Positions 1-64,000 of a stretch of DNA of 64,000 nt are shown piece after piece. Each line of letters opens with the position of its first letter. The first letter of the stretch is position 1. The DNA is from Paraprevotella clara YIT 11840. GTDB taxonomy: Bacteria > Bacteroidota > Bacteroidia > Bacteroidales > Bacteroidaceae. The position numbers and the translations under genes were made by a program. The stretch covers positions 124,001-188,000 of the forward strand of contig NZ_JH376591.1 in the NCBI RefSeq assembly GCF_000233955.1. Reading direction: 5' to 3'. The notes under the pieces were generated by a model. The model had not been told where the DNA came from. It did not search any database and worked only from the letters and a program-made list of their open reading frames with translations.

Positions 1-23
1 ATCAAATAATAATCAGACAGGTT

Positions 24-3000
24 ATGGAAAATAAGATAAAATCAGTGGTGTTGTGGTTGGCTTTCTGCATTTTGGCCGGGGTAGCCTATGCCCAAAGCGG
101 TGGCGTGATTGTCACCGGTAAGGTTTATGCCGATGATGAACCGGATGGTTTCATCGGAGCCACCGTTGTGGAGCAGGACAAGAACGGACGTATATATTCA
201 TCTGCCCTGACGGATTTTAACGGAAACTTTTCATTAAAGGTGAAAGACCCGTCGCATTCTTTGAACTTCTCGTTTGTGGGTTATAAACGTAAAACTCTAC
301 CCATAGGGGCGCAGAGGAAGTTTGATGTGAAATTAGAGACACAGAATGTGCTGAAAGAGGTACAGGTTAAGGCGTCAAAGTTAGTGACGGGGGGCGGTGC
401 GTTGGCTATTCCCGAACGAGAATACTCTGGGGCGATGCAGAAGTTTAATACAAAGGCTATCGAAGGGGTGTCCGTACCTTCTATCGATGATGCCTTGCAG
501 GGACGTATTGCAGGTTTGGATATTGTGGCCAATTCCGGTGACTTGGGTAGTGGCACGGTGATGCGTATCCGTGGTATTACTTCTATCAATTCCAATTCAC
601 AGCCGCTTATCTTGCTGAACGGTATTCCTTTTGAAAGCAATATCGACGATTCGTTTGATTTCGCTTCAGCCGACCAGGAAGAGTTTGCCTCCTTGTTATG
701 TATCAGTCCGGATGACATCGAGGAAATCACGGTTTTGAAAGACGGTGCGGCGGCTGCTATTTGGGGAAGCCGCGGCGCCAATGGTGTGATTGACATCAGG
801 ACAAAGAAGGGTGCAACAGGACCTACACGTGTAAGCTATTCCTATCGTTTTTCAGGTTATACTCAGCCTAAAGGTACGGAATTGCTTAATGGCGATGATT
901 ATACGATGCTCATGAAACAGGCTTATTTTAATCGTGCCCAGCAAGATTGTAATATCCCGGAGTTCAGCTATGACCGTTCACAGTTTATTTCTGCATACGG
1001 AACGGCCCAGGATTTTGAGAACTTTAATAATAATACAGACTGGGTGGATGAGGTGATCAAGCATGGTTTTACCCACGACCACAATCTTTCTGTGAGCGGT
1101 GGTGGTGATAAGGCCAAATTCCGTGCTTCATTCGGTTATTATAATCAGACGGGTACCATTATCGGTCAGGAGATGACCCGTTTTTCCAATCGTATGAATC
1201 TGGACTACAACGTAAGTTCACGGATGATGTTTTCTGCGGAATTTGCTATCACTTATACGGATAATGACAAGAATTATACGGACGATCCGTACGGTGAGGA
1301 TAATTTATTGAACATCGCCCGTAAGCGTATGCCGAATGCATCGGTTTTCCGACAGGATGCCAATGGAAAAAATACGGATGTATACTTCAATATCGCGCAG
1401 AATTCTCAATTGGATGACGCGCAGAAGAATTTGCGTAATCCTGTAGCTATCGGTAACCTGGCTTCCTATCAGCAGACAAGTATGCGTATCATGCCGACAT
1501 TACGCTTACAATATGATTTCTTAGACCCGGCTGGAGAAGCCAAGCTTCGTTATTCGGGTTATATTAAGTTCGATTCTGAGAATGTGAAAGATACCAAGTT
1601 CTTGCCTCGTGAAACTACTTCAAAGAATTGGAACGACGGAAGTGTGAATAAGGCATACGGAAAAGAGAGTGAAGCTTCTTCTATCTATACTGCTCATGAT
1701 TTGACATGGCAACCCAAGCTCCCTGATGCACATTCCTTGATGCTCTATGGCAAGTGGGAAATGGACATGGCCAATTCCAGAAATCAGGAGTTTGAACGTT
1801 ACGGACTGGCTTCCACATCTGCTACGGACGTTACGAACTTGGGACACCTGAACACTTTCAAGAGTGAGCGGAGCGAAGGGCGTAATATGGCTTTTCTTTT
1901 GCAGGGCCACTATTTTCTGCTTGACCGTTACGTGTTCGATGTGACGGCACGTTGGGACGGTAGTACGCGCTTTGGACCGGGAAATCGTTGGGGCTTCTTC
2001 CCTTCTGCATCAGTGAAATGGCTTATCTCGGAAGAGAAGTTCTTTGATTTTGCAGATGATTGGATGGATGAGTTTGCTTTGCGTTTAAGTTATGGTGTAA
2101 CTGGTAACCGTCCTGATTACGAGTACTTGCATTATGCCCGTTACAGTAGTTTCGGGACGAGTTACATCGACATTCCGGCTATTAAACCTTCGTCTCTGCA
2201 ATTGACCGATTTGAAATGGGAACGTTCCACGTCATACAATCTGGGTGTGGATTTGAGCCTTTTCGATTGGCGTTACCGTTTGGTGGCGAACGTGTACCAT
2301 CGTCGTACGGACGACTTGTTATTTAAAGACCAGTCTATCCCATCTTCAACAGGATTTGGTTCCATATCCTATATTAATGGAGGTACGATGGATAATGATG
2401 GTTGGGAAATAGAGTTCAGTACGAACAATATGATAAAACGTGGAGATTGGTCCGTAGATTTGAGCTTGAACTTCTCGAACTATGTGAATACCATCATCGA
2501 TCTGGATGAAAATGTGTTGCATAATTACAATGCAGACTTTAATTACTCTAACGGCTCTTACCTGAACCGTTTCCAGGTGAATAACTCTTTCGGTTCCATT
2601 TACGGTTTCCGTTATAAAGGAGTGTACCAATACGATACTTACCAACCAGACAAACCGGATGCTACGGCACCAGTGGTGCGTGATGCAAATGGTAACGTGG
2701 TGTTAGATGGTTCCGGTGACCCCATTCCGATGTATTTCGCATACGGAACGACGAATGAGTATCGTTTCCGTGGAGGGGATGCAATCTATGAGGATATTAA
2801 CCATGATGGTACGATAGACGAGTTGGACATCGTGTATTTGGGTAACTCCAATCCGAAGTTTGATGGTGGTTTCGGGACGACCATCCGTTGGAAGCGTCTT
2901 TCATTGAACGTGTTCTTCAACTATCGCGTGGGAGGTAAGATTATTAATTACGGACGAATGTATTCCGAGAGTATGTATAATACGGAGAATCAATCAGTGT

Positions 3001-3341
3001 CCACGAACTGGCGTTGGCGCAAGGATGGCGATGTGACGGAAATTCCGCGTGCTCTTTTCCAGAGTGGATATAATTGGTTGGGAAGTGATCGCTTTGTAGA
3101 AGATGGTTCTTTCTTGCGTTTGAAACAGTTGACATTGAATTACTCTTTCGATCCTAAATTGTTGAAGAAGGCGCATCTGAATACTCTTAATCTCTCTTTG
3201 ACGTTGAATAACATGTTTACTGTGACTAAATATACAGGGGCGGATCCTGAGATTTCACCGAATAATATCGGAGTGAGTGAGGATAAAAACCGTACGCCAC
3301 GTTCGCGTTACTTTACGTTTGGCCTGACCATAGGTATTTAA
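24..3341 (+). CDS. SusC-like TonB-dependent outer-membrane transporter (SusC-1, block A)
   Basis: This is a 1105-residue SusC/RagA-family TonB-dependent transporter, which imports large ligands across the outer membrane together with its SusD lid. A signal peptide ends near AYAQ (about residue 24). A carboxypeptidase-D-like regulatory domain follows (about 28-100, VIVTGKVYADDEP through SFVGYK). The plug domain follows, with the family signatures LQGRIAGLDIV, RIRGITSINSNSQPLILLNG and ITVLKDGAAAAIWGSRGANG, and then a long beta-barrel ending PRSRYFTFGLTIGI. Length is normal for the family. The gene lies 19 bases before its SusD partner. It has a close paralogue at 29923-33222. The promoter is not in the window; only 23 bases precede the start. 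Confidence 0.96.
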   Translation: MENKIKSVVLWLAFCILAGVAYAQSGGVIVTGKVYADDEPDGFIGATVVEQDKNGRIYSSALTDFNGNFSLKVKDPSHSLNFSFVGYKRKTLPIGAQRKFDVKLETQNVLKEVQVKASKLVTGGGALAIPEREYSGAMQKFNTKAIEGVSVPSIDDALQGRIAGLDIVANSGDLGSGTVMRIRGITSINSNSQPLILLNGIPFESNIDDSFDFASADQEEFASLLCISPDDIEEITVLKDGAAAAIWGSRGANGVIDIRTKKGATGPTRVSYSYRFSGYTQPKGTELLNGDDYTMLMKQAYFNRAQQDCNIPEFSYDRSQFISAYGTAQDFENFNNNTDWVDEVIKHGFTHDHNLSVSGGGDKAKFRASFGYYNQTGTIIGQEMTRFSNRMNLDYNVSSRMMFSAEFAITYTDNDKNYTDDPYGEDNLLNIARKRMPNASVFRQDANGKNTDVYFNIAQNSQLDDAQKNLRNPVAIGNLASYQQTSMRIMPTLRLQYDFLDPAGEAKLRYSGYIKFDSENVKDTKFLPRETTSKNWNDGSVNKAYGKESEASSIYTAHDLTWQPKLPDAHSLMLYGKWEMDMANSRNQEFERYGLASTSATDVTNLGHLNTFKSERSEGRNMAFLLQGHYFLLDRYVFDVTARWDGSTRFGPGNRWGFFPSASVKWLISEEKFFDFADDWMDEFALRLSYGVTGNRPDYEYLHYARYSSFGTSYIDIPAIKPSSLQLTDLKWERSTSYNLGVDLSLFDWRYRLVANVYHRRTDDLLFKDQSIPSSTGFGSISYINGGTMDNDGWEIEFSTNNMIKRGDWSVDLSLNFSNYVNTIIDLDENVLHNYNADFNYSNGSYLNRFQVNNSFGSIYGFRYKGVYQYDTYQPDKPDATAPVVRDANGNVVLDGSGDPIPMYFAYGTTNEYRFRGGDAIYEDINHDGTIDELDIVYLGNSNPKFDGGFGTTIRWKRLSLNVFFNYRVGGKIINYGRMYSESMYNTENQSVSTNWRWRKDGDVTEIPRALFQSGYNWLGSDRFVEDGSFLRLKQLTLNYSFDPKLLKKAHLNTLNLSLTLNNMFTVTKYTGADPEISPNNIGVSEDKNRTPRSRYFTFGLTIGI

Positions 3342-3360
3342 CTTTTAAAATAAATGTGAG

Positions 3361-4923
3361 ATGAAAAAGTATATATATAAAATAGGTGCCTTCTTCCTAA
3401 GTTTGCCTTTTTTAGGTGTCACGGCTTCCTGTGATGACTGGTTTGGCATTATGCCGCAGTCTGAGATGGTGGCTGAGGATTTTTGGAAAGATGAGCAAGA
3501 TGTGAAAAGTGCTGTAGGTGCTTGTTACAGGGCTATGCTAGAAGACGGCTTTATGCGTCGTTTGATTGTATGGGGTGAATTGCGTTCAGACAATGTGATA
3601 AATGGCTTGGGGACTGATACGGAAATAGGGTATATATTGAATGCAAACCTGAACGAGGCTAATAGTTATTGCAAGTGGAATGATTTTTATACGGTCATTA
3701 ACTACTGCAATACCATGATTCAAAACGCACCGATGGTGAGGGAACGCGATGCGGATTTTACGGAGGAGGACTTGAATCACTATTTGGCAGAGGCCAAGGG
3801 TATCCGTGCATTCTGTTATTTTACGTTGGCACGTACATTTAAAGACATACCTTATATGGAAACTCCTTATGTGGACGATACGCAAAGATTTCAAGTTGAG
3901 CAGACTTCATTTGAAAATGTGTTGGACACTTTGATAAGTGATTTGAAGACCGTGGAGGATGTGGCCGTGTCAGACTACGGTGATACCGAAGCATATAATC
4001 GCGGACGCATAACACAGAAAGCCATTTGGGCCTTGGTGGCTGACATGAGTTTGTGGAGGGGGAACTATCGTCAGTGTGTAGACTACTGTAATAAGATTCT
4101 GACAACGGCGACAAATCCGTTGAGCCTTCTTCCTGCTGATACCTATTTTAATACGGTGTTTGGGCCTGCAAGGGGAAATTCTGATGAAAGTATTTGGGAG
4201 TTGCAGTTCGATCCCAATACGACTAATGGGGCGGTCAGCACGTTTTACGGGAGTTCCAATAACCTTTCTCCGTTGCTGTCTTCACTTGATTTCGATGGAC
4301 AGAATGGAGAGGATTGGTGGGGGGGCTTGGATATGCGCCACGCCCAGTCTTACGTAGAGGATGGGTTGTATATGATTAAGAAATATACTTCTTATTGTTA
4401 TGCTACGGATTTTGAGGATGTGAAGGCCAATGATTTTCAGTATGGAAATAATGAATCCAATTGGATAATTTATCGTTTGGCTGATGTGTATTTGATGAAA
4501 GCCGAAGCTTTAGCTGAACTTGGTGACATTGCCGGGGCTGTTGACATGGTTTCTTATACCTATGATAGGGCACATCCGGATTTGGAGACTGGAAGTTTGA
4601 AGGCTCAGTATCCGGCATCCACTTCGCAATCGGTAATTCGTGATTTGGTTTTCGATGAGCGTCAGCGTGAATTCCTTTTTGAAGGCAAGCGTTATTTCGA
4701 TATTGTACGTCGTGCGCGTCGTGAAGGTAGTGTGACGGCCTTGGTTAATACGTACTTGTTGCGCAAATATGTGGCTATGAGTTTGAATCAAACTACGGTG
4801 CTCAGCAAAATTAACGATATTGATGCCATTTATATGCCTATCCATCAGGATGAATTGCGTTTGAATTCCTTGTTAGAACAGAATGCATTTTATAAAACTT
4901 CGGAAGATATCTCTAAAAATTGA
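3361..4923 (+). CDS. SusD/RagB-family surface glycan-binding lipoprotein (SusD-1, block A)
   Basis: This 520-residue SusD-like outer-membrane lipoprotein is expected to cap the SusC barrel encoded just upstream. The signal peptide ends in the lipobox TASC (Cys24) followed by DDW, an acidic run typical of surface-exposed Bacteroidota lipoproteins. The N-terminal TPR-like half carries AEDFWKDEQDV and AKGIRAFCYFTLAR. The C-terminal SusD/RagB signature is clear: DVYLMKAEALAELGD, then VFDERQREFLFEGKRYFDIVRRAR. The next gene starts five bases after the stop codon, so translation is probably coupled. The block B counterpart is 33231-34775. Confidence 0.96.
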   Translation: MKKYIYKIGAFFLSLPFLGVTASCDDWFGIMPQSEMVAEDFWKDEQDVKSAVGACYRAMLEDGFMRRLIVWGELRSDNVINGLGTDTEIGYILNANLNEANSYCKWNDFYTVINYCNTMIQNAPMVRERDADFTEEDLNHYLAEAKGIRAFCYFTLARTFKDIPYMETPYVDDTQRFQVEQTSFENVLDTLISDLKTVEDVAVSDYGDTEAYNRGRITQKAIWALVADMSLWRGNYRQCVDYCNKILTTATNPLSLLPADTYFNTVFGPARGNSDESIWELQFDPNTTNGAVSTFYGSSNNLSPLLSSLDFDGQNGEDWWGGLDMRHAQSYVEDGLYMIKKYTSYCYATDFEDVKANDFQYGNNESNWIIYRLADVYLMKAEALAELGDIAGAVDMVSYTYDRAHPDLETGSLKAQYPASTSQSVIRDLVFDERQREFLFEGKRYFDIVRRARREGSVTALVNTYLLRKYVAMSLNQTTVLSKINDIDAIYMPIHQDELRLNSLLEQNAFYKTSEDISKN

Positions 4924-4928
4924 CGATT

Positions 4929-6800
4929 ATGAACAAAATACATAGATTATTCAAGTGGGGACTGTGGTCGGTGGCGGTTTTGTGCCTCTCTGGCATGCAG
5001 ATGTCTTGCAATAGCGATGATATTGATGCTGATGCCATGTACACGTTTACGGGCGAGACGGTGGCATCGTTTTGCCAGAACGATCCGGAGTTGTCGGACT
5101 TTTACCAACTGATAACCAAGTGTGGGGCAGATGCTTTATTGGAGGTTTATGGCCACTATACTTGTTTTATACCCAATAATGATGCCATTGCCGCTTATTT
5201 ATCGGAGAACAATAGGTCCTTGGATGACATCACGGTCGAGGAAGCGCAAAAGATTGTGTACAACTGTGTTATCAGAGGTACTGCGGAATATACTTCACAG
5301 GAGTTTGTTGCTGGTTCTTTGTCTTCTATGACTTTGTCTGAGCGTCATTTGATTCTTTCGTTTACTACTTCAACGGATAACAGACGGGAGATTTGGGTAA
5401 ATGGACAGGCTCGTGTGGAACGTTTAGATCAGGAAGTGCACAACGGAGTAATCCATGTGGTGAACAAGGTTATCCAACCTTCAGAAATGACTCTTTTGGA
5501 GGTGATGCAAAATAATGAGAACCTGACTATATGGGCTATGGCTTATGAGGCTTCCGGTTTGAATGAAGGGATGGAGAAACTTTATGATGAAAGTTATGTG
5601 AATACTTATGGGTCGGATATGTATCAATATGGCGACTATAAGTTGCATGTGCCGACGAGCCGCCGTTATGGTTGGACTGCTTTTTGCGAGCCGGATGAAT
5701 TGTTGAGGCAGGCAGGAATTACGGGTAATACTCGCGAAGAGATTTTGGTAAGTTTGGAGAACTATGCTCGTACGTATTACGGTTCTGAGGATTTGGGTAA
5801 TTATAGGAGCGAGAAGAATCCGTTACATCGTTTCGTCGCTTATCACTTGCTGAACCGTCAGATGGCCACGAATGACATGGTGTTCGATACGCCGGCAGCA
5901 TTGATTAATCCGACGTATGCGGATAAATTGGTAGAATATTATGAAACCATGTACACTTATCGCATCATGGAAATCAAGGCCGGTAATAAGATTAACCAGC
6001 AATCCAATGGAGATTATGTGGGCATAGACGAGGCGAATAGCAACATCGAAGCATTGAACGGTTACATCCATACACTGAAGAATATATTGGTGTATGACGA
6101 CGCGGTAATGCGTAATGATGTATTGCACAAACGTATCCGTTTCGATGCCATGTCATTACCTCCACAGTTGACTAACAATAATATTCGTTGGCATAATGTG
6201 GATATTTCCGATGCAAATGGATATACGGTCACTCCGGATTATTGTGGGGAGTATTTTACATTTAACGATGCTTGCTCGTGTCTGATGTGGGGAAGTCAAG
6301 GGTGGGCGGCTTTCCAAGGTGACGAAATCAATATGAAGGACAATTATGACTTCACTTTGCGCTTGTTGCCAGTTCCGCCTGGAAATTGGGAGTTCCGTAT
6401 CGGCTATAATGCCGAAGGATGGCGTGGTATGGGACAAATCTATTTTGATGGGGTTATCACAGGGACGCCTGTTGATTTAAAAATCGGAGACGTGCAAGGC
6501 GATGCCCGTACGGGATGGGTGGCCGATGAATCTACTGCGGACGATGGAGTGGAAAATGATAAGATGATGCGTAATTTGGGATACATGAAGGCACCAGAAT
6601 CTTGTTGGTATGCACATGATAACATTCCGCTTAGGGATTGGTATAAAGCTTTGCGTTACATTGTAAACCAGTATAGTTTCCAAGATTATGGGGCACATAA
6701 GTTGCGTATGCGTAGTGTGGATTTCGCAGGTCGTGAATTTTCCATTGACTATTTCGAGTTTATCCCGGTGGATATGATTCGTGATGAGGATCGCTTGTAA
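4929..6800 (+). CDS. Fasciclin (FAS1)-domain surface lipoprotein, two FAS1 units plus C-terminal domain (block A)
   Basis: This is a 623-residue lipoprotein. I chose the ATG at 4929 over the in-frame TTG at 4920 because the latter overlaps the previous stop and adds only three residues. The lipobox is MSC (Cys27) followed by NSDD. Two FAS1-type units are visible. The first (about 37-190) has LEVYGHYTCFIPNNDAI and ends VHNGVIHVVNKVI. The second (about 190-390) ends near LNGYIHTLKNILVYDD. Residues 400-623 are a separate beta-rich domain (RLLPVPPGNWEFRIGY) that I do not recognise with certainty. FAS1 domains are adhesion modules; a glycan-binding role beside SusCD is inference. The paralogue is 34781-36649. 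Confidence 0.88.
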   Translation: MNKIHRLFKWGLWSVAVLCLSGMQMSCNSDDIDADAMYTFTGETVASFCQNDPELSDFYQLITKCGADALLEVYGHYTCFIPNNDAIAAYLSENNRSLDDITVEEAQKIVYNCVIRGTAEYTSQEFVAGSLSSMTLSERHLILSFTTSTDNRREIWVNGQARVERLDQEVHNGVIHVVNKVIQPSEMTLLEVMQNNENLTIWAMAYEASGLNEGMEKLYDESYVNTYGSDMYQYGDYKLHVPTSRRYGWTAFCEPDELLRQAGITGNTREEILVSLENYARTYYGSEDLGNYRSEKNPLHRFVAYHLLNRQMATNDMVFDTPAALINPTYADKLVEYYETMYTYRIMEIKAGNKINQQSNGDYVGIDEANSNIEALNGYIHTLKNILVYDDAVMRNDVLHKRIRFDAMSLPPQLTNNNIRWHNVDISDANGYTVTPDYCGEYFTFNDACSCLMWGSQGWAAFQGDEINMKDNYDFTLRLLPVPPGNWEFRIGYNAEGWRGMGQIYFDGVITGTPVDLKIGDVQGDARTGWVADESTADDGVENDKMMRNLGYMKAPESCWYAHDNIPLRDWYKALRYIVNQYSFQDYGAHKLRMRSVDFAGREFSIDYFEFIPVDMIRDEDRL

Positions 6801-6824
6801 TAACTATTAAGAAAGTAAGAACAA

Positions 6825-8396
6825 ATGAAACAAATAAATAAAGGAATCATCTGTTTGTTATCGGGGATGGCGTTGTTCGTTTCCTGTAATGACGAGTGGG
6901 ATGCGCACTATGACCGGAATGGTAGTGTGCCTCAGGTCAGCTTGATGGACTTACTCCGTAATGATGCATCGTTAAGTACTTTCACGCAAATAGTGGAGGT
7001 AACGGGGACTGATAGTTTGCTTGTATCCAATCAAACCTACACGGTATGGGCACCAGTAAATGAGGCTCTAATAAATGTGGATATGACAGACCGAGCTGCC
7101 TTGGAACGTTTGGTGAAAAACCATATTGCTCGTTACACTAACCCTACTTCTACGCAGCCTGGAAAGTATATTTATATGCTTAATGGTAAGCGTATGGCAT
7201 ATGATGATGCAGAGTCGTTCAATGGAACATCTTTGGAGGATGGTAATGAACGGGCGATTAATGGTGTTTTGCATAAGTTGAGGGACACTATTCCTTACCG
7301 TTATAATTTCTATGAATATTTGTCTGTCTATCCTGAGTATTCCAAAGTGTATGAGTTCATCAATCGCTTCGTGGAAAAAAGGTATGATGCGTCAGCTAGT
7401 GTAGGAACGGACTCGGTGTTTGTGGATTATAACCCGATGCTTTATTCTTATTATTATGGTATTGGGCATATCGATGATGAGGACTCGCTCTATACTATGA
7501 TTTTGCCGGATAACGCGGCTTGGGATAAAGCTTATGCTCATATCAGTCCTTATTTTACGACATATAATGCAAACGAAGCTGTGGCAGACTCCATTCGCGA
7601 TGTGCAGACAGGGCAAGCTATTCTGAATGGCTTAACATTCAGAGGAAAGGTCGATGATCCGGCATCAAAGGATTCTTTAGTAACGGTTACTGGAAATGTG
7701 ATTTATCAGACGAGCCGTTATTTTGCACCTTATACGAAACTGGATGCTTCCAACGGGCTGATGTACTTAGCGGAGGGGGATTTGATTTTGGATGATACTT
7801 GTACTTGGAATAAAGAAATTCTAGTGGAAGCTGAGTATTTGAATGGGCGGACTACGAGTACCAGTACGAGCGCTTACGTGCGCAATACTGATGTAAATAG
7901 TGCCGTGCAAGGCGTGAGCAACAATAGTTATTTGGAGGTGACCAATGCTACAGGTACGGCGGAAGTCACTTTCGAAATTCCTCAGATTTTGGCTGGCAAA
8001 TATGACGTATATGTGGATTTTGTTCCACCTGTCATTGACGGAGTTGCTTTGGCCGAGGAAAAAACGCGGCTGGAGTTCCGTTTGGTTTATCCACGTGCAG
8101 ACAGAAATGGTACTTCTAATATATCGCGTGACGATGATGATGATCCGGATTTGATTATCGGCGGGGACAGCGTTGGCGATAACAAAGTGAAGACTTTGAA
8201 AGTTTGGAGTGCATTGGAGTTGCCCGCAGCCAATTATTATGATGGAATGTGGTTTATGGATGAGAATAATTCCACAGATGACGTAAAGGTGCGTACAACG
8301 CTTCGTATTCGTACCAATGTGAAAGCTTCGGAGGTAAATGTGAAATATCGTCGTCGTTTTCGAGTAGACCGTATTCGTTTTGTGCCTGTACCTTGA
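6825..8396 (+). CDS. Fasciclin (FAS1)-domain surface lipoprotein, single unit (block A)
   Basis: This 523-residue lipoprotein has lipobox FVSC (Cys21) followed by NDEWD. An N-terminal FAS1-like unit (about 30-160) shows YTVWAPVNEAL, LVKNHIARY and INGVLHKLRDTIPYRYNFYEYL. A central stretch has YTMILPDNAAWDKAY, which looks like a second, diverged FAS1 unit. The C-terminal half (about 330-523) contains KYDVYVDFVPPVIDG and ends in basic RRRFRVDRIRFVPVP. This tail has the look of a beta-sandwich carbohydrate-binding module, but I cannot assign a family. It sits 24 bases after the preceding FAS1 gene and 28 before the second SusC. The paralogue is 36666-38246, with the same domain order. Confidence 0.85.
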   Translation: MKQINKGIICLLSGMALFVSCNDEWDAHYDRNGSVPQVSLMDLLRNDASLSTFTQIVEVTGTDSLLVSNQTYTVWAPVNEALINVDMTDRAALERLVKNHIARYTNPTSTQPGKYIYMLNGKRMAYDDAESFNGTSLEDGNERAINGVLHKLRDTIPYRYNFYEYLSVYPEYSKVYEFINRFVEKRYDASASVGTDSVFVDYNPMLYSYYYGIGHIDDEDSLYTMILPDNAAWDKAYAHISPYFTTYNANEAVADSIRDVQTGQAILNGLTFRGKVDDPASKDSLVTVTGNVIYQTSRYFAPYTKLDASNGLMYLAEGDLILDDTCTWNKEILVEAEYLNGRTTSTSTSAYVRNTDVNSAVQGVSNNSYLEVTNATGTAEVTFEIPQILAGKYDVYVDFVPPVIDGVALAEEKTRLEFRLVYPRADRNGTSNISRDDDDDPDLIIGGDSVGDNKVKTLKVWSALELPAANYYDGMWFMDENNSTDDVKVRTTLRIRTNVKASEVNVKYRRRFRVDRIRFVPVP

Positions 8397-8424
8397 TTTG
8401 TTAATCCTTAAAGCATGATGAGTT

Positions 8425-11400
8425 ATGTATTCTATATTTAATTCTTATTTGTTGAAACTTACGGGAACTGTGGCCGGTTTAGCTTTTTTCTCTTTTGCCT
8501 TAAAGGGCCAGGAGACGGCTCACGTAGACTCGATAAAAACCGGGCAGACTGAAAAGGTTCAGATGCCTTACCATGTGAAGGGGCGAGTAGTAGATGCCGT
8601 GACGGGGCTGGGCTTTGCCGGTGCTCGTATTACAACTCCTGATGTAAACGTATCAGCGATGACTGATGAAAATGGTGACTACGAGATAGGATTGCCCGAT
8701 TTGCGGGTACCGCTTTATGTAGATGCGCCGGGATATTCCCGACAAGTGGTAGCCGTTAAAGGGCGTACAGAAGTGAATGTGTCGCTCTATACCGTACCGG
8801 GGCATTCTTATTATGACGATGAAATGTCCGTGTCGGACGGACGGGTTGTGGTGGACGGTTTTACGGCAAGCGCGTTAAGCATGACGGAAGATATGAATTC
8901 TTTATTGGCCGGTCAGATGCGTACGTCTGCCCGTTCGGGTGAGCCTGGGGCAAGTGCTTCCTATTTTGTGCGTGGTTACAATTCTTTAAATCTTTCTTCC
9001 CAACCTTTGTTTGTGGTGGATGGTGTAGTCTGGCAGATGCAGGATGAGGGAATCTCTATTGTGGATGGTTATTACAATAACCCTTTGACTTTGCTTGACC
9101 CGTCAGATATAGATAAGGTAACGGTATTGAAGAATGGTTCGGCTATTTGGGGCACACGAGGAGCAAATGGCGTTGTGTTGATTCAAACTAAGCGTGCCGG
9201 AGAGATGGCGACGAAGATCGATGCTAACATTTCTTTTGGATTTCAGACACCCTTTGAGACATTGCCAGTAATGGGAGCTGATGCCTACCGTCGTTATGCC
9301 ACTGATGTTATGTCTGGTATGGATCGGCATGAAGTGGAAGATTTCCAGTTCACGAATGATGACCCTTCGCGGTCTTTTTACCGTGCTGTACATAATAATA
9401 CTGATTGGATGGATGAAATCAACAAAACAGCTTTTATCCAAAATTATGGTATCTCTGTGTCGGGTGGTGACGACATAGCTCTTTACCGTTTCTCTTTGGG
9501 GTATGCTCAAAATAATGGAAACATAGATGGAACAAAGTTTGATCGCCTGAATGTACGCTTCAATTCAGACATCAAGTTGACGGACGAATTTAAGATATTG
9601 TTCGACATCGCTTATACGCAGACCGGACATAAGGTGACTTTTGATGGATTGGATCGAATGCGCTCACCGTATTATCTTGCATTGGTAAAGTCGCCACTTT
9701 ATTCTCCTTATCAATATAATGAGAGTGGTTCTTTAAGCGGTCGTTTGACGGATGTGGACGAGTTGAATTATGGTAACCCGTTGGCTTTGTTGGAGAAAGA
9801 TAATATGCCGACGCTCGATAAATATCGTTTCACGCTGAACTTGCGTCCGACTTACCAGATTACCGACCGTTTGGAAGCTGCTGCTCTTTTCGGTTTCTCT
9901 TATGATAAGGAGAATGAAGATTTGTTCATTCCGGATGCAGGCGTAGCGAATGAGCCGCTTTACAATGATTTGGGTGAAGTGTATGCTACGGCATTGAACG
10001 AAGTTCGCAGTTCTATGGCTCGGCAGACTTCCCTTTCGTTGGACGCTTATTTGAAATGGGATATTTTGAAAGGATACCGGCACAATCTGTTCGCAGCCTT
10101 GGGTTATCGTTTTTATAACGACTATTTCAAGTATACATACGGTCAGGGCTACAATACGGGTTCTGACTATATGACAGCTTTGTCCAATACGACGAGTGAC
10201 TTGCGTTATCTTTTCGGGACGGAATACATGGATCGTAACATGTCTTGGTATTTGAATGCGGATTATGGTTTTATGAACAAGTATTTCCTGAATATCGGAA
10301 TGTCGATGGAGACTTCTTCTCGTTTCGGTAACGAAGCCGGAGGAATAGACTTATGCGGTGTGTCGTGGGGATATTTCCCGTCGGTCAGTGGAGCTTGGCT
10401 CATTTCTTCCGAGAAATTCATGCGTAATGTGGATTTTATCAACAATTTGAAGTTGCGTGTGGCCTATACGATGACGGGTAACGGTAATTTGCCTGTTTAT
10501 GCCAACCGTACTTATTTCACTTCTTCTTTGGTGGCTAATGATGCTGTGGGCGTGGTATTGAGCAATATCGGGAATGAAAAGTTGAGATGGGAAACCACTG
10601 GCCGGGCTAACGTAGGATTTGATTTTAGCATTTTGGCGAACCGTTTGAACATGAATATCGACTATTTCTATTCCAAAACGAAAGATTTGGTGACGCTCCG
10701 CTCTTTGAACGAAGAAGCTGGTTTACAGTATTATTATGACAATAATGGTGAAATGGAGAACCGGGGCTTTGAGATTGCAGCCAATGCTCGTATCGTGGAT
10801 ACGAAAGATTTCAAGTTCAATGCAGGGTTGACCGTAGGCCATTATAAGAATAAAATTACGTCCTTGCCCAATGGCAGTTTCACTACGGAAGTAGCCGGAG
10901 GAACGGTATTGACTACGGAAGGACAGCCGGCAGGTGTGTTTTATGGTTATCAGACCGACGGGGTGTATGTCACAGCGCAGGAAGCTGCGGATGCCGGACT
11001 TGCTATTCTTTCTTCTTCGGGTCAGCGTATTCCGTTCTCGGCTGGCGACATGCGTTTTGTGGATCATTCCAAAGACGGTATCATCGGGGAAGATGACCGC
11101 GTGGTCATCGGTGACCCGAATCCGGATATTTATGGTAACTTTAACTTGAACTTCCGCTGGCGTGATTTGGAACTGGGAGCACTTTTTACTTATTCTTTGG
11201 GTAATGATGCCTACAATGCCTTACGTGCCAACTTGGAGTCGGGCAACAGTTTGTCCAACCAAAGTATAGCCATGGAGAACCGTTGGATGGCAGATGGCCA
11301 AATGACAGATATTCCTCGTGCCACTTATGACGACCCGATGGGGAATGCCCGTTTCTCAGACCGTTGGATTGAGGATGCATCCTATTTGAAATTTAAACGC

Positions 11401-11613
11401 CTGATGTTGTCATACCGTGTTCCGGTACGTTCCACTTCATTCCTGCAAGGAGTATCGGTATGGGCTGCAGTGAACAATCTTTGCACGCTGACGAAGTATT
11501 TGGGTACGGATCCTGAATTTTCATACAACCAGTCTGTGCTTTACCAAGGTGTGGATGCCGGGTTGACACCACAATCTCGTTCGTTTCAGATTGGGGTGAA
11601 ATTGAATTTATAA
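8425..11613 (+). CDS. SusC-like TonB-dependent outer-membrane transporter (SusC-2, block A)
   Basis: This 1062-residue SusC-family transporter is distinct from SusC-1. The regulatory domain (about 50-115) begins HVKGRVVDAVTGLGFAGARI. The plug has FVRGYNSLNLSSQPLFVVDG and KVTVLKNGSAIWGTRGANG. The barrel ends SRSFQIGVKLNL. An unusual acidic spacer (about 130-145, YYDDEMSVSDG) lies between the regulatory domain and the plug; the block B copy keeps it. The stop codon overlaps the first possible start of the following SusD gene (TAATG), so the pair is probably translationally coupled. Having two different SusC genes in one operon suggests two ligands or two sizes of one ligand, but that is inference. 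The paralogue is 38267-41449. Confidence 0.95.
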   Translation: MYSIFNSYLLKLTGTVAGLAFFSFALKGQETAHVDSIKTGQTEKVQMPYHVKGRVVDAVTGLGFAGARITTPDVNVSAMTDENGDYEIGLPDLRVPLYVDAPGYSRQVVAVKGRTEVNVSLYTVPGHSYYDDEMSVSDGRVVVDGFTASALSMTEDMNSLLAGQMRTSARSGEPGASASYFVRGYNSLNLSSQPLFVVDGVVWQMQDEGISIVDGYYNNPLTLLDPSDIDKVTVLKNGSAIWGTRGANGVVLIQTKRAGEMATKIDANISFGFQTPFETLPVMGADAYRRYATDVMSGMDRHEVEDFQFTNDDPSRSFYRAVHNNTDWMDEINKTAFIQNYGISVSGGDDIALYRFSLGYAQNNGNIDGTKFDRLNVRFNSDIKLTDEFKILFDIAYTQTGHKVTFDGLDRMRSPYYLALVKSPLYSPYQYNESGSLSGRLTDVDELNYGNPLALLEKDNMPTLDKYRFTLNLRPTYQITDRLEAAALFGFSYDKENEDLFIPDAGVANEPLYNDLGEVYATALNEVRSSMARQTSLSLDAYLKWDILKGYRHNLFAALGYRFYNDYFKYTYGQGYNTGSDYMTALSNTTSDLRYLFGTEYMDRNMSWYLNADYGFMNKYFLNIGMSMETSSRFGNEAGGIDLCGVSWGYFPSVSGAWLISSEKFMRNVDFINNLKLRVAYTMTGNGNLPVYANRTYFTSSLVANDAVGVVLSNIGNEKLRWETTGRANVGFDFSILANRLNMNIDYFYSKTKDLVTLRSLNEEAGLQYYYDNNGEMENRGFEIAANARIVDTKDFKFNAGLTVGHYKNKITSLPNGSFTTEVAGGTVLTTEGQPAGVFYGYQTDGVYVTAQEAADAGLAILSSSGQRIPFSAGDMRFVDHSKDGIIGEDDRVVIGDPNPDIYGNFNLNFRWRDLELGALFTYSLGNDAYNALRANLESGNSLSNQSIAMENRWMADGQMTDIPRATYDDPMGNARFSDRWIEDASYLKFKRLMLSYRVPVRSTSFLQGVSVWAAVNNLCTLTKYLGTDPEFSYNQSVLYQGVDAGLTPQSRSFQIGVKLNL

Positions 11614-13421
11614 TGCAAAATAAGAAAGTGAATATGAAGACGTTTATCAAAAACTATATGAAAGCTGTGGGTGTCGTTTGTGCTTGTATGGCAGCTTTCC
11701 CGGCCTGTACGGATATGATGGAGACAGATTCTACTACGGTGGGTTTTGAGGAGGACAACCGTTTGGATTCTCCAAATGATTCCCTCTATTCTGTGTTGGG
11801 TATCCTTTCGCAGGTGCAACGTTTGGGCGACCGTTATGTGTTGTTGGGAGAGTTACGTGGCGACTTGATGGAAGCTACTGCGGATGCCAATGTAGACATT
11901 CAGGAGATTTCCAATTTTAGTGTTTCGTCGGGTAATGAATATGCCTCGTTTTATGATTATTACAATGTCATTAATAATTGTAATTATGCCATTGCGAAGA
12001 TGGACACGAATATTGTGTTTTACGAAGATAAGGTTATGATTCCCGAATATGCGCAAATCAAAGTCATCCGTGCTTGGACGTATTGGCAACTGGCCTTGGC
12101 TGCTGGGAAAGTCAGTTGGATTGAAGAACCCGTGTTGAGCTTGGAGGCCGCACTCAAGGAGTATCCGCAGAAGGGGCTTGAAGATTTGGCACAGTTGCTC
12201 ATTGACGATCTGACTCCGTATGTGGGTGCCCGTGCATTGGATTATGGAACGATTGACAATTTTGATTCTCGCAAAATGTTTTTCCCGGTAGATATGGTGT
12301 TGGGGGATTTATACTTGTTCTTGGGGCGTTATGCAGATGCTGCTACAGCTTACTATCGCCTTATTGATAAGCGTAAATTGACTCTGACCGGTGCTAATGG
12401 TTACTATTGGGATAATGCCGCTCGTGGGAGTGCATCTGGGGCGTGGATTTCAACTTATATAGATATGGGCTCCAACGAATTGCTTTCTTCTTTGGTTTAC
12501 AGTTCCCGTCCGGATTCTTACCATCCGCAATTGGTACGTTGGTCATACAATGAAGTCCCGTCGATTGTGCCGGCAATTTCTTTTGTGAATTGGATGTCAC
12601 GTGTGTCACATTTTTATGCTGCCGAGAATGCAACTCGTATACAGGGATTCTTTACGGGGGATTTGCGTGGACAGATTGAATCCCCGAACGGTGCTATTGC
12701 ATCCATCTCTTACAGTACCAATGGTGTAGGAGATTATAAGGGTGCGCTTATTGATAAATTCTATTCTTTGTCCGTATCCGGTGGGGTAGAAGATCCGGAA
12801 AATGAGGTTTTGGGAGGTTTGCGTTATGTGCGTAATTTGCCGGTATACCGTGCGTCACAAGTTTATTTACGTTTGGCTGAGGCTATTAACCGTTATGGTC
12901 GTCCGGCAACGGCTTTTGCTATATTGGCTTACGGGTTGAACAAGACGACGTTGGTCAATGCTTCGAGAATTCCTGTAGGTGAACGTACAGGGGAGATGTT
13001 CTTGGATTTTACATCAGATACGTATGATAATAATGTGGGGACTGCCACTCGTGGTCGTGGCCGGGCTATTGGCTATACCGGTTCGGATTATCTCATTCCG
13101 GATTATACACCGTATGATATAGTAACGGAAACAGATGAGGAAACGGGTGAGGAAGTAGAAAGAAAAGCGATTTCTACAGATCCTGTCCGTTTAGCTGCTG
13201 CCAAAGCTGATTCTATTGAATATGTAGAAAACTGTATCATTGATGAGATGGCCGCTGAGACGGCTTTTGAGGGCAGTCGTTTCTTCGATTTGATGCGTAT
13301 TGCACGTCATCGTGGACAGTGGCCAGCTTATGCGGCCGAAAAAGTAGCCGCTCGTTTCAAAGACGGCGGAAGTAACATACAGGATCGGCTTATGGATGAG
13401 AGCGTATGGTTCCTGAAATAA
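11613..13421 (+). CDS. SusD/RagB-family lipoprotein (SusD-2, block A)
   Basis: This is a SusD-like lipoprotein of 602 residues from the TAATG start at 11613, or 595 from the ATG at 11634. The latter gives the cleaner signal peptide and a lipobox at PAC (Cys25 in that numbering) followed by TDMMETD. SusD features include the TPR-like helix VIRAWTYWQLALAAG, the motif VYLRLAEAINRYG and a C-terminal IIDEMAAETAFEGSRFFDLMRIARHR. It is longer than SusD-1 because of insertions before the C-terminal motif (TETDEETGEEVERKA). It pairs with SusC-2. The paralogue is 41457-43187. Confidence 0.93.
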   Translation: MQNKKVNMKTFIKNYMKAVGVVCACMAAFPACTDMMETDSTTVGFEEDNRLDSPNDSLYSVLGILSQVQRLGDRYVLLGELRGDLMEATADANVDIQEISNFSVSSGNEYASFYDYYNVINNCNYAIAKMDTNIVFYEDKVMIPEYAQIKVIRAWTYWQLALAAGKVSWIEEPVLSLEAALKEYPQKGLEDLAQLLIDDLTPYVGARALDYGTIDNFDSRKMFFPVDMVLGDLYLFLGRYADAATAYYRLIDKRKLTLTGANGYYWDNAARGSASGAWISTYIDMGSNELLSSLVYSSRPDSYHPQLVRWSYNEVPSIVPAISFVNWMSRVSHFYAAENATRIQGFFTGDLRGQIESPNGAIASISYSTNGVGDYKGALIDKFYSLSVSGGVEDPENEVLGGLRYVRNLPVYRASQVYLRLAEAINRYGRPATAFAILAYGLNKTTLVNASRIPVGERTGEMFLDFTSDTYDNNVGTATRGRGRAIGYTGSDYLIPDYTPYDIVTETDEETGEEVERKAISTDPVRLAAAKADSIEYVENCIIDEMAAETAFEGSRFFDLMRIARHRGQWPAYAAEKVAARFKDGGSNIQDRLMDESVWFLK

Positions 13422-13477
13422 AGACGGGGTATATTTGTCATTAAAAAATGAATTATAAATATAGGAGAAGAATATAT

Positions 13478-15811
13478 ATGAAAAAACTTGTAGTTAAAAT
13501 GGTATTAGGCTGTGCCGTATTGGGAAGTTTTCAAGAGGTGCAAGCACAAGACCCTTTGTCGTTCAAGACGGATTTCACTTTGGGTGACATGGGGGGATGG
13601 CCAAGCCACAGGAGTCGGGCGTTTGTGGCCGACTTTAACAACGACGGATTAATGGATATGTATCTAAACGGTACATCCGAAAACAAAGGTTGGTCGTCAC
13701 GTGGTGTATTGGTCAAGAATTTGGGAGACCGTCAGTTTGAAGGCGTATATGATGCTATCTTTGAGAATGACACAACGTATAATAAGGTTTATTCCAAGGA
13801 TACAATTTGGATAGATAAGGACAACAACGAATATGAATTGCAAGATTCTATTTTCGATGGTAAGGTGGTCATGGATACGGTGGTCAACGAGACTTTTGTG
13901 GGTATGGCTAACGGGTTACCGCGTACTGCATTCGGCCAAGGCAGTCAGCCTATTGATTTTAATAATGACGGTTTAGTGGACTTCATTATTCTTAATACTG
14001 GTGGAAACGATACCGGTACATCTCAGGGTTATGTGTTAGTGATTAATAAGGGGAATTGGCAATTTGAGGTTTTGGAAGATTCTTTGCTTGCGACTATCGG
14101 GGGCTTGTCTTCCAATACGAGTGGTGACAAATTTAATGAAAATACCCCTTACGGTTCATTGGTGACAGGTGATTATGACAAGGATGGCTTTACGGACGTA
14201 TTGCTTTGTGGTAATGGTCCTGCAGGACGTTATACGATGCTGTTGCGTAATGTGAACGGTGACCATTTCGAAGAAGCGCGAGTGTTTAATCCGTTGCCAT
14301 TTGACGAGGAACCAACAAAGATGGGGCTTTTTGAAGAGACGGAAGGAGGGATAGATCCTGATACGGGGCTCGAAGTTGACGGAGAATATACGGAAGTGCC
14401 TACGAAGCGGCCGAAACAGATGTCTCACGGGTCGGTGGTATTCATTGACTTGGACGGAGACGGTTGGTTGGATATTGTGACCACCGGTTATTGTGACGGT
14501 CGCGACAACATGACGGCTACGGGTGTGGAACAAGGCGGAAACCAAATCCGTTTCTACCACAATTTACAGAATGGTGAGTTTCAAGATGTGACCAATTCGC
14601 CATCTTTAATTGAAGCGGCCAGTCAAGTCTTGGATGCTTATGGTATGACCAAAGACGGTACTGTGGCTGATGTTTTCCGTGCCTGGGGATGTGAAGAAGG
14701 TATTACCGTAGCTGTGGACTTCGATCAGGATGGACGTACAGATTTGATGCAATTAGGTACACAAGGCTGTTCCAACGGTTGGGGAGGCCAGCGTGATTTG
14801 AAGCAAGCCAACTGTTTGCGAAACATATCGGATGGGGATGGTTTCCGTTTGGAGGAAATTCCGACTGATATAACTCCAGCCGCGATGGCTTCTTGTTATC
14901 GTTTTATTTGGGTTGATCTCAATGGGGATGATTATCCCGATTATATGACAAATGGATGGACTTCTAAAGTCAATCCTGCCACGGGGGAAGCTGCCGGTTG
15001 GGGACGTTTTGTGGATTTAAGTGATAATAGTACGACTTATAATACTTATTTCTTTAATGATGAAAGTAATGAGGTGTTTGGCGGTTATTTGGCTAAAAGT
15101 GAACCGAGTGTGAATAATTTCGGAGATTTCGATAATGACAATAACATGGAACTCCTTACTTCGGATTATACCGGTAGCCCGGACAACGGGCGTAATGATC
15201 AGCAGGTCATCAGTTGGAATAACTCAGGTGTGGAGTTTACGGCTCCTAATGAAATAGGTGAAATCACGGCTACGGCTGAGAAGGGGCGTGTATTGGTAAA
15301 ATGGGAAGCTTCAGAGATGAACAATGGTAATGACGCGATGTTCAATGTTTATATTCAGAATAAGGAGACAGGTGCGATGCGTATGGTTGTACCGGCTAAT
15401 ATCGAGACAGGTAAACAGTTGTCCTATGCTATGTTCGGTTGCTATGTGAACACTGGCAATGAGGATGGTGAGGCGTCCTATTTGTTCGACAAACTTCCTA
15501 TGGGTGAATATATTGTGGGTGTACAGGCTGTGAATTACGCTTATCAGGCTACGGCATGGAACACGACAGAAGTGACAGTGTCTGAGAGTGATTATGATGG
15601 TGTGGCTTCACAGGCTGTGGCACGGGGTATGCAAGTTGTAGTCAACGGTGATGCCATTGTCGTGACGAGTGTTGACGATATGCAAGTGAATGTGTATAAT
15701 ATGCAAGGTGCTGAGGTAGCTTCAGGAATGACGAATAAAACTATTATCGTAAATGGTAAAGGTGTGTTCGTAGTGAAAGCCGGTGGCAAGGCAGTTAAGA
15801 TTGTAAAGTAA
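13478..15811 (+). CDS. Secreted FG-GAP/VCBS propeller protein with Fn3-like domain and C-terminal sorting-like tail (block A, first)
   Basis: This is a 777-residue secreted protein. The start at 13478 is preferred because AGGAGAAG lies at 13463-13470; an upstream in-frame ATG at 13448 would add ten basic residues before the signal peptide, which ends near VQAQ. At least six calcium-loop-like repeats typical of FG-GAP/VCBS propellers follow: DFNNDGLMD, DFNNDGLVD, DYDKDGFTD, DLDGDGWLD, DFDQDGRTD and DLNGDDYPD. An Fn3-like domain follows (about 595-700, VLVKWEASEMNNGNDAMFNV). The last 70 residues (VNVYNMQGAEVASGM ... GVFVVKAGGKAVKIVK) resemble the type A C-terminal sorting domain of the type IX secretion system. 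Function is unknown; binding or scaffolding outside the cell is inferred. A TATATTTG at 13430 could be a weak internal promoter. Confidence 0.85.
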   Translation: MKKLVVKMVLGCAVLGSFQEVQAQDPLSFKTDFTLGDMGGWPSHRSRAFVADFNNDGLMDMYLNGTSENKGWSSRGVLVKNLGDRQFEGVYDAIFENDTTYNKVYSKDTIWIDKDNNEYELQDSIFDGKVVMDTVVNETFVGMANGLPRTAFGQGSQPIDFNNDGLVDFIILNTGGNDTGTSQGYVLVINKGNWQFEVLEDSLLATIGGLSSNTSGDKFNENTPYGSLVTGDYDKDGFTDVLLCGNGPAGRYTMLLRNVNGDHFEEARVFNPLPFDEEPTKMGLFEETEGGIDPDTGLEVDGEYTEVPTKRPKQMSHGSVVFIDLDGDGWLDIVTTGYCDGRDNMTATGVEQGGNQIRFYHNLQNGEFQDVTNSPSLIEAASQVLDAYGMTKDGTVADVFRAWGCEEGITVAVDFDQDGRTDLMQLGTQGCSNGWGGQRDLKQANCLRNISDGDGFRLEEIPTDITPAAMASCYRFIWVDLNGDDYPDYMTNGWTSKVNPATGEAAGWGRFVDLSDNSTTYNTYFFNDESNEVFGGYLAKSEPSVNNFGDFDNDNNMELLTSDYTGSPDNGRNDQQVISWNNSGVEFTAPNEIGEITATAEKGRVLVKWEASEMNNGNDAMFNVYIQNKETGAMRMVVPANIETGKQLSYAMFGCYVNTGNEDGEASYLFDKLPMGEYIVGVQAVNYAYQATAWNTTEVTVSESDYDGVASQAVARGMQVVVNGDAIVVTSVDDMQVNVYNMQGAEVASGMTNKTIIVNGKGVFVVKAGGKAVKIVK

Positions 15812-15845
15812 AGGAACAAGGTTATAGTGATTTTTGTGAGTGAAG

Positions 15846-15881
15846 GCCCGGGCGGCCTGAATAGGGCTGTCCGGGGCTTTT
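15846..15881 (+). terminator. Rho-independent terminator-like hairpin after the first propeller gene
   Basis: The GC-rich arms GCCCGGGCGGCC (15846-15857) and GGGCTGTCCGGGGC (15864-15877) pair with one bulge and are followed by four T residues. The hairpin lies between the two propeller genes of block A, so it may reduce rather than end transcription of the downstream genes. Confidence 0.65.
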
Positions 15882-15916
15882 GAATATAACTTTAAACGAA
15901 TAAAAATACAGAAAAC

Positions 15917-18244
15917 ATGAAAAATGCTACTTTTTTTAGAATGATGGCCTTGTTGTGTTGGATAGGGGGAGTGATGGCAACACAAGGGCAAGATGTTGTG
16001 ACGTTCGAACAGAACCGGGATTTTCGTGATCAAGTAGGATGGCCAGTACATCGGGGATGCCCGATTGTGGCTGATTTCGATAATGACGGTTTTATGGATG
16101 TATATTACGGTGGAACGTCTTGTGAGAATGGTTGGGCATGCCGTGGTGTGTATGCTCGCTCCAATGGGGATGGTACTTTTTCTGGTAATTTGGAAGCCAT
16201 TTTTGAGAATGACACTACGTACAACAAACTGTATTCTAAAGATACGGTTTGGATTGACAAAGAAAACGGTAAGTATGAATTGAAAGACTCTATAATAGAT
16301 GGTAAAGTCGTCATGGATACCGTAGTGACGGAAACTTTTGTAGGCATGAAGAACGGATTGCCTGTTTCGCTTCGTGGCTTTGGGAGCCAGCCTTTTGATT
16401 TCAATTCCGATGGGTTGGTAGATTTCATTACCTTGAATCAAGGTGGAAACATGTCTGGGTTGAATCCTCGTTATACGTTAGTAAAAAACTTAGGCGGCGG
16501 GCAGTTTGAAATTGTGGAAGATGCGGCTTTAGCTGCTTTTAATTATACTGGGGATGATAATTTTCTTTTTAATGAAGGCTCTCAGTATGCTTCTTTGGTT
16601 ACGGGAGACTATGACCGTGACGGTTATACCGATGTGCTGGTTACAGGTCAGGCTTCTGAAGGACGTTTTGTCAAACTGTTCCGCAACATTAATGGGGAAC
16701 GGTTTGAGAATATGGATGTGTTTCATCCTCTTCCTTTTGATATAGAACCCAATCGGAATGGACTTTATAAGGTGTCTGAAGGCGTATATGATCCGGAAAC
16801 AGGAGTAACAACTCCGGGGGATTATACTCAGGAACCGACGATGAAAGCTAAGCCCTTATCTCATGGCTCCGTGGCGTTTATTGATTTCGATAACGATGGT
16901 TGGTTGGATATCGTGGCTACAGGTTGGGCAGACGGGACGGAAGACAAGACCTCTGTCGGTGTCGAGGTCGGTGGTGATGAAATTCGTTTCTACCGTAACT
17001 TACAAAACGGGGAATTTCAAGATGTGACGGACAAATTTGTCAAAGCAGCTCAAAATATATTAGATATAGTCGGTATTGCACATGATTCTAAATATGAGGT
17101 GAGGGATGTGTTTTCGGCTTGGGGAATGGATTCCGGTTTGATGTTGGCGACCGACTTTGACCAGGATGGTAAGATGGATTTATGGATACATGGGGCTGTT
17201 GCTGGGGGTAGACCACGTTTCTCGAATTATCTGGTGTTTGGTTTAGGAGAGGATTATGCTTCGGTGGAAGAATGGCCTACAGGTATTCTTCCGGCGCATA
17301 CGGTGGCGAAATTGGGAGTTATGTATGCCGATTTCAATGGGGATGACATTCCCGATTTCTACCAACGTGGTTGTTGTGACGAAATTTGCCAAGACGAGTC
17401 TATTCCCGAAAAATTCGGTCAAGCTTATTCATGGAGTCGTTTGTTTAGTGTGAGTGAAGGGCAGGTTGGTGCTTACGGTAATCCGCAATATGCCGATTAT
17501 TGGACGGCAGAATGTTGGGGAGCACGAATACCTCAAAGTGATGGTGATACACAAACAATGGATGTGGCCTTTGGCGATGTGAACGGAGATGGCCTGCTGG
17601 ATATTATGTGCACGGATTGGACAGACAAAGCCGATGATGTGGTTCCCAGTTATAATGTGACGGACGGGGTGGAAATCATTATGCCCGATGAGCCGGAAAT
17701 CATAAAAGCGGAAACAGGAAAAGGTTACATTACCTTGAAATGGGATCGCTCGGAAATGGGGAATGGAAATAAAGCCATGTACAATGTGTATGCACGGAGT
17801 AAAGACGGGAGCGTGTTCCGTATTTTGGTTCCGGCTAATCTTGAAACGGGTAAACAGTTGGCTTATCAGATGTTCGGAACGTATGCTACTACTTATGCAG
17901 AAGATTATCAATATTACACTTTCGACAAATTACCGGCAGGTGATTATACAGTGGGTGTGCAAGCCGTGAACTATGCTTATGCGGCTACTTCGTTTGTTAC
18001 GACGGATGTTACGCTCGAAGAAGGTGTGGATGGTGTAAAATCTATATCTATTTCTGCGGCTTTGAAGGTGACTCTGGATGGCGATGCGCTGACGGTAGTG
18101 GCTGACGATGATATACGAGTGAATATTTACAATATGCAAGGTGCCGAGGTGGGTCGGGGCATGACGAATGAGGCTATTACCGTAAACGGTAAGGGTGTGT
18201 TCGTTGTGAAATCCGGCAGTAAGGTTGCTAAGATTGTAAAATAA
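15917..18244 (+). CDS. Secreted FG-GAP/VCBS propeller protein with Fn3-like domain and C-terminal sorting-like tail (block A, second)
   Basis: This 775-residue paralogue of the preceding gene has the same architecture. A signal peptide ends near ATQGQ. FG-GAP/VCBS loops follow: DFDNDGFMD, DFNSDGLVD, DYDRDGYTD, DFDNDGWLD, DFDQDGKMD, DFNGDDIPD and DVNGDGLLD. The Fn3-like domain contains YITLKWDRSEMGNGNKAM and the tail is VNIYNMQGAEVGRGM ... GVFVVKSGSKVAKIVK. Both block A copies share a charged insertion between the first and second loops (NDTTYNK and SKDTxWIDKxN). A pair of cysteines (RGCCDEIC) is specific to this copy. Its 3' flank matches that of the block B propeller gene at 43229-45586. The molecular role is unknown. 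Confidence 0.85.
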   Translation: MKNATFFRMMALLCWIGGVMATQGQDVVTFEQNRDFRDQVGWPVHRGCPIVADFDNDGFMDVYYGGTSCENGWACRGVYARSNGDGTFSGNLEAIFENDTTYNKLYSKDTVWIDKENGKYELKDSIIDGKVVMDTVVTETFVGMKNGLPVSLRGFGSQPFDFNSDGLVDFITLNQGGNMSGLNPRYTLVKNLGGGQFEIVEDAALAAFNYTGDDNFLFNEGSQYASLVTGDYDRDGYTDVLVTGQASEGRFVKLFRNINGERFENMDVFHPLPFDIEPNRNGLYKVSEGVYDPETGVTTPGDYTQEPTMKAKPLSHGSVAFIDFDNDGWLDIVATGWADGTEDKTSVGVEVGGDEIRFYRNLQNGEFQDVTDKFVKAAQNILDIVGIAHDSKYEVRDVFSAWGMDSGLMLATDFDQDGKMDLWIHGAVAGGRPRFSNYLVFGLGEDYASVEEWPTGILPAHTVAKLGVMYADFNGDDIPDFYQRGCCDEICQDESIPEKFGQAYSWSRLFSVSEGQVGAYGNPQYADYWTAECWGARIPQSDGDTQTMDVAFGDVNGDGLLDIMCTDWTDKADDVVPSYNVTDGVEIIMPDEPEIIKAETGKGYITLKWDRSEMGNGNKAMYNVYARSKDGSVFRILVPANLETGKQLAYQMFGTYATTYAEDYQYYTFDKLPAGDYTVGVQAVNYAYAATSFVTTDVTLEEGVDGVKSISISAALKVTLDGDALTVVADDDIRVNIYNMQGAEVGRGMTNEAITVNGKGVFVVKSGSKVAKIVK

Positions 18245-18290
18245 AGAAGCACAGTTTAAGTGATTAACTGTGAATTAGGTTAGGTTGTTT

Positions 18291-18328
18291 GGCCCGGGAC
18301 GCCTGTGAAGGTATTCCGGGTCTTTTCT
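18291..18328 (+). terminator. Rho-independent terminator-like hairpin after the second propeller gene
   Basis: Arms GGCCCGGGACGCC (18291-18303) and GGTATTCCGGGTC (18310-18322) form a long stem with G-T pairs and a six-base loop, followed by TTTTCTTCT. It separates the OM and propeller genes from the glycosidase genes. A matching hairpin is found at the equivalent place in block B (45632-45670). Confidence 0.75.
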
Positions 18329-18439
18329 TCTATCGGAAGTTCGGATTGTGCCCGAGGAGTCCTGTTTGTTAAGTCAGTCCTGCGTCAATACCGCTGTTTT
18401 TTGGAGTAAATGGATTTCATAGGGACGTTCCGTGAGAGT

Positions 18440-18447
18440 TATTTTTG
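18440..18447 (+). promoter_or_regulatory. Candidate -7 element upstream of the GH3 gene
   Basis: TATTTTTG fits the Bacteroidota -7 consensus TAnnTTTG and lies 54 bases before the GH3 start, downstream of the terminator at 18291-18328. No TTG is seen 19-21 bases upstream, so this is only a half-match. Confidence 0.3.
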
Positions 18448-18501
18448 TAGTCGGAAGATATTGAATAAAATTATATAGTTTGAGTTTTTAAAGAATAAGG
18501 A

Positions 18502-20772
18502 ATGAAAAAGAAGTTTTTATTTGCCGCTTTCTTGATATGCGGTGCGATTTCGTCCGTGGCCGAAGAGAAGCCCAGGTACAAAGATGCTTCGTTGCCTGTA
18601 GAGGAACGGGTAGAGGACTTGCTGCGCCGGATGACCCTTCATGAAAAAGTATTGCAATTGCAGAACAACTCTACGAGTGACATTAATGCCATTGAAAATA
18701 CTTATAAGGGAGGAAGTCCGGGGAGCGTACATGAAATGAGCAAGTCGGCCAAGGAGGCTGCGTTATTGTTCAATAAAATGCAAGAATATTTGCTTACGCA
18801 GAATCGTTTGGGGATTCCGGCCTTGGTAACGGTGGAAGGCATCAATGGGGTGACACAAAACGGGTGCACGATATTTCCGCAGGCTATTGCACAGGGTTCG
18901 ACGTTTAACCCGGAATTAGTGGAAGAAATGTCCCGTGCCATCGGGCGTGAATCCCATGTCATCGGTATTCGCCAGTTGCAATGCCCCGTGTTGGACATCG
19001 CACGGGATTTGCGTTGGGGACGTGTAGAGGAAACCTTTGGCGAGGATCCTTTTCTAATCGGTGAGATGGGAACGGCTTTCGTACGTGGTTCGCAGGCCGA
19101 GGGTGTAGGAGCCATGCCGAAGCATTTCGTGGCGCACGGTACGCCTACGGGCGGATTAAACTGTGCCTCCGTGCCGGGGGGGGAGCGTGAGTTGCGTAAC
19201 CTTTATGCCTATCCGTTTGCCAAAGTCATCCAGAATGCCGATCCGGTGTCCATCATGGGATGTTATAGTGCATACGACGGGATACCCGTGGCGCATTCAG
19301 CCCATTTCATGACCGACTTGTTGCGTGGGGAATTAGGTTTCAAAGGCTTTGTATATTCCGATTGGGGCTCGGTAGACCGCCTGAAGTCGTTCCATTTTGC
19401 TGCAGAGACTTCGGAAGAGGCTGCCCGTAAGGCTTTGATAGCAGGTATAGATATGGATGTGTACGACTGGGCTTATCAGACATTGGAAGACCAAGTGAAC
19501 AAAGGCATATTGGATGAAGCATACGTAGACCGCGCTTGTCGCCGCGTGTTGGCTGCCAAGTTCCGCCTTGGTGTTTTCGATGACCCTTACGGCGACCCGG
19601 ATAAAGTGGACAAGGTGGTGCGCAGCAAAGCACATGTGGCATTGGCCAAGAAGGTGGCAGACGAAAGCATCGTGCTTTTGGAGAATAAGAATGATATTTT
19701 GCCGCTCGACCTGAAAAAATACAAATCCATTGCCGTGTTAGGACCGAATAGTAATTACGGCGTGGCAGGTGATTACGGTTGGGTGGAATTTGACAATCGT
19801 GAATGTGTTACGCTTTTCGATGGGTTGAAACAGGCCGTAGGCAAGGATGTGCAGGTAAACCAGTTGGACGGTTGCGATTGGTGGAGTCAAAAGGATGACG
19901 GTATTGCCGCAGCAGTGGAATTGGCTCGGAAAAGCGATATTGCCATTGTGGCAGTCGGTACGCGTAGTGTTTGGCTGGGTCGGGGCGCGAAAGGAAAGAA
20001 CGTGACTTCGGGCGAGGGATTCGACCTCTCCTCGCTGGATTTGCCCGGCAAGCAGTTGGACCTGCTGAAGGCGGTGAAAGCTACCGGTAAGCCTGTTGTC
20101 GTAGTGCTCATTACCGGTAAACCCTTGGTTATGACTTGGGCCAAAGAGCATGCCGATGCCGTAGTATTGCAGTTCTATGGCGGTGAACAGCAGGGAAATG
20201 CCATGGCCGATGTCTTGTTGGGCAAAGTGAACCCCTCAGGACGTCTGAATGTATCGTTCCCTCGCAGTACGGGTAACACACCGTGTTATTATAATTATTA
20301 TCCTTCCGACCGCGAGCAAGTGTTCGACCAAGGTGGAAGTTATGAGGAACCAAACGGCCACTATATTTTCGAGAAGCCTTACGCATTGTGGAATTTCGGC
20401 CGTGGTTTGAGTTACACCGACTTCGAATATACCGATGTGCACCTGAGCGATACGGTATTTTCAGGCCAAGGCAAGCTGAGTGTGACGTTGAAAGTGAAGA
20501 ATACCGGTCGGAGAGACGGAAAGGAAGTCGTACAATTGTATGTACGTGATAAATTCAGCTCGGTGGTCATGCCCATTCAGCAACTGAAGGCTTTCAAGAA
20601 AGTGGAAGTGCCGGCGGGCGGTGAGGTTGAAGTTCGTTTGGAGATGCCTATCGATGAATTGGCATTCTACAACGAGACTTTGCACCGTCTGGTAGAGCCG
20701 GGCGAATTTGAAATACAAGTCGGACATGCTTCAGACGATATCGTGTTCCGGAAGACGATAGTAGTGAAATAA
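18502..20772 (+). CDS. Glycoside hydrolase family 3 (beta-glucosidase/beta-xylosidase type), exported
   Basis: This 756-residue GH3 enzyme, of usual length, hydrolyses terminal beta-linked glucose or xylose with retention. The signal peptide ends near SSVAE. The (beta/alpha)8 domain carries DIARDLRWGRVEETFGEDP, the substrate-binding motif KHFVAHG and the nucleophile motif VYSDWGS, with Asp287 as the expected nucleophile. The alpha/beta sandwich domain (about 370-590) and a C-terminal Fn3-like domain (VTLKVKNTGRRDGKEVVQLYV) complete the standard GH3 layout. There is no lipobox, so the periplasm is likely. It is flanked by terminator-like hairpins on both sides, so it may be its own transcription unit. 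Block B has no GH3. By eye its coding sequence is richer in G+C than the upstream OM genes. Confidence 0.93.
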   Translation: MKKKFLFAAFLICGAISSVAEEKPRYKDASLPVEERVEDLLRRMTLHEKVLQLQNNSTSDINAIENTYKGGSPGSVHEMSKSAKEAALLFNKMQEYLLTQNRLGIPALVTVEGINGVTQNGCTIFPQAIAQGSTFNPELVEEMSRAIGRESHVIGIRQLQCPVLDIARDLRWGRVEETFGEDPFLIGEMGTAFVRGSQAEGVGAMPKHFVAHGTPTGGLNCASVPGGERELRNLYAYPFAKVIQNADPVSIMGCYSAYDGIPVAHSAHFMTDLLRGELGFKGFVYSDWGSVDRLKSFHFAAETSEEAARKALIAGIDMDVYDWAYQTLEDQVNKGILDEAYVDRACRRVLAAKFRLGVFDDPYGDPDKVDKVVRSKAHVALAKKVADESIVLLENKNDILPLDLKKYKSIAVLGPNSNYGVAGDYGWVEFDNRECVTLFDGLKQAVGKDVQVNQLDGCDWWSQKDDGIAAAVELARKSDIAIVAVGTRSVWLGRGAKGKNVTSGEGFDLSSLDLPGKQLDLLKAVKATGKPVVVVLITGKPLVMTWAKEHADAVVLQFYGGEQQGNAMADVLLGKVNPSGRLNVSFPRSTGNTPCYYNYYPSDREQVFDQGGSYEEPNGHYIFEKPYALWNFGRGLSYTDFEYTDVHLSDTVFSGQGKLSVTLKVKNTGRRDGKEVVQLYVRDKFSSVVMPIQQLKAFKKVEVPAGGEVEVRLEMPIDELAFYNETLHRLVEPGEFEIQVGHASDDIVFRKTIVVK

Positions 20773-20779
20773 TTCCCTT

Positions 20780-20826
20780 TTCAGGCCGCTTTTTCCATTG
20801 AGGAAGCGGCCTGAAGCATTTTTTCT
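20780..20826 (+). terminator. Strong rho-independent terminator after GH3
   Basis: A perfect 12-bp inverted repeat, TTCAGGCCGCTT with AAGCGGCCTGAA (20780-20791 and 20803-20814), has a short loop and is followed by GCATTTTTT. Confidence 0.9.
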
Positions 20827-20924
20827 ATTTTTTGCGCCGTAATTCTTGCGGTTTTTCTGTTTTTTTTAGTCTCTTTGTGACCGTGAATATAATGCTTGGA
20901 AAATTAACTCTTAAACGAATAGCA

Positions 20925-23327
20925 ATGAAAATAGATTGGATACGTATTTCAAAGAAAATGTTCATATTGTCCTTATGGACTGTGCCGATGGCTGTGCAAG
21001 CCGACGATATCGTCGTGACGGACGGGATGTGGAAAGTCACTTATATGGAAGGTGAGAAAGCCTTTCGTATTAATGCTCTGAATGAAGAGGGTGCTGCGCG
21101 GAAGTGCGTAGTGAATCATTCGGCTTCTGCCGCTCGTTATGATAATACCGAAGGGGAGGCGCGTGAGGTGACCACAGCTTCCTTTGCCGAGGTCTCTTAT
21201 GATGAGGCTGCAGTGGATGATGAATTTGGAACGGGCAAGTGCTATACTTTTACTTTCAGTCTTCCTGAGAATGGTGACGGGGTGACGATGAAACAACGTT
21301 TTTATATTTATCCCGGACAGGACTATATGTTGACAGACCTTTCCTTGGAAGGGGATGCTGCTATCCGAAGCAATTATTTGGCTCCGATCTCGGTCGGAAC
21401 GGCTTATACGCTTTATATGTCCAATGACGGAAACCGGATGCTGAAAGTGCCGTTTGATAATGACGGTTTCGGACGTTATGGAAAATATAAGATGAGTGGA
21501 GAAGTCACTTCATACGAGGTGTCGGTTCTGTATGAAGGAAGCAGTCGGGAAGGTTTGGTGTTGGGCTCAGTAGACCATAATTTGTGGAAAAGTGCCATCA
21601 CTGCCAACTTGTCGAATAACGGGGCTGTGAATGAACTTCATGTATATTCTGGTGCGTCAACTTCAGAAACGCGTGATGTTATTCCTCATGGTAAGGTGAA
21701 CGGACCGGTGATTACTTCTGCCCGTATGCTGATTGGCTATTTCGATGATTGGCGTACAGGAATGGAGACATTTGCAGATGCCAACAATCTTGTGGCACCG
21801 CGTACGGAAAGCTGGACGCTTGGCACGCCTTTCGGTTGGCAGAGTTGGGGAGTATTGGCTGAGAAAAACTCATACGCTACCGATGTGGAGATTTCAGATT
21901 ATTATCATGAAGTGCTGGTTCCAGGCGGCTTTTGCAATAATCAAGGGAATATCGTATTCAGCCTTGACGCAGGGGACGGCATGAGCAATACTGAACATTT
22001 GAACTTTATAAACCAATGCAAGGAGAAGAACCAAGTGGTGGGTTGTTACAGTACGCCTTTCTCCATGTGGAGCGGAGAGAATCCTAACTGGGACGATGTC
22101 TTGGGGCAGGCTGCCGACGGGACAAAGTGGACGCGTTGGGATGTTGTACTCAAAGCGGATGGTAAACCCATTTGGTATGATGGTGCTTATTGTATGGACC
22201 CCACACATCCATATACGAAGAGTGCTATGGCAAATTTCTTGCGTACGCAGGCCACATACGGTTTTAAATACGTGAAAATGGACTTCGTGAACTGTGGTAT
22301 TGTACAGGCAGACTCTTATTATAATCCCGAAGTAACTACAGCGGTGGCGGCTTATAACGAGGGTATGGACTACATTCGGCGTCAGATGGATAAATATGCA
22401 ATGTTTGCTGCCTTTTCTATCGCGCCGCTTTTCCCTTATCAGTATGCTAATTCAAGGCGTGTCGCTTGTGACACGTGGGGGGCTATCGGCCATTCGGAAT
22501 ATTGTATGAATGCCATATCCGGCGGATGGTGGACCGATCGTCTTTTCCAATACAATGACCCAGACCATTTGGTGCTTATAGGGACTGGTGACCAGTTGAA
22601 CAATACGATTGGTGAAAACCGTGCGCGTTTCACTACCGGGGCTGTGACGGGCATGTTGCTTGTGGCTGATAATTTCAGTTTGAATGACCGTTCTGGTCGA
22701 GGTTGGGCAGAACGGTCGCGTGAAGTGGCGCAGACGGTCATGATGAATAAAGACATTAACGAGATGGCGGATATGGGACGTTCTTTCAAACCTGTATATG
22801 GTTGTAAGGAATATAATGGAAATTACGACGGAGCGGAAAACTTCTTCATGTTCGATAACGATAAATATCTGTACGTAGCGGCGTTTAATTATCAGGAAAA
22901 TGAGCTTTCGGGTAGTATACCGTTGGATTTACTGGATATTTCTTCCGATGCTTTTTCCGAAGTGCGTGAGCTTTGGACGAATGAATTAGTAAAAGTGGAC
23001 GGGAGCTTACCGTATAGTGTTCCAGAGAAAGATGTACGTGTGTACCGCTTTAAGAAAACGGGAGGCAGTGGAGTGAAAGACATGGAAGATGAAGCAATGG
23101 CTCGAACGAAAGTCGTACCCCTCGGAGGAAAGCGTTTGATGGTTTATTCCGGTAAAGATATGAATCGCATAGAGGTCTATGATATGCAGGGACGTCTGAA
23201 CGGTACGAGGGACTTGTCAGGTCGTACCCAAGTGGAATTGGACTTGCCACATTTCAACGGTATGGCTCTGGTGAGGATTCACTATGCTGATGGAACGAAA
23301 GAAGTCTGCAAAACTTTGGTATATTAA
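20925..23327 (+). CDS. Clan GH-D (GH27/GH36-like) alpha-galactosidase-type enzyme with C-terminal sorting-like tail (GH-D 1)
   Basis: This is an 800-residue exported enzyme. The start at 20925 gives a signal peptide ending AVQA; an upstream in-frame ATG at 20832 lies on the terminator's T-rich flank and is less likely. The N-terminal beta-supersandwich (about 25-310) precedes a (beta/alpha)8 barrel opening with GTPFGWQSWG. The expected nucleophile is Asp453 in KYVKMDFVN and the likely acid/base is Asp516 in VACDTWG; QYNDPDHLVL is typical of the clan. The last 70 residues (IEVYDMQGRLNGT...) look like a type IX sorting domain. It differs from its two paralogues: the second barrel strand reads DAGDG, where the others have DAWDG or DSWDN. 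It sits 19 bases before its paralogue at 23347. Substrate probably carries alpha-linked galactose (inference). Confidence 0.82.
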   Translation: MKIDWIRISKKMFILSLWTVPMAVQADDIVVTDGMWKVTYMEGEKAFRINALNEEGAARKCVVNHSASAARYDNTEGEAREVTTASFAEVSYDEAAVDDEFGTGKCYTFTFSLPENGDGVTMKQRFYIYPGQDYMLTDLSLEGDAAIRSNYLAPISVGTAYTLYMSNDGNRMLKVPFDNDGFGRYGKYKMSGEVTSYEVSVLYEGSSREGLVLGSVDHNLWKSAITANLSNNGAVNELHVYSGASTSETRDVIPHGKVNGPVITSARMLIGYFDDWRTGMETFADANNLVAPRTESWTLGTPFGWQSWGVLAEKNSYATDVEISDYYHEVLVPGGFCNNQGNIVFSLDAGDGMSNTEHLNFINQCKEKNQVVGCYSTPFSMWSGENPNWDDVLGQAADGTKWTRWDVVLKADGKPIWYDGAYCMDPTHPYTKSAMANFLRTQATYGFKYVKMDFVNCGIVQADSYYNPEVTTAVAAYNEGMDYIRRQMDKYAMFAAFSIAPLFPYQYANSRRVACDTWGAIGHSEYCMNAISGGWWTDRLFQYNDPDHLVLIGTGDQLNNTIGENRARFTTGAVTGMLLVADNFSLNDRSGRGWAERSREVAQTVMMNKDINEMADMGRSFKPVYGCKEYNGNYDGAENFFMFDNDKYLYVAAFNYQENELSGSIPLDLLDISSDAFSEVRELWTNELVKVDGSLPYSVPEKDVRVYRFKKTGGSGVKDMEDEAMARTKVVPLGGKRLMVYSGKDMNRIEVYDMQGRLNGTRDLSGRTQVELDLPHFNGMALVRIHYADGTKEVCKTLVY

Positions 23328-23346
23328 AAGATTGTGATATAATTAT

Positions 23347-25467
23347 ATGAAAATGAGTAAGAAAGGAGTGATTTGCACAATGTGGTGCGCATGCCTGTTC
23401 CCGGCTGTGGCGGCTATGGCGGAAGATGTGGTCATCAAGGCGGGCGATTTGCGCATCACGTACGTAGAGAATGGAAAACAATTCAATGTGGAGTATAACG
23501 GCGGGAAGGCTTACCGGCCCGTATTCATGAGGTCGGTGCCGGAGGCTACGTACGACATCCATGGTAAGGACGGTTTCCGTATCAGTTCGGCTTCGTGCGC
23601 AGAGGCCGACTACCAAAAGCGGACGGTGAACGATGCCTTTGGAAAGGGGACGTGCCATACGTTTGTCTTCTCATCGCCTGCCAGTGGCGACGACGTGACC
23701 CTTACGCAAGAGTTTTACGTATATGAGGGACGGGATTACGTGTTGACGGATGTCGTATTGAAGGGGGATGCTTCCCTTCGTTCCAACTACCTTGCGCCCG
23801 TAGCGGTGGCTACGCCCTACGACCTGTACGCTCCGGCGCAGACGAACCGCATGTTGAAAGTGCCTTTCGACAATGATGGTTTCGTACGTTACCATAAGAA
23901 CCGTTTGACGGGCGATATGACCTCTTACGAGGTTTCCGCGCTTTACGCAGGAGAGAGTCGCCGGGGCATCGTGCTGGGTTCGGTGGAGCATAACCGCTGG
24001 AAGAGTGCGGTGGAGGTGAAAGCTTCGGGCGACAGTCGCGTGGAAGCGTTGAAGGTGTTCTCCGGTGTGTCGAACCAAGAAACGCGCGACGAGCTGCCGC
24101 ACGGGAAGGTGTGGGGACCGGAGGTGCGTTCGGCATTGATGTTCATCGGAGCTTTTGCTGATTGGCGTAATGGAATGGAGGAGTATGCCCGGGCCAATAC
24201 TTTGGTGCAACCCATGCGTAAGACATGGAAGCGTGGTACACCCTTTGGCTGGCAGAGCTGGGGTGTGATGTCGGACAAGAACAGCTATGATGTGGACGTG
24301 GCTGTTTCCGAATACTTCAAGGAGACATTGAAACCGAATGGATTTTGCAACAGCCAAGGCATCAACATCATGAGTATCGATGCTTGGGACGGCATGAACA
24401 GCGAGCAACGCACCAAGTTCACGGAAGTGGCGAAGAAGAACGGTCAGGTGCCTGGCTCGTACGTCACGCCTTTCTGTCTGTGGTGGAACGAGGCAATGTT
24501 GTATCAGAAGATTTGCGAAGGAAGTCAATATACAGGGTATGAATGTGTGATTAAGGTGAACGGTAAACCGGCCAAGCTGGACGGTGCGTATTGCCTCGAC
24601 CCCACGCATCCCGGAACGAAAGAATTTATCAGCCGTGAAGTGCAGAACAAGAAAAAAGAGGGGTTTGAATACTTGAAAGTGGACTTTACCAGCAACGGCA
24701 TGGTGCAGGCCGACTCCTATTATAATAAGGACGTGACCACGGCTGTGGAGGCTTATAACGAAGGTTTCTCCCACTTCATCAGCGAGGTGGACAAAGGCGA
24801 ACCGATGTTCATCGCCCTTTCAATCGCTCCGATATTCCCTTATCAGTACGGGAACTCACGCCGTATCGCTTGCGACACTTGGGGCAAGATCGGACAGTCG
24901 GAATACAGCCTGAACGCCGTGTCGGGCGGTTGGTGGACGAATGAGTTCTACCAATATAACGACCCGGACCATCTCGTGCTGGTAGGAAACGATGCCGATA
25001 AGGAAACGGAAGGCGAGAACCGTGCCCGTATCACCAATGGTGCCGTGTCGGGGATGGTATTGGTGTCGGACAATTACAACTTGGAGGACAAGTCCGGACG
25101 TGGGGATGCCAAACTTTCCCGCGAACGCGCCCAAAAGATTTTGATGAACAAGGACGTAAACGAAATGGCGGATTTCGGCCGTTCGGCCCGTCCGGTGTAT
25201 GGCTATCGTGAGTACAACGACAAGGGCGACGGAGCGGAGAACTGTTTCGTCTTGGATACGGAAAAGTATTTGTATGTGTCTGTTGTGAATTATAAAGACA
25301 ACCAGATTGCCGGTAAGGTGGCTTTGGAGCGTTTGGGGCTTTCCCCGTCTTCTTTCTCTTCTGTCAAGGAATTGTGGAGCGGAGACGATGTGAAGGTCGG
25401 CAAGGACGGCCTTTCTTACACCGTACCCGGAAAAGACGCCAAGATATACCGTTTCTTAAAAAAGTAG
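23347..25467 (+). CDS. Clan GH-D (GH27/GH36-like) alpha-galactosidase-type enzyme (GH-D 2)
   Basis: This 706-residue paralogue of the preceding gene lacks the C-terminal sorting-like tail; it ends at KDAKIYRFLKK, right after the catalytic module. The signal peptide ends near AMAE. Barrel motifs are GTPFGWQSWGVM, SIDAWDG, nucleophile Asp446 in YLKVDFTSNG, and Asp510 in IACDTWG. Without the tail it is expected to stay in the periplasm, whereas the tailed paralogues may be surface-exposed or secreted. The next gene starts seven bases after the stop. Coding sequence here is visibly richer in G and C at third positions than GH-D 1, which suggests a separate history. Confidence 0.83.
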   Translation: MKMSKKGVICTMWCACLFPAVAAMAEDVVIKAGDLRITYVENGKQFNVEYNGGKAYRPVFMRSVPEATYDIHGKDGFRISSASCAEADYQKRTVNDAFGKGTCHTFVFSSPASGDDVTLTQEFYVYEGRDYVLTDVVLKGDASLRSNYLAPVAVATPYDLYAPAQTNRMLKVPFDNDGFVRYHKNRLTGDMTSYEVSALYAGESRRGIVLGSVEHNRWKSAVEVKASGDSRVEALKVFSGVSNQETRDELPHGKVWGPEVRSALMFIGAFADWRNGMEEYARANTLVQPMRKTWKRGTPFGWQSWGVMSDKNSYDVDVAVSEYFKETLKPNGFCNSQGINIMSIDAWDGMNSEQRTKFTEVAKKNGQVPGSYVTPFCLWWNEAMLYQKICEGSQYTGYECVIKVNGKPAKLDGAYCLDPTHPGTKEFISREVQNKKKEGFEYLKVDFTSNGMVQADSYYNKDVTTAVEAYNEGFSHFISEVDKGEPMFIALSIAPIFPYQYGNSRRIACDTWGKIGQSEYSLNAVSGGWWTNEFYQYNDPDHLVLVGNDADKETEGENRARITNGAVSGMVLVSDNYNLEDKSGRGDAKLSRERAQKILMNKDVNEMADFGRSARPVYGYREYNDKGDGAENCFVLDTEKYLYVSVVNYKDNQIAGKVALERLGLSPSSFSSVKELWSGDDVKVGKDGLSYTVPGKDAKIYRFLKK

Positions 25468-25474
25468 GGACGTC

Positions 25475-26161
25475 ATGAGAGAAGTACTTTTTTCGGCCGT
25501 TCTATTCGGTTTTATAGGTTTCTGTGCTCCCGCCGGGGCACAGGAACATATTGCCCGCGAATACATCGAATGGTCCGATGTCTGGTTGACGGGGGCCAAC
25601 CAGACGGACAAGCCTCACGTCCTGTTGCTCGGCAATTCCATCACGAGAGGGTATCACCCCAAAGTCGAAAAGTTGTTGGAAGGCAAAGCCTACGTGGGGC
25701 GGCTTTCCGGTTCGAAGAGTGTGGGCGACCCTGCCTTGCTCGATGAAGTGGCGGCCATACTGAAGCACAATCATTTCGACGTGATTCATTTCAACAATGG
25801 TTTGCATGGCTTCGATTATACGGAGGAAGAGTATGCGGAGGCCTTTCCGGAGTATGTGGCGTTGATCAGGAAGTACGCGCCTGATGCCAAACTGATTTGG
25901 GCCACGATTACGCCGGTACGGCAAGGTGAAGGGATGAAGGACTTTGCTCCAATCACGGAGCGTATGAAGGCCCGTAATGCCATCGCGACGGAATATGTGA
26001 AGTCGCAGGGTATCGAGGTCAACGACTTGTGGGGCGTTGTGGCAGACCATCCCGAATATTATGCCGGGGGAGACGGCACGCATCCTGTAGAGGCCGGATT
26101 CGATGCCTTGGCCCGGCAAGTGGCCAAAGTCGTGGAGGAGGCTTTGCCGAAGACGAAGTAG
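25475..26161 (+). CDS. SGNH/GDSL-family hydrolase (carbohydrate esterase type), exported
   Basis: This 228-residue SGNH hydrolase has a signal peptide ending AGAQ. Block I reads LLLGNSITRG with catalytic Ser55; block III supplies the Asn in HFNNGLHG; block V is DGTHP with Asp200 and His203. The family removes acyl groups, often acetyl, from sugars or lipids. In this operon it would act on acylated oligosaccharides before or alongside the GH-D enzymes (inference). It is the last gene of block A, seven bases after GH-D 2, and is followed by a terminator hairpin. Block B has no counterpart. Confidence 0.9.
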   Translation: MREVLFSAVLFGFIGFCAPAGAQEHIAREYIEWSDVWLTGANQTDKPHVLLLGNSITRGYHPKVEKLLEGKAYVGRLSGSKSVGDPALLDEVAAILKHNHFDVIHFNNGLHGFDYTEEEYAEAFPEYVALIRKYAPDAKLIWATITPVRQGEGMKDFAPITERMKARNAIATEYVKSQGIEVNDLWGVVADHPEYYAGGDGTHPVEAGFDALARQVAKVVEEALPKTK

Positions 26162-26190
26162 AACGGTCTTAAAAGCGTTTTTTATAAAAG

Positions 26191-26232
26191 TCCGGTTCTT
26201 ATGTCCTTTCAGGGGCATAAGGGCCGGATTTT
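26191..26232 (+). terminator. Rho-independent terminator at the end of block A
   Basis: Arms TCCGGTTCTTATGTCC and GGGGCATAAGGGCCGGA pair along most of their length with a few G-T pairs, around a short loop, followed by TTTTCATTTT. It begins 30 bases after the SGNH stop codon. Confidence 0.8.
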
Positions 26233-26957
26233 CATTTTGTCAGAATGTCAATGTCCGGTGCGCGAGATTTCGGTATTCGTCCCCTCTTCCGAAGATTTCC
26301 GGAAATATGCGATTCTCATGTAGGGAGGCGGAAACGTATTGTCAGCGATATGCGGATTTGACCTGTCACGAAGTCTGTCGGAAGATAGGTCTTACTGTAT
26401 GCGGACGGTTGAAGTGCAAGTATATGTCGATGTTTTCCCGTCAATCTGATATTTTGTTTTTGTCGGGGAAAACGTTCCAAATAGAGAAAAAACGTCCCGA
26501 GAGGGTACGTTCGTTTTCCGTTTTCAGGCCGTTTTTCAGCCGATGTACAGAGGTTGCCGGAATGATGTGCGGAGAAAAAAAGTGTTTCTTCAGCCAAGCG
26601 ATTTTTCGTTCGGCTGAGATTGAAACGCGTTTGGAGTTAAAAACGGTGGAAAAACAGGCTGAAATGCCAAAATATGTATTTAAAACATGCTGAAAAATGC
26701 GTGGAACGCTTCCATGACGGGCTTCTCTTGCTGTAAATAAATCGAATTTACCTTTCTTTTTGTCTGCCCAAATCCGGAAAATCCGACGTTATGATATGAA
26801 TGGACTGGGGCGTTCGGTAAACGAACGGCTTGCCTTCCTCGCGGAGGCGGGTAAGTTTGAGTGCCGCCATTCTGCTTTTATCAAAAGTGGATGGCCGGCG
26901 TTTCCTGGCGGATTATAAAGGAGACGGCGCATATATTTGCCGGAGCGGAAGAAAATG

Positions 26958-27003
26958 AAAAGAGACGGAATCGTTAAAAGAGTTAAACGATTCTGTCTCT
27001 TTT
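26958..27003. terminator. Bidirectional terminator-like hairpin in the A-B gap
   Basis: An 18-bp inverted repeat (AAAAGAGACGGAATCGTT at 26958-26975, with partner arm 26985-27003) has one G-T pair and a loop of nine bases. The stem has A-rich 5' and T-rich 3' ends, so it can work on both strands. No annotated gene ends next to it. Confidence 0.7.
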
Positions 27004-27171
27004 GTTGCAAAGTGTAAATGACACACTCATGAGAACTAAAAGAGAAACATTTAATGCTCATACGGTATTATTTGCGTTATGACGGGGCCAATACGGGTGA
27101 TTGTTGTTGCTATGAACTGTATTTTTTAAATTTTGATGCAACTTTCTATTTCCAAATGACCAAATATCCGC

Positions 27172-27179
27172 TAAATTTG
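27172..27179 (+). promoter_or_regulatory. Candidate -7 promoter element for block B
   Basis: TAAATTTG matches TAnnTTTG exactly. Twenty bases upstream there is TTT rather than TTG. Predicted start of transcription is near 27186, giving a leader of about 60 bases before the ATG at 27248. Confidence 0.45.
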
Positions 27180-27247
27180 TATTGCCGAAATGAAGAAAAG
27201 TAGGCGGTGTGAAATATTAAAAAGTATAAATCTCTAATACTAAACAG

Positions 27248-29905
27248 ATGCATGCGGAAAGAAATGTAAAGCAGGTCGTGAGGTGGTGCCTATACATCGT
27301 GTTAGGCTTTCCTTTGTTGAATTCATGCAAGGATGACTATATTTATGATAATGAGGAACCGAGTTGGTTGGGTGCCAATATTTATGAATATTTGGAGTCG
27401 AGCGGACAGTTTGACTGCTATTTGGCGTTGGTGAACGATTTAGGATATAAGGAGACCTTGAGGCTTACGGGGAGTAAGACCATGTTTCCGGCTAATGACG
27501 AGGCCTTTTCCCGTTACTTCCTTTCAAAGGGACTTACAGGCGACGGGCCGACACTGATTCACAATATGTCCGCTTCGGAAAAGCGTTATTTATTTAATTC
27601 CTCTATGCTGAATATGACTTACTTGAGTCACATGCTGGCTAATGTTTCTTCAAACGACCAGGGGATTGGGGAAGGCATCGCTTTAAGGCGTGCAACGTCT
27701 GCTTCTTATTTAGACAGTATTTCTTTTGTGAAGCCGGCCGCGTTGCCGAAGACTGCTTTTTGGAACCGTTTTCGCGAGCGCAAGGGGGCTTATTTGGCTG
27801 ACAACGGTTCTAAAATGGTATTATATTGGACACCGGAATTCTTTTCGACTTCCGGCCTGACAGAAGCCGATTGGGCGGTAATCATGAAAGGAGAGACGGA
27901 CAAGCCCTATGATACTCAGGGATTTTATGTGAATGACGCTCATGTGGAGTCCAATCGGAAGGATGTGACCTGCAAGAACGGTTATTTGCATATTGCGGAC
28001 GACGTAGTGGCTCCCGCTCCCAATATGTCGGAAGTTATCAATTCGACGGCGGAGATGAACACTTTTGCCGGTCTGATGGAAAAGTTTGCTTATCCGTATT
28101 ATGACGGGAGTGTGGACGATGCCGTGAAAGCTTATTACGGGGCGGGGAGTATCGAGGATTCCGTGTTTGTAAAGCGTTATTTTAACCAAACAGATTTTTC
28201 TTCCGACCCGGATGAAAAAGTGGATATTATGGGCTACGGGACGTTGGCTTTCGACCCGTCGAATAATGTTTATGGCGGGAATACGGACATGGGAGTCATG
28301 TTCGTCCCTTCCGATGCGGCCATGGAAGATTATTGGGAGTCGTCGCGCGGACAGTTCTTACGGGATTCTTACGGAGACTGGGACGAGGTGCCTACGAATG
28401 TGATTTCAGTTTTCCTGCAAAACCATCAGCGTTTGTCTTTCTTGACTTCTTTGCCTCATAATTGGGATATCATGACGGATAATGCCGGTTTTGAGATGTC
28501 TGTAAAGGAGGAGGATGTACAAAAGGCATACATCGCATGCAACGGTATCGTGTATATGACGGACAAAGTCTATCCGCCCGTGGATTATCAGGCCGTGTAC
28601 GGTCCGGTGTTGACGGCCGACACGACAACCACCATGTCCGCAGCCATTAAAAACGATGATATGGATGACGTGAACAACCTGAAATACCACCTTTACCTGC
28701 GTTCTATGGATAACCAATATAACTTGCTTGTCCCGACAGACGATGCCATGGCGAATTACCGGGATCCCATCACATGGGCACTTTGGGCGAATGAAGGAGT
28801 TGACAAGCGGGAAATCTGGTCTTTTTATGTGAAGATGGGAAAAGTGGTTGCAGACGTATATGATACGAACGAAGACGGCTCGAAAGGCGCGCTTTTGCGG
28901 ACGGTCGGGGCGGATGCCCTGGATACGGAAGGGGCCGAAGAGGTCGCTAACCGCTTGCAAGACATATTGGACATGCATATTGTGGTGGCCGATAATGACG
29001 ATGAACCTCTTTCCGGTTTCATCGATGAGGGTACTTTGCCGTATGTGCTGACAAAGGGCGGCTCCGTGCTTGCGGTTTCCGGAACGGGCGAACAGGTGAA
29101 AGTCCAAGGAGGAGGTGACCAGGAAATGGGATTGCCTGAGGCAGAGGTTGTTACTTTAGAGAAAGACCATAGAAAGGCACGCTATGAGATGGACAATGGC
29201 CGTACATTCTTTATAGACCGGATTTTGCAGGATCCTTTCAAGTCGGTCTACTATACAATGAGTGCCAATGAAGATTATCGCGCATTTTTTGATTTGTTGG
29301 TCGGGAATGACGATGTCTTTTTGTCCCTGGCCGATAACGAAGACTATAAAGATATAGAACCGATTTTTGAAACTTCCGAGGGGGAGAACAGCAAGATGTC
29401 CGGCATAGGACCGGTAGTGACTTCCTTTAATAATTTCCGTTATACCGTGCTGGTGCCTACGCGTGCAGCGTTGGAAGAGACTTTCCGTGACGACCCCGAC
29501 CTGCATACGTGGGACGAAATCAGTGCCCAGACGGATTTGGATGTGAAAGCAGATTGGACACGCTATTTGTTGAATTTCCTGCGCTTCCATTTTATAGACG
29601 GCATGTTGCCGGTGAGCGGAGTTTCTTACCAAGACAAGGCTTATCCGACGGCCGCGCGGGATGATAAGGGAATCTTTGTGTATGTCAAAGCGAGCAGTGA
29701 CGGCAGCAGTATCACTTTTGAGCCGGAAAACGGGAGCGGAGGTCCACAGCAGGCCAAAGTCATCACATCGAATCAAGAGGATTATAATGTATTGACCCGT
29801 GACTATATCGTGAACAACAACGACTATACGTTGGCCACTCAAATCTTGTCTTCGTCAAAAGCCGTATTGCATTTGGTGGACCATGCGATTAATTATCAAA
29901 AATAG
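27248..29905 (+). CDS. Large fasciclin-domain lipoprotein, about four FAS1-type units (first gene of block B)
   Basis: This 885-residue lipoprotein has lipobox NSC (Cys27) followed by KDD. Four stretches have the FAS1 pattern of a helical start, a VFVPxxxA-type strand and a closing strand. They are about 40-250 (GSKTMFPANDEAF), 260-450 (MGVMFVPSDAAMEDY), 460-640 (YNLLVPTDDAMANY) and 660-885 (YTVLVPTRAALEETF). It is larger than the two other FAS1 proteins of each block and has no counterpart in the visible part of block A; one may lie left of position 1. It is 17 bases upstream of SusC-1 of block B, so it is in the same operon. An adhesive or glycan-gripping role is inference. Confidence 0.85.
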   Translation: MHAERNVKQVVRWCLYIVLGFPLLNSCKDDYIYDNEEPSWLGANIYEYLESSGQFDCYLALVNDLGYKETLRLTGSKTMFPANDEAFSRYFLSKGLTGDGPTLIHNMSASEKRYLFNSSMLNMTYLSHMLANVSSNDQGIGEGIALRRATSASYLDSISFVKPAALPKTAFWNRFRERKGAYLADNGSKMVLYWTPEFFSTSGLTEADWAVIMKGETDKPYDTQGFYVNDAHVESNRKDVTCKNGYLHIADDVVAPAPNMSEVINSTAEMNTFAGLMEKFAYPYYDGSVDDAVKAYYGAGSIEDSVFVKRYFNQTDFSSDPDEKVDIMGYGTLAFDPSNNVYGGNTDMGVMFVPSDAAMEDYWESSRGQFLRDSYGDWDEVPTNVISVFLQNHQRLSFLTSLPHNWDIMTDNAGFEMSVKEEDVQKAYIACNGIVYMTDKVYPPVDYQAVYGPVLTADTTTTMSAAIKNDDMDDVNNLKYHLYLRSMDNQYNLLVPTDDAMANYRDPITWALWANEGVDKREIWSFYVKMGKVVADVYDTNEDGSKGALLRTVGADALDTEGAEEVANRLQDILDMHIVVADNDDEPLSGFIDEGTLPYVLTKGGSVLAVSGTGEQVKVQGGGDQEMGLPEAEVVTLEKDHRKARYEMDNGRTFFIDRILQDPFKSVYYTMSANEDYRAFFDLLVGNDDVFLSLADNEDYKDIEPIFETSEGENSKMSGIGPVVTSFNNFRYTVLVPTRAALEETFRDDPDLHTWDEISAQTDLDVKADWTRYLLNFLRFHFIDGMLPVSGVSYQDKAYPTAARDDKGIFVYVKASSDGSSITFEPENGSGGPQQAKVITSNQEDYNVLTRDYIVNNNDYTLATQILSSSKAVLHLVDHAINYQK

Positions 29906-29922
29906 ACTTTAAATAAAAGATT

Positions 29923-32900
29923 ATGAATAAGGTATATGCTATATTATTGTGGTTTGCATTGCTTTTCTGTCACAATGGACTGCTTGCCCAAAATGGAGGT
30001 GTGATAGTGACCGGAAAGGTATATGCAGAAGACGAACCCGAGGGGTTTATCGGGGCGACCGTGATAGAACAAGACAAGAATGGCCGTATTTATTCTTCGG
30101 CTTTGACTGACTTCAACGGAAACTTCTCTCTGAAAATCAAGAATCCCAACAACTCCTTGAATTTTTCTTTTGTCGGGTATAAGAAATTGACTGTGTCCAT
30201 AGGGAACAAACGCAAATTCGATGTGAAACTGGAATCCCAGAATGTCATGAAGGAGGTTACTGTAAAAGCCTCCAAACTCGTGGGAGGAGGCGGTTTGGCC
30301 ATACCGGAACGGGAATATTCCGGAGCCATGCAGAAGTTCAATACGAAAGCTATCGAAGGGGTGTCTGTGGCTTCCATCGACGATGCCTTGCAAGGGCGTA
30401 TTGCCGGACTGGACATCGTGGCGAACTCAGGAGACTTGGGCAGTGGTTCCGTGATGCGTATCCGGGGTATCACTTCTATCAATTCCAATTCGCAACCTTT
30501 GATTCTGTTGAATGGCATCCCGTTTGAAAGCAATATCGACGCTTCTTTTGATTTCGCTTCGGCCGACCAGGAACAATTTGCTTCATTGCTGTGTATCAGT
30601 CCGGACGATATAGAAGAGATTACGGTGTTGAAAGACGGTGCGGCAGCGGCTATTTGGGGCTCTCGCGGAGCCAATGGTGTGATTGATATTACGACGAAGA
30701 AGGGTGTGACGGGGCCTACACGGGTGAGTTATTCTTATCGTTTCTCCGGGTCGGAGCAGCCTGAAGGCACTAAATTGTTGAATGGCGACGATTATACGAT
30801 GCTGATGAAGCAGGCTTACTTCAACCGGAACCAGGAAGATTGCAATATCCCGGAATATAGTTACGACAAGGCGCAGTTTGTGGATGCATACGGAACAGCC
30901 CAGGACTTCGAGAACTTCAACAATAATACGGATTGGGTGGATGAGGTTTCCAAATACGGGTTTACGCACGACCATAACCTTTCGGTCAGCGGAGGAGGTG
31001 AAAAGGCGAAGTTCAGGGCTTCTTTCGGATACTATAAGCAGACGGGTACCATCATCGGGCAGGAGCTGCACCGTTTTTCCAACCGGATGAACTTGGAGTA
31101 TGCCGTGTCTTCCCGTTTGAAGTTCTTTACGGAATTTGCCATCACTTATACGGATAATGACAAGAACAATGAGGAGGGTGGAAACTTGTTGGACATCGCC
31201 CGTAAGAAGATGCCGAACGCATCCGTCTTCCGGCAAGACAAGAATGGGAACAACACGGATGTGTATTTCAATATCGCACAAAACTCGCAGTTGAATGACG
31301 ACCAGAAGAACTTGAAGAACCCTGTAGCGATGGCATACTTGGCTTCGTACCAACAGACGAATATGCGTATTATGCCGACATTGCGTTTGCAGTATGATTT
31401 CCTGGATCCGGCGGAAACCGCCAAGTTGCGTTATGCCGGTTATGTCAAGTTCGACTCGGAGAACGTGAAGGATACGAAGTTCCTGCCACGTGAAACCACA
31501 TCCAAGAACTGGAATGACGGAAGCGTGAACAAGTCTTACAGCAAAGAGTCTGAGGCCGTATCCATTTATACAGACCATAATATCACTTGGCAACCGGACC
31601 TCGGGGAGCGGCAGTCTTTGATGCTGTATGCCGGTTGGCAGATGGATATATCAAACTCTCAATATCAGGAGTTCGAGCGGTATGGTTTGGCCTCTACTGT
31701 GGGGACGGATGTGACTTCCGAGGGACATTTGACTACGTTTAACAGTGGGAAGAGCGAAGGGCGCAATATGGCGTTTCTGTTCCGCGGGCATTATTTCCTG
31801 TTGGACCGTTATATTCTGGACTTGACCGCCCGTTGGGATGGCAGTTCTCGCTTCGGTCCCGGCAACCGGTGGGGATTTTTCCCGGCTGTTTCCGGAAAGT
31901 GGCTTATTTCTGAAGAAAAGTTCATGGACTTTGCCGACAACTGGATGTCTGAGTTCGCCTTACGCTTGGGTTGGGGTGTGACGGGTAACCGGCCGGATTA
32001 TGAGTATTTATATTTAAGCCGCTATAACAGTTACGGTTCGAATTATATTGATTTGCCCGCTATCAAGCCCTCTTCGTTGCAACTGACGAACCTGAAATGG
32101 GAGCGTTCTACCTCTTATAACTTGGGCGTGGACTTGACCTTGTTCGACTGGCGTTACAAACTGGTGGCCAATGTCTACCATCGCCGTACGGAAGACTTGT
32201 TGTTTAAGGACCAGAAGATTCCTTCTTCCACCGGATTCGGGTCGGTGTCGTATGTCAATGCGGGAACGATGGATAACGACGGCTGGGAATTGGAATTCAG
32301 TACCAATAACATGGTGAAGCGTGGAGACTGGACTTTGGACTTAAGCCTGAACTTCTCCAATTATGTGAATACCATCATTGAATTGGACGAGAATGTGCTG
32401 AATAATTATAACCCGGATTTCAACTATACCAACGGAGGATACTTGACCCGGTTGCAAATTAACAACTCTTTCGGTTCCATATATGGCTTCAGGTATAAAG
32501 GCGTATATCAATATGATAAATATCAGCCTGATAATCCGGACGCCACGGCTCCGGTCGTACGCGACGAGAATGGAAATGTGGTCTTGGACGGCAAGGGAGA
32601 AACCATTCCCATGTATTTTGCTTACGGGACTTCGAATGCTTACCGTTTCCGTGGAGGAGATGCCATTTATGAGGACATCAATCATGACGGTACCATCGAC
32701 GAACTGGACATCGTGTACTTGGGTAATTCCAACCCGAAGTTTGACGGAGGATTCGGTGCGACGCTGCGTTGGAAACGCCTGACATTGAACATGTTTTTCA
32801 ATTACCGTGTAGGTGGAAAAATCATCAATTACGGACGTATGGATGCAGAAAACATGTACTCCACCAATAACCAGTCGATCGCTACGAACTGGCGTTGGCG

Positions 32901-33222
32901 TAAGGATGGCGATATGACGGAGATTCCTCGTGCGCTTTATCAGTACGGTTATAACTATCTGGGCAGTGACCGTTTTGTGGAAGATGGTTCGTTCTTACGT
33001 TTCAAACAGTTGACGTTGAGCTATTCTTTCGACCCGAAGATGTTGAAAAAGGCTCATCTGAATACGTTGAACTTGTCTTTGACCTTGAATAATCTCTTGA
33101 CCGTGACCAAATATACGGGAGCAGACCCGGAAATATCACCTAATAATATAGGAGTGAGTGAGGATAAGAACAGGACTCCGCGTTCTCGTTACTTTACCTT
33201 CGGTTTAACGGTGGGCATTTAA
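29923..33222 (+). CDS. SusC-like TonB-dependent outer-membrane transporter (SusC-1, block B)
   Basis: This 1099-residue SusC-family transporter closely resembles the one at 24-3341. The signal peptide ends near LLAQ. The regulatory domain begins GVIVTGKVYAEDEPEGFIG. The plug motifs LQGRIAGLDIV and ITVLKDGAAAAIWGSRGANG are identical to the block A copy, and the barrel ends RSRYFTFGLTVGI. Differences cluster in extracellular-loop-like stretches of the barrel, for example around residues 420-430, where the block A copy has NYTDDPYGEDNLLN and this one NNEEGGNLLD. This is the pattern expected if the two pairs recognise related but different ligands. It is followed by its SusD partner. Confidence 0.96.
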   Translation: MNKVYAILLWFALLFCHNGLLAQNGGVIVTGKVYAEDEPEGFIGATVIEQDKNGRIYSSALTDFNGNFSLKIKNPNNSLNFSFVGYKKLTVSIGNKRKFDVKLESQNVMKEVTVKASKLVGGGGLAIPEREYSGAMQKFNTKAIEGVSVASIDDALQGRIAGLDIVANSGDLGSGSVMRIRGITSINSNSQPLILLNGIPFESNIDASFDFASADQEQFASLLCISPDDIEEITVLKDGAAAAIWGSRGANGVIDITTKKGVTGPTRVSYSYRFSGSEQPEGTKLLNGDDYTMLMKQAYFNRNQEDCNIPEYSYDKAQFVDAYGTAQDFENFNNNTDWVDEVSKYGFTHDHNLSVSGGGEKAKFRASFGYYKQTGTIIGQELHRFSNRMNLEYAVSSRLKFFTEFAITYTDNDKNNEEGGNLLDIARKKMPNASVFRQDKNGNNTDVYFNIAQNSQLNDDQKNLKNPVAMAYLASYQQTNMRIMPTLRLQYDFLDPAETAKLRYAGYVKFDSENVKDTKFLPRETTSKNWNDGSVNKSYSKESEAVSIYTDHNITWQPDLGERQSLMLYAGWQMDISNSQYQEFERYGLASTVGTDVTSEGHLTTFNSGKSEGRNMAFLFRGHYFLLDRYILDLTARWDGSSRFGPGNRWGFFPAVSGKWLISEEKFMDFADNWMSEFALRLGWGVTGNRPDYEYLYLSRYNSYGSNYIDLPAIKPSSLQLTNLKWERSTSYNLGVDLTLFDWRYKLVANVYHRRTEDLLFKDQKIPSSTGFGSVSYVNAGTMDNDGWELEFSTNNMVKRGDWTLDLSLNFSNYVNTIIELDENVLNNYNPDFNYTNGGYLTRLQINNSFGSIYGFRYKGVYQYDKYQPDNPDATAPVVRDENGNVVLDGKGETIPMYFAYGTSNAYRFRGGDAIYEDINHDGTIDELDIVYLGNSNPKFDGGFGATLRWKRLTLNMFFNYRVGGKIINYGRMDAENMYSTNNQSIATNWRWRKDGDMTEIPRALYQYGYNYLGSDRFVEDGSFLRFKQLTLSYSFDPKMLKKAHLNTLNLSLTLNNLLTVTKYTGADPEISPNNIGVSEDKNRTPRSRYFTFGLTVGI

Positions 33223-33230
33223 CTTAAAAA

Positions 33231-34775
33231 ATGGTAGAAATGAAAAAGTTTTTTTTGAAAATACGTGCTTTATTCTTGCTTCCTGTTTTGGGAATGACGG
33301 TGGCTTGTGACGATTGGTTTACTTTGCTGCCTCAGTCGGAAATGGTGGCAGAGGATTTTTGGAAAGATGAGCAGGACGTACTGAGTGGAGTCGGAGCTTG
33401 TTACAGGGCGATGAACGAAGACGGCTTTATGAGGCGGCTTATCGTGTGGGGCGAGGTTCGTTCGGACAATGTTGTGCCGGGGACGGGATCGGATACCGAT
33501 TTGGGGTATATCTTAAATGCCAATATCAACGCCGCTAACGGATACGTAAAATGGAGCGAGGTATATACCGTGATTAATATCTGCAATACGTTAATCAAGA
33601 ACGCTCCCATGGTACGTGAATATGATTCTGACTTCACGGAAGAACATTTGAAACAGTATCTGGCGGAAGCCAAGACCATACGTGCTTTTTGTTATTTTAC
33701 TTTGGTGCGGGCGTTTAATGATGTCCCGTATGTAGAGGAGCCTTACCTTGACGATACGCGTACTTACGAGGTGGCACAATCTACGTGTGAAAGTATTTTG
33801 GATACTTTGATTACCGATTTGAAGTCCATAGAAGACTTTGCGGTGAAAGAATATCCGGATAATATCGATTATACTAAAGGACGGGTGACGCAGAAGGCTG
33901 TTTGGGCTTTATTGGCCGACATGTATTTGTGGTTGAATGATTATGAGAACTGCATAGCATACTGTGATAAAATATTGGCATCGAGGGATAATCCTCTGAC
34001 CTTGTTGCCCTCGTCCAATTTTTCTAATGCTGTGTTTTACAGTGGAAACTCGGATGAAAGCATTTGGGAGTTACAGTTCGATAATAATACGCAGAACGGA
34101 GCGGTCCGGACTTTTTACGGAGGAACGGACGTGAATGCCTTGTTGTCGGCCTACGATTTGAGTGCCGGTTCGGATTTCTTCGGCGGATTGGATTTAAGGC
34201 ACGTACAAGGATATGTTGGCGATGGCTTGTATGCCATAAAAAAATATGTGGCCTATTGTAGTGCGCAGGATTATGAAAATCCGATTTTCGGTTACGGCGA
34301 CGGGTCGAACAATTGGATTATTTACAGGCTGCCGGATGTTTATTTGATGAAGGCCGAAGCATTGGCTGAAATCGGTGGGGCCGCTAATCTGGAGGAGGCT
34401 GTGGACTTGGTTTCATATACTTACGACCGGGCACATCCGGACTTGGAGGAAGGCAGTTTGAAAGGAAAATACACGAACCAGTCCGAAGTCCGTAATCTGG
34501 TCTTCGACGAACGTCAGCGTGAATTCCTTTTTGAAGGGAAACGCTATTTCGACCTTGTACGCCGTATGCGCAGGGAAGGTTCTCCCACGAATATCGTAAA
34601 TACTTATTTGATGCGCAAATATACGTCTATGAGTTTGGATGAGACGACAGTGAGAAGTAAACTTGACGATAAGGACGCTATTTATCTTCCTATTCATGAA
34701 GAGGAACTTCGGGTAAATCCATTATTGGTACAGAATAGGTTTTATATGGCTTCTGAAGATATTTCTAAAAACTGA
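33231..34775 (+). CDS. SusD/RagB-family surface lipoprotein (SusD-1, block B)
   Basis: This SusD-like lipoprotein has 514 residues from 33231, or 511 from the ATG at 33240, which gives the same start (MKK) as the block A copy. The lipobox is VAC followed by DDW. Hallmarks are AEDFWKDEQDV, AKTIRAFCYFTLVRAF, DVYLMKAEALAEIGG and VFDERQREFLFEGKRYFDLVRRMR. It forms a pair with the SusC just upstream, and the next gene begins five bases after the stop. Confidence 0.96.
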   Translation: MVEMKKFFLKIRALFLLPVLGMTVACDDWFTLLPQSEMVAEDFWKDEQDVLSGVGACYRAMNEDGFMRRLIVWGEVRSDNVVPGTGSDTDLGYILNANINAANGYVKWSEVYTVINICNTLIKNAPMVREYDSDFTEEHLKQYLAEAKTIRAFCYFTLVRAFNDVPYVEEPYLDDTRTYEVAQSTCESILDTLITDLKSIEDFAVKEYPDNIDYTKGRVTQKAVWALLADMYLWLNDYENCIAYCDKILASRDNPLTLLPSSNFSNAVFYSGNSDESIWELQFDNNTQNGAVRTFYGGTDVNALLSAYDLSAGSDFFGGLDLRHVQGYVGDGLYAIKKYVAYCSAQDYENPIFGYGDGSNNWIIYRLPDVYLMKAEALAEIGGAANLEEAVDLVSYTYDRAHPDLEEGSLKGKYTNQSEVRNLVFDERQREFLFEGKRYFDLVRRMRREGSPTNIVNTYLMRKYTSMSLDETTVRSKLDDKDAIYLPIHEEELRVNPLLVQNRFYMASEDISKN

Positions 34776-34780
34776 AAATT

Positions 34781-36649
34781 ATGGATATGGATAAAAGATA
34801 TTTGTCAGTCATTAAAGCATGCGCACTAAGTTTGCTGCTTGTTGGTGTCGGCGGATTGTCATCCTGCAACAGCGATGATATCAAGGAAGATGCGATGTAC
34901 ACCTTTACGGGAGAGACTGTGGCTTCATTTTGTGAGAAGACTCCAGAGTTGTCCCTCTTTTATAAACTGATGGATGAGTGTGGGGAAACGGCTTTGTTGG
35001 AAGTGTACGGCCACTTTACCTGTTTTGCACCTACGAATGATGCGATTAATAAATATCTGGCAGAAAAGGGCTTGTCATGGGACGGCATGAGTCTGGAGCA
35101 GAAGCAAAAGATTGTCTACAATAGTGTAATACGTAATGCGACCAAAGAAATCTTGGTGGATGAATTTGAAGAAGGCGCATTGTCTGAACCCACGTTGTCG
35201 GACCGGTATTTGCTTATCTCTTTTGGTAAGGAAGGGGAAGAACGGCGTATTTACGTCAATGAGAAGTCTACGCTTATCAGCGGGGATCACGAAGTGCATA
35301 ACGGAGTAGTCCATATTGTAGATGAAGTTATCGAACCTTCCGAGAAAACTTTGTTGGAGACACTGAGAGCGCACGGTGGATTTGAACTTTGGGCCGAAGC
35401 ATACGAGGCTTCCGGCTGGGCAGATGAAATGACGGAACTTTATGACGAAGATTATGTGAATTCCTTTAATACGGACAAGTACCAGATCATAGGGTTGGTC
35501 TTGGCTGTTCCCGAAAAACTGAAGTTAGGTTATACGCTGTTTTGCGAAACGGATGAGCTTCTGAAAGCGAACGGTATCACGGATCTTCCCAGCATGGAGA
35601 ACTATGCCAGAACGTATTATGGTTCGGAAGATTTGGGGAACTACAAAAGTAAAAACAACCCTTTGAACCGTTTTATAGCCTATCACATGCTGAATCGCCA
35701 AATGGCTACCAACTCGTTTTTATACACGGGGGAAACGACTAATCCCGATTATGCCGATGAACGGACGGAATATTATGAAACGATGTACACTTATCGTTTG
35801 ATAAAAATCAAGGCCGGCAACAGGCTTAATGCCAAAAACAGCGATAATACTTCGTTAAGGGTGATTGAGAAGGAAAGTAACGTAGATGCGATCAACGGTT
35901 TCATACATACTTTAGACGGCATATTGGTATATGACGAAGAAGTCATGGAGAAAGACGTGTTGCATGAAAGAATCCGTTTCGACTTCTTTGCTTGCATACC
36001 TCATCTGACGAACAACAATATACGTTGGAAGTGCTATGGCAGTACGCGTCCGGAAGGTACGAACGGATATACGGTGACGCCGGAATTCTGCGGCGAGTAT
36101 TTTACCTATAACGATGCCGGAGTCTGTGTTTTTCAAGCGGATGATGCTTGGGCCGATTTCCAAGGAGATGAATTGGTGATGCAGGAAAGCTATGATTTTA
36201 CATTGCGTATGATTCCGCTGCCTCCCGGTGACTATGAAATGCGTATCGGTTATAACTCCGGCGGTACGCGTGGAATGGGACAAATGTATGTGGATGGAAA
36301 TATTGCAGGTACTCCTGTGGACTTGAGAATCAACGGAGACGATCCTCGCGTGGGTTGGGTAAAGGATAGTGAAACCAATGACGATGGGGTCGAGAATGAC
36401 AAGATGATGCGCAACCGGGGATACATGAAAGCACCGGAAGCTTTATGGTATTGGCATGGAGGATGGGATAATGTGCCCATGCGCGATGTAAGTTTTGCTT
36501 TGCGTTACATCGTGGGACAATTCCATTTTGAGGAGTATGGAGCACATACGTTCCGTGCAAGGAGTGTGGACTTTAAGGGGCGTGGTTTTCAATTAGACTA
36601 TATTGAATTTATTCCTACGGATATGATTAGGGATGAAGGACGTGATTAA
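34781..36649 (+). CDS. Fasciclin (FAS1)-domain surface lipoprotein, two FAS1 units plus C-terminal domain (block B)
   Basis: This 622-residue paralogue of 4929-6800 has the same layout. The lipobox is SSC (Cys29) followed by NSDD. The first FAS1 unit has LEVYGHFTCFAPTNDAI and closes VHNGVVHIVDEVIEPSE. The second ends INGFIHTLDGILVYDEE. The C-terminal beta-rich domain has RMIPLPPGDYEMRIGYNSG. An ATG two codons in (34787) is also usable. Conservation of three separate regions, including the unassigned C-terminal domain, suggests all three matter to function. Confidence 0.88.
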   Translation: MDMDKRYLSVIKACALSLLLVGVGGLSSCNSDDIKEDAMYTFTGETVASFCEKTPELSLFYKLMDECGETALLEVYGHFTCFAPTNDAINKYLAEKGLSWDGMSLEQKQKIVYNSVIRNATKEILVDEFEEGALSEPTLSDRYLLISFGKEGEERRIYVNEKSTLISGDHEVHNGVVHIVDEVIEPSEKTLLETLRAHGGFELWAEAYEASGWADEMTELYDEDYVNSFNTDKYQIIGLVLAVPEKLKLGYTLFCETDELLKANGITDLPSMENYARTYYGSEDLGNYKSKNNPLNRFIAYHMLNRQMATNSFLYTGETTNPDYADERTEYYETMYTYRLIKIKAGNRLNAKNSDNTSLRVIEKESNVDAINGFIHTLDGILVYDEEVMEKDVLHERIRFDFFACIPHLTNNNIRWKCYGSTRPEGTNGYTVTPEFCGEYFTYNDAGVCVFQADDAWADFQGDELVMQESYDFTLRMIPLPPGDYEMRIGYNSGGTRGMGQMYVDGNIAGTPVDLRINGDDPRVGWVKDSETNDDGVENDKMMRNRGYMKAPEALWYWHGGWDNVPMRDVSFALRYIVGQFHFEEYGAHTFRARSVDFKGRGFQLDYIEFIPTDMIRDEGRD

Positions 36650-36665
36650 ATAAGGAAATGAACGT

Positions 36666-38246
36666 ATGAGATATAAAGGTATAATTTGCCTGATATTAGG
36701 CATCGGAGGTTCAATCGTTTCTTGTAACGATGACTGGGATGAACATTACAGCCGGAACGGAAGCATCCCTGAGGTAAGTTTAATGGATATGATTCTTAAT
36801 GATAGTCAGTTGACCAAGTTTAGTCAAATCCTGATGAAGACAGGTGCGGACTCTTTGCTGACCTCGACACAGACTTATACGGTTTGGGCTCCAGTCGATG
36901 AAGCGCTGTCTTCTGTGGATATGGATGACGAGGCTGCGTTGCAACGAATGGTAAAGAATCATATAGCCCGTTATTCCAATTCGACTGCAACAGAAGTCGG
37001 GAAGTCCATATACATGTTGGATGGGAAAGTCATGTCGTATGAATCGGCAGATGTATTCAACGGCATATCCATTGTGCAGAAGGATATATTGGCACAAAAC
37101 GGAATTTTGCATAAGTTGAATGACACCATACCTTATCGTTATAATTTCTGGGAGTATATTTCCACTCAAGAGAATTATTCAAAGATATATGACTTTATAA
37201 ACCAGTTCTCGGAGAAAATCTATGTTTCGGGAGGGAGCAATAAGAAGGACTCTGTTTTTAAGGACTATAATCGCCTGTTGCAGAATTATTATTATGGAAT
37301 AGGATGGATTCACGATGAAGATTCTGTGTATACCATGATCTTACCGGACAATGAGGCTTGGGATAAAGCGTATGAGCAAGTCAGTCCCTATTTCAAAGTC
37401 TATAATGCCGATGAAGCTGTGGCGGATTCTATCACGAAAGTGCAGACAGGGCAGGCCATTGTATATGGATTGACTTTCGGCGGTCGGATAACAGACCCCG
37501 GAAGTGCTGATACTTTGGTCACTGTAACCGGAAATGTCATACGTAGTACAAAAGATTATTTTGCCGGATACCGGCAGGAGTTGGCTTCCAACGGCTTGAT
37601 GTTTTTGGCTGACGGGAATCTCCATCTGGATGATACGTGTGTGTGGAATCAGCCTATAATAGTGGAAGGTGAAGATCTTGACCGACGTTTGGTTACGGCT
37701 TCAGGTACTTCAGCTTATGTACGGGATGTTGACGGAACCAGTGTGGTAAAGGGGATTAGTGAAAACAGTTATTTGGAAGTTTCCGGTTCTTCATTGAATC
37801 CGGGCGTGACATTCGATATTCCCAATGTGCTGGCTACCAAATATGATATTTATGTCGATTTCGTTCCTCCTGCAATCGACGGCAACAGTCGTGCGACTGA
37901 AAAGACTTGTCTGTCTTATAAAATGAAGGTGGAACAAGAAAATGGTAGAACTAAATATGAAAACCGTCAGGGGAAAAATGATGAAGAACTGATTGTCGGA
38001 GGAGACAGCGTGGGAGATGTCTATATGAAAACGGTGAAAGTATGGAGCGCATATCAATTCCCGACTTCTGATTTTTACGATGCAATGTGGTATTTAGATG
38101 AAGGCAATGCCGATAAAGTGAATGAGATATCACCGAAAACGACGTTGGAAATAAAAACGAATGTGACAAATGCGGAGTTGAATGTAAAGTATGTACGGCG
38201 GTTTAGGATAGATCGGATCAGATTCGTTCCTGCAAAAAATAATTAG
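36666..38246 (+). CDS. Fasciclin (FAS1)-domain surface lipoprotein (block B)
   Basis: This 526-residue paralogue of 6825-8396 has lipobox IVSC (Cys20) followed by NDDWDEHY. The FAS1-like unit contains YTVWAPVDEAL, MVKNHIARYSN and NGILHKLNDTIPYRYNFWEY. A central YTMILPDNEAWDKAY repeats the theme. The C-terminal half has KYDIYVDFVPPAIDG and ends in RRFRIDRIRFVPA, as in block A. The region between (GGDSVGD followed by a WSA motif) is shared by both copies. No enzyme motif is seen. It lies 16 bases after the preceding gene and 20 before SusC-2. Confidence 0.85.
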   Translation: MRYKGIICLILGIGGSIVSCNDDWDEHYSRNGSIPEVSLMDMILNDSQLTKFSQILMKTGADSLLTSTQTYTVWAPVDEALSSVDMDDEAALQRMVKNHIARYSNSTATEVGKSIYMLDGKVMSYESADVFNGISIVQKDILAQNGILHKLNDTIPYRYNFWEYISTQENYSKIYDFINQFSEKIYVSGGSNKKDSVFKDYNRLLQNYYYGIGWIHDEDSVYTMILPDNEAWDKAYEQVSPYFKVYNADEAVADSITKVQTGQAIVYGLTFGGRITDPGSADTLVTVTGNVIRSTKDYFAGYRQELASNGLMFLADGNLHLDDTCVWNQPIIVEGEDLDRRLVTASGTSAYVRDVDGTSVVKGISENSYLEVSGSSLNPGVTFDIPNVLATKYDIYVDFVPPAIDGNSRATEKTCLSYKMKVEQENGRTKYENRQGKNDEELIVGGDSVGDVYMKTVKVWSAYQFPTSDFYDAMWYLDEGNADKVNEISPKTTLEIKTNVTNAELNVKYVRRFRIDRIRFVPAKNN

Positions 38247-38266
38247 AAACTCATTAAAGCATAAGT

Positions 38267-41200
38267 ATGATGACTAATATATCAAAATACCATTCAGTAA
38301 AAGTGATAAGTGCCGTGATGGGATTTATCGTGTTGTCAGAGCTTGCCGTAGCACAGGATATGGGAAAAAATGATAGTGTTGCGGTGAGGACGGAGAAAAC
38401 GGATATGCCCTATAAAGTGAAAGGACGGATAATAGATGCTGTGACGAAAAAAGGATTTGCCGGTGCCCGTGTGACGACTCCTAATTTGAATGTTTCTGCC
38501 ATGACGGATGAGAACGGAAATTATGAGATTGGAGTGCCGGACTTGTCGGTGGCGCTTTATGTAGAGGCACCCGGATATTCAAGACAGGTCGTACCGGTGA
38601 AAGGGCGCAATGAAGTCAATGTATCATTGTTTACGGTATCCGGACATGCGTACTATGACGACGGGATGTCTGTGTCGGACGGTGAAGCCGTGGTGGATGG
38701 GTTTACATCCGGAACTTTGAGCATGACCGATGATATGACGTCGTTGCTAAACGGTCAGTTGCGTGCTATTTCCCACTCGGGGGATCCCGGTAGCAGTTCC
38801 TCGTTCTTTATCAGGGGATATAATTCCGTGAACCTTTCTGCCCAACCTTTGTTTGTGGTGGACGGTGTGATATGGCAGATGCAGGATCAAGTAGCCAGTG
38901 CTGTGGATAATTATTATAATAACCCTTTGACCTTGCTTGACCCGTCGGATATTGAAAAAGTCACGATTTTAAAGAACGGTTCTGCGGTCTGGGGAGCTAA
39001 GGGTGCCAATGGTGTGGTACTGATAGACACGAAACGTGCACGTGAAATGGCCACCCAGATTGAAGCGAATATTTCTATGGGATTTCAGACACCTTTTGGA
39101 AGTCTGCCTCTGATGGGTGCGGCGGCCTATCGGCGTTATGCGACAGATATTATGTCCGGTATGGACCGCAATGAAGTTGAAGGTTTCCAGTTTACCAATG
39201 ACGACCCGACCCGTTCGTTTTACCGTGCGGTACACAACGATACGAAATGGACGGATAAAATCAACAAGACGTCATTTATCCAAAACTATGGCATTTCGGT
39301 TGCCGGTGGGGATGATATTGCGCTTTATCGTTTCTCCTTGGGATATGCCAAGAACGACGGAAACATAGACGGGACGAGTTTCAACCGTTTGAACGTACGT
39401 TTTAATTCAGACATCAAATTGACGGAGGATTTTAAAATCCAGACCGACATCTCTTATGCGCAAACAGGGCGCAGGACTGTTTTTGAAGGGTTGGACGGCA
39501 TGCGTTCACCTTATTTCCTATCATTGGTAAAGTCCCCGTTGTATGCTCCGTGGCAGTACAACGACAATGGGACATTCAGCGGGCGTTTGACGGATGTCGA
39601 CGAATTGAATATCGGTAACCCCTTGGCGTTGACAGGCGAAGACGTTCCCGAGTTGGATAAATATCGTTTTAATTTGAACCTAAGGCCGAGTTATCAGATA
39701 ACGGACCGCTTGGAGGTTGCTGCTTTATTCGGGATTTCTTATGACAAAGAGAATGAAAACCTATTTATACCAGATTACGGTGTTTCCAATGAGCCGTTGT
39801 ATACCGACAGGGGAGAGATTTACGAAACGGCGTTGAATGAGGTGCGTAATTTCATGGCCCGGCAGACATCCATGTCTGTAGATGGTTATTTGGCATGGCA
39901 GATTCTGAAGGACTGGCGGCATGACTTGAATGCACGTGTCGGAGGCCGCTTTTACAATACCTATTATCGTTATACCATGGGACAGGGGTATAATACGGGA
40001 AGCGACTATATGACTGCGCTTTCCAATACAAACAGCGACCTCCGTACATTGACCGGATATGAGTATACGGATCGGAATGCGGCCTGGTATTTTAATGCGG
40101 ATTATGCTTACCGGCACCGTTACTTTTTCAATGTCGGCATGTCTTTGGAAACGTCTTCGCGTTTTGGCCGTGAAGCAGGAGGATTAGATTTATGTGGTGT
40201 TTCCTGGGGGTATTTCCCGTCTGTCTCCGGGGCTTGGTTGGTTTCATCGGAAAAGTTCATGCGAAATGTGGATTTTATCAACAATCTCAAAGTCCGTGTG
40301 GCTTATACGATGTCGGGCAACGATAACCTTCCGCTTTTCGCCAATAGAAGTTATTTTACTTCTACGTCTTTCGTTAAGGATGCTACGGGCTTGGTTTTGG
40401 CTAATATCGGCAATGAGAAATTGAAATGGGAAACTACGGCAAGAACCAATATCGGCTTGGATTTTAGTATGTTTTCAAATCGTTTGGCTGTGAATGCCGA
40501 TGTCTTTTTCTCTCGTACTAAAGATTTGGTAACGCGTAGGCCGCTGAATGATGAAGCTGGGCTGGAATATTTCTGGGACAATGACGGAGAAATGAAAAAT
40601 AATGGTTTGGAAGTCGCCGTGAAGGTTCGGGCATTGGATATGCGTGACTTTAAATTAAACATCGGGGCAACAGTCGGACATTACAAAAACGAGGTGACGT
40701 CCTTGGAAAATGGAAGTTTCATTACCGAAGTATGTGACGGACAAGTGCTGACCGAGGTTGGTCGCCCGGTGGGTGTATTTTATGGTTATCTTACGGACGG
40801 GGTCTACTCCACTTCGCAAGAAGCGACCGAAGCTGGTCTGGCCATCCTTTCTTCTTCAGGGCAACGCGTGCCCTTCCAAGCCGGCGATATGCGCTTTGTG
40901 GATGTGAAAAAGGATGGAATTATCAATGAAGAGGACCGAGTGGTAATAGGAGACCCGAATCCGGACATTTACGGAAACTTCGATCTGACTTTCCAATGGA
41001 AGAATCTGGAGCTGGGAGCGTTGTTTACTTATTCGTTGGGGAATGATGCTTATAATGCTTTGCGTGCCAGTTTGGAGTCGGGAAAGAGTTTGTATAACCA
41101 GTCTTCCTCCATGGAAAACAGATGGATGGGCAACGGGCAGCAAACGGATATTCCTCGTGCCACGTATGACGACCCTATGGGAAATTCACGTTTCTCGGAT

Positions 41201-41449
41201 CGTTGGATCGAAGATGCTTCTTACCTGAAGTTCAAACGTTTGATGCTTACTTATCATGTTCCGATGAGGCAGAATTTTATTCAAAGCCTTTCTGTTTGGG
41301 CTGCCGTGAACAATGTTTGTACGTTGACGAAGTATTTGGGTGTCGACCCGGAGTTTTCTTATAGTACATCTGTATTGGAACAGGGCATTGATGGAGGGTT
41401 GACCCCCCAGTCCAGATCGTTTCAGTTGGGTGTGAATATCAATTTATAA
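38267..41449 (+). CDS. SusC-like TonB-dependent outer-membrane transporter (SusC-2, block B)
   Basis: This 1060-residue SusC-family transporter pairs with the SusD at 41457 and is paralogous to 8425-11613. The signal peptide ends near AVAQ. The regulatory domain begins YKVKGRIIDAVTKKGFAGARV, the same acidic spacer as in block A follows (YYDDGMSVSDG), and the plug has FIRGYNSVNLSAQPLFVVDG and KVTILKNGSAVWGAKGANG. The barrel ends SRSFQLGVNINL. The plug reads WGAKGANG where most family members have WGxRGANG, a minor but visible change. Confidence 0.95.
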   Translation: MMTNISKYHSVKVISAVMGFIVLSELAVAQDMGKNDSVAVRTEKTDMPYKVKGRIIDAVTKKGFAGARVTTPNLNVSAMTDENGNYEIGVPDLSVALYVEAPGYSRQVVPVKGRNEVNVSLFTVSGHAYYDDGMSVSDGEAVVDGFTSGTLSMTDDMTSLLNGQLRAISHSGDPGSSSSFFIRGYNSVNLSAQPLFVVDGVIWQMQDQVASAVDNYYNNPLTLLDPSDIEKVTILKNGSAVWGAKGANGVVLIDTKRAREMATQIEANISMGFQTPFGSLPLMGAAAYRRYATDIMSGMDRNEVEGFQFTNDDPTRSFYRAVHNDTKWTDKINKTSFIQNYGISVAGGDDIALYRFSLGYAKNDGNIDGTSFNRLNVRFNSDIKLTEDFKIQTDISYAQTGRRTVFEGLDGMRSPYFLSLVKSPLYAPWQYNDNGTFSGRLTDVDELNIGNPLALTGEDVPELDKYRFNLNLRPSYQITDRLEVAALFGISYDKENENLFIPDYGVSNEPLYTDRGEIYETALNEVRNFMARQTSMSVDGYLAWQILKDWRHDLNARVGGRFYNTYYRYTMGQGYNTGSDYMTALSNTNSDLRTLTGYEYTDRNAAWYFNADYAYRHRYFFNVGMSLETSSRFGREAGGLDLCGVSWGYFPSVSGAWLVSSEKFMRNVDFINNLKVRVAYTMSGNDNLPLFANRSYFTSTSFVKDATGLVLANIGNEKLKWETTARTNIGLDFSMFSNRLAVNADVFFSRTKDLVTRRPLNDEAGLEYFWDNDGEMKNNGLEVAVKVRALDMRDFKLNIGATVGHYKNEVTSLENGSFITEVCDGQVLTEVGRPVGVFYGYLTDGVYSTSQEATEAGLAILSSSGQRVPFQAGDMRFVDVKKDGIINEEDRVVIGDPNPDIYGNFDLTFQWKNLELGALFTYSLGNDAYNALRASLESGKSLYNQSSSMENRWMGNGQQTDIPRATYDDPMGNSRFSDRWIEDASYLKFKRLMLTYHVPMRQNFIQSLSVWAAVNNVCTLTKYLGVDPEFSYSTSVLEQGIDGGLTPQSRSFQLGVNINL

Positions 41450-41456
41450 TGTAAAA

Positions 41457-43187
41457 ATGTCGGTTATGAAGATGAATATAAAGAACATGAAGACGGTTTG
41501 GGGAGCATGGATTTGCTTAGGGTTATTAGTACCTACGGCTTGTTCCGACATGTTTGAGACAGATTCGACTTCGGTCGTTTTTGAGTCGGGGAATCGCTTG
41601 GATTCTCCCAATGATTCGCTGTATTCCATCATGGGGATACTGGCTCAAATTCAGAAGTTAGGAGATAGGTATGTACTGATGGGGGAACTACGTGGCGATT
41701 TAATGGAGACCACGGTCAATGCAGATGTGGACCTTCAGGAAATATCCAAATTTGAGGTTTCTGCTTCCAACCAGTATAAGATGATGAATGATTATTATCA
41801 GGTCATTAATAATTGTAATTACGCGATAGCCCACATGGATACGACTTTGGTTGATTACGAAGATAAAGTTATGATACCTGAATTCGCACAAATCAAAGTG
41901 TTAAGGGCATGGACTTATTGGCAATTGGCGTTGCTTTGTGGCGAAGTCAGTTGGATTGAAACTCCGATTTTGGATTTGGAAGCCAGTTTGAAGGATTATC
42001 CACAGAAAAACCAAGAACAGTTGGCAGAGCTTCTGATAGAAGACTTGAAACCATATATCGGAGTCAGGGATTTGAACTACGGTTCCGTGGATGGTTTGAA
42101 CCTTGATAAGGTATTTATTCCGGTGGACATGCTTTTGGGCGATTTATACCTGTTCTTGAACCAATATGCGAATGCGGCCACCGCATATTACAGGCTGATA
42201 AAGGAACGGGAACTGATGGTGACATCGATGTATCGTAATTCATGGCTTGACATATCCCGTAGGGGCTTTTCGTATTTTACACATACATCGGGGCTGTCTT
42301 ATGCTAGCAGCGAGGTTGTATCATCCTTTGTTTACAGTTCGGACGCAAAGGCTTACCATCCTTTGTTGCTCCGCATGTCTTACAACGACAAGGCTTTTAT
42401 TGCTCCGGCGCAATCTTTTGTGGACGAAATGTCAAACGCTTTATATGTGGTAGGCGTAGAAGGAAAGCCGACGGTGTCCGGATATTGTGATGGAGACATG
42501 CGGGGGCAAGCTATTCTTGCCGGAGGTCAGGTTTATCCTTCAGCCTATGGTTCAATGACACTGAACAATGTTGCAGCTACATATATATGTAAATTTTTCA
42601 ACATGGACAATACTTCAGTGTCGGGAAGCGACCCCGAAAATGAGGCTTTGGGGGGATTGTACCTGCAGCGGACTTTGCCTTTATATCGGGTTTCTCATGT
42701 TTACCTCCGTTTGGCTGAAGCCTTGAACCGTTTGGAAAAACCGACGATGGCTTTTGCGGTTTTAAAATATGGATTGAATGCCACGACGCTTGAAAATCCT
42801 AATCGGGTTAAACAGAGTGAACGCAAAGGGGAAATATACACGGATTTCACGGAAGACATCTTTGCAGACAACGTAGGTACGGCTACTCGTGGACGGGGAA
42901 ACGGTATTCCATACGATAATGAATTTTATATCATCCCGGATTTCAATACGGAAACTTCAACTGGAACGTTGGAAGATTCCATCTTGTTTGTGGAAGACTG
43001 TATCGTGGATGAAATGGCGGCGGAGACATGTTTTGAAGGCAACAGGTTCTTTGATTTGCTGAGGGTGGCTCGTCATCGTAACCAATATCCGGCTTATATG
43101 GCTAAAAAGGTTTCCAAACGTTTCGGAGAAAATGCGGAAAGAATGGAGCAGGCCTTGATGGAAGAAGAGCGTTGGTACATGAAATAG
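41457..43187 (+). CDS. SusD/RagB-family lipoprotein (SusD-2, block B)
   Basis: This 576-residue SusD-like lipoprotein is paralogous to 11613-13421. Several in-frame ATG codons lie close together near the start (41457, 41466, 41472, 41487); the first follows the SusC stop by seven bases. The lipobox is TAC followed by SDMFETD. SusD features include VLRAWTYWQLALLCG, HVYLRLAEALNRLEK and IVDEMAAETCFEGNRFFDLLRVARHR. The acidic insertion near the C-terminus of the block A protein is mostly absent here, which accounts for the shorter length. Confidence 0.93.
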   Translation: MSVMKMNIKNMKTVWGAWICLGLLVPTACSDMFETDSTSVVFESGNRLDSPNDSLYSIMGILAQIQKLGDRYVLMGELRGDLMETTVNADVDLQEISKFEVSASNQYKMMNDYYQVINNCNYAIAHMDTTLVDYEDKVMIPEFAQIKVLRAWTYWQLALLCGEVSWIETPILDLEASLKDYPQKNQEQLAELLIEDLKPYIGVRDLNYGSVDGLNLDKVFIPVDMLLGDLYLFLNQYANAATAYYRLIKERELMVTSMYRNSWLDISRRGFSYFTHTSGLSYASSEVVSSFVYSSDAKAYHPLLLRMSYNDKAFIAPAQSFVDEMSNALYVVGVEGKPTVSGYCDGDMRGQAILAGGQVYPSAYGSMTLNNVAATYICKFFNMDNTSVSGSDPENEALGGLYLQRTLPLYRVSHVYLRLAEALNRLEKPTMAFAVLKYGLNATTLENPNRVKQSERKGEIYTDFTEDIFADNVGTATRGRGNGIPYDNEFYIIPDFNTETSTGTLEDSILFVEDCIVDEMAAETCFEGNRFFDLLRVARHRNQYPAYMAKKVSKRFGENAERMEQALMEEERWYMK

Positions 43188-43228
43188 TGTATGTAAGAAT
43201 AATCAGTGTTTAATTAAAAAATGTAATT

Positions 43229-45586
43229 ATGAAAAAGGAGACTTTCAAACAAATGTTGTTCAGTGCGGCTTTGTTGACTTCAGTTTTTGAAGTGCAGGCC
43301 CAAGACAACCCGATCACATTTACACGTGATATGACGTTTAGGGAAAACTATGGTTGGGCGAATAGTATGTGTACTCCCAAAATCGGCGATTTCGATAATG
43401 ACGGAGTCAATGATTTATGGTTGGACGGCCAGCGTCAATCGTATAGTTGGCAAACCCGTACTGTGTTTGCCAAAGGATTGGGAGAAAGGACGTTCCAGGC
43501 CGACTTTGAACCTATAATGGAAACCGAGTTGGATTCTACTATCGTACAGAAGACCGATACGATATGGAAAACGGATGAAAGTGGTGATTTCGTATTGGAC
43601 GGCGAAGGCAATAAGATTGTAGAAGAAATCATACCGGTGGTAGATGATGAAGGTAAGCCGGTGAATGATACGATTGTGACGAAAAATGAGGTCTATGTCG
43701 GCACACAGAACGGTCTGCCGCAGACGGCTTGGAGCGTCGGGTCGCAACCCATTGATTTCAATGCCGACGGTTTAGTGGACTACCTGATTCTCCATCCCGG
43801 AAAAGTAGGTGACCTTCAGGGGTATATATTGGTAAAGAATTTAGGAAACGGTAAATTTGAAGTGGTGGAAGACGAAGTGCTTAGTTCCATTAAATTTTCC
43901 GAGAGCCCGAAAAAAGGCGATTACAACCGGTTTAATGAAGACAACGCTTATACTTCGGTCGTAACGGGTGATTATGACAAAGACGGATATGTGGACCTTT
44001 TGATAACCGGCAATGCATACGACGGACGTTTTGTGAAGTTGCTTCGTAACGTAAACGGCGAACGTTTTGAAGAAATGAACGTGTTCGAACCATTGCCTTT
44101 TGATGTAGAAGTGAACCGTCACGGGCTGTGGGAAGAAAGCGGTGCCGGCGAAGATCCGGAAACAGGCGATCCTATCGAGAGCGTGTATTTCCAGGATCAG
44201 CCTACCATGAAAGCCAAACCTTTGAGTCATGGTTCCGTGGTCTTTTTCGATATGGACAATGACGGTTGGTTGGACATCGTGGTTTCCGGATATGCGGATG
44301 GCACAGCCATGGGGGATGTCGGGGTAGAACCAGATGGAGATGAAATCCGTTTCTATCACAACCAGAAAGACGGTACGTTTAAGGACGTGACAGACCAGTT
44401 GATTCCGGCTGCTCAGGAAGTTTTGGCCAATTTGGGACTCGAGACTACGGGGACAGTGTCAGATGTATTTACGGCTTGGGGATCTAACAATACGGTGATG
44501 ATGGCCACGGACTATAATCAGGACGGTTTGTTGGACCTTTGGATCAGTGGGAAGAAAAGAGGCGACATTCATGAGACTTTCTGCCTTATCAATACTCCGA
44601 CTGAGGGTAGTGTGTTCAGTTTCGTTGAAGAGACAGTGCCTATGGTGGGCATGACGGATGCCGGAAACCGGGGATTCTTCTATGCGGATTTCAATGGTGA
44701 TGATGTGCCGGACTTATATCACCGCGGACATTCCGACGCCTTGAAACCCGATGGCAACAAATGGGATTGGTGTCGAGTTTTTGAAGTGAGTGAAGGCGGA
44801 AGCGTAGGTCTTTATACATCGTATGATTTAGGTTATTGGAGTAACGACATTTTCGGAGGCTTCACATGGATTTGGGATGATTCGGATCCTGTTCCGGGTA
44901 ACTTCGGTGATGTGGACAATGATGGCAAGCTGGATATCATGGCTGGAGGTTATGAAGGCGGCACGGATAACTTCATCATCAGTTACAATGAGACCGATTA
45001 TGAGCCGGTTTATCCGGATGCGCCTACAGAAGTGACGGCTGAGGCTGCAGAAAACGGCCAAGTGACGGTGAAATGGCCTGCTTCTTATTTGAGCAATGGC
45101 AATGTGGCAGTCCACAATGTGTATATCTGCAACAACGAGACGGGTGCCGTCCGGATGCTGGTCCCGGCCAATACGGAAACCGGCAAGCAGTTGGCTTATA
45201 GCATGTTCGGCGCGTATGCCGTAAACTATTCCATGGATGAAGGTTTATGCTTCTATGTGTTCGAGAAATTGCCGGCCGGTAGCTATACCGTGGGTGTGCA
45301 GGCCGTGAACTATGCTTATTTGGCCAGTGGTTTCACGACGACGGAAGTGACCGTGACAGACGGGTATGAGACCGGTATCCAAGCTCCGGAGAAGCAGACA
45401 GATGTGAAGGTTGCCATTGAAGGCAATGTAATCACGGTGAATAGTTCAGAGTCTGCTGCGGTAGCCATCTACAATATGCAAGGTGCCGAGGTGGCTACGG
45501 GAATGACAAATACTCCTATTACAGTAAATGGCAGAGGGGTGTTTGTTGTAAAGACAAACCATAAAGCGGTTAAGATCGTGAAGTAA
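43229..45586 (+). CDS. Secreted FG-GAP/VCBS propeller protein with Fn3-like domain and C-terminal sorting-like tail (block B)
   Basis: This is a 785-residue protein. The signal peptide ends near EVQAQ. Calcium-loop repeats of FG-GAP/VCBS type are DFDNDGVND, DFNADGLVD, DYDKDGYVD, DMDNDGWLD, DYNQDGLLD, DFNGDDVPD and DVDNDGKLD. The Fn3-like domain has VTVKWPASYLSNGNVAV, and the last residues are VAIYNMQGAEVATGM ... GVFVVKTNHKAVKIVK, nearly the same as the block A tails. The charged insertion after the first loop is longer here (EESIxP-type acidic text around residues 110-150). Block B has only this one propeller. Confidence 0.85.
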   Translation: MKKETFKQMLFSAALLTSVFEVQAQDNPITFTRDMTFRENYGWANSMCTPKIGDFDNDGVNDLWLDGQRQSYSWQTRTVFAKGLGERTFQADFEPIMETELDSTIVQKTDTIWKTDESGDFVLDGEGNKIVEEIIPVVDDEGKPVNDTIVTKNEVYVGTQNGLPQTAWSVGSQPIDFNADGLVDYLILHPGKVGDLQGYILVKNLGNGKFEVVEDEVLSSIKFSESPKKGDYNRFNEDNAYTSVVTGDYDKDGYVDLLITGNAYDGRFVKLLRNVNGERFEEMNVFEPLPFDVEVNRHGLWEESGAGEDPETGDPIESVYFQDQPTMKAKPLSHGSVVFFDMDNDGWLDIVVSGYADGTAMGDVGVEPDGDEIRFYHNQKDGTFKDVTDQLIPAAQEVLANLGLETTGTVSDVFTAWGSNNTVMMATDYNQDGLLDLWISGKKRGDIHETFCLINTPTEGSVFSFVEETVPMVGMTDAGNRGFFYADFNGDDVPDLYHRGHSDALKPDGNKWDWCRVFEVSEGGSVGLYTSYDLGYWSNDIFGGFTWIWDDSDPVPGNFGDVDNDGKLDIMAGGYEGGTDNFIISYNETDYEPVYPDAPTEVTAEAAENGQVTVKWPASYLSNGNVAVHNVYICNNETGAVRMLVPANTETGKQLAYSMFGAYAVNYSMDEGLCFYVFEKLPAGSYTVGVQAVNYAYLASGFTTTEVTVTDGYETGIQAPEKQTDVKVAIEGNVITVNSSESAAVAIYNMQGAEVATGMTNTPITVNGRGVFVVKTNHKAVKIVK

Positions 45587-45631
45587 TAAAAATAGTTTCT
45601 TTTGATTAACATTAGATTAGTTTAGATTGTG

Positions 45632-45670
45632 CGTTCCGGTCGTTTGTGAAAATAGCCGGGACGTTTTTTC
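45632..45670 (+). terminator. Rho-independent terminator-like hairpin after the block B propeller gene
   Basis: Arms CGTTCCGGT and GCCGGGACG pair with two G-T pairs around a loop of about 14 bases, followed by TTTTTTC. It is placed as in block A (18291-18328), and the bases between stop codon and hairpin are similar in the two blocks. Confidence 0.7.
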
Positions 45671-45729
45671 TCTCTATTCCGATTTAAATAGAAGAGACCG
45701 GTTGAATGTAATTATTAAACTTTGTAAAT

Positions 45730-48147
45730 ATGAGAAATACTTTATTAAAGCCGATTCTTAGCTTATCGGTATTGATGGGAGCTGGTGGATACTTCACGCA
45801 AGGATATGCGGAGGATATTGTGATTGTGGACGGTTTGTGGAAAATTTCATATATCGAAAACGACCACGCTTTCCGGGTGAATGTTTTAAATGAGGACGGT
45901 TCGGCTCGAAAATGTCTTTTCACGCGTTCCGCTTCAGAAGCGGTCTACGACAATGTGGCGGGAGAGTCGCGTACTGTGACGCCTGCATCTTTTGCCGACA
46001 TAAAACAGACCGAGGAAAAGGTAAATGACGAGTTCGGGACAGGGACCAGTTATACGTTTACCTTTACCCGTCCGGACAACGGGGACGACGTGCAGATGGT
46101 GCAGCGGTTTTGTGTATATGAAGAAAACGACTTTTTAATTACAGACTTGTCCATAGAGGGGGACGAGGCTATACGTTCCAATTATCTGGCTCCGGTATCG
46201 GTCAGTCAGATGTATGTCCTCTTCTCCGAAAGTGAAGACAACCGTATGCTTAAAGTGCCTTTCGACAATGACGGCTGGACACGTTATAATAAGTATAAGA
46301 TGAACACTTCGATGACTTCCTACGAAGTGACGGCCTGGTTCAATGGAGAAACCAAGGAGGGGATAGTAATCGGTGCGGTAGACCATGACCATTGGAAGAA
46401 CGCCATATCGGTAGAAGCTTCGGACAATGGGCGGGTCAATGTCTTGAAAGTCTATTCCGGTGCTTCTACGTCGGAGACGCGGGACGTCTTGCCTCACGGT
46501 AAGCTGAAAGGGCCTAAAATATCATCAGCCCGTATGTTTGTCGGTTTTGCAGACGATTGGCGTACGGGCATGGAGACTTTTGCCCGTGCCAATACGATGG
46601 TCCAGCCGATGCGTGATACGTGGGATAAGGGAACGCCTTTCGGTTGGCAAAGTTGGGGCGTACTGGAAAAAAAGAATTCTTTCGACGCGGATGTGGAAAT
46701 AGCGGATTATTATCATGAGGTCTTGAAACCTAATGGTTTCGTGAACAGTCAAGGCATGCAAATAATCGGTATAGACTCTTGGGACAATCTGTCAACCGAT
46801 GAGAGGATAAAGTTGTGCAAGGAAGGCGGAGAAAACGGTCAGACGGTGGGATTGTATTTCACTCCGTTCTCTTGGTGGTGGGGATGGAGCGACAAAATGG
46901 GAAGCACCCAGTACACGGCAGAAGACTGTTTCCTGAAAGTGAACGGTGAACCTTATAGTCTGGGAGGAGCCATATGTCTGGACCCGACCCATCCGGGCAC
47001 GAAATCATGGATTTCTACCCGTATTCAGGAAATGAAGAAGCAAGGATTCCGGTTCCTGAAACTGGATTTTACCAGTCACGGTATGGTGCAGGCTGATTCT
47101 TATTATGCAAAAGGCGTGACGACGGCCATGGAAGCCTATAATAATGGGTTGAGCTATCTGACGAAGGTGGTCGATGAGGGAGACGAGCCGATGTTCCTTT
47201 CTTTCTCCATTTCGCCTCTTTTCCCTTATCATTACGGGAATTCCCGCCGTGTAGGGTGTGACACATGGGCTGATATCGGTCAGACGGAGTACTGTATGAA
47301 TGCCATTTCCGGCGGTTGGTGGACCGACTTGCTTTATCAGTATAATGACCCGGATCACTTGGTCATGGTCGGTAGCGGGGGCTGGGGAAGTCCTAAAAAC
47401 TGTACGTTGGGAGAGAACCGTGCCCGTTTCACGAGCGGGGCGGTAACCGGAATGATGATGGTGGCGGACAATTTCGCCTTGAATGATGATTCGGGAAATG
47501 GAGATGCAGCCTTGTCGCGTGCCCGTGCGCAAGAAATCATGATGAATAAGGATATCAATGAGATGGCCGATTTAGGACGCTCGTTCATGCCTGTGTATGG
47601 ACATAAGGAGCATAACGGGAATGCGGATGCGGCGGAAACCTGCTTTATGCATCATACGGAGGAATACCTGTATGTGGCCGTATTTAATTATACCGACGGG
47701 GAGTCGTCCGGAAGTATTCCTTTGTCCGGCCTCGATATCGCTCTTGGAGACTTCGATACGGTGAAGGAACTGTGGAGTGGTGAAACTGTGGTTGTGGACG
47801 GTGAGGAACTTTCTTACAAGGTGCCGGCAAAAGATGTGAAAGTGTTCCGTTTTCATAAGAAACCCGGATCCGGGATTGCGGATGCCATGTCGGAGGGAGG
47901 TAAGGATGCCCGGTTGGACGTGCATATTCTGCCTGGAAGTAACGGTGGATTGGAAATGAATATAGATTCTTCGGCTCCATTGAGAAAAATAGATGTTTTC
48001 GATCTTCAGGGACGGTTGCTGAAGTCTCAGAATGTACGGGGATTATATAATGCTTGCGTGGCATTATCTCCGGTGAAAGGGCTGCTGTTGTTGCGTGCCT
48101 GTCTGCAAGAAGGGCAGGTGCTGTTGGCCAAAGCTATGGTTCATTGA
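45730..48147 (+). CDS. Clan GH-D (GH27/GH36-like) alpha-galactosidase-type enzyme with C-terminal sorting-like tail (GH-D 3)
   Basis: This 805-residue exported paralogue of the two block A enzymes has a signal peptide ending near GYAE. The N-terminal supersandwich has RSNYLAPVSVS and NRMLKVPFDNDGW. The barrel has GTPFGWQSWGVL, GIDSWDN, nucleophile Asp446 in FLKLDFTSHG, likely acid/base Asp511 in VGCDTWAD, and QYNDPDHLVMVG. The C-terminal 75 residues (RKIDVFDLQGRLLKS...) resemble the sorting-like tail of GH-D 1. It is the last gene of block B and is convergent with the acyltransferase gene. It shares GH-D 1's tail and GH-D 2's intact SxDxWD motif. Confidence 0.83.
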   Translation: MRNTLLKPILSLSVLMGAGGYFTQGYAEDIVIVDGLWKISYIENDHAFRVNVLNEDGSARKCLFTRSASEAVYDNVAGESRTVTPASFADIKQTEEKVNDEFGTGTSYTFTFTRPDNGDDVQMVQRFCVYEENDFLITDLSIEGDEAIRSNYLAPVSVSQMYVLFSESEDNRMLKVPFDNDGWTRYNKYKMNTSMTSYEVTAWFNGETKEGIVIGAVDHDHWKNAISVEASDNGRVNVLKVYSGASTSETRDVLPHGKLKGPKISSARMFVGFADDWRTGMETFARANTMVQPMRDTWDKGTPFGWQSWGVLEKKNSFDADVEIADYYHEVLKPNGFVNSQGMQIIGIDSWDNLSTDERIKLCKEGGENGQTVGLYFTPFSWWWGWSDKMGSTQYTAEDCFLKVNGEPYSLGGAICLDPTHPGTKSWISTRIQEMKKQGFRFLKLDFTSHGMVQADSYYAKGVTTAMEAYNNGLSYLTKVVDEGDEPMFLSFSISPLFPYHYGNSRRVGCDTWADIGQTEYCMNAISGGWWTDLLYQYNDPDHLVMVGSGGWGSPKNCTLGENRARFTSGAVTGMMMVADNFALNDDSGNGDAALSRARAQEIMMNKDINEMADLGRSFMPVYGHKEHNGNADAAETCFMHHTEEYLYVAVFNYTDGESSGSIPLSGLDIALGDFDTVKELWSGETVVVDGEELSYKVPAKDVKVFRFHKKPGSGIADAMSEGGKDARLDVHILPGSNGGLEMNIDSSAPLRKIDVFDLQGRLLKSQNVRGLYNACVALSPVKGLLLLRACLQEGQVLLAKAMVH

Positions 48148-48395
48148 GGGAAGAGAGGCGTATAAATGTTTAATATGCATCACCTTATGCTAAAATACGT
48201 GTTTTTGCTATTTTTTGCGCCATTTTTTCTATGTAATCTCCTAAATCTTTCCTTTCTTTGCATTGCAGTTAGTTAATATTGAGATTAGGTTAATGATTGG
48301 TTTAATAGGTATTTGATTTAAGGGGAAGATTGTTTTCAGGATTTTATAAACAATATTTTCGTAAGACCCTATTGAATGGCATTAAAAGAATTAAA

Positions 48396-48435
48396 AAAGG
48401 AGATGCGGCATTGCGCCGTATCTCCTTTGATTTTC
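48396..48435. terminator. Bidirectional terminator between convergent GH-D 3 and acyltransferase genes
   Basis: A 14-bp inverted repeat (AAAGGAGATGCGGC at 48396-48409 and GCCGTATCTCCTTT at 48415-48428) has one G-T pair. On the plus strand it is followed by GATTTTCTT; on the minus strand it is followed by TTTTTAATTCTTTT. The rest of the 303-base gap (48148-48450) is A+T-rich with no gene. Confidence 0.85.
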
Positions 48436-48450
48436 TTATGGAGAGAATAT

Positions 48451-49545
48451 TTATCCTACAAGGTATTTCCCGAAAGGAAGCTTGGACAGCAGCCATGTGA
48501 TGAGGTTGCTCAATGCGAAGGTACAGAGGGTCAGCGTCAGGATGAACCAAGGTGTGCCCAGTTCCATGGCCTTCAGTATGTCGAAAAAGACGGAGTAGAG
48601 CACGATGATGTGCAGCAGGTAAACGCCATAACTCAGGCGCGACAACCGGTTGACGAAACCGTAGCACGGGGCTTTCTGCCCGGGGATGGCTTTGCACATC
48701 ATGAAAACGCCGAAAGTCATCAGTATGACGTTAGGGGAACAGTACAGCCACGTCAGTTCCACTTCCTGCACGAGTTCATGGGAGAACGAGCGGTAGTAGA
48801 ACGGGATTGCGGTAACAGCGTAACCTGCCAGAAAACAGAGCAGGCCGATGCCGAGGCTTCGCGAGGCATTCCAGTGCAGGTGGTGGCGGATGTAATGCGC
48901 CAATACCAGATAGCCGATGAAACCGGAGAAATACCAAAAGCTGTGGAACTCGTTCCAGTAGCATTCGCCGAACATGTCGCCTGCCCCGATTTCTTTTAAA
49001 TATGCAAGGAAGGACGATACAAACCATACGGCAAGGAAAGCGAGCTCAGCCTTTTTTCCGCTTTGCTTGAGCCAAGGAGACAGGACGGGCATGAACAGAT
49101 ATAGGCCGATGAGCATGTAAATGTACCATAGATGTCCGCTGTCGTCATTAAAGTTCCAGATGGGATGGAGCAGGCGCATGGGAAGCTCGGATGCAGGCAG
49201 GTCTCCCATCAGGACAGGCCAGAAGGCGTAGATGCACGACCATACGGCAAAAGGGACGAGCACGCGGATGAAACGCCGTTTGAAGAAAGTGGTGTTGTCA
49301 TCCTTCAGGGGCAACAGCAAGTAGGAAGAGGTCATTACGAATAATGGCACTGCTGCACGCATGATGCTGTCGATGATACTGATCCACAAACGGTCGCTCT
49401 CCGAAGCGCATTGCCATACGCCGCCCGGGCCGATGTAGAAAGAGTCGCAACTGTGCGTGGCAATGACCATCAGACAGGCTAGGACACGCAGATAATCGAG
49501 GAAAACGATGCGGGTGGTTTCCGCTCTTGTGGCATTGTGGTTCAT
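48451..49545 (-). CDS. Acyltransferase family 3 membrane protein (sugar O-acyltransferase type)
   Basis: This is a 364-residue integral membrane protein of the acyltransferase-3 (OafA/NolL-type) family, which adds acetyl or other acyl groups to surface sugars. The family start motif is present as FLDYLRVLACLMVIATHS, with the conserved His in the first membrane segment, followed by about ten hydrophobic segments. A second recognisable region is RRFIRVLVPFAVWSCIYAF, which holds the conserved Arg of the family. It is the last gene of the minus-strand group, 82 bases downstream of the propeller gene at 49628. Its target is likely the glycan made by the neighbouring transferases (inference). Confidence 0.9.
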   Translation of the reverse strand: MNHNATRAETTRIVFLDYLRVLACLMVIATHSCDSFYIGPGGVWQCASESDRLWISIIDSIMRAAVPLFVMTSSYLLLPLKDDNTTFFKRRFIRVLVPFAVWSCIYAFWPVLMGDLPASELPMRLLHPIWNFNDDSGHLWYIYMLIGLYLFMPVLSPWLKQSGKKAELAFLAVWFVSSFLAYLKEIGAGDMFGECYWNEFHSFWYFSGFIGYLVLAHYIRHHLHWNASRSLGIGLLCFLAGYAVTAIPFYYRSFSHELVQEVELTWLYCSPNVILMTFGVFMMCKAIPGQKAPCYGFVNRLSRLSYGVYLLHIIVLYSVFFDILKAMELGTPWFILTLTLCTFALSNLITWLLSKLPFGKYLVG

Positions 49546-49627
49546 GATTTATGGCTTTTAATGTGACAATGAAGCCCGTACCCGTCCGGAATGAACGGAT
49601 ACGGACCGTGTTCATAATGTTTGTTTC

Positions 49628-51340
49628 TTAGAATAAGACTTTTTCTTTGTACGTCCCTGCCGAAACCAGGAAAGTGCCGTGTGTCGGAAGCACTATCGTC
49701 TCGTTTGTGGTTCCGTGCGCGACGAGGCATCCGTCCGTGCCGTAGACTTTCACTTGTTCGTGTAACGGGCTTTTCACTTCTATATTGTGTCCGTTCTTGA
49801 TAATTTTAAACTGCTCGGGAAGGGATGCGGATGCTACCCTGGTGTCAACTTCCAAGGTGCATGTCCGGAAAGTGCTTCCGGCATACGACTGGTCCAGGGT
49901 TTGTACGCCTACGGTATATTTCCCGTCTCCGAAGGGTTTGATGCGGTAGGTCTTGACCCGGGAGGACAGCGAGGTTTGCAAGTCCGTGCCAACTTTGAGC
50001 TTTCCGGTGTTCCGGTTTGCGGGGATGAGGCAGTACGTTTCTCCGGTCGTTTCGTTCCGGACGAACAGGTTGTAACGCAAGGCCGAAACCGGCGATTCGT
50101 TGTCCGAACCGTCTCCCCAACGGATAACCAGTTCGGCACTTTGCATTTCTGCCGATACATCGCCCGGGGCATCCGGGAATGTATTACCTTTCAACCCGTT
50201 CTTTTCCGGTTTGTTCTCGTAGACGCGCAACGGGGAGGAGTAACAGGCTGGTGCGTTGGCGTCGCGTGTCCCGATGTAGCCGCCCACGATGATATCCATA
50301 TTGCCGTCTCCGTTCCAATCTCCCATATTGATACCGCCGTCTTGGTTCACGGGAACGATGGGGTAGGAGGTGTCCATGGTGAACTTTCCTTCCTCGTTTT
50401 GGTAATAAATCCGGTTACGGAATCCGCTGCCGTCGCTCGGTTCACCATTGATAATCATGTCCATCCGTCCGTCTGCATTGAAATCCGCCACGAGAGGATT
50501 GGCACGGCTTACGCCGAGAATGCCGCTTTCCGTTTCCGGGACGTGGCGGAAAGACAGATGTCCGGAACCGTCTGTCGTATTATAATAGATGGGAGCCAGA
50601 CAGACCCAGTTGTCGCCGTTTCCGGTGCTGATGATGTCCAGTGTCCCGTCTCCGTTGATGTCTGCCAAGGTGGATTGTCCTTGGAATGCTCCGGTGAGAT
50701 TGTCGGGCGTGAGGTCGGCAAAACTCCCGTTTTGTTGGTTGATGTAGGTCTTCAAGGCCGTGGAAGTCTTGTCACTGTAGCCGGAGTACTCGATATCCAG
50801 CCAACCGTCGTTATTCAAATCTCCGAACATGACCGAACCGTTGGTGGCAGCTTCAAAGTCGATTTCCTGACGGATGAAGCGCCCCGTCCCTTTGTCGTTG
50901 AGATACAAATCGATGTGCCGTCCGTTTTGGTTGCTCATGATGAGCACGTCCGTGTAGCCGTCGTGATTGAAATCCCCTGTGGAAATCGGATTGTAGAAAC
51001 CTTCGTCGCGGCGTTGCAGGAAACCGGCGTCCGGTACGCGTTCAAAACGGAAGTCTTCATCGGCACCCAAGTTGTGGTAGAGCGTGACGAACTTGATGTC
51101 TCCGCTGATATTCCAGTCTCCTCCCTGCCCCATAATCAGCAAGTCGAGGTTTTCGTCATTGTCGAAATCGAAGAACACGGCATTCGTGTAAGTCGTGGGT
51201 TGCAGGAAACTATATTTTTCCAACGTGAATGTGCCTTCGTTGTTGGGACGTGCCAGAATGGCCAGTTCATCCCATACGTGGGCTATGGCGGGTAATCCCA
51301 TTACCCATGCCATCATTCCGATAAACCATTGCTTTTTCAT
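49628..51340 (-). CDS. Secreted FG-GAP/VCBS propeller protein with Fn3-like domain and sorting-like tail (minus-strand copy)
   Basis: This 570-residue relative of the propeller proteins in blocks A and B is shorter because it lacks the charged insertions. The signal peptide ends near AIAH. Loops are DFDNDENLD, DFNHDGYTD, DLNNDGWLD, DINGDGTLD, DFNADGRMD and DWNGDGNMD. The Fn3-like region has LVIRWGDGSDNESPVSAL and the tail is VKVYGTDGCLVAHGTTNETI ... GTFLVSAGTYKEKVLF. It starts six bases after the GH43 stop, so the two are co-transcribed. The GH43 link supports a carbohydrate role for this propeller family. Confidence 0.87.
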   Translation of the reverse strand: MKKQWFIGMMAWVMGLPAIAHVWDELAILARPNNEGTFTLEKYSFLQPTTYTNAVFFDFDNDENLDLLIMGQGGDWNISGDIKFVTLYHNLGADEDFRFERVPDAGFLQRRDEGFYNPISTGDFNHDGYTDVLIMSNQNGRHIDLYLNDKGTGRFIRQEIDFEAATNGSVMFGDLNNDGWLDIEYSGYSDKTSTALKTYINQQNGSFADLTPDNLTGAFQGQSTLADINGDGTLDIISTGNGDNWVCLAPIYYNTTDGSGHLSFRHVPETESGILGVSRANPLVADFNADGRMDMIINGEPSDGSGFRNRIYYQNEEGKFTMDTSYPIVPVNQDGGINMGDWNGDGNMDIIVGGYIGTRDANAPACYSSPLRVYENKPEKNGLKGNTFPDAPGDVSAEMQSAELVIRWGDGSDNESPVSALRYNLFVRNETTGETYCLIPANRNTGKLKVGTDLQTSLSSRVKTYRIKPFGDGKYTVGVQTLDQSYAGSTFRTCTLEVDTRVASASLPEQFKIIKNGHNIEVKSPLHEQVKVYGTDGCLVAHGTTNETIVLPTHGTFLVSAGTYKEKVLF

Positions 51341-51346
51341 GTCTTT

Positions 51347-53110
51347 TTATTTTGTCTGGGTGGACGTAAGCCCGCCGGGGCCGTCGAACAAATAAGTAAA
51401 CTCATCGAAATAAACCGTGCCGGAGGTCTCCTGCGTATTGTAGCTGTACAGGCCGATACGGCTGCCTTTCCAGTCGCCTGAACCGGATTCGAACGTGTCG
51501 CCGAACTCAATGAATGTTTCGTTGTTCACGCTGTAATAGAATTTATGTTTGTTGTTCACTGCGTCGATTTCCAGACGGATATAGATGCCCTTGTTCATGA
51601 CCGAGGATATATTGAAAGAGGTGGTTTTGGCAGTCCCGTCCGTTTCCATGTAAAGCCGGGGAGTAGCCGTTCCGTCCTTGTCTTCCATGATGATACCGCC
51701 GCCCACGAATTTGTTGCCGATACATTCTATACCGGCCCGTCCGCCGGGCGTCAGTTGCGCGAAGTCTATTTTTACGGTGACCACGCCTTTGTATCCCATG
51801 GTCTTTTGCGTAAACTGGTTGAAGGCCGTGCGCAGTTTCTCTGCCTTTTGCGATTTGATGGCCAGCCAGCCCGGTTTTTCCGTCAGCGACCAGTATTCAT
51901 CGTGCGGGTTATGGTTGAATTGCCATTGCAATCCCAACTCCTTAGCTTCGAAGTCGTCGCTGGCTTGCGGAGCATAGGCTTTCGTTTCCACACCGGTGGA
52001 AGGCTTGCGGCAGACTTTCATGGGCTCGCCGATGCCGTTCTTGTCGTAGTCCGTACCCATTTCAGGGAATCCGTCTTTCCAAGTGACGGGTTGGAGGTGT
52101 ACTACGCGTCCCTGCGGTTCGGTGGACTGGAAGTGGTAGAACCACCATTCCCCCTCGGGCGTGTCGACCAAGGCACCTTGATGCGGCCCGTTCACTTTGG
52201 TCGAGCCCATTTCCAGTACGCGTTTCTGTTCGTAAGGACCGTAGATATTTTTGGAACGCATCACAGTCTGCCATCCCGTACCCACTCCGCCTTCCGGGAT
52301 GCTGATGTAGTAATATCCGTCTTTGAGGAACAGTTTCGTACCTTCGGCTGTCGGGCCTTCGTACACTTTCCGGCCATTGTCGAGCAATGTCTTGCCGTCC
52401 GCGCTCATTTTATGGATGATGATGGGGCCTCCGCCCAACTGGCTTCGTCCGATGTAGGCTTGCCCGTCTTCGTCCCATAATGGGCACGGGTCTTCCCAGC
52501 CCGATACATTCTTTACTTGGTAGAGCGGACTCCACGGGCCTGCCGGGTCGGTGGCCGTGGACATGAACAGCCCTTCGTTCGGCGTACATACGTACATCCA
52601 GAATTTGCCGTCGTGATAACGTAAGGCCGGTGCCCAACTTCCATTGCCGTATTTGTCCATGCCCGAATAGCCGTCTAAATCCATCCGGTCGAAGATACGG
52701 CCTATGATTTTCCAGTTCACCATGTCGTCGGATTCCAGAATGTTCATGCCCATGAAGTGGAACTCCGAACATGTCATGTAGTATTTGCGGCCCACGCGGA
52801 TGACATCAGGGTCTGAATAGTCGCCGTTCAGTATCGGGTTGGCAAACGTCCCGTCTCCCAAGTCGCCCCAGCGTGTGTCTGTGTACCATCCCGAGGATCC
52901 GCCTAAATCCTGTCCTCCCGAGAACAGCCCCATGCGTTCGCTGTCCGTGTAAGCTCCCATGACAGGGCGTGCCCGGTGTTCCCCCGGGAAAAACTCCTGT
53001 ACGGATTCTTCCCCTTGTCCTACTTTCTCAAACGCTGTCATTTGCTGTGCCGTGAGCGGCATGAAAGCCAAGTTGCAGCACAATAAAGAAAATGCGATTG
53101 TATTTTTCAT
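51347..53110 (-). CDS. Glycoside hydrolase family 43 (arabinofuranosidase/xylosidase type), exported
   Basis: This is a 587-residue GH43 enzyme; I start at 53110 because MKN there opens a clean signal peptide ending LTAQ, and the upstream extension is not signal-like. The five-bladed propeller has all three catalytic acids: Asp100 (general base) in NGDYSDPDVI, Asp207 (pKa modulator) in GWEDPCPLWDEDG, and Glu256 (acid) in PTAEGTKL. A C-terminal beta-sandwich (about 400-580) is like the accessory domain common in exo-acting members. An unusual segment of about 60 residues lies between the signal and the propeller. Family members cleave alpha-L-arabinofuranosides, beta-xylosides or beta-galactans; the exact activity cannot be told here. 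Confidence 0.92.
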   Translation of the reverse strand: MKNTIAFSLLCCNLAFMPLTAQQMTAFEKVGQGEESVQEFFPGEHRARPVMGAYTDSERMGLFSGGQDLGGSSGWYTDTRWGDLGDGTFANPILNGDYSDPDVIRVGRKYYMTCSEFHFMGMNILESDDMVNWKIIGRIFDRMDLDGYSGMDKYGNGSWAPALRYHDGKFWMYVCTPNEGLFMSTATDPAGPWSPLYQVKNVSGWEDPCPLWDEDGQAYIGRSQLGGGPIIIHKMSADGKTLLDNGRKVYEGPTAEGTKLFLKDGYYYISIPEGGVGTGWQTVMRSKNIYGPYEQKRVLEMGSTKVNGPHQGALVDTPEGEWWFYHFQSTEPQGRVVHLQPVTWKDGFPEMGTDYDKNGIGEPMKVCRKPSTGVETKAYAPQASDDFEAKELGLQWQFNHNPHDEYWSLTEKPGWLAIKSQKAEKLRTAFNQFTQKTMGYKGVVTVKIDFAQLTPGGRAGIECIGNKFVGGGIIMEDKDGTATPRLYMETDGTAKTTSFNISSVMNKGIYIRLEIDAVNNKHKFYYSVNNETFIEFGDTFESGSGDWKGSRIGLYSYNTQETSGTVYFDEFTYLFDGPGGLTSTQTK

Positions 53111-53139
53111 GCGTTGATAATAATTTATGAATGAATGCA

Positions 53140-53147
53140 CAAAAATA
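53140..53147 (-). promoter_or_regulatory. Candidate -7 element upstream of GH43
   Basis: Read on the minus strand, TATTTTTG matches TAnnTTTG and lies about 30 bases before the GH43 start, in the 99-base gap to the glycosyltransferase gene. No TTG is present 19-21 bases upstream, so confidence is low. Confidence 0.35.
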
Positions 53148-53209
53148 CAATCAAGAGCCGGGGCGTACTATTACAAATACGTCATAAAATGTAAGGTTGG
53201 CATCTATCC

Positions 53210-54001
53210 TTATCTTTTCAGGGCGGCTCGGATAACGAACCAACCGTGTTGGATGAGGGTAGTCGTCCAACCGAAGTGTGAGGCCATGATGCGGAAACGT
53301 TCCCGCAGTGATTCCTGATGGTGCTGTGTGGTCAGTCCTTCACTCAGGTAATCGGTAAGGATAAGCCTTGTGTTATATATCGGTTGTTTGATACGTTCCG
53401 CCCGTTTCAACAAACGTATGCACCAGTCGTAGTCGGCAGAAAAGCGAAAGTTCAGGTCGTAAAGTTCCTGCCGGGCCAAATCCGTTCGTACATAAAACGA
53501 TTGGTGGCAAACCAACATGCCGTGTCGGAACTTTTTCCAGGTCAGTTGTTTCGGTGCTTGCAGACGGCGGTGGCGGATGAAGCGTCCTTGCCCGTCCACC
53601 CAATCCGTTTCGCCGTAGAGGATGGCGGGGAGAGAAGCGTTCATGTCTATATGGCCGAAAACCTGTTGTAAGGTGTCAGGGCTGTGCAACCGGTCGCCGG
53701 CATTCAGGAAGACGATATAGTCTCCGGTGGCATGTTCCAGAGCCTTGTTCATCGCGTCGTAAAGTCCTTTGTCCGGTTCGCGGACGACCCGGATGTCATG
53801 CGGGCATGTTTTACCCGTATTGGCATCCACGTACCGGTGAATCAGTTCCATGGTCTGGTCTTTGGAACATCCGTCGATAATCAGATGTTCGATATGGGAG
53901 AAAGTCTGGGATGCCACGCTTTCCAAGGTGCATGGCAGTGTCTTTTCCGCATTGTAGGTGACTGTGGCAATGGTGACGGTTGGGAAAGGAACTTTGTTCA
54001 T
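53210..54001 (-). CDS. Glycosyltransferase family 2
   Basis: This 263-residue GT-A fold transferase has the nucleotide-binding start VTIATVTYNAEKTL, then EHLIIDGCSKDQT, REPDKGLYDAMNKAL and an FLNAGDR in the DxD position. The aromatic SADYDWCIRLLKRAE motif is typical of the subgroup that extends surface polysaccharides. There is no membrane segment, so it acts at the inner face of the inner membrane. It follows the GT4 gene at 54022 by 20 bases, so the two are in one operon. Confidence 0.92.
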   Translation of the reverse strand: MNKVPFPTVTIATVTYNAEKTLPCTLESVASQTFSHIEHLIIDGCSKDQTMELIHRYVDANTGKTCPHDIRVVREPDKGLYDAMNKALEHATGDYIVFLNAGDRLHSPDTLQQVFGHIDMNASLPAILYGETDWVDGQGRFIRHRRLQAPKQLTWKKFRHGMLVCHQSFYVRTDLARQELYDLNFRFSADYDWCIRLLKRAERIKQPIYNTRLILTDYLSEGLTTQHHQESLRERFRIMASHFGWTTTLIQHGWFVIRAALKR

Positions 54002-54021
54002 GTCTTTTGTGTGAGCTGGGT

Positions 54022-55284
54022 TTATCTTTTCTCGGATGCACGTTTGTAAACGGCTATATATTTGGAGGCCACGTTGGTCTCGCCGTAGTTCGCCAAGGCC
54101 GAGTGTACGGCGTGGGCGGACAATTCCTCCCGCGAGGCGGTTTCCAGTATGAAACGTATGCCTTCGGCCAGGTCTTCGGCGTTCCGTGCTTCGGCCAGAT
54201 AACCGTTTTTACGGTGGTCTATCATTTCCGGTATGCCTCCGACGTTGAATCCTACGCAAGGAACCCCGCAGGACAGGGCCTCCACGATGGTATTGGGCAG
54301 GTTGTCCTCCAGCGAAGGCGTGACGTATGCGTCCACCGCATTATATAGGCGTGCCATTTGTTTTTCGTCGCTTACGTAGTCGATGGCATAGACCGGGAAT
54401 GGGAAGAGCGCACGAATTTGGTCGGCACGGTTGCCGACTACCACGATACCGATGCGTGTGGCCAAATCGGGATGCTTTTCTTTCAATATGCGGCAGGCTT
54501 CCATCAGATAATCTATGCCTTTGCGCGGGTCGGTGGCCTTGAGCGAACCGAAAAGCAGCAGCTTCTTGTCGATGGGCAGGTTGCATTGTAGGCGCACCTT
54601 GACCTGTTCGGCCGGGTGGAAAATGTTAGCGTTGATGGTATTGGGGATAGAGGTCACCTCCTGCCCGACCAGAAGCGCACTTTGGCGTGCCAGGCCTTCC
54701 AACCATCGGCTGCAAGCCACGAAAATGATATGTGCTCCGCGCAACATTTGCTGTTTTCGCCGGAACACCTTGGCCGACAGGTCATGCGTGCCGCCTCCGT
54801 GCAGAAGCAGGGGGCAGTGGTGGCACTCGGTTTGGTATTTCGTGCACTCTCCGCTGTAGTGGCAGATGCCGGTAAACGGCCATTGGTCGTGCATCGTCCA
54901 CACGATCGGTTTTCCGCTGTCTATGATGCGGCGTATGTCTTTCAGGGAAAGGAAGCCTTGGTTTACCCAATGCAGGTGGATGACATCGGCTTCTTTGAAT
55001 TCCGGTAATGGGGTGATGTCCGTACCGGTGTTGGCCAGGTCCACTTGAAACAGGTTGTGCTTCTTGAACCGGTTGGCTTTCCAGATACAGACGCGTTCCC
55101 ATACGAATTTGGCTTTCAGCAGGGGAGACTGGGGCAGGCTGGCCACCGTGATTTGGTCCGTCCGTTTGTCGCGCACCAGCATTTTGGCTTTGACCCCGTT
55201 GTTTTTCAGGGCTTCCATGAGACGGTTGGCTGCGATGGCCGCCCCTCCTATGTTTTCGGATGTATTGATAATGAGGACTCTCAT
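54022..55284 (-). CDS. Glycosyltransferase family 4
   Basis: This 420-residue GT-B transferase has an N-terminal domain (MRVLIINTSENIGGAAIAANRL), a C-terminal donor site (LLLFGSLKATDPRKGIDYL) and the retaining-GT4 signature PSLEDNLPNTIVEALSCGVP. It carries a Cys/His cluster in the N-terminal domain (HYSGECTKYQTECHHCP, four cysteines counting the one just before), placed after TMHDQWPFTG. This cluster is seen in a subset of surface-glycan GT4 enzymes and could bind a metal. It sits upstream of the GT2 gene and 84 bases downstream of the 55369-56280 gene. Confidence 0.93.
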   Translation of the reverse strand: MRVLIINTSENIGGAAIAANRLMEALKNNGVKAKMLVRDKRTDQITVASLPQSPLLKAKFVWERVCIWKANRFKKHNLFQVDLANTGTDITPLPEFKEADVIHLHWVNQGFLSLKDIRRIIDSGKPIVWTMHDQWPFTGICHYSGECTKYQTECHHCPLLLHGGGTHDLSAKVFRRKQQMLRGAHIIFVACSRWLEGLARQSALLVGQEVTSIPNTINANIFHPAEQVKVRLQCNLPIDKKLLLFGSLKATDPRKGIDYLMEACRILKEKHPDLATRIGIVVVGNRADQIRALFPFPVYAIDYVSDEKQMARLYNAVDAYVTPSLEDNLPNTIVEALSCGVPCVGFNVGGIPEMIDHRKNGYLAEARNAEDLAEGIRFILETASREELSAHAVHSALANYGETNVASKYIAVYKRASEKR

Positions 55285-55368
55285 ACGTTTTTCAATCGTT
55301 TCTGCAAATTTAGGGATTATGGCTGATATATGTCATATAAATCTTATGATTCTTTTCGAGGCATGGAC

Positions 55369-56280
55369 TTATGCACCGAAGTCTCCCTTTAATGTCCGTT
55401 TTATTCGTCTTATGGCTTTGGCCATGAATGAATTGGTCTTGGCATAATAACGTGAGTAGGCTTTCCTTGCCTCGGCGCATTCTTCTATCGGTTCTATTTT
55501 TACCACCGGTAATGGCTCCATATAAAGCCCTGACCGGTATAGGTTTCCGCCACCGCAATTCGTTCCGCTACCGTCGAACCCGATGTTTTGTACAAGTGAT
55601 TTTCCCACATTGAGCGACAGGATGTCATTGAGAAAAAGAGAGGCATTCCATCTGATGGCCCAAGAATTATTCTTTCCTTCGGTTTGTCGGCGGAGCATGC
55701 GTGTATATCCGTATTTTCCGTTAAAGTCGAATGTGTAGGTCAGCTTCTTCCGTTTGAGCTCTTCCAATAAGGCTTTCCCGTCGGGATTAAAGAACTGCCA
55801 GGCGCGTTTCCAAGTGGCCCACCCCCAACTTCCGGTCCATTTGATAAGGAACGTGTCAGGCAAACTCGGGTCATTGGTAAAGTCGCAGGCTTGTATGTGT
55901 CCTACTTGGGGGACGTCAGCGTAAATATCCAGTGCGTCGTTCATGAACCGGAGGAAATGCGGAGCCACGACCAAGTCGTCTTCCAATACGATGACCCGTC
56001 CGTACCGGTTTACCATTGTGGTGACACCGTCTATGATGTTCCTTGCCAGTCCCCAATTCTGTTCACGTTCCGTGACGTGTACTTGCCGGAAACCTTTGGC
56101 TTCCCTTACGATGTGCCTCACTTCTTCCACGGCTGCGCAGTCGGCTTCCGAACGTGCGGCATCGGAGTAGACGAACAAGTCGCTGGCAGCGGCCAACGTG
56201 TTGCGCGACAAGGCCTCTAAGGCTTGCCGGGTGTGTGCGGGGCGGTTGTAGACGAATAATAATATCGGTGCTGTGTCCAT
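55369..56280 (-). CDS. Glycosyltransferase, GT-A fold (GNT-I-like/GT2-type)
   Basis: This is a 303-residue protein. It begins APILLFVYNRPAHTRQALEAL, continues with SEREQNWGL-type text (TEREQNWGLARNIIDG), and has the acidic metal site VLEDDLVVAPHFL followed by WTGSWGWATWKRAW, the usual marks of a small family of Bacteroidota sugar transferases related to GT13/GT2. The last 20 residues are very basic (AKAIRRIKRTLKGDFGA). The same basic tail recurs at the end of the small ORF at 57527-57667. A TATCTTTG on the minus strand (56310-56317) lies 30 bases upstream of the start. Confidence 0.86.
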   Translation of the reverse strand: MDTAPILLFVYNRPAHTRQALEALSRNTLAAASDLFVYSDAARSEADCAAVEEVRHIVREAKGFRQVHVTEREQNWGLARNIIDGVTTMVNRYGRVIVLEDDLVVAPHFLRFMNDALDIYADVPQVGHIQACDFTNDPSLPDTFLIKWTGSWGWATWKRAWQFFNPDGKALLEELKRKKLTYTFDFNGKYGYTRMLRRQTEGKNNSWAIRWNASLFLNDILSLNVGKSLVQNIGFDGSGTNCGGGNLYRSGLYMEPLPVVKIEPIEECAEARKAYSRYYAKTNSFMAKAIRRIKRTLKGDFGA

Positions 56281-56309
56281 GACTTAATCCTCCTGTGTTA
56301 GTCTGAAAA

Positions 56310-56317
56310 CAAAGATA
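56310..56317 (-). promoter_or_regulatory. Candidate -7 element upstream of the 55369-56280 transferase
   Basis: Minus-strand TATCTTTG matches TAnnTTTG, but no TTG is found about 20 bases further upstream. It lies in a 182-base gap to the preceding GT4 gene; nothing else was recognised in that gap. Confidence 0.35.
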
Positions 56318-56462
56318 AGGTTTTATTTTCGATTTCATGCCGTGCGGAGGCCGGATTTTTACCGATCGTGAGCCTTCGTTTTTGTGGTAAAGTGGCGGAC
56401 TGTCGTTTGCTGTTGCCTACCATGGCAATTTGGGAGGCAGGAAACATTGTGAATGTTATTCA

Positions 56463-57530
56463 TTAACCATACGTTTTTGCCATATTTTTTAATATCACAG
56501 ATAATTCGTAAGTATAATGTTCTAAATTAAATTCCCGTTCAGCCAGATTACGGCCGTTATGCCCCATCTGTCGGGCTTCTTCGGGGTGAGTGTATAAATA
56601 TGTAATGGCTTGTTTCCATCCTTCCACATCATTGTAGTCCACGTAGATTCCCACGCCTTCTTTCTCTATGTCCATTTCAAATTTGGGATTACGGGTGCAG
56701 ACTACGGGGAGGCCTAACGCAAAAGCCTCGACCAGAGTGGTCAGTCCGACGGTGTAAGGAAAGTCTTGGCAACAAATTACTACGAATCTTGAACGGCAAA
56801 CTTCCGTGGCTAGCATGTGGGGGAGAATACCCACCGTGAAATGTACCTGTATATTGGAATATGCCTTGTATGCTTTCAGCAGGGTTTGATATTCCGGATC
56901 CGGAGTGGTGAAGATTTCGACGGGAAGCCCTGTTTCGGCAAATGCCTTAAGCAATGTGGCGAAGTCACGATGTTCTTTGCCAGTCGTGATGAATGCCTTT
57001 TCCTGTTTCCCACTGCCTGTGGCAGGAAGATGTTGGCGTAGGTAGTCATAGAAGTCGATGTCGGCTCCCCAATGTATCAGGTGCAACCGGTCGGCAGTAA
57101 CCTTGCCCGATTGCAGGGAATCGTTTATCAAGGTTCGGCTGAAAAAGAACATTTGGTCAATACCTTTGTAGTAGAAGCGTGAAATCATGTTCTTTATTGG
57201 GTTGGGGTTGCGGACTACGGCTTGGTGATGCCAAATGGCGATAGGTTTGCGGAACAATCCCAAAGCGCGGCAAAATATAATAAGCTCTAAACCGTAAAAA
57301 GAAGTACCATATAGCAAATCGTATGTTTCCTTGCAACGTATAATTTCGAAGAAGTTGTAGAATGATAATTTGAGGCGGGATGAAAAACGGCGGAAAGGAT
57401 GGAGTATCGGCGTGATGCCATATTTGTTGAAATGGGTAAGTCCATACAGGATATGTCCGGGGTGCAAATGCTTCTCCCATTCCTTCAATGCTTCCTCTAT
57501 GGGACGTGTGTGGTAATAATAGATCTTCAT
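56463..57530 (-). CDS. Glycosyltransferase family 4
   Basis: This 355-residue GT-B transferase has a C-terminal half with the family layout: EKAFITTGKEHRDFATLLKAF, then VGLTTLVEAFALGLPVVC, in place of the more usual EGFGLxxxEA motif. The N-terminal half is lineage-specific (KIYYYHTRPIEEAL). Its ATG overlaps the stop codon of the 46-codon ORF upstream (ATGA), so the two are likely translated together. Its product probably belongs to the same surface glycan as the three transferases downstream. Confidence 0.88.
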   Translation of the reverse strand: MKIYYYHTRPIEEALKEWEKHLHPGHILYGLTHFNKYGITPILHPFRRFSSRLKLSFYNFFEIIRCKETYDLLYGTSFYGLELIIFCRALGLFRKPIAIWHHQAVVRNPNPIKNMISRFYYKGIDQMFFFSRTLINDSLQSGKVTADRLHLIHWGADIDFYDYLRQHLPATGSGKQEKAFITTGKEHRDFATLLKAFAETGLPVEIFTTPDPEYQTLLKAYKAYSNIQVHFTVGILPHMLATEVCRSRFVVICCQDFPYTVGLTTLVEAFALGLPVVCTRNPKFEMDIEKEGVGIYVDYNDVEGWKQAITYLYTHPEEARQMGHNGRNLAEREFNLEHYTYELSVILKNMAKTYG

Positions 57531-57667
57531 GTTCCGAAATCCCCTTTCAATGTGCGTTTGATTCTACGTATGGCCTTTGCCATAAACTGTATTATACAGA
57601 TTCCCGTTTCCAAATAGATTCGTTGCTGCCAAGACCGTTGTTTTTTGTACAAAGAAGTGCCTCGCAT
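57527..57667 (-). CDS. 46-residue leader ORF whose C-terminus matches that of the 55369-56280 glycosyltransferase
   Basis: This short open frame is the first after the promoter at 57715-57745. It starts with ATG at 57667 (MRGTSLYKKQRSWQQRIYL) and ends FMAKAIRRIKRTLKGDFGT before a TGA that overlaps the next gene's ATG. The last 19 residues differ from the C-terminus of the 55369-56280 protein only at the final residue (T for A). It could be the surviving end of a deleted glycosyltransferase gene with a fused N-terminus, or a small protein in its own right. The N-terminal half is not recognised. Confidence 0.55.
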   Translation of the reverse strand: MRGTSLYKKQRSWQQRIYLETGICIIQFMAKAIRRIKRTLKGDFGT

Positions 57668-57714
57668 CACTGTCTGCTGCTAATGTATTTGCAGTCAACG
57701 ATTATAAGAGTTTA

Positions 57715-57745
57715 CAAAAATAAATAAAATCTCTTGTTGCGACAA
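57715..57745 (-). promoter_or_regulatory. Consensus Bacteroidota promoter of the minus-strand glycosyltransferase group
   Basis: On the minus strand, TTG (57743-57745), a 20-base spacer and TATTTTTG (57715-57722) match the -33/-7 consensus. Predicted transcription start is near 57708, about 40 bases before the leader ORF ATG. It is divergent from the Rpn promoter at 57834-57862. Confidence 0.75.
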
Positions 57746-57833
57746 GTTTCAGTTTGTCGGCATTAACATTCTTTGTCTTTTGTTGGTAATGGAAGCTTAA
57801 CAAAAATTATGTGTTCGTTTCCCGTTTTTATGC

Positions 57834-57862
57834 TTGGAAGATAGGATATTTCTTTATCTTTG
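57834..57862 (+). promoter_or_regulatory. Promoter of the Rpn-family gene
   Basis: TTG (57834-57836), an 18-base spacer and TATCTTTG (57855-57862) fit the Bacteroidota consensus apart from a slightly short spacer. The predicted start near 57869 leaves a leader of only about 15 bases before the ATG at 57884. Confidence 0.6.
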
Positions 57863-57883
57863 TGAAAGTTAAAACATGGTGTT

Positions 57884-58720
57884 ATGGGCAGGTTCATCAA
57901 TCCTTTCACAGACGTGGGCTTCAAGCGGATTTTCGGTCAGTCCGTCCATAAAGACTTATTGATAGACTTCCTGAACAATCTGTTGGAAGGCGAGAAGCAA
58001 ATAAAGGACATCAGTTTCTTAGACAAGGAGCTGTTGCCGGAATTCCAAGGAGACCGTGGTACGATTTACGACATTTATTGCACGACGGAGTCGGGCGAGG
58101 AGTTCATCGTTGAGATGCAGAACTGCGAGCAGGCTTATATCCGTGAGCGTGCGATTTATTATTTGTGTCGTGCGATGTCGCGGCAGGGCGAACGCGGTGC
58201 GAATTGGAAATTCAATTTAAAAGCCGTTTACGGTATTTTTTTCCTGAATTTCGAGATGAAGGATTCCGAGGGCAATTTCCGTACGGACGTGGTGCTGTCG
58301 GATCGTGACACGCACGTGCCGTTTTCCGATAAGCTCCGTTTCGTGTTCCTGCAGTTGCCTTGTTTTAAGAAGGAGGAATCGGAGTGTGAGAATGACTTTG
58401 AACGTTGGATATATGTATTGAAAAATATGGAGACATTGCAGAGGTTGCCTTTCAAGGCTCGTAAGTCTGTGTTCGAGAAGTTGGAGCAGATAGTGGACAT
58501 CGCGTCTTTGTCGAAAGAAGAGCGTATGAAATACGACGAAAGCATCAAGGTGTACCGTGACCAGTTGGCCACGTTGGATTTCGCCGAACAGAAAGGTCGT
58601 GCAGAAGGTTTTGTGGAAGGAACGTTGGACGTAGCTCGGAGGATGAAAGCGATGTTGATTCCGGTAGAGACGATAAGCCTTGCCACAGGCTTGTCCTTGG
58701 ACGAGATTGCCGGGTTGTGA
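57884..58720 (+). CDS. Rpn-family recombination-promoting nuclease/putative transposase (PD-(D/E)XK)
   Basis: This 278-residue protein of the Rpn/YhgA-like family is common in Bacteroidota. The start INPFTDVGFKRIFGQ is diagnostic. The nuclease core shows Asp in YDIYCTTESGEEF and the ExQ motif VEMQNCEQAYI. The C-terminal helical part contains FAEQKGRAEGFVEGTL, the repeat-like region usual at the end of this family. Proteins of this type cut DNA and can promote RecA-independent recombination; most copies are of unknown physiological role. It stands alone between two minus-strand groups and may be a mobile insertion, though no terminal repeats were seen. Confidence 0.93.
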   Translation: MGRFINPFTDVGFKRIFGQSVHKDLLIDFLNNLLEGEKQIKDISFLDKELLPEFQGDRGTIYDIYCTTESGEEFIVEMQNCEQAYIRERAIYYLCRAMSRQGERGANWKFNLKAVYGIFFLNFEMKDSEGNFRTDVVLSDRDTHVPFSDKLRFVFLQLPCFKKEESECENDFERWIYVLKNMETLQRLPFKARKSVFEKLEQIVDIASLSKEERMKYDESIKVYRDQLATLDFAEQKGRAEGFVEGTLDVARRMKAMLIPVETISLATGLSLDEIAGL

Positions 58721-59267
58721 TAGGATGAACTCATTCCGTTTTCATGACGTGAATATGGTTGTTCGGTTGATGGATATACCGTTTCAAAATGGTTTGAGCT
58801 CATTTTTTCGCACAAAAACAATAGGGTTCACCTTAATGGCTTGTTTTATAGTTTATTCGGTTGTGCACAATACCTCTTTGAGTGAAGGAGAGGTGAAGCT
58901 TTGGTGAAGGACGTTATAGAAGAAAGTTCACCGTAATTTATTGGTATACAAATAATATGAAGGATGCGAACCCTTTTCCGAGAAAACTTCTTGAAGGGTG
59001 GGCAGGGAAGTGTTATCCGCCCTTCCTCTGTTCTTTTTCTCGTTTGCCGCAAAATGAGAAATCGTTTACAGCCAAACGGAAAATCGTTCTGCTGTAGTTG
59101 TTGTAGTGTTTTTGGGAGTCTTTGGGGCCTGTCAACTGTGGATATTGTGTCTGTGTCGTACGGTTTCAGGTGGAGTCCTGATCTGTTCCGATAGAAACGA
59201 TAAGTATTGATATAGGGGCTTTGGATGAATTTTATAGGTTGTGACAGAAATGGTAGATAAACCGTTT
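58721..59267. other. 547-base gap after the Rpn gene
   Basis: I see no credible gene; the minus-strand open frame at 58846-59271 has no recognisable features and a basic, low-complexity translation. A weak hairpin (GAAGGGTGG with CCGCCCTTC, 58993-59025, 15-base loop) followed by CTCTGTTCTTTTTC could end transcription in either direction. Confidence 0.4.
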
Positions 59268-60383
59268 TCATTTGTCTTTCAATAGATAAAATACATCTTG
59301 AATAGCGTCTTTTAATGCTTCAAGATATCCTCTTCCGAATTTCAGATCAGGTTCCATATAGTTCCCTTCAGCCCATTCATTCCAGGATTTGAGGAATACA
59401 ATACGATCTTCTCTTGTTTTATGTGATATGTTGTTGAATGATTTTATAATGTGTTTTTTAAATTTTTCAGGGGTTGAGTTGATGAGGATATGTCCGGAGC
59501 GGCCCGATCGGGGAGAGTGATCCCAATTAGGAATGAGAGTAGGATAACAGTCGTTAGCTTGTTCCTCAGGTCCTTGAAAGTATTGAGAGGCACGGCTATA
59601 TTCAATACGACGTCCTTTTTTTAATGCAATACGTTGGAACTTGGCATTTATGCGCTCCCACAAAGAAAAATCCTTTTTGAATACATCAAATAGCCTTATT
59701 AAAACGTTAGCATCAAATCCCCATTGGCGAAACATAGCCAAATCTTCAATTTTAGAGGTATGTCCTACAAAGTGAATGCGGAAACCGTGTTGGGAGGCAA
59801 GCTTTTGCCACAGTTCGATAAAGTGGGGAGGATTGGGGATTTCTTTAGGAGAGTAGACTACAAATATTGGATTTCCGTGTATGCGAATATATCTTGGGTC
59901 TTGGAAAGCGGGTAACACAGCATTGAAATGTGCAATGTAGTCTTCATCCCCGGGATAGAGTTGTTCCATTAACATTTTATGTCCCCCATCTTTGTTGAAT
60001 TGTTTGTCCTCCCAACTGTGATTGGCCCATGCCAAACAAAAGGGAAAATCCGGTTTCCCGCTATTTAGCACTTCATTGAATGGTCTTTGTAATAGTTGCT
60101 TGCCATTTCCAAACCAATAATGCCAGTAACAGAAACCTTCTATGCCATATTCACGTGCCATATCGGCTTGGGCTTGACGTGTTTCCGGCAAACGAAGGTC
60201 ATAGTAGCCTAAATCTGCCGGCACACGTGGCTGGTAATGTCCTTTGAATAAAGGTTTGGCTTTGCCCACGTTGGTCCATTCCGTGAATCCTTTGCCCCAC
60301 CATCTGTCGTTTTCCGGGGTGGGATGGAACTGCGGCAGATAAAAGGCGATAACCCTTACTTTTTGATTATTGTTAGGTTTCAT
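59268..60383 (-). CDS. WbsX-like (GH99-like domain) surface polysaccharide protein
   Basis: This 371-residue protein of the WbsX family has a GH99-like barrel and is found in O-antigen and capsule clusters. The signatures are VIAFYLPQFHPTPENDRWWGKGFTEWTNV, shown here only through its parts FYLPQFHP and GKGFTEW, then GFCYWHYWFGNGK, FPFCLAWANHSW and SWNEWAEGNYMEPD near the end. Its exact reaction is not established; it is usually annotated as a glycan-processing or transferase protein. Its start overlaps the end of the acetyltransferase gene by 11 bases. It is the last gene of the three-gene operon that starts at 62021. Confidence 0.9.
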   Translation of the reverse strand: MKPNNNQKVRVIAFYLPQFHPTPENDRWWGKGFTEWTNVGKAKPLFKGHYQPRVPADLGYYDLRLPETRQAQADMAREYGIEGFCYWHYWFGNGKQLLQRPFNEVLNSGKPDFPFCLAWANHSWEDKQFNKDGGHKMLMEQLYPGDEDYIAHFNAVLPAFQDPRYIRIHGNPIFVVYSPKEIPNPPHFIELWQKLASQHGFRIHFVGHTSKIEDLAMFRQWGFDANVLIRLFDVFKKDFSLWERINAKFQRIALKKGRRIEYSRASQYFQGPEEQANDCYPTLIPNWDHSPRSGRSGHILINSTPEKFKKHIIKSFNNISHKTREDRIVFLKSWNEWAEGNYMEPDLKFGRGYLEALKDAIQDVFYLLKDK

Positions 60384-61035
60384 GTTGAAGTAATTTTATG
60401 ATACGTAATGCGTCCTCTGTGGTCTTTAGCGGACGATATAACTCATCTAAAAGCGTTGTTATTTGCGTTGGGTGCAAATCATTTAAATAGACATCCTTGA
60501 TAATTGGAATTATTTCTTCGGGCACTCGGTAACGGATGATTCGGGCCGGGTTGCCTCCAGCAATTGCATAGGGAGGAATGTCGGATGTCACAATGGCTCC
60601 GGCTGCTATGATACTTCCTTTGCCAATCGTAACACCGGATAGTATTGTTGCTCCGTAGCCAATCCAAACTTCATCCTCAACTATGATAGGACCTTTACTA
60701 CGGCTGTCTGTCTGGCAGTGTTTGCCTTCAAGGGTTGAGCGTATGGGATAAGTGAATAGCGTTTCGGTCTGATGGTTACCGCTTAAAATGAAATGTACGT
60801 TTGAAGCTAATGATACATAGTTTCCTATTGTCAATTTCTCTATTGGAGGAAAATAGCTCAAGATATGCAACTCTCCGTATGTACCGTTGCCTACTTCAAC
60901 ACATTCCATGGGAAAGGTATTCATTGGTACGGTTTGGTTTTGCTTATTGCGTTTGCGCCATTCTTTTTTGAATTTAGTAAGTGCATAGGCGCGGGCAAAA
61001 CTTCGTAATACAGGTATTTTTGAGGCGAAATTCAT
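60373..61035 (-). CDS. Hexapeptide-repeat O-acetyltransferase (CatB/XAT-like)
   Basis: This 220-residue left-handed beta-helix acetyltransferase transfers acetyl from acetyl-CoA to a sugar hydroxyl or amino group. Hexapeptide coils run through KLTIGNYVSLASNVHFILSGN, seen in pieces such as IGNYVSLA, and IIVEDEVWIGYGATILSGVTIGKG. The catalytic His lies in GNHQTETLF. The closing signature is AGGNPARIIRYR. The ATG overlaps the GT8 stop (four bases) and the stop overlaps the WbsX start (11 bases), so the three are one transcript. Confidence 0.92.
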   Translation of the reverse strand: MNFASKIPVLRSFARAYALTKFKKEWRKRNKQNQTVPMNTFPMECVEVGNGTYGELHILSYFPPIEKLTIGNYVSLASNVHFILSGNHQTETLFTYPIRSTLEGKHCQTDSRSKGPIIVEDEVWIGYGATILSGVTIGKGSIIAAGAIVTSDIPPYAIAGGNPARIIRYRVPEEIIPIIKDVYLNDLHPTQITTLLDELYRPLKTTEDALRIIKLLQHET

Positions 61036-62021
61036 CTGTTGGTTATTCTTTTATAAGTTTTTCGTAAGAATCGTTTCAGGCTATATCGCTTAGTTCGCAT
61101 CAATAAATTCCGCGGTAACGATTTGAGGTATAATACCATTCCTCCCGGGGTGGATTTCATAGCCTTTATCCAGTCTTGCCGTCGGGTGAGCCGGAAACAA
61201 TTCCACGGTTTGTCGAAACCTGCATAATGAATTTGTACGGGATGTGCCAATCCTTTATTAAACTTGGCGAGTGCAGTGGCTTTGTCTCCTGCAAATTCGG
61301 TATTGCCTTGATAAAAATCTCTTTGGTTCATGTTTAACCGATAGAAGGAGATAGGCAAGCTATAATCGATCGGTAAATATTTGATGTAGGGCCAACAGGT
61401 TAAAATAATGCAGTCTTGTTCCGGCAAACGTAGTCGTGGATAGTTGTTGACATAAAAGTTGATAATTTCTTCTTGCTTATGGTCGTTGCGCAATTCTTTA
61501 AGGTTGATGAGTAAGAATCCTGCAGCAATTTCATGTTCAAGTATTTCCATTTCCGTCGTACTGAAGTCTTTCCGGTAGTAAGGCATACGACTGTTTTCCA
61601 CTGGTCCGACACCGGCATAATAAAATTTTTCGTTCGGGAACATGAAAAATACGGGAGAGAAATCACCGGTAAAAACTACGTCTACGTCCGAACATATAAT
61701 CCTGTCATATTGCGGAAGGACGTCTGTTGCAATAAGTTTATAGAAAATTTCTTTGGAGTAATGTGCTTTAGTCCCGAAATTTTTGATTTTTTCATTGTAT
61801 TGTGTGACATCGATGAAGTGTAATTCGGTATGTGTAAATTCTTTTAGGCTGTTCCGTAAAGATTGCTGGGCTTTTGGGGACAAAGTTGTATGGAATACAT
61901 ATAATTCATACCAATATTGCCGTGAGGCATGTTTCATCATGGAGTGAATGGCAACCTTTGCTGCTAACAAGTAATTAGCGTCAAAAGTAAAGAACACAGG
62001 TATTTTTTGCATATTGTCCAT
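61032..62021 (-). CDS. Glycosyltransferase family 8
   Basis: This 329-residue retaining GT8 transferase starts with PVFFTFDANYLLAAKVAIHSM, holds the metal-binding DxD in IICSDVDVVF, contains HEIAAGFLLINL and PEQDCIIL, and has IHYAGFDKPW, the C-terminal His motif of the family. Basic residues fill the last 30 positions. It is the first gene of a tightly packed operon with acetyltransferase and WbsX genes, and a consensus promoter lies 82 bases upstream. Confidence 0.94.
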   Translation of the reverse strand: MDNMQKIPVFFTFDANYLLAAKVAIHSMMKHASRQYWYELYVFHTTLSPKAQQSLRNSLKEFTHTELHFIDVTQYNEKIKNFGTKAHYSKEIFYKLIATDVLPQYDRIICSDVDVVFTGDFSPVFFMFPNEKFYYAGVGPVENSRMPYYRKDFSTTEMEILEHEIAAGFLLINLKELRNDHKQEEIINFYVNNYPRLRLPEQDCIILTCWPYIKYLPIDYSLPISFYRLNMNQRDFYQGNTEFAGDKATALAKFNKGLAHPVQIHYAGFDKPWNCFRLTRRQDWIKAMKSTPGGMVLYLKSLPRNLLMRTKRYSLKRFLRKTYKRITNR

Positions 62022-62102
62022 TTGTGGAATTATTAGAAAAAACGGATAATACTTTGTTCCATTTTATGTTTTGTCCTTTTGTTATTAGGATTCATTCTTT
62101 TG

Positions 62103-62133
62103 CAAAAATATGGAAACTTTTTTGTCTTCCCAA
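62103..62133 (-). promoter_or_regulatory. Consensus promoter of the GT8-acetyltransferase-WbsX operon
   Basis: Minus-strand TTG (62131-62133), a 20-base spacer and TATTTTTG (62103-62110) match the Bacteroidota consensus exactly. Predicted start near 62096 gives a leader of about 75 bases. Confidence 0.75.
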
Positions 62134-62191
62134 GTTTTTGGAGTATCTTTTTTATATGATATACGTTTTTGTAAGAAACGAACCTAAGGTT

Positions 62192-62871
62192 TCATTTCTG
62201 TTTTTTATTCAACTGGGAGTTGTGCTCAGTTTCCGTATTGTAGAATTGTATATTATAATAAGTACAAATGAATGGAGAGAAAAAGCCACGAAGCGCAAAA
62301 ATAGACCCTTTACCCTTGTGAGGATGGGGATATATTTGTTTGCGATGTTTCATACAAACGAAACAAAGCCGTAAAAGATCCAAAGGGTTGTGGCTATTGA
62401 ATAGCTTAGTTATTTGGTGTAAGATGGGATGGTGTGTTGGAGATGTTTTTTCATAAATATTGTTGTAAAAACATTTGAAACTTTCCGTGTTTCTAAGTTT
62501 GAAGAAGTTATATGTTCCATATACATAAGGAGCTATAGGGGAATGTGGCTTATGCTTGGACAATTTTCTTCCGTTCCTATTTTCTTTGGGAACCAAATAT
62601 CATCTTGGTCGGATATTGCTATATAGTCTACTAATATATCATGAAAGTTTTGATTGCATCCTTTATTTCGTGTATTTCGGTGTACTTTGATGAATGGAAA
62701 TTTTGTAGCGTATTCTTGTAAAATGTTCATTGTACCGTCTGTGGAACAATCGTCGCAAACGATGATTTCATGGATAGGGTAGGTTTGCGCGAGGATGGAA
62801 TCCATTTGTTCGCGCAGGTATTTTTCTCTATTGTATGTACACATTACGACTGATACTGTCTTTTTTCCCAT
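62192..62871 (-). pseudogene. Broken glycosyltransferase family 2 gene
   Basis: From 62871 the frame encodes a normal GT2 start (SVVMCTYNREKYLREQMDSI, IVCDDCSTDGT, AISDQDDIWFPKK) and then stops after 112 residues at 62533. In the next frame, an open reading continues without break from the same point to 62192 with a plausible GT2-like C-terminus (NPLDLLRLCFVCMKHRKQIYP). Intact GT2 proteins are about 250-330 residues; the joined frames give only about 230, so a frameshift and an internal loss are both likely. A minus-strand TATTTTTG (62891-62898) lies just upstream. Confidence 0.6.
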
Positions 62872-62989
62872 AGGGCTTATTTGTCTGGGGCAAAAATATG
62901 AAATATTTTGTTTTTATGATGGTTTTGAATGCTTTTTATTTAGAAAATGTGTTTTTTTGAACATGTCTTGCAAAAAAATGAAATTTCAC

Positions 62990-63020
62990 TTGGACTCTAA
63001 TGTTAATATTGTTATATTTG
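62990..63020 (+). promoter_or_regulatory. Consensus promoter of the right-edge gene
   Basis: TTG (62990-62992), a 20-base spacer and TATATTTG (63013-63020) match the consensus. The start near 63027 leaves about 26 bases before the ATG at 63053. Confidence 0.75.
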
Positions 63021-63052
63021 ATGTCGAGTATTAATCTTAAAAAAGAATGCTT

Positions 63053-64000
63053 ATGAAAAAGTTAATTGCATTGGTAAGCGTTGTTTTCGCTATTACCAAT
63101 ATGTCTGCACAGTTGAAAGTACATTCCAATGGGAATGTGGGAATTCAATCTTCGGTAGTAGCACAGTCTGCACTATTGGTAGGTGGAGACCAAAGCGTTA
63201 CTGGAAGCGGGGGATGGAAGGCCGCTTTTCGGTCTAATGATCAAGGCGTTTATGTGAAGCGTAATGGTACTACGGGGGTTACTATTAATGACCTTATGGC
63301 TATTTATGGTGAGAACGTAATTGATGGGATGAAGTTTTATATGGGGGTGAAAGGAAGGGCGTATACATCCAATTCTTTGAGTAGAGGTCGAGCGTGGGGT
63401 GTATTTGGTGAATCCGGAAATTCGACCAGTGGTTATAATTATGCGGTTTTTGGCAATCTGCGAGGCAGTCAGAATGGTGCGGCTGTGGTAGGAGTTTTGG
63501 ATAATATAGATCTTAATGTTCCCGGACGTTATGCCGGTTATTTTCAAGGCGATGTCCGTACTACAGGAAATTTTTATGGTACGGTGTTGACACCTTCCGC
63601 TTCCCGTTCCGCCTTGATGGGGCGTTCGGCGGTGGTGCCCTTGTCAGCGGAAAGCGATGGAGAGAACAGCATGTCGGTGGGCGAGAAACTTTCTCAGTTG
63701 ACCGCCGTGCAGTATAACCTGTCCGAACCACAAGCGGCGCAGGCTTTTGCTGCGTCGGGCGATACCGTGGCTGCCGCTCCCTGTTCCGTAACGGACATAC
63801 AAGCATTGGAGAAAACGCATTACGGACTGGATGCCGAGGTGCTGAAAGAAGTCTATCCAGACTTGGTTTATGAAAGTCAGGAAGGCGACCTTTGTATCAA
63901 CTACACGGAGATGATTCCGCTTTTAGTGCAGTCTGTCAATGAGCTTCGTGCCCAGGTGGTGTCATTGCAGGGGACGCAGACCTATAATGTGCGTGCTCGG
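63053..64000 (+). CDS. Secreted tail-fibre-domain-like protein, cut by the window edge
   Basis: An open frame begins at ATG 63053 and runs to the window edge (316 codons, no stop yet). The signal peptide (MKKLIALVSVVFAITNMSAQ) is followed by a Gly-rich region (about 21-180) with motifs such as WGVFGESGNSTSGYNYAVFG and YAGYFQGDV that are typical of secreted Bacteroidota proteins. From about 200 the text (VGEKLSQLTAVQYNL, then YGLDAEVLKEVYPDLV and MIPLLVQSVNELRAQV) resembles the intramolecular chaperone (S74-type) region of phage tail fibres. The family releases or trimerises fibre-like proteins. Host copies of this type are common but poorly understood. Codon 317 onward is missing. Confidence 0.8.
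   Translation, partial: MKKLIALVSVVFAITNMSAQLKVHSNGNVGIQSSVVAQSALLVGGDQSVTGSGGWKAAFRSNDQGVYVKRNGTTGVTINDLMAIYGENVIDGMKFYMGVKGRAYTSNSLSRGRAWGVFGESGNSTSGYNYAVFGNLRGSQNGAAVVGVLDNIDLNVPGRYAGYFQGDVRTTGNFYGTVLTPSASRSALMGRSAVVPLSAESDGENSMSVGEKLSQLTAVQYNLSEPQAAQAFAASGDTVAAAPCSVTDIQALEKTHYGLDAEVLKEVYPDLVYESQEGDLCINYTEMIPLLVQSVNELRAQVVSLQGTQTYNVRAR

What the first reader, a model, noticed from the sequence alone, without database searches (positions are those of the whole stretch)
24..45586. Two tandem, diverged copies of a six-gene SusCD-FAS1-FAS1-SusCD core
The order SusC, SusD, FAS1, FAS1, SusC, SusD, FG-GAP is kept gene for gene in both copies, with two different SusCD pairs per block. Most described glycan systems have one SusCD pair with SusE/F-like or other binding lipoproteins. 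The conserved sandwich of FAS1 lipoproteins between two pairs suggests one surface complex with two ports.
Basis: partly seen in the sequence, partly recalled or inferred. Interest (0 to 1): 0.75.

Follow-up and report, generated by a model that had tools for sequence, protein, structure and literature searches.

The report
Seven-gene double SusCD–fasciclin uptake module
Two neighbouring gene blocks in an unnamed bacterium are copies of a seven-gene surface module, with two sugar importers and three fasciclin-type lipoproteins in a fixed order, that recurs across many related bacteria and probably captures and imports complex sugars.

Summary
Both blocks are copies of a seven-gene cassette, FAS0–SusC1–SusD1–FASa–FASb–SusC2–SusD2. 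The own genome holds seven cassettes. In 171 further stretches with SusC2, SusD2 follows in 171 of 171, FASb precedes in 168 of 168 with room, SusC1–SusD1 lies upstream in 157 of 157 within reach, FASa lies between in 137 of 157, and FAS0 precedes SusC1 in 149 of 150. Six gene trees of 82 cassettes agree. SusC1 and SusC2 are separate clades; the A/B tandem copy is recent. AlphaFold2 gives FASa and FASb two FAS1 domains plus a C-terminal β-sandwich resembling carbohydrate-binding modules, among other jelly-roll folds. Neighbouring enzymes vary. Best reading: a portable capture-and-import module of polysaccharide utilization loci, with FAS1–CBM-like lipoproteins as surface glycan-binding proteins. 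One physical complex with two ports is plausible but untested. Two SusCD pairs per locus are already known (Xus; arabinan PUL); this FAS1 architecture was not described in the listings and passages I saw.

The parts
1..1 (+). last base of FAS0 of cassette A; the gene itself lies upstream of the window (contig C15:121380-124001 = L001:13380-16001)
   Evidence: 58% identical to the FAS0 of cassette B
24..3341 (+). cassette A SusC1 (TonB-dependent transporter)
   Evidence: Pfam Plug, TonB barrel; TIGR04056
3361..4923 (+). cassette A SusD1
   Evidence: SusD_RagB, SusD-like_3
4920..6800 (+). cassette A FASa: lipoprotein, two FAS1 domains plus C-terminal CBM-like beta-sandwich
   Evidence: Fasciclin; AlphaFold2; Foldseek
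6825..8396 (+). cassette A FASb: lipoprotein, two FAS1 domains plus C-terminal CBM-like beta-sandwich
   Evidence: Fasciclin; AlphaFold2; Foldseek
8425..11613 (+). cassette A SusC2
   Evidence: Plug; TIGR04056 622 bits; SusC homologs in PDB
11613..13421 (+). cassette A SusD2
   Evidence: SusD_RagB
13448..15811 (+). FG-GAP protein (accessory, not core)
   Evidence: FG-GAP_3; no PDB sequence match at E 0.1
15917..18244 (+). second FG-GAP protein (accessory)
   Evidence: 49% to the first
18502..20772 (+). GH3 enzyme of the locus
20832..23327 (+). alpha-galactosidase-like protein (C-terminal Melibiase_C below cut-off)
   Evidence: 52% to the next
23347..25467 (+). alpha-galactosidase-like protein (Melibiase_C)
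   Evidence: distant to PDB 1zy9/5m0x, E 4e-5
25475..26161 (+). GDSL-like esterase
   Evidence: Lipase_GDSL_2
27248..29905 (+). cassette B FAS0: lipoprotein with about four FAS1 repeats, no CBM-like domain found
   Evidence: Fasciclin; profile tiling
29923..33222 (+). cassette B SusC1
33231..34775 (+). cassette B SusD1
34781..36649 (+). cassette B FASa
   Evidence: 57% to A
36666..38246 (+). cassette B FASb
   Evidence: 59% to A
38267..41449 (+). cassette B SusC2
   Evidence: 73% to A
41457..43187 (+). cassette B SusD2
   Evidence: 53% to A
43229..45586 (+). FG-GAP protein (accessory)
45730..48147 (+). alpha-galactosidase-like protein (Melibiase_C)
   Evidence: 55% to the other two

Best explanation
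The two blocks are tandem copies of an old, portable seven-gene outer-membrane module that captures and imports glycans. SusC1D1 and SusC2D2 are two distinct lid-and-barrel transporters. FASa and FASb are surface lipoproteins built as lipid anchor, two FAS1 domains, then a CBM-like domain at the far end, and act as the surface glycan-binding proteins. FAS0, a chain of about four FAS1 domains without a recognised binding module, acts as spacer or scaffold. The module sits in loci with different enzyme sets, so it serves several substrates; copies A and B sit in one region with GH2, GH95, GH92, GH3 and alpha-galactosidase-like proteins. Shown: gene set, order, tree agreement, predicted domain folds, lipoprotein-like signals, separate SusC1 and SusC2 clades, recent A/B copy. 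Inferred: glycan binding by the CBM-like domains, surface exposure, FAS0 as scaffold, and working together as one assembly.
For: Order over 171 SusC2 stretches: SusD2 next 171/171, FASb directly before 168/168 with room, SusC1-SusD1 157/157 within reach, FASa between 137/157, FAS0 before SusC1 149/150. 63 of 63 strong SusC2 hits outside the own genome, 56 in the family search and 7 in the phylum search, lie in the cassette. Six trees of 82 cassettes agree: Mantel r 0.857-0.953 against at most 0.281 shuffled, 52-62 of 79 splits shared, 0-4 strong conflicts per pair. SusC1 and SusC2 form separate clades (midpoint-rooted FastTree). FASb model pLDDT 91.6, FASa 91.3; Foldseek finds FAS1 pairs (periostin, TGFBIp) and CBM folds (7ehg, CBM22 4xun/4xup, CBM6 2cdp, CBM61 2xon, CBM35 2w47). 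Lipobox-like signal in SusD1 155/165, FASa 134/157, FASb 161/169, SusD2 164/172, FAS0 72/102, against SusC1 26/159 and SusC2 19/176. Glycan enzymes and hybrid sensors lie nearby. Three of four single-pair relatives looked at carry a FAS1 protein with the Pfam family CBM96.
Against: No binding, expression or co-purification data. No Pfam CBM model hits FASa or FASb at E 0.001, and the A5 profile finds no CBM in the PDB by sequence up to E 10 (A6 reaches 7ehg only at E 0.085). The CBM resemblance rests on fold, with TM-scores of 0.33-0.70 by target for the CBMs named, and the same lists hold other jelly-roll proteins: phage tailspikes (7xyc, 8iq5, 5w6h) and Cry toxins (1i5p, 2c9k), so the fold alone does not prove sugar binding. 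The two C-terminal domains are not clearly related to each other (hhalign probability 20%). The FASb C-terminal domain is the least conserved of the six parts (23.5% mean pairwise identity), which fits varied ligands but also relaxed constraint. 20 of 157 cassettes lack FASa between SusD1 and FASb. Some first neighbours are housekeeping genes (tRNA synthetase in 2 of 49).
Confidence: 0.66

Rival explanations
1. Two separate importers in one operon: SusC1D1 and SusC2D2 each work alone as ordinary homodimers for two products of the same glycan, and the FAS1 lipoproteins are shared binding proteins; there is no joint complex. This rival touches only the last step (one assembly) of the best explanation, so the two confidences overlap.
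For: The levan and dextran SusCDs are SusC2D2 dimers with SGBP and GH (PMC7618045, passages). Loci with two SusCD pairs are described as two transporters (xusABCD; BT0361-BT0364) (PMC7848910 and PMC8002723, passages). SusC1 and SusC2 are only 26-27% identical, which fits different cargo.
Against: In the samples neither SusC1 nor SusC2 was seen without the other, while xusA-xusB can be missing (PMC7848910). FASb lies directly before SusC2 in every stretch with room (168 of 168).
Confidence: 0.45
2. The FAS1 proteins are adhesins that hold the cell to particles or to other cells, and travel with the transporters for that reason, not as glycan-binding parts of the importer.
For: FAS1 domains of periostin, TGFBIp and fasciclin I are cell-adhesion proteins (nearest structures; role recalled and in the titles); one paper reads a FAS1 protein of a symbiont as an adhesin (PMC10199937, passages).
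Against: C-terminal CBM-like folds, fixed position inside the transporter operon, tree agreement with the SusCDs, and FAS1-CBM96 proteins in three single-pair loci.
Confidence: 0.15
3. The cargo is not a glycan but peptides or glycopeptides, as with RagAB.
For: SusCD relatives RagAB import peptides (recalled; RagA is among the PDB hits of SusC2).
Against: Nearby genes include glycoside hydrolases, lyases and hybrid two-component sensors; no peptidase family stands among the 25 most frequent Pfam families listed for either set of neighbours, though 45 and 49 further families were not listed.
Confidence: 0.08
4. The fixed order is only inherited linkage of a recently spread operon, without functional need.
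For: Operons do persist by descent.
Against: FASb domains share only about 24-32% mean pairwise identity across the set while the order stays; FASa is lost or moved in some cassettes while FASb, SusC1-SusD1 and SusC2-SusD2 stayed in place in the stretches tallied.
Confidence: 0.04

Closest known systems
Levan and dextran utilisomes (SusC2D2-SGBP2-GH2), PMC7618045 (passages seen)
   Same: SusCD core with surface lipoproteins encoded beside it; an SGBP with N-terminal lipid anchor and C-terminal binding domain
   Different: one SusCD pair, no FAS1 domain in the passages seen, a GH is part of the complex; here two different pairs and three FAS1 lipoproteins, and no fixed enzyme
Xus xylan utilization system (xusA-xusB-xusC-xusD-xusE-xyn10C), PMC7848910 and PMC8002723 (passages seen)
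   Same: two SusC and two SusD genes in tandem in Bacteroidota
   Different: pairs adjacent and followed by one binding protein; xusA-xusB can be missing; no FAS1 protein between the pairs in the passages seen
B. thetaiotaomicron arabinan PUL (BT0361-BT0364 with SGBP BT0365), PMC8002723 (passage seen)
   Same: two SusCD pairs and a surface binding protein
   Different: no FAS1 sandwich is mentioned in the passage seen
FAS1 protein drawn in a Gramella portivictoriae PUL figure, PMC4891872 (one passage seen)
   Same: a FAS1 domain protein recorded beside SusD in a PUL
   Different: only a figure-legend entry; no module, order or second pair described in the passage seen
Single-pair SusC-SusD-FAS1/CBM96 loci (L213-L215) and two-pair loci with two FAS1 genes (L211, L212)
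   Same: SusCD with FAS1 lipoproteins; their SusC stands in or next to the SusC1 clade
   Different: one pair, or two pairs with only two FAS1 genes; possible forerunners or reduced forms

Membership tests
SusCD glycan importer / PUL | SusC-type TonB-dependent transporter with plug and SusD lipoprotein encoded next to it | tested here: met
   SusD2 follows SusC2 in 171 of 171
SusCD glycan importer / PUL | carbohydrate enzymes and a dedicated regulator in the same locus | tested here: met
   GH2, hybrid two-component sensor, GH95, GH92 upstream of A; GH3, alpha-galactosidase-like, GDSL between A and B
SusCD glycan importer / PUL | induction by and growth on a defined glycan | not testable with these tools
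   needs culture and transcript data
Utilisome | stable SusCD complex with SGBP and GH at the surface | not testable with these tools
Xus-type dual SusCD locus | SusC-SusD-SusC-SusD directly adjacent, then one SGBP | tested here: not met
   FASb stands directly before SusC2 in 168 of 168 stretches with room, with SusC1-SusD1 further upstream in 157 of 157 within reach
FAS1 (fasciclin) proteins | FAS1 fold | tested here: met
   PF02469 above cut-off; Foldseek to periostin/TGFBIp for FASa and FASb; FAS0 by profile only
Surface glycan-binding lipoprotein (SGBP) | lipoprotein signal peptide | tested here: met
   regular-expression lipobox in 134/157 FASa and 161/169 FASb
Surface glycan-binding lipoprotein (SGBP) | terminal carbohydrate-binding domain | tested here: inconclusive
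   CBM-like fold by Foldseek, along with tailspike and Cry hits, but no Pfam CBM match and no binding data
Surface glycan-binding lipoprotein (SGBP) | binds the glycan of the locus | not testable with these tools
   needs binding assay

The most novel reading that the evidence does not exclude
The seven proteins form one obligate hetero-assembly at the outer membrane: SusC1D1 and SusC2D2 pair with each other instead of forming homodimers, with the eight or so FAS1 domains of FAS0, FASa and FASb holding two different import ports and two glycan-binding tips together. It would be a two-port utilisome that is reused for many different substrates.
Probability: 0.3. Interest if true: 0.82.

Novelty: new variant of a known kind. 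Interest (0 to 1): 0.62.

Why it matters
SusCD systems are main glycan importers of Bacteroidota, and why some loci carry two pairs is not settled. Here is a module in which two distinct pairs were found together with FAS1 lipoproteins in every sampled stretch within reach, in 14 family codes of the order sample (own family included) and in named Bacteroides, Prevotella, Geofilum, Maribellus, Pedobacter and Mucilaginibacter records. It makes the two-port question testable, suggests FAS1–CBM-like proteins as an overlooked class of glycan-binding lipoprotein, and offers a marker for annotating polysaccharide utilization loci; NCBIfam had no model hit for FAS0, FASa, FASb or SusD2.

Tried and rejected
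FG-GAP as a core gene: rejected, because the same-genus cassette L148 goes from SusD2 straight to GH3, and 2 of the 80 named loci (L019, L069) carry a hit to the window FG-GAP profile after SusD2.

A fixed substrate from the neighbouring enzymes: not found. In 49 first neighbours and 46 later ones, no carbohydrate-enzyme family listed occurs in more than 2 members (the tool lists only the 25 most frequent of 70 and 74 families). Before those alignments I kept only same-strand ORFs within 500 bp steps, up to three per locus and at least 250 aa, and dropped three first neighbours that were themselves FAS1 proteins (L115, L116, L128).

Which partners touch, by partial correlation of tree distances: the best pair is SusC1-FASa (0.53), while SusC1-SusD1, which are expected to interact, gave -0.04. 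The method does not read out contacts here and is not used.

Odd gaps in the greedy ORF calls (SusD1 in L065 and L198, SusC1 and FASa in L156, SusC1 and SusD2 in L161) were artefacts of longer antisense ORFs; stop-to-stop frames showed the genes.

A shared leader before both FAS0 genes: the best shared stretch is 26 bp with 2 mismatches; not pursued. Two papers opened for passages gave nothing of use (PMC7661554; PMC12632263).

In the order, family and phylum searches only the top 2 to 12 candidates per genome were scored, so lone SusC1 or SusC2 genes of lower rank could be missed. Sets overlap: L015 and L149 give the same identities to the window genes, so the 171 stretches are not all independent. 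The SusC2 cut of about 900 bits was set after seeing the gap between 931 and 749. The tally leaves out the own-genome stretches (L001-L014), the short loci L095-L114, L145-L147 (a FAS0-SusC1 fragment at a contig end, a lone FASa-like gene, and a stretch without hits) and the diverged or single-pair loci L211-L216. The trees use 75 of 110 loci plus the 7 own cassettes; loci with a missing, doubled or cut gene were dropped.


Full report
WHAT IS THERE. Pfam scans confirm SusC, SusD, Fasciclin, Fasciclin, SusC, SusD, FG-GAP at window 24-15811 and again at 29923-45586. The copies are 83, 66, 57, 59, 73, 53 and 45% identical gene by gene, and core genes are spaced -4 to +28 bp. A third FAS1 gene, here called FAS0, lies directly before each SusC1: window 27248-29905 for B, and just upstream of the window for A (L001:13380-16001, ending at window base 1); the two are 58% identical. 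So the core is seven genes: FAS0, SusC1, SusD1, FASa, FASb, SusC2, SusD2. The names FAS0, FASa, FASb, SusC1 and SusC2 are mine.

COPIES IN THIS GENOME. The window is C15:124001-188000 of a 4.23 Mb assembly. Fetching the other Fasciclin hits gave five further cassettes, on C21 (two), C39 (two) and C23, for seven in all. One (L004) has FASa before FAS0 instead of between. Four of the 19 Fasciclin hits (C30, C4, C3, C5) are outside cassettes: three show no SusC-like neighbour in the stretch fetched (C30 is a 4.5 kb contig), and the one on C5 lies just after a single, distantly related SusC and SusD.

OTHER GENOMES. A named scan with the SusC2 profile gave 80 loci from Bacteroides nordii, Prevotella, Muribaculaceae, Paludibacter, Maribellus, Geofilum, Pedobacter, Mucilaginibacter and many MAGs (MAG labels such as Roseburia and Clostridium are probably binning errors, my judgement). 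A sample of 149 genomes of the order gave 31 SusC2 hits in 16 genomes at E <= 1e-180, under 14 family codes. With the FASb profile the same sample gave 22 genomes at E <= 1e-8. All 24 matches outside the own genome with E below 1e-15 lie in cassettes; six of the 22 genomes (G005, G015, G103, G117, G124, G125) have no SusC2 hit and only weak FAS1 matches of 34-44 bits. In 61 genomes of the family, 30 (own included) have SusC2 above 900 bits, 63 hits, 56 of them outside the own genome; in 296 genomes of the phylum, 7 (own included), with 7 hits outside the own genome; these counts are read from the tables. All 26, 56 and 7 outside hits were fetched and labelled with profiles.

TALLY. With stop-to-stop frames, 173 stretches were examined and 171 hold SusC2: 80 named, 28 of 30 from the order sample, 56 family, 7 phylum. 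The two without it are L140 (the 5' part of a cassette at a contig end) and L143 (a lone FASa-like gene). SusD2 follows in 171 of 171. FASb is directly 5' in 168 of 168 with room. SusC1 then SusD1 lie upstream in 157 of 157 within reach. FASa lies between in 137 of 157. FAS0 is directly 5' of SusC1 in 149 of 150 with room; the exception, L115, has FAS0 after SusD2. In L116 and L128 a FASa follows SusD2, and in L123 and L195 it stands before FAS0. The sets overlap a little, the named set is chosen by similarity, and its labels are partly circular (see limits in Tried and rejected).

CO-INHERITANCE. For 82 cassettes with all six genes as single long ORFs, six FastTree trees gave Mantel r 0.857-0.953 for the 15 pairs against at most 0.281 in 200 shuffles each, 52-62 of 79 splits shared, and 0-4 conflicts between strong splits per pair. 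The same-genus cassette L148 is nearer to A than to B in each of the six genes (91 vs 82, 73 vs 61, 72 vs 57, 81 vs 57, 86 vs 72, 69 vs 51%), so the tandem copy is older than that split but young compared with the module.

AGE OF THE TWO PAIRS. In a tree of 73 SusC proteins (FastTree, midpoint root), SusC1 and SusC2 of the cassettes form separate clades with largely matching inner order; some deep nodes have low support. Next to SusC1 stand single-pair loci. Of four fetched from the hits just below the gap, three (L213-L215) have SusC-SusD followed by a lipoprotein with FAS1, CBM96 and Cadherin_3 domains, and one (L216) has SusE/F. Two further loci (L211, L212) have FAS1-SusC1-SusD1-FAS1-SusC2-like, with only two FAS1 genes; in L211 a SusD follows, while L212 is cut within SusC2. 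In the phylum search 11 SusC1 hits passed 1e-240: 9 have a strong SusC2 about 5 kb beyond and 2 are L211 and L212. No SusC1 without a second SusC was seen there, but only two candidates per genome were scored.

THE FAS1 PROTEINS. AlphaFold2 models of FASb (523 aa, pLDDT 91.6, pTM 0.86) and FASa (626 aa, 91.3, 0.87), built from 74 and 64 sequences of the window and named loci, match tandem FAS1 structures (periostin, TGFBIp) and, further down, CBM folds: 7ehg MiXBM, CBM22, CBM6, CBM61 and CBM35 at E 5e-6 to 1e-3. The same lists also hold phage tailspikes and Cry toxins, which shows how general this sandwich is. I assign these hits to the C-terminal beta-sandwich from the strand pattern (FASb about 328-523, FASa about 440-617); the Foldseek table gives no query ranges. 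For FASa a sequence hit to 7ehg at profile positions 497-570 agrees (E 0.085); for FASb none was found up to E 10. The two C-domains are not clearly related to each other (hhalign 20%). The FASb C-domain keeps E337 in 61 of 74, D515 in 59 and P521 in 68; that such residues recall CBM6/35 is from memory. Profile tiling puts about four FAS1 repeats in FAS0, starting near 43, 258, 458 and 665, the third weak (about 80% probability), and no CBM-like part. FAS0 was not modelled.

SURFACE SIGNALS. A simple lipobox pattern is found in SusD1 155/165, FASa 134/157, FASb 161/169, SusD2 164/172 and FAS0 72/102 (some FAS0 are cut by the end of the stretch), against 26/159 SusC1 and 19/176 SusC2 as a background. 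Two or more acidic residues in the next six positions follow in 90 of 155, 105 of 134, 133 of 161, 137 of 164 and 49 of 72; in the background, in 13 of 26 SusC1 and 0 of 19 SusC2. That such acidic stretches direct Bacteroidota lipoproteins outward is recalled.

SUBSTRATE. Around A and B: GH2, a hybrid two-component sensor, GH95 and GH92 upstream; GH3, two alpha-galactosidase-like proteins (far from 1zy9) and a GDSL esterase between; a third such protein after B. Other cassettes in the genome lie by an alpha-fucosidase, GH67, GH43, GH28 and an alginate-lyase-like protein. Elsewhere the neighbours include GH115, GH98, GH28, GH95, GH2 and rhamnosidase, and also housekeeping genes. No single substrate is indicated; the module seems reused.

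HOW IT PROBABLY WORKS. By analogy with the levan utilisome, where an SGBP with N-terminal anchor and C-terminal binding domain sits on a SusC2D2 core (PMC7618045, passages), FASa and FASb would hold chains at their CBM-like tips, surface enzymes of the locus would cut them, and the two SusCD pairs would import products. FAS0 would bridge or space. Whether the pairs join in one particle is open: the SusCDs of that paper are dimers, and the fixed 1:1 pairing here would fit a SusC1-SusC2 heterodimer, but nothing in the sequence shows contact.

KNOWN OR NEW. Two SusCD pairs per locus are known: Xus (PMC7848910, passages; PMC8002723, passages) and the arabinan PUL. A FAS1 protein in a PUL is drawn in one figure legend (PMC4891872, one passage). 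PMC10199937 mentions a FAS1 protein as an adhesin and, separately, two SusCD pairs (passages). The ten paper searches (open-licence PMC papers only) showed no listing or passage that describes this module; subscription papers and preprints were not searchable. NCBIfam gives no hit for FAS0, FASa, FASb or SusD2 at E 0.001. I rate it a new variant of a known kind.

Noticed in passing
L001:12349-13379 and window 26162-27247: About 1.0-1.1 kb without a Pfam-supported gene precedes FAS0 of both A and B; the two leaders share one 26-bp stretch with 2 mismatches (L001:12590, window 26600), with a further near match (3 mismatches) at L012:7612 minus. Possible regulator site or leader.
   Followed up: partly
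L213:12202-18140, L214:12059-18014, L215:1475-7577: Single-pair SusC-SusD loci followed by a lipoprotein with FAS1, CBM96 and Cadherin_3 domains: possible forerunner of the double module.
   Followed up: partly
L211:3447-16049 and L212:1-9637: Two-pair cassettes with only two FAS1 genes and a diverged SusC2 (L212 is cut at its end).
   Followed up: partly
L014:9193-14744: A 255-aa FAS1 protein of the own genome follows a single, distantly related SusC-SusD pair outside the cassettes.
   Followed up: no
L169:2517-19900, L036 and L041: FASa is present in three tandem copies (L169) or two (L036, L041) within one cassette.
   Followed up: no
window 20832-23327, 23347-25467, 45730-48147: Three related 700-830 aa proteins with only a weak Melibiase_C match; possibly a distant alpha-galactosidase-like family.
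   Followed up: partly
window 13448-18244 and 43229-45586: FG-GAP proteins of about 780 aa, the first with no PDB sequence match, present after both cassettes but absent directly after SusD2 in the same-genus cassette L148.
   Followed up: partly
window 48451-57530 (minus strand): Acyltransferase, FG-GAP protein, GH43 and a run of glycosyltransferases on the other strand: looks like a separate, surface-polysaccharide type region.
   Followed up: no
window 57884-58720: PD-(D/E)XK nuclease family transposase-like gene next to the glycosyltransferases.
   Followed up: no
L016:8311-9884: FASb of the Bacteroides nordii cassette is split over two overlapping frames, which may be an assembly error or a broken gene.
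   Followed up: no
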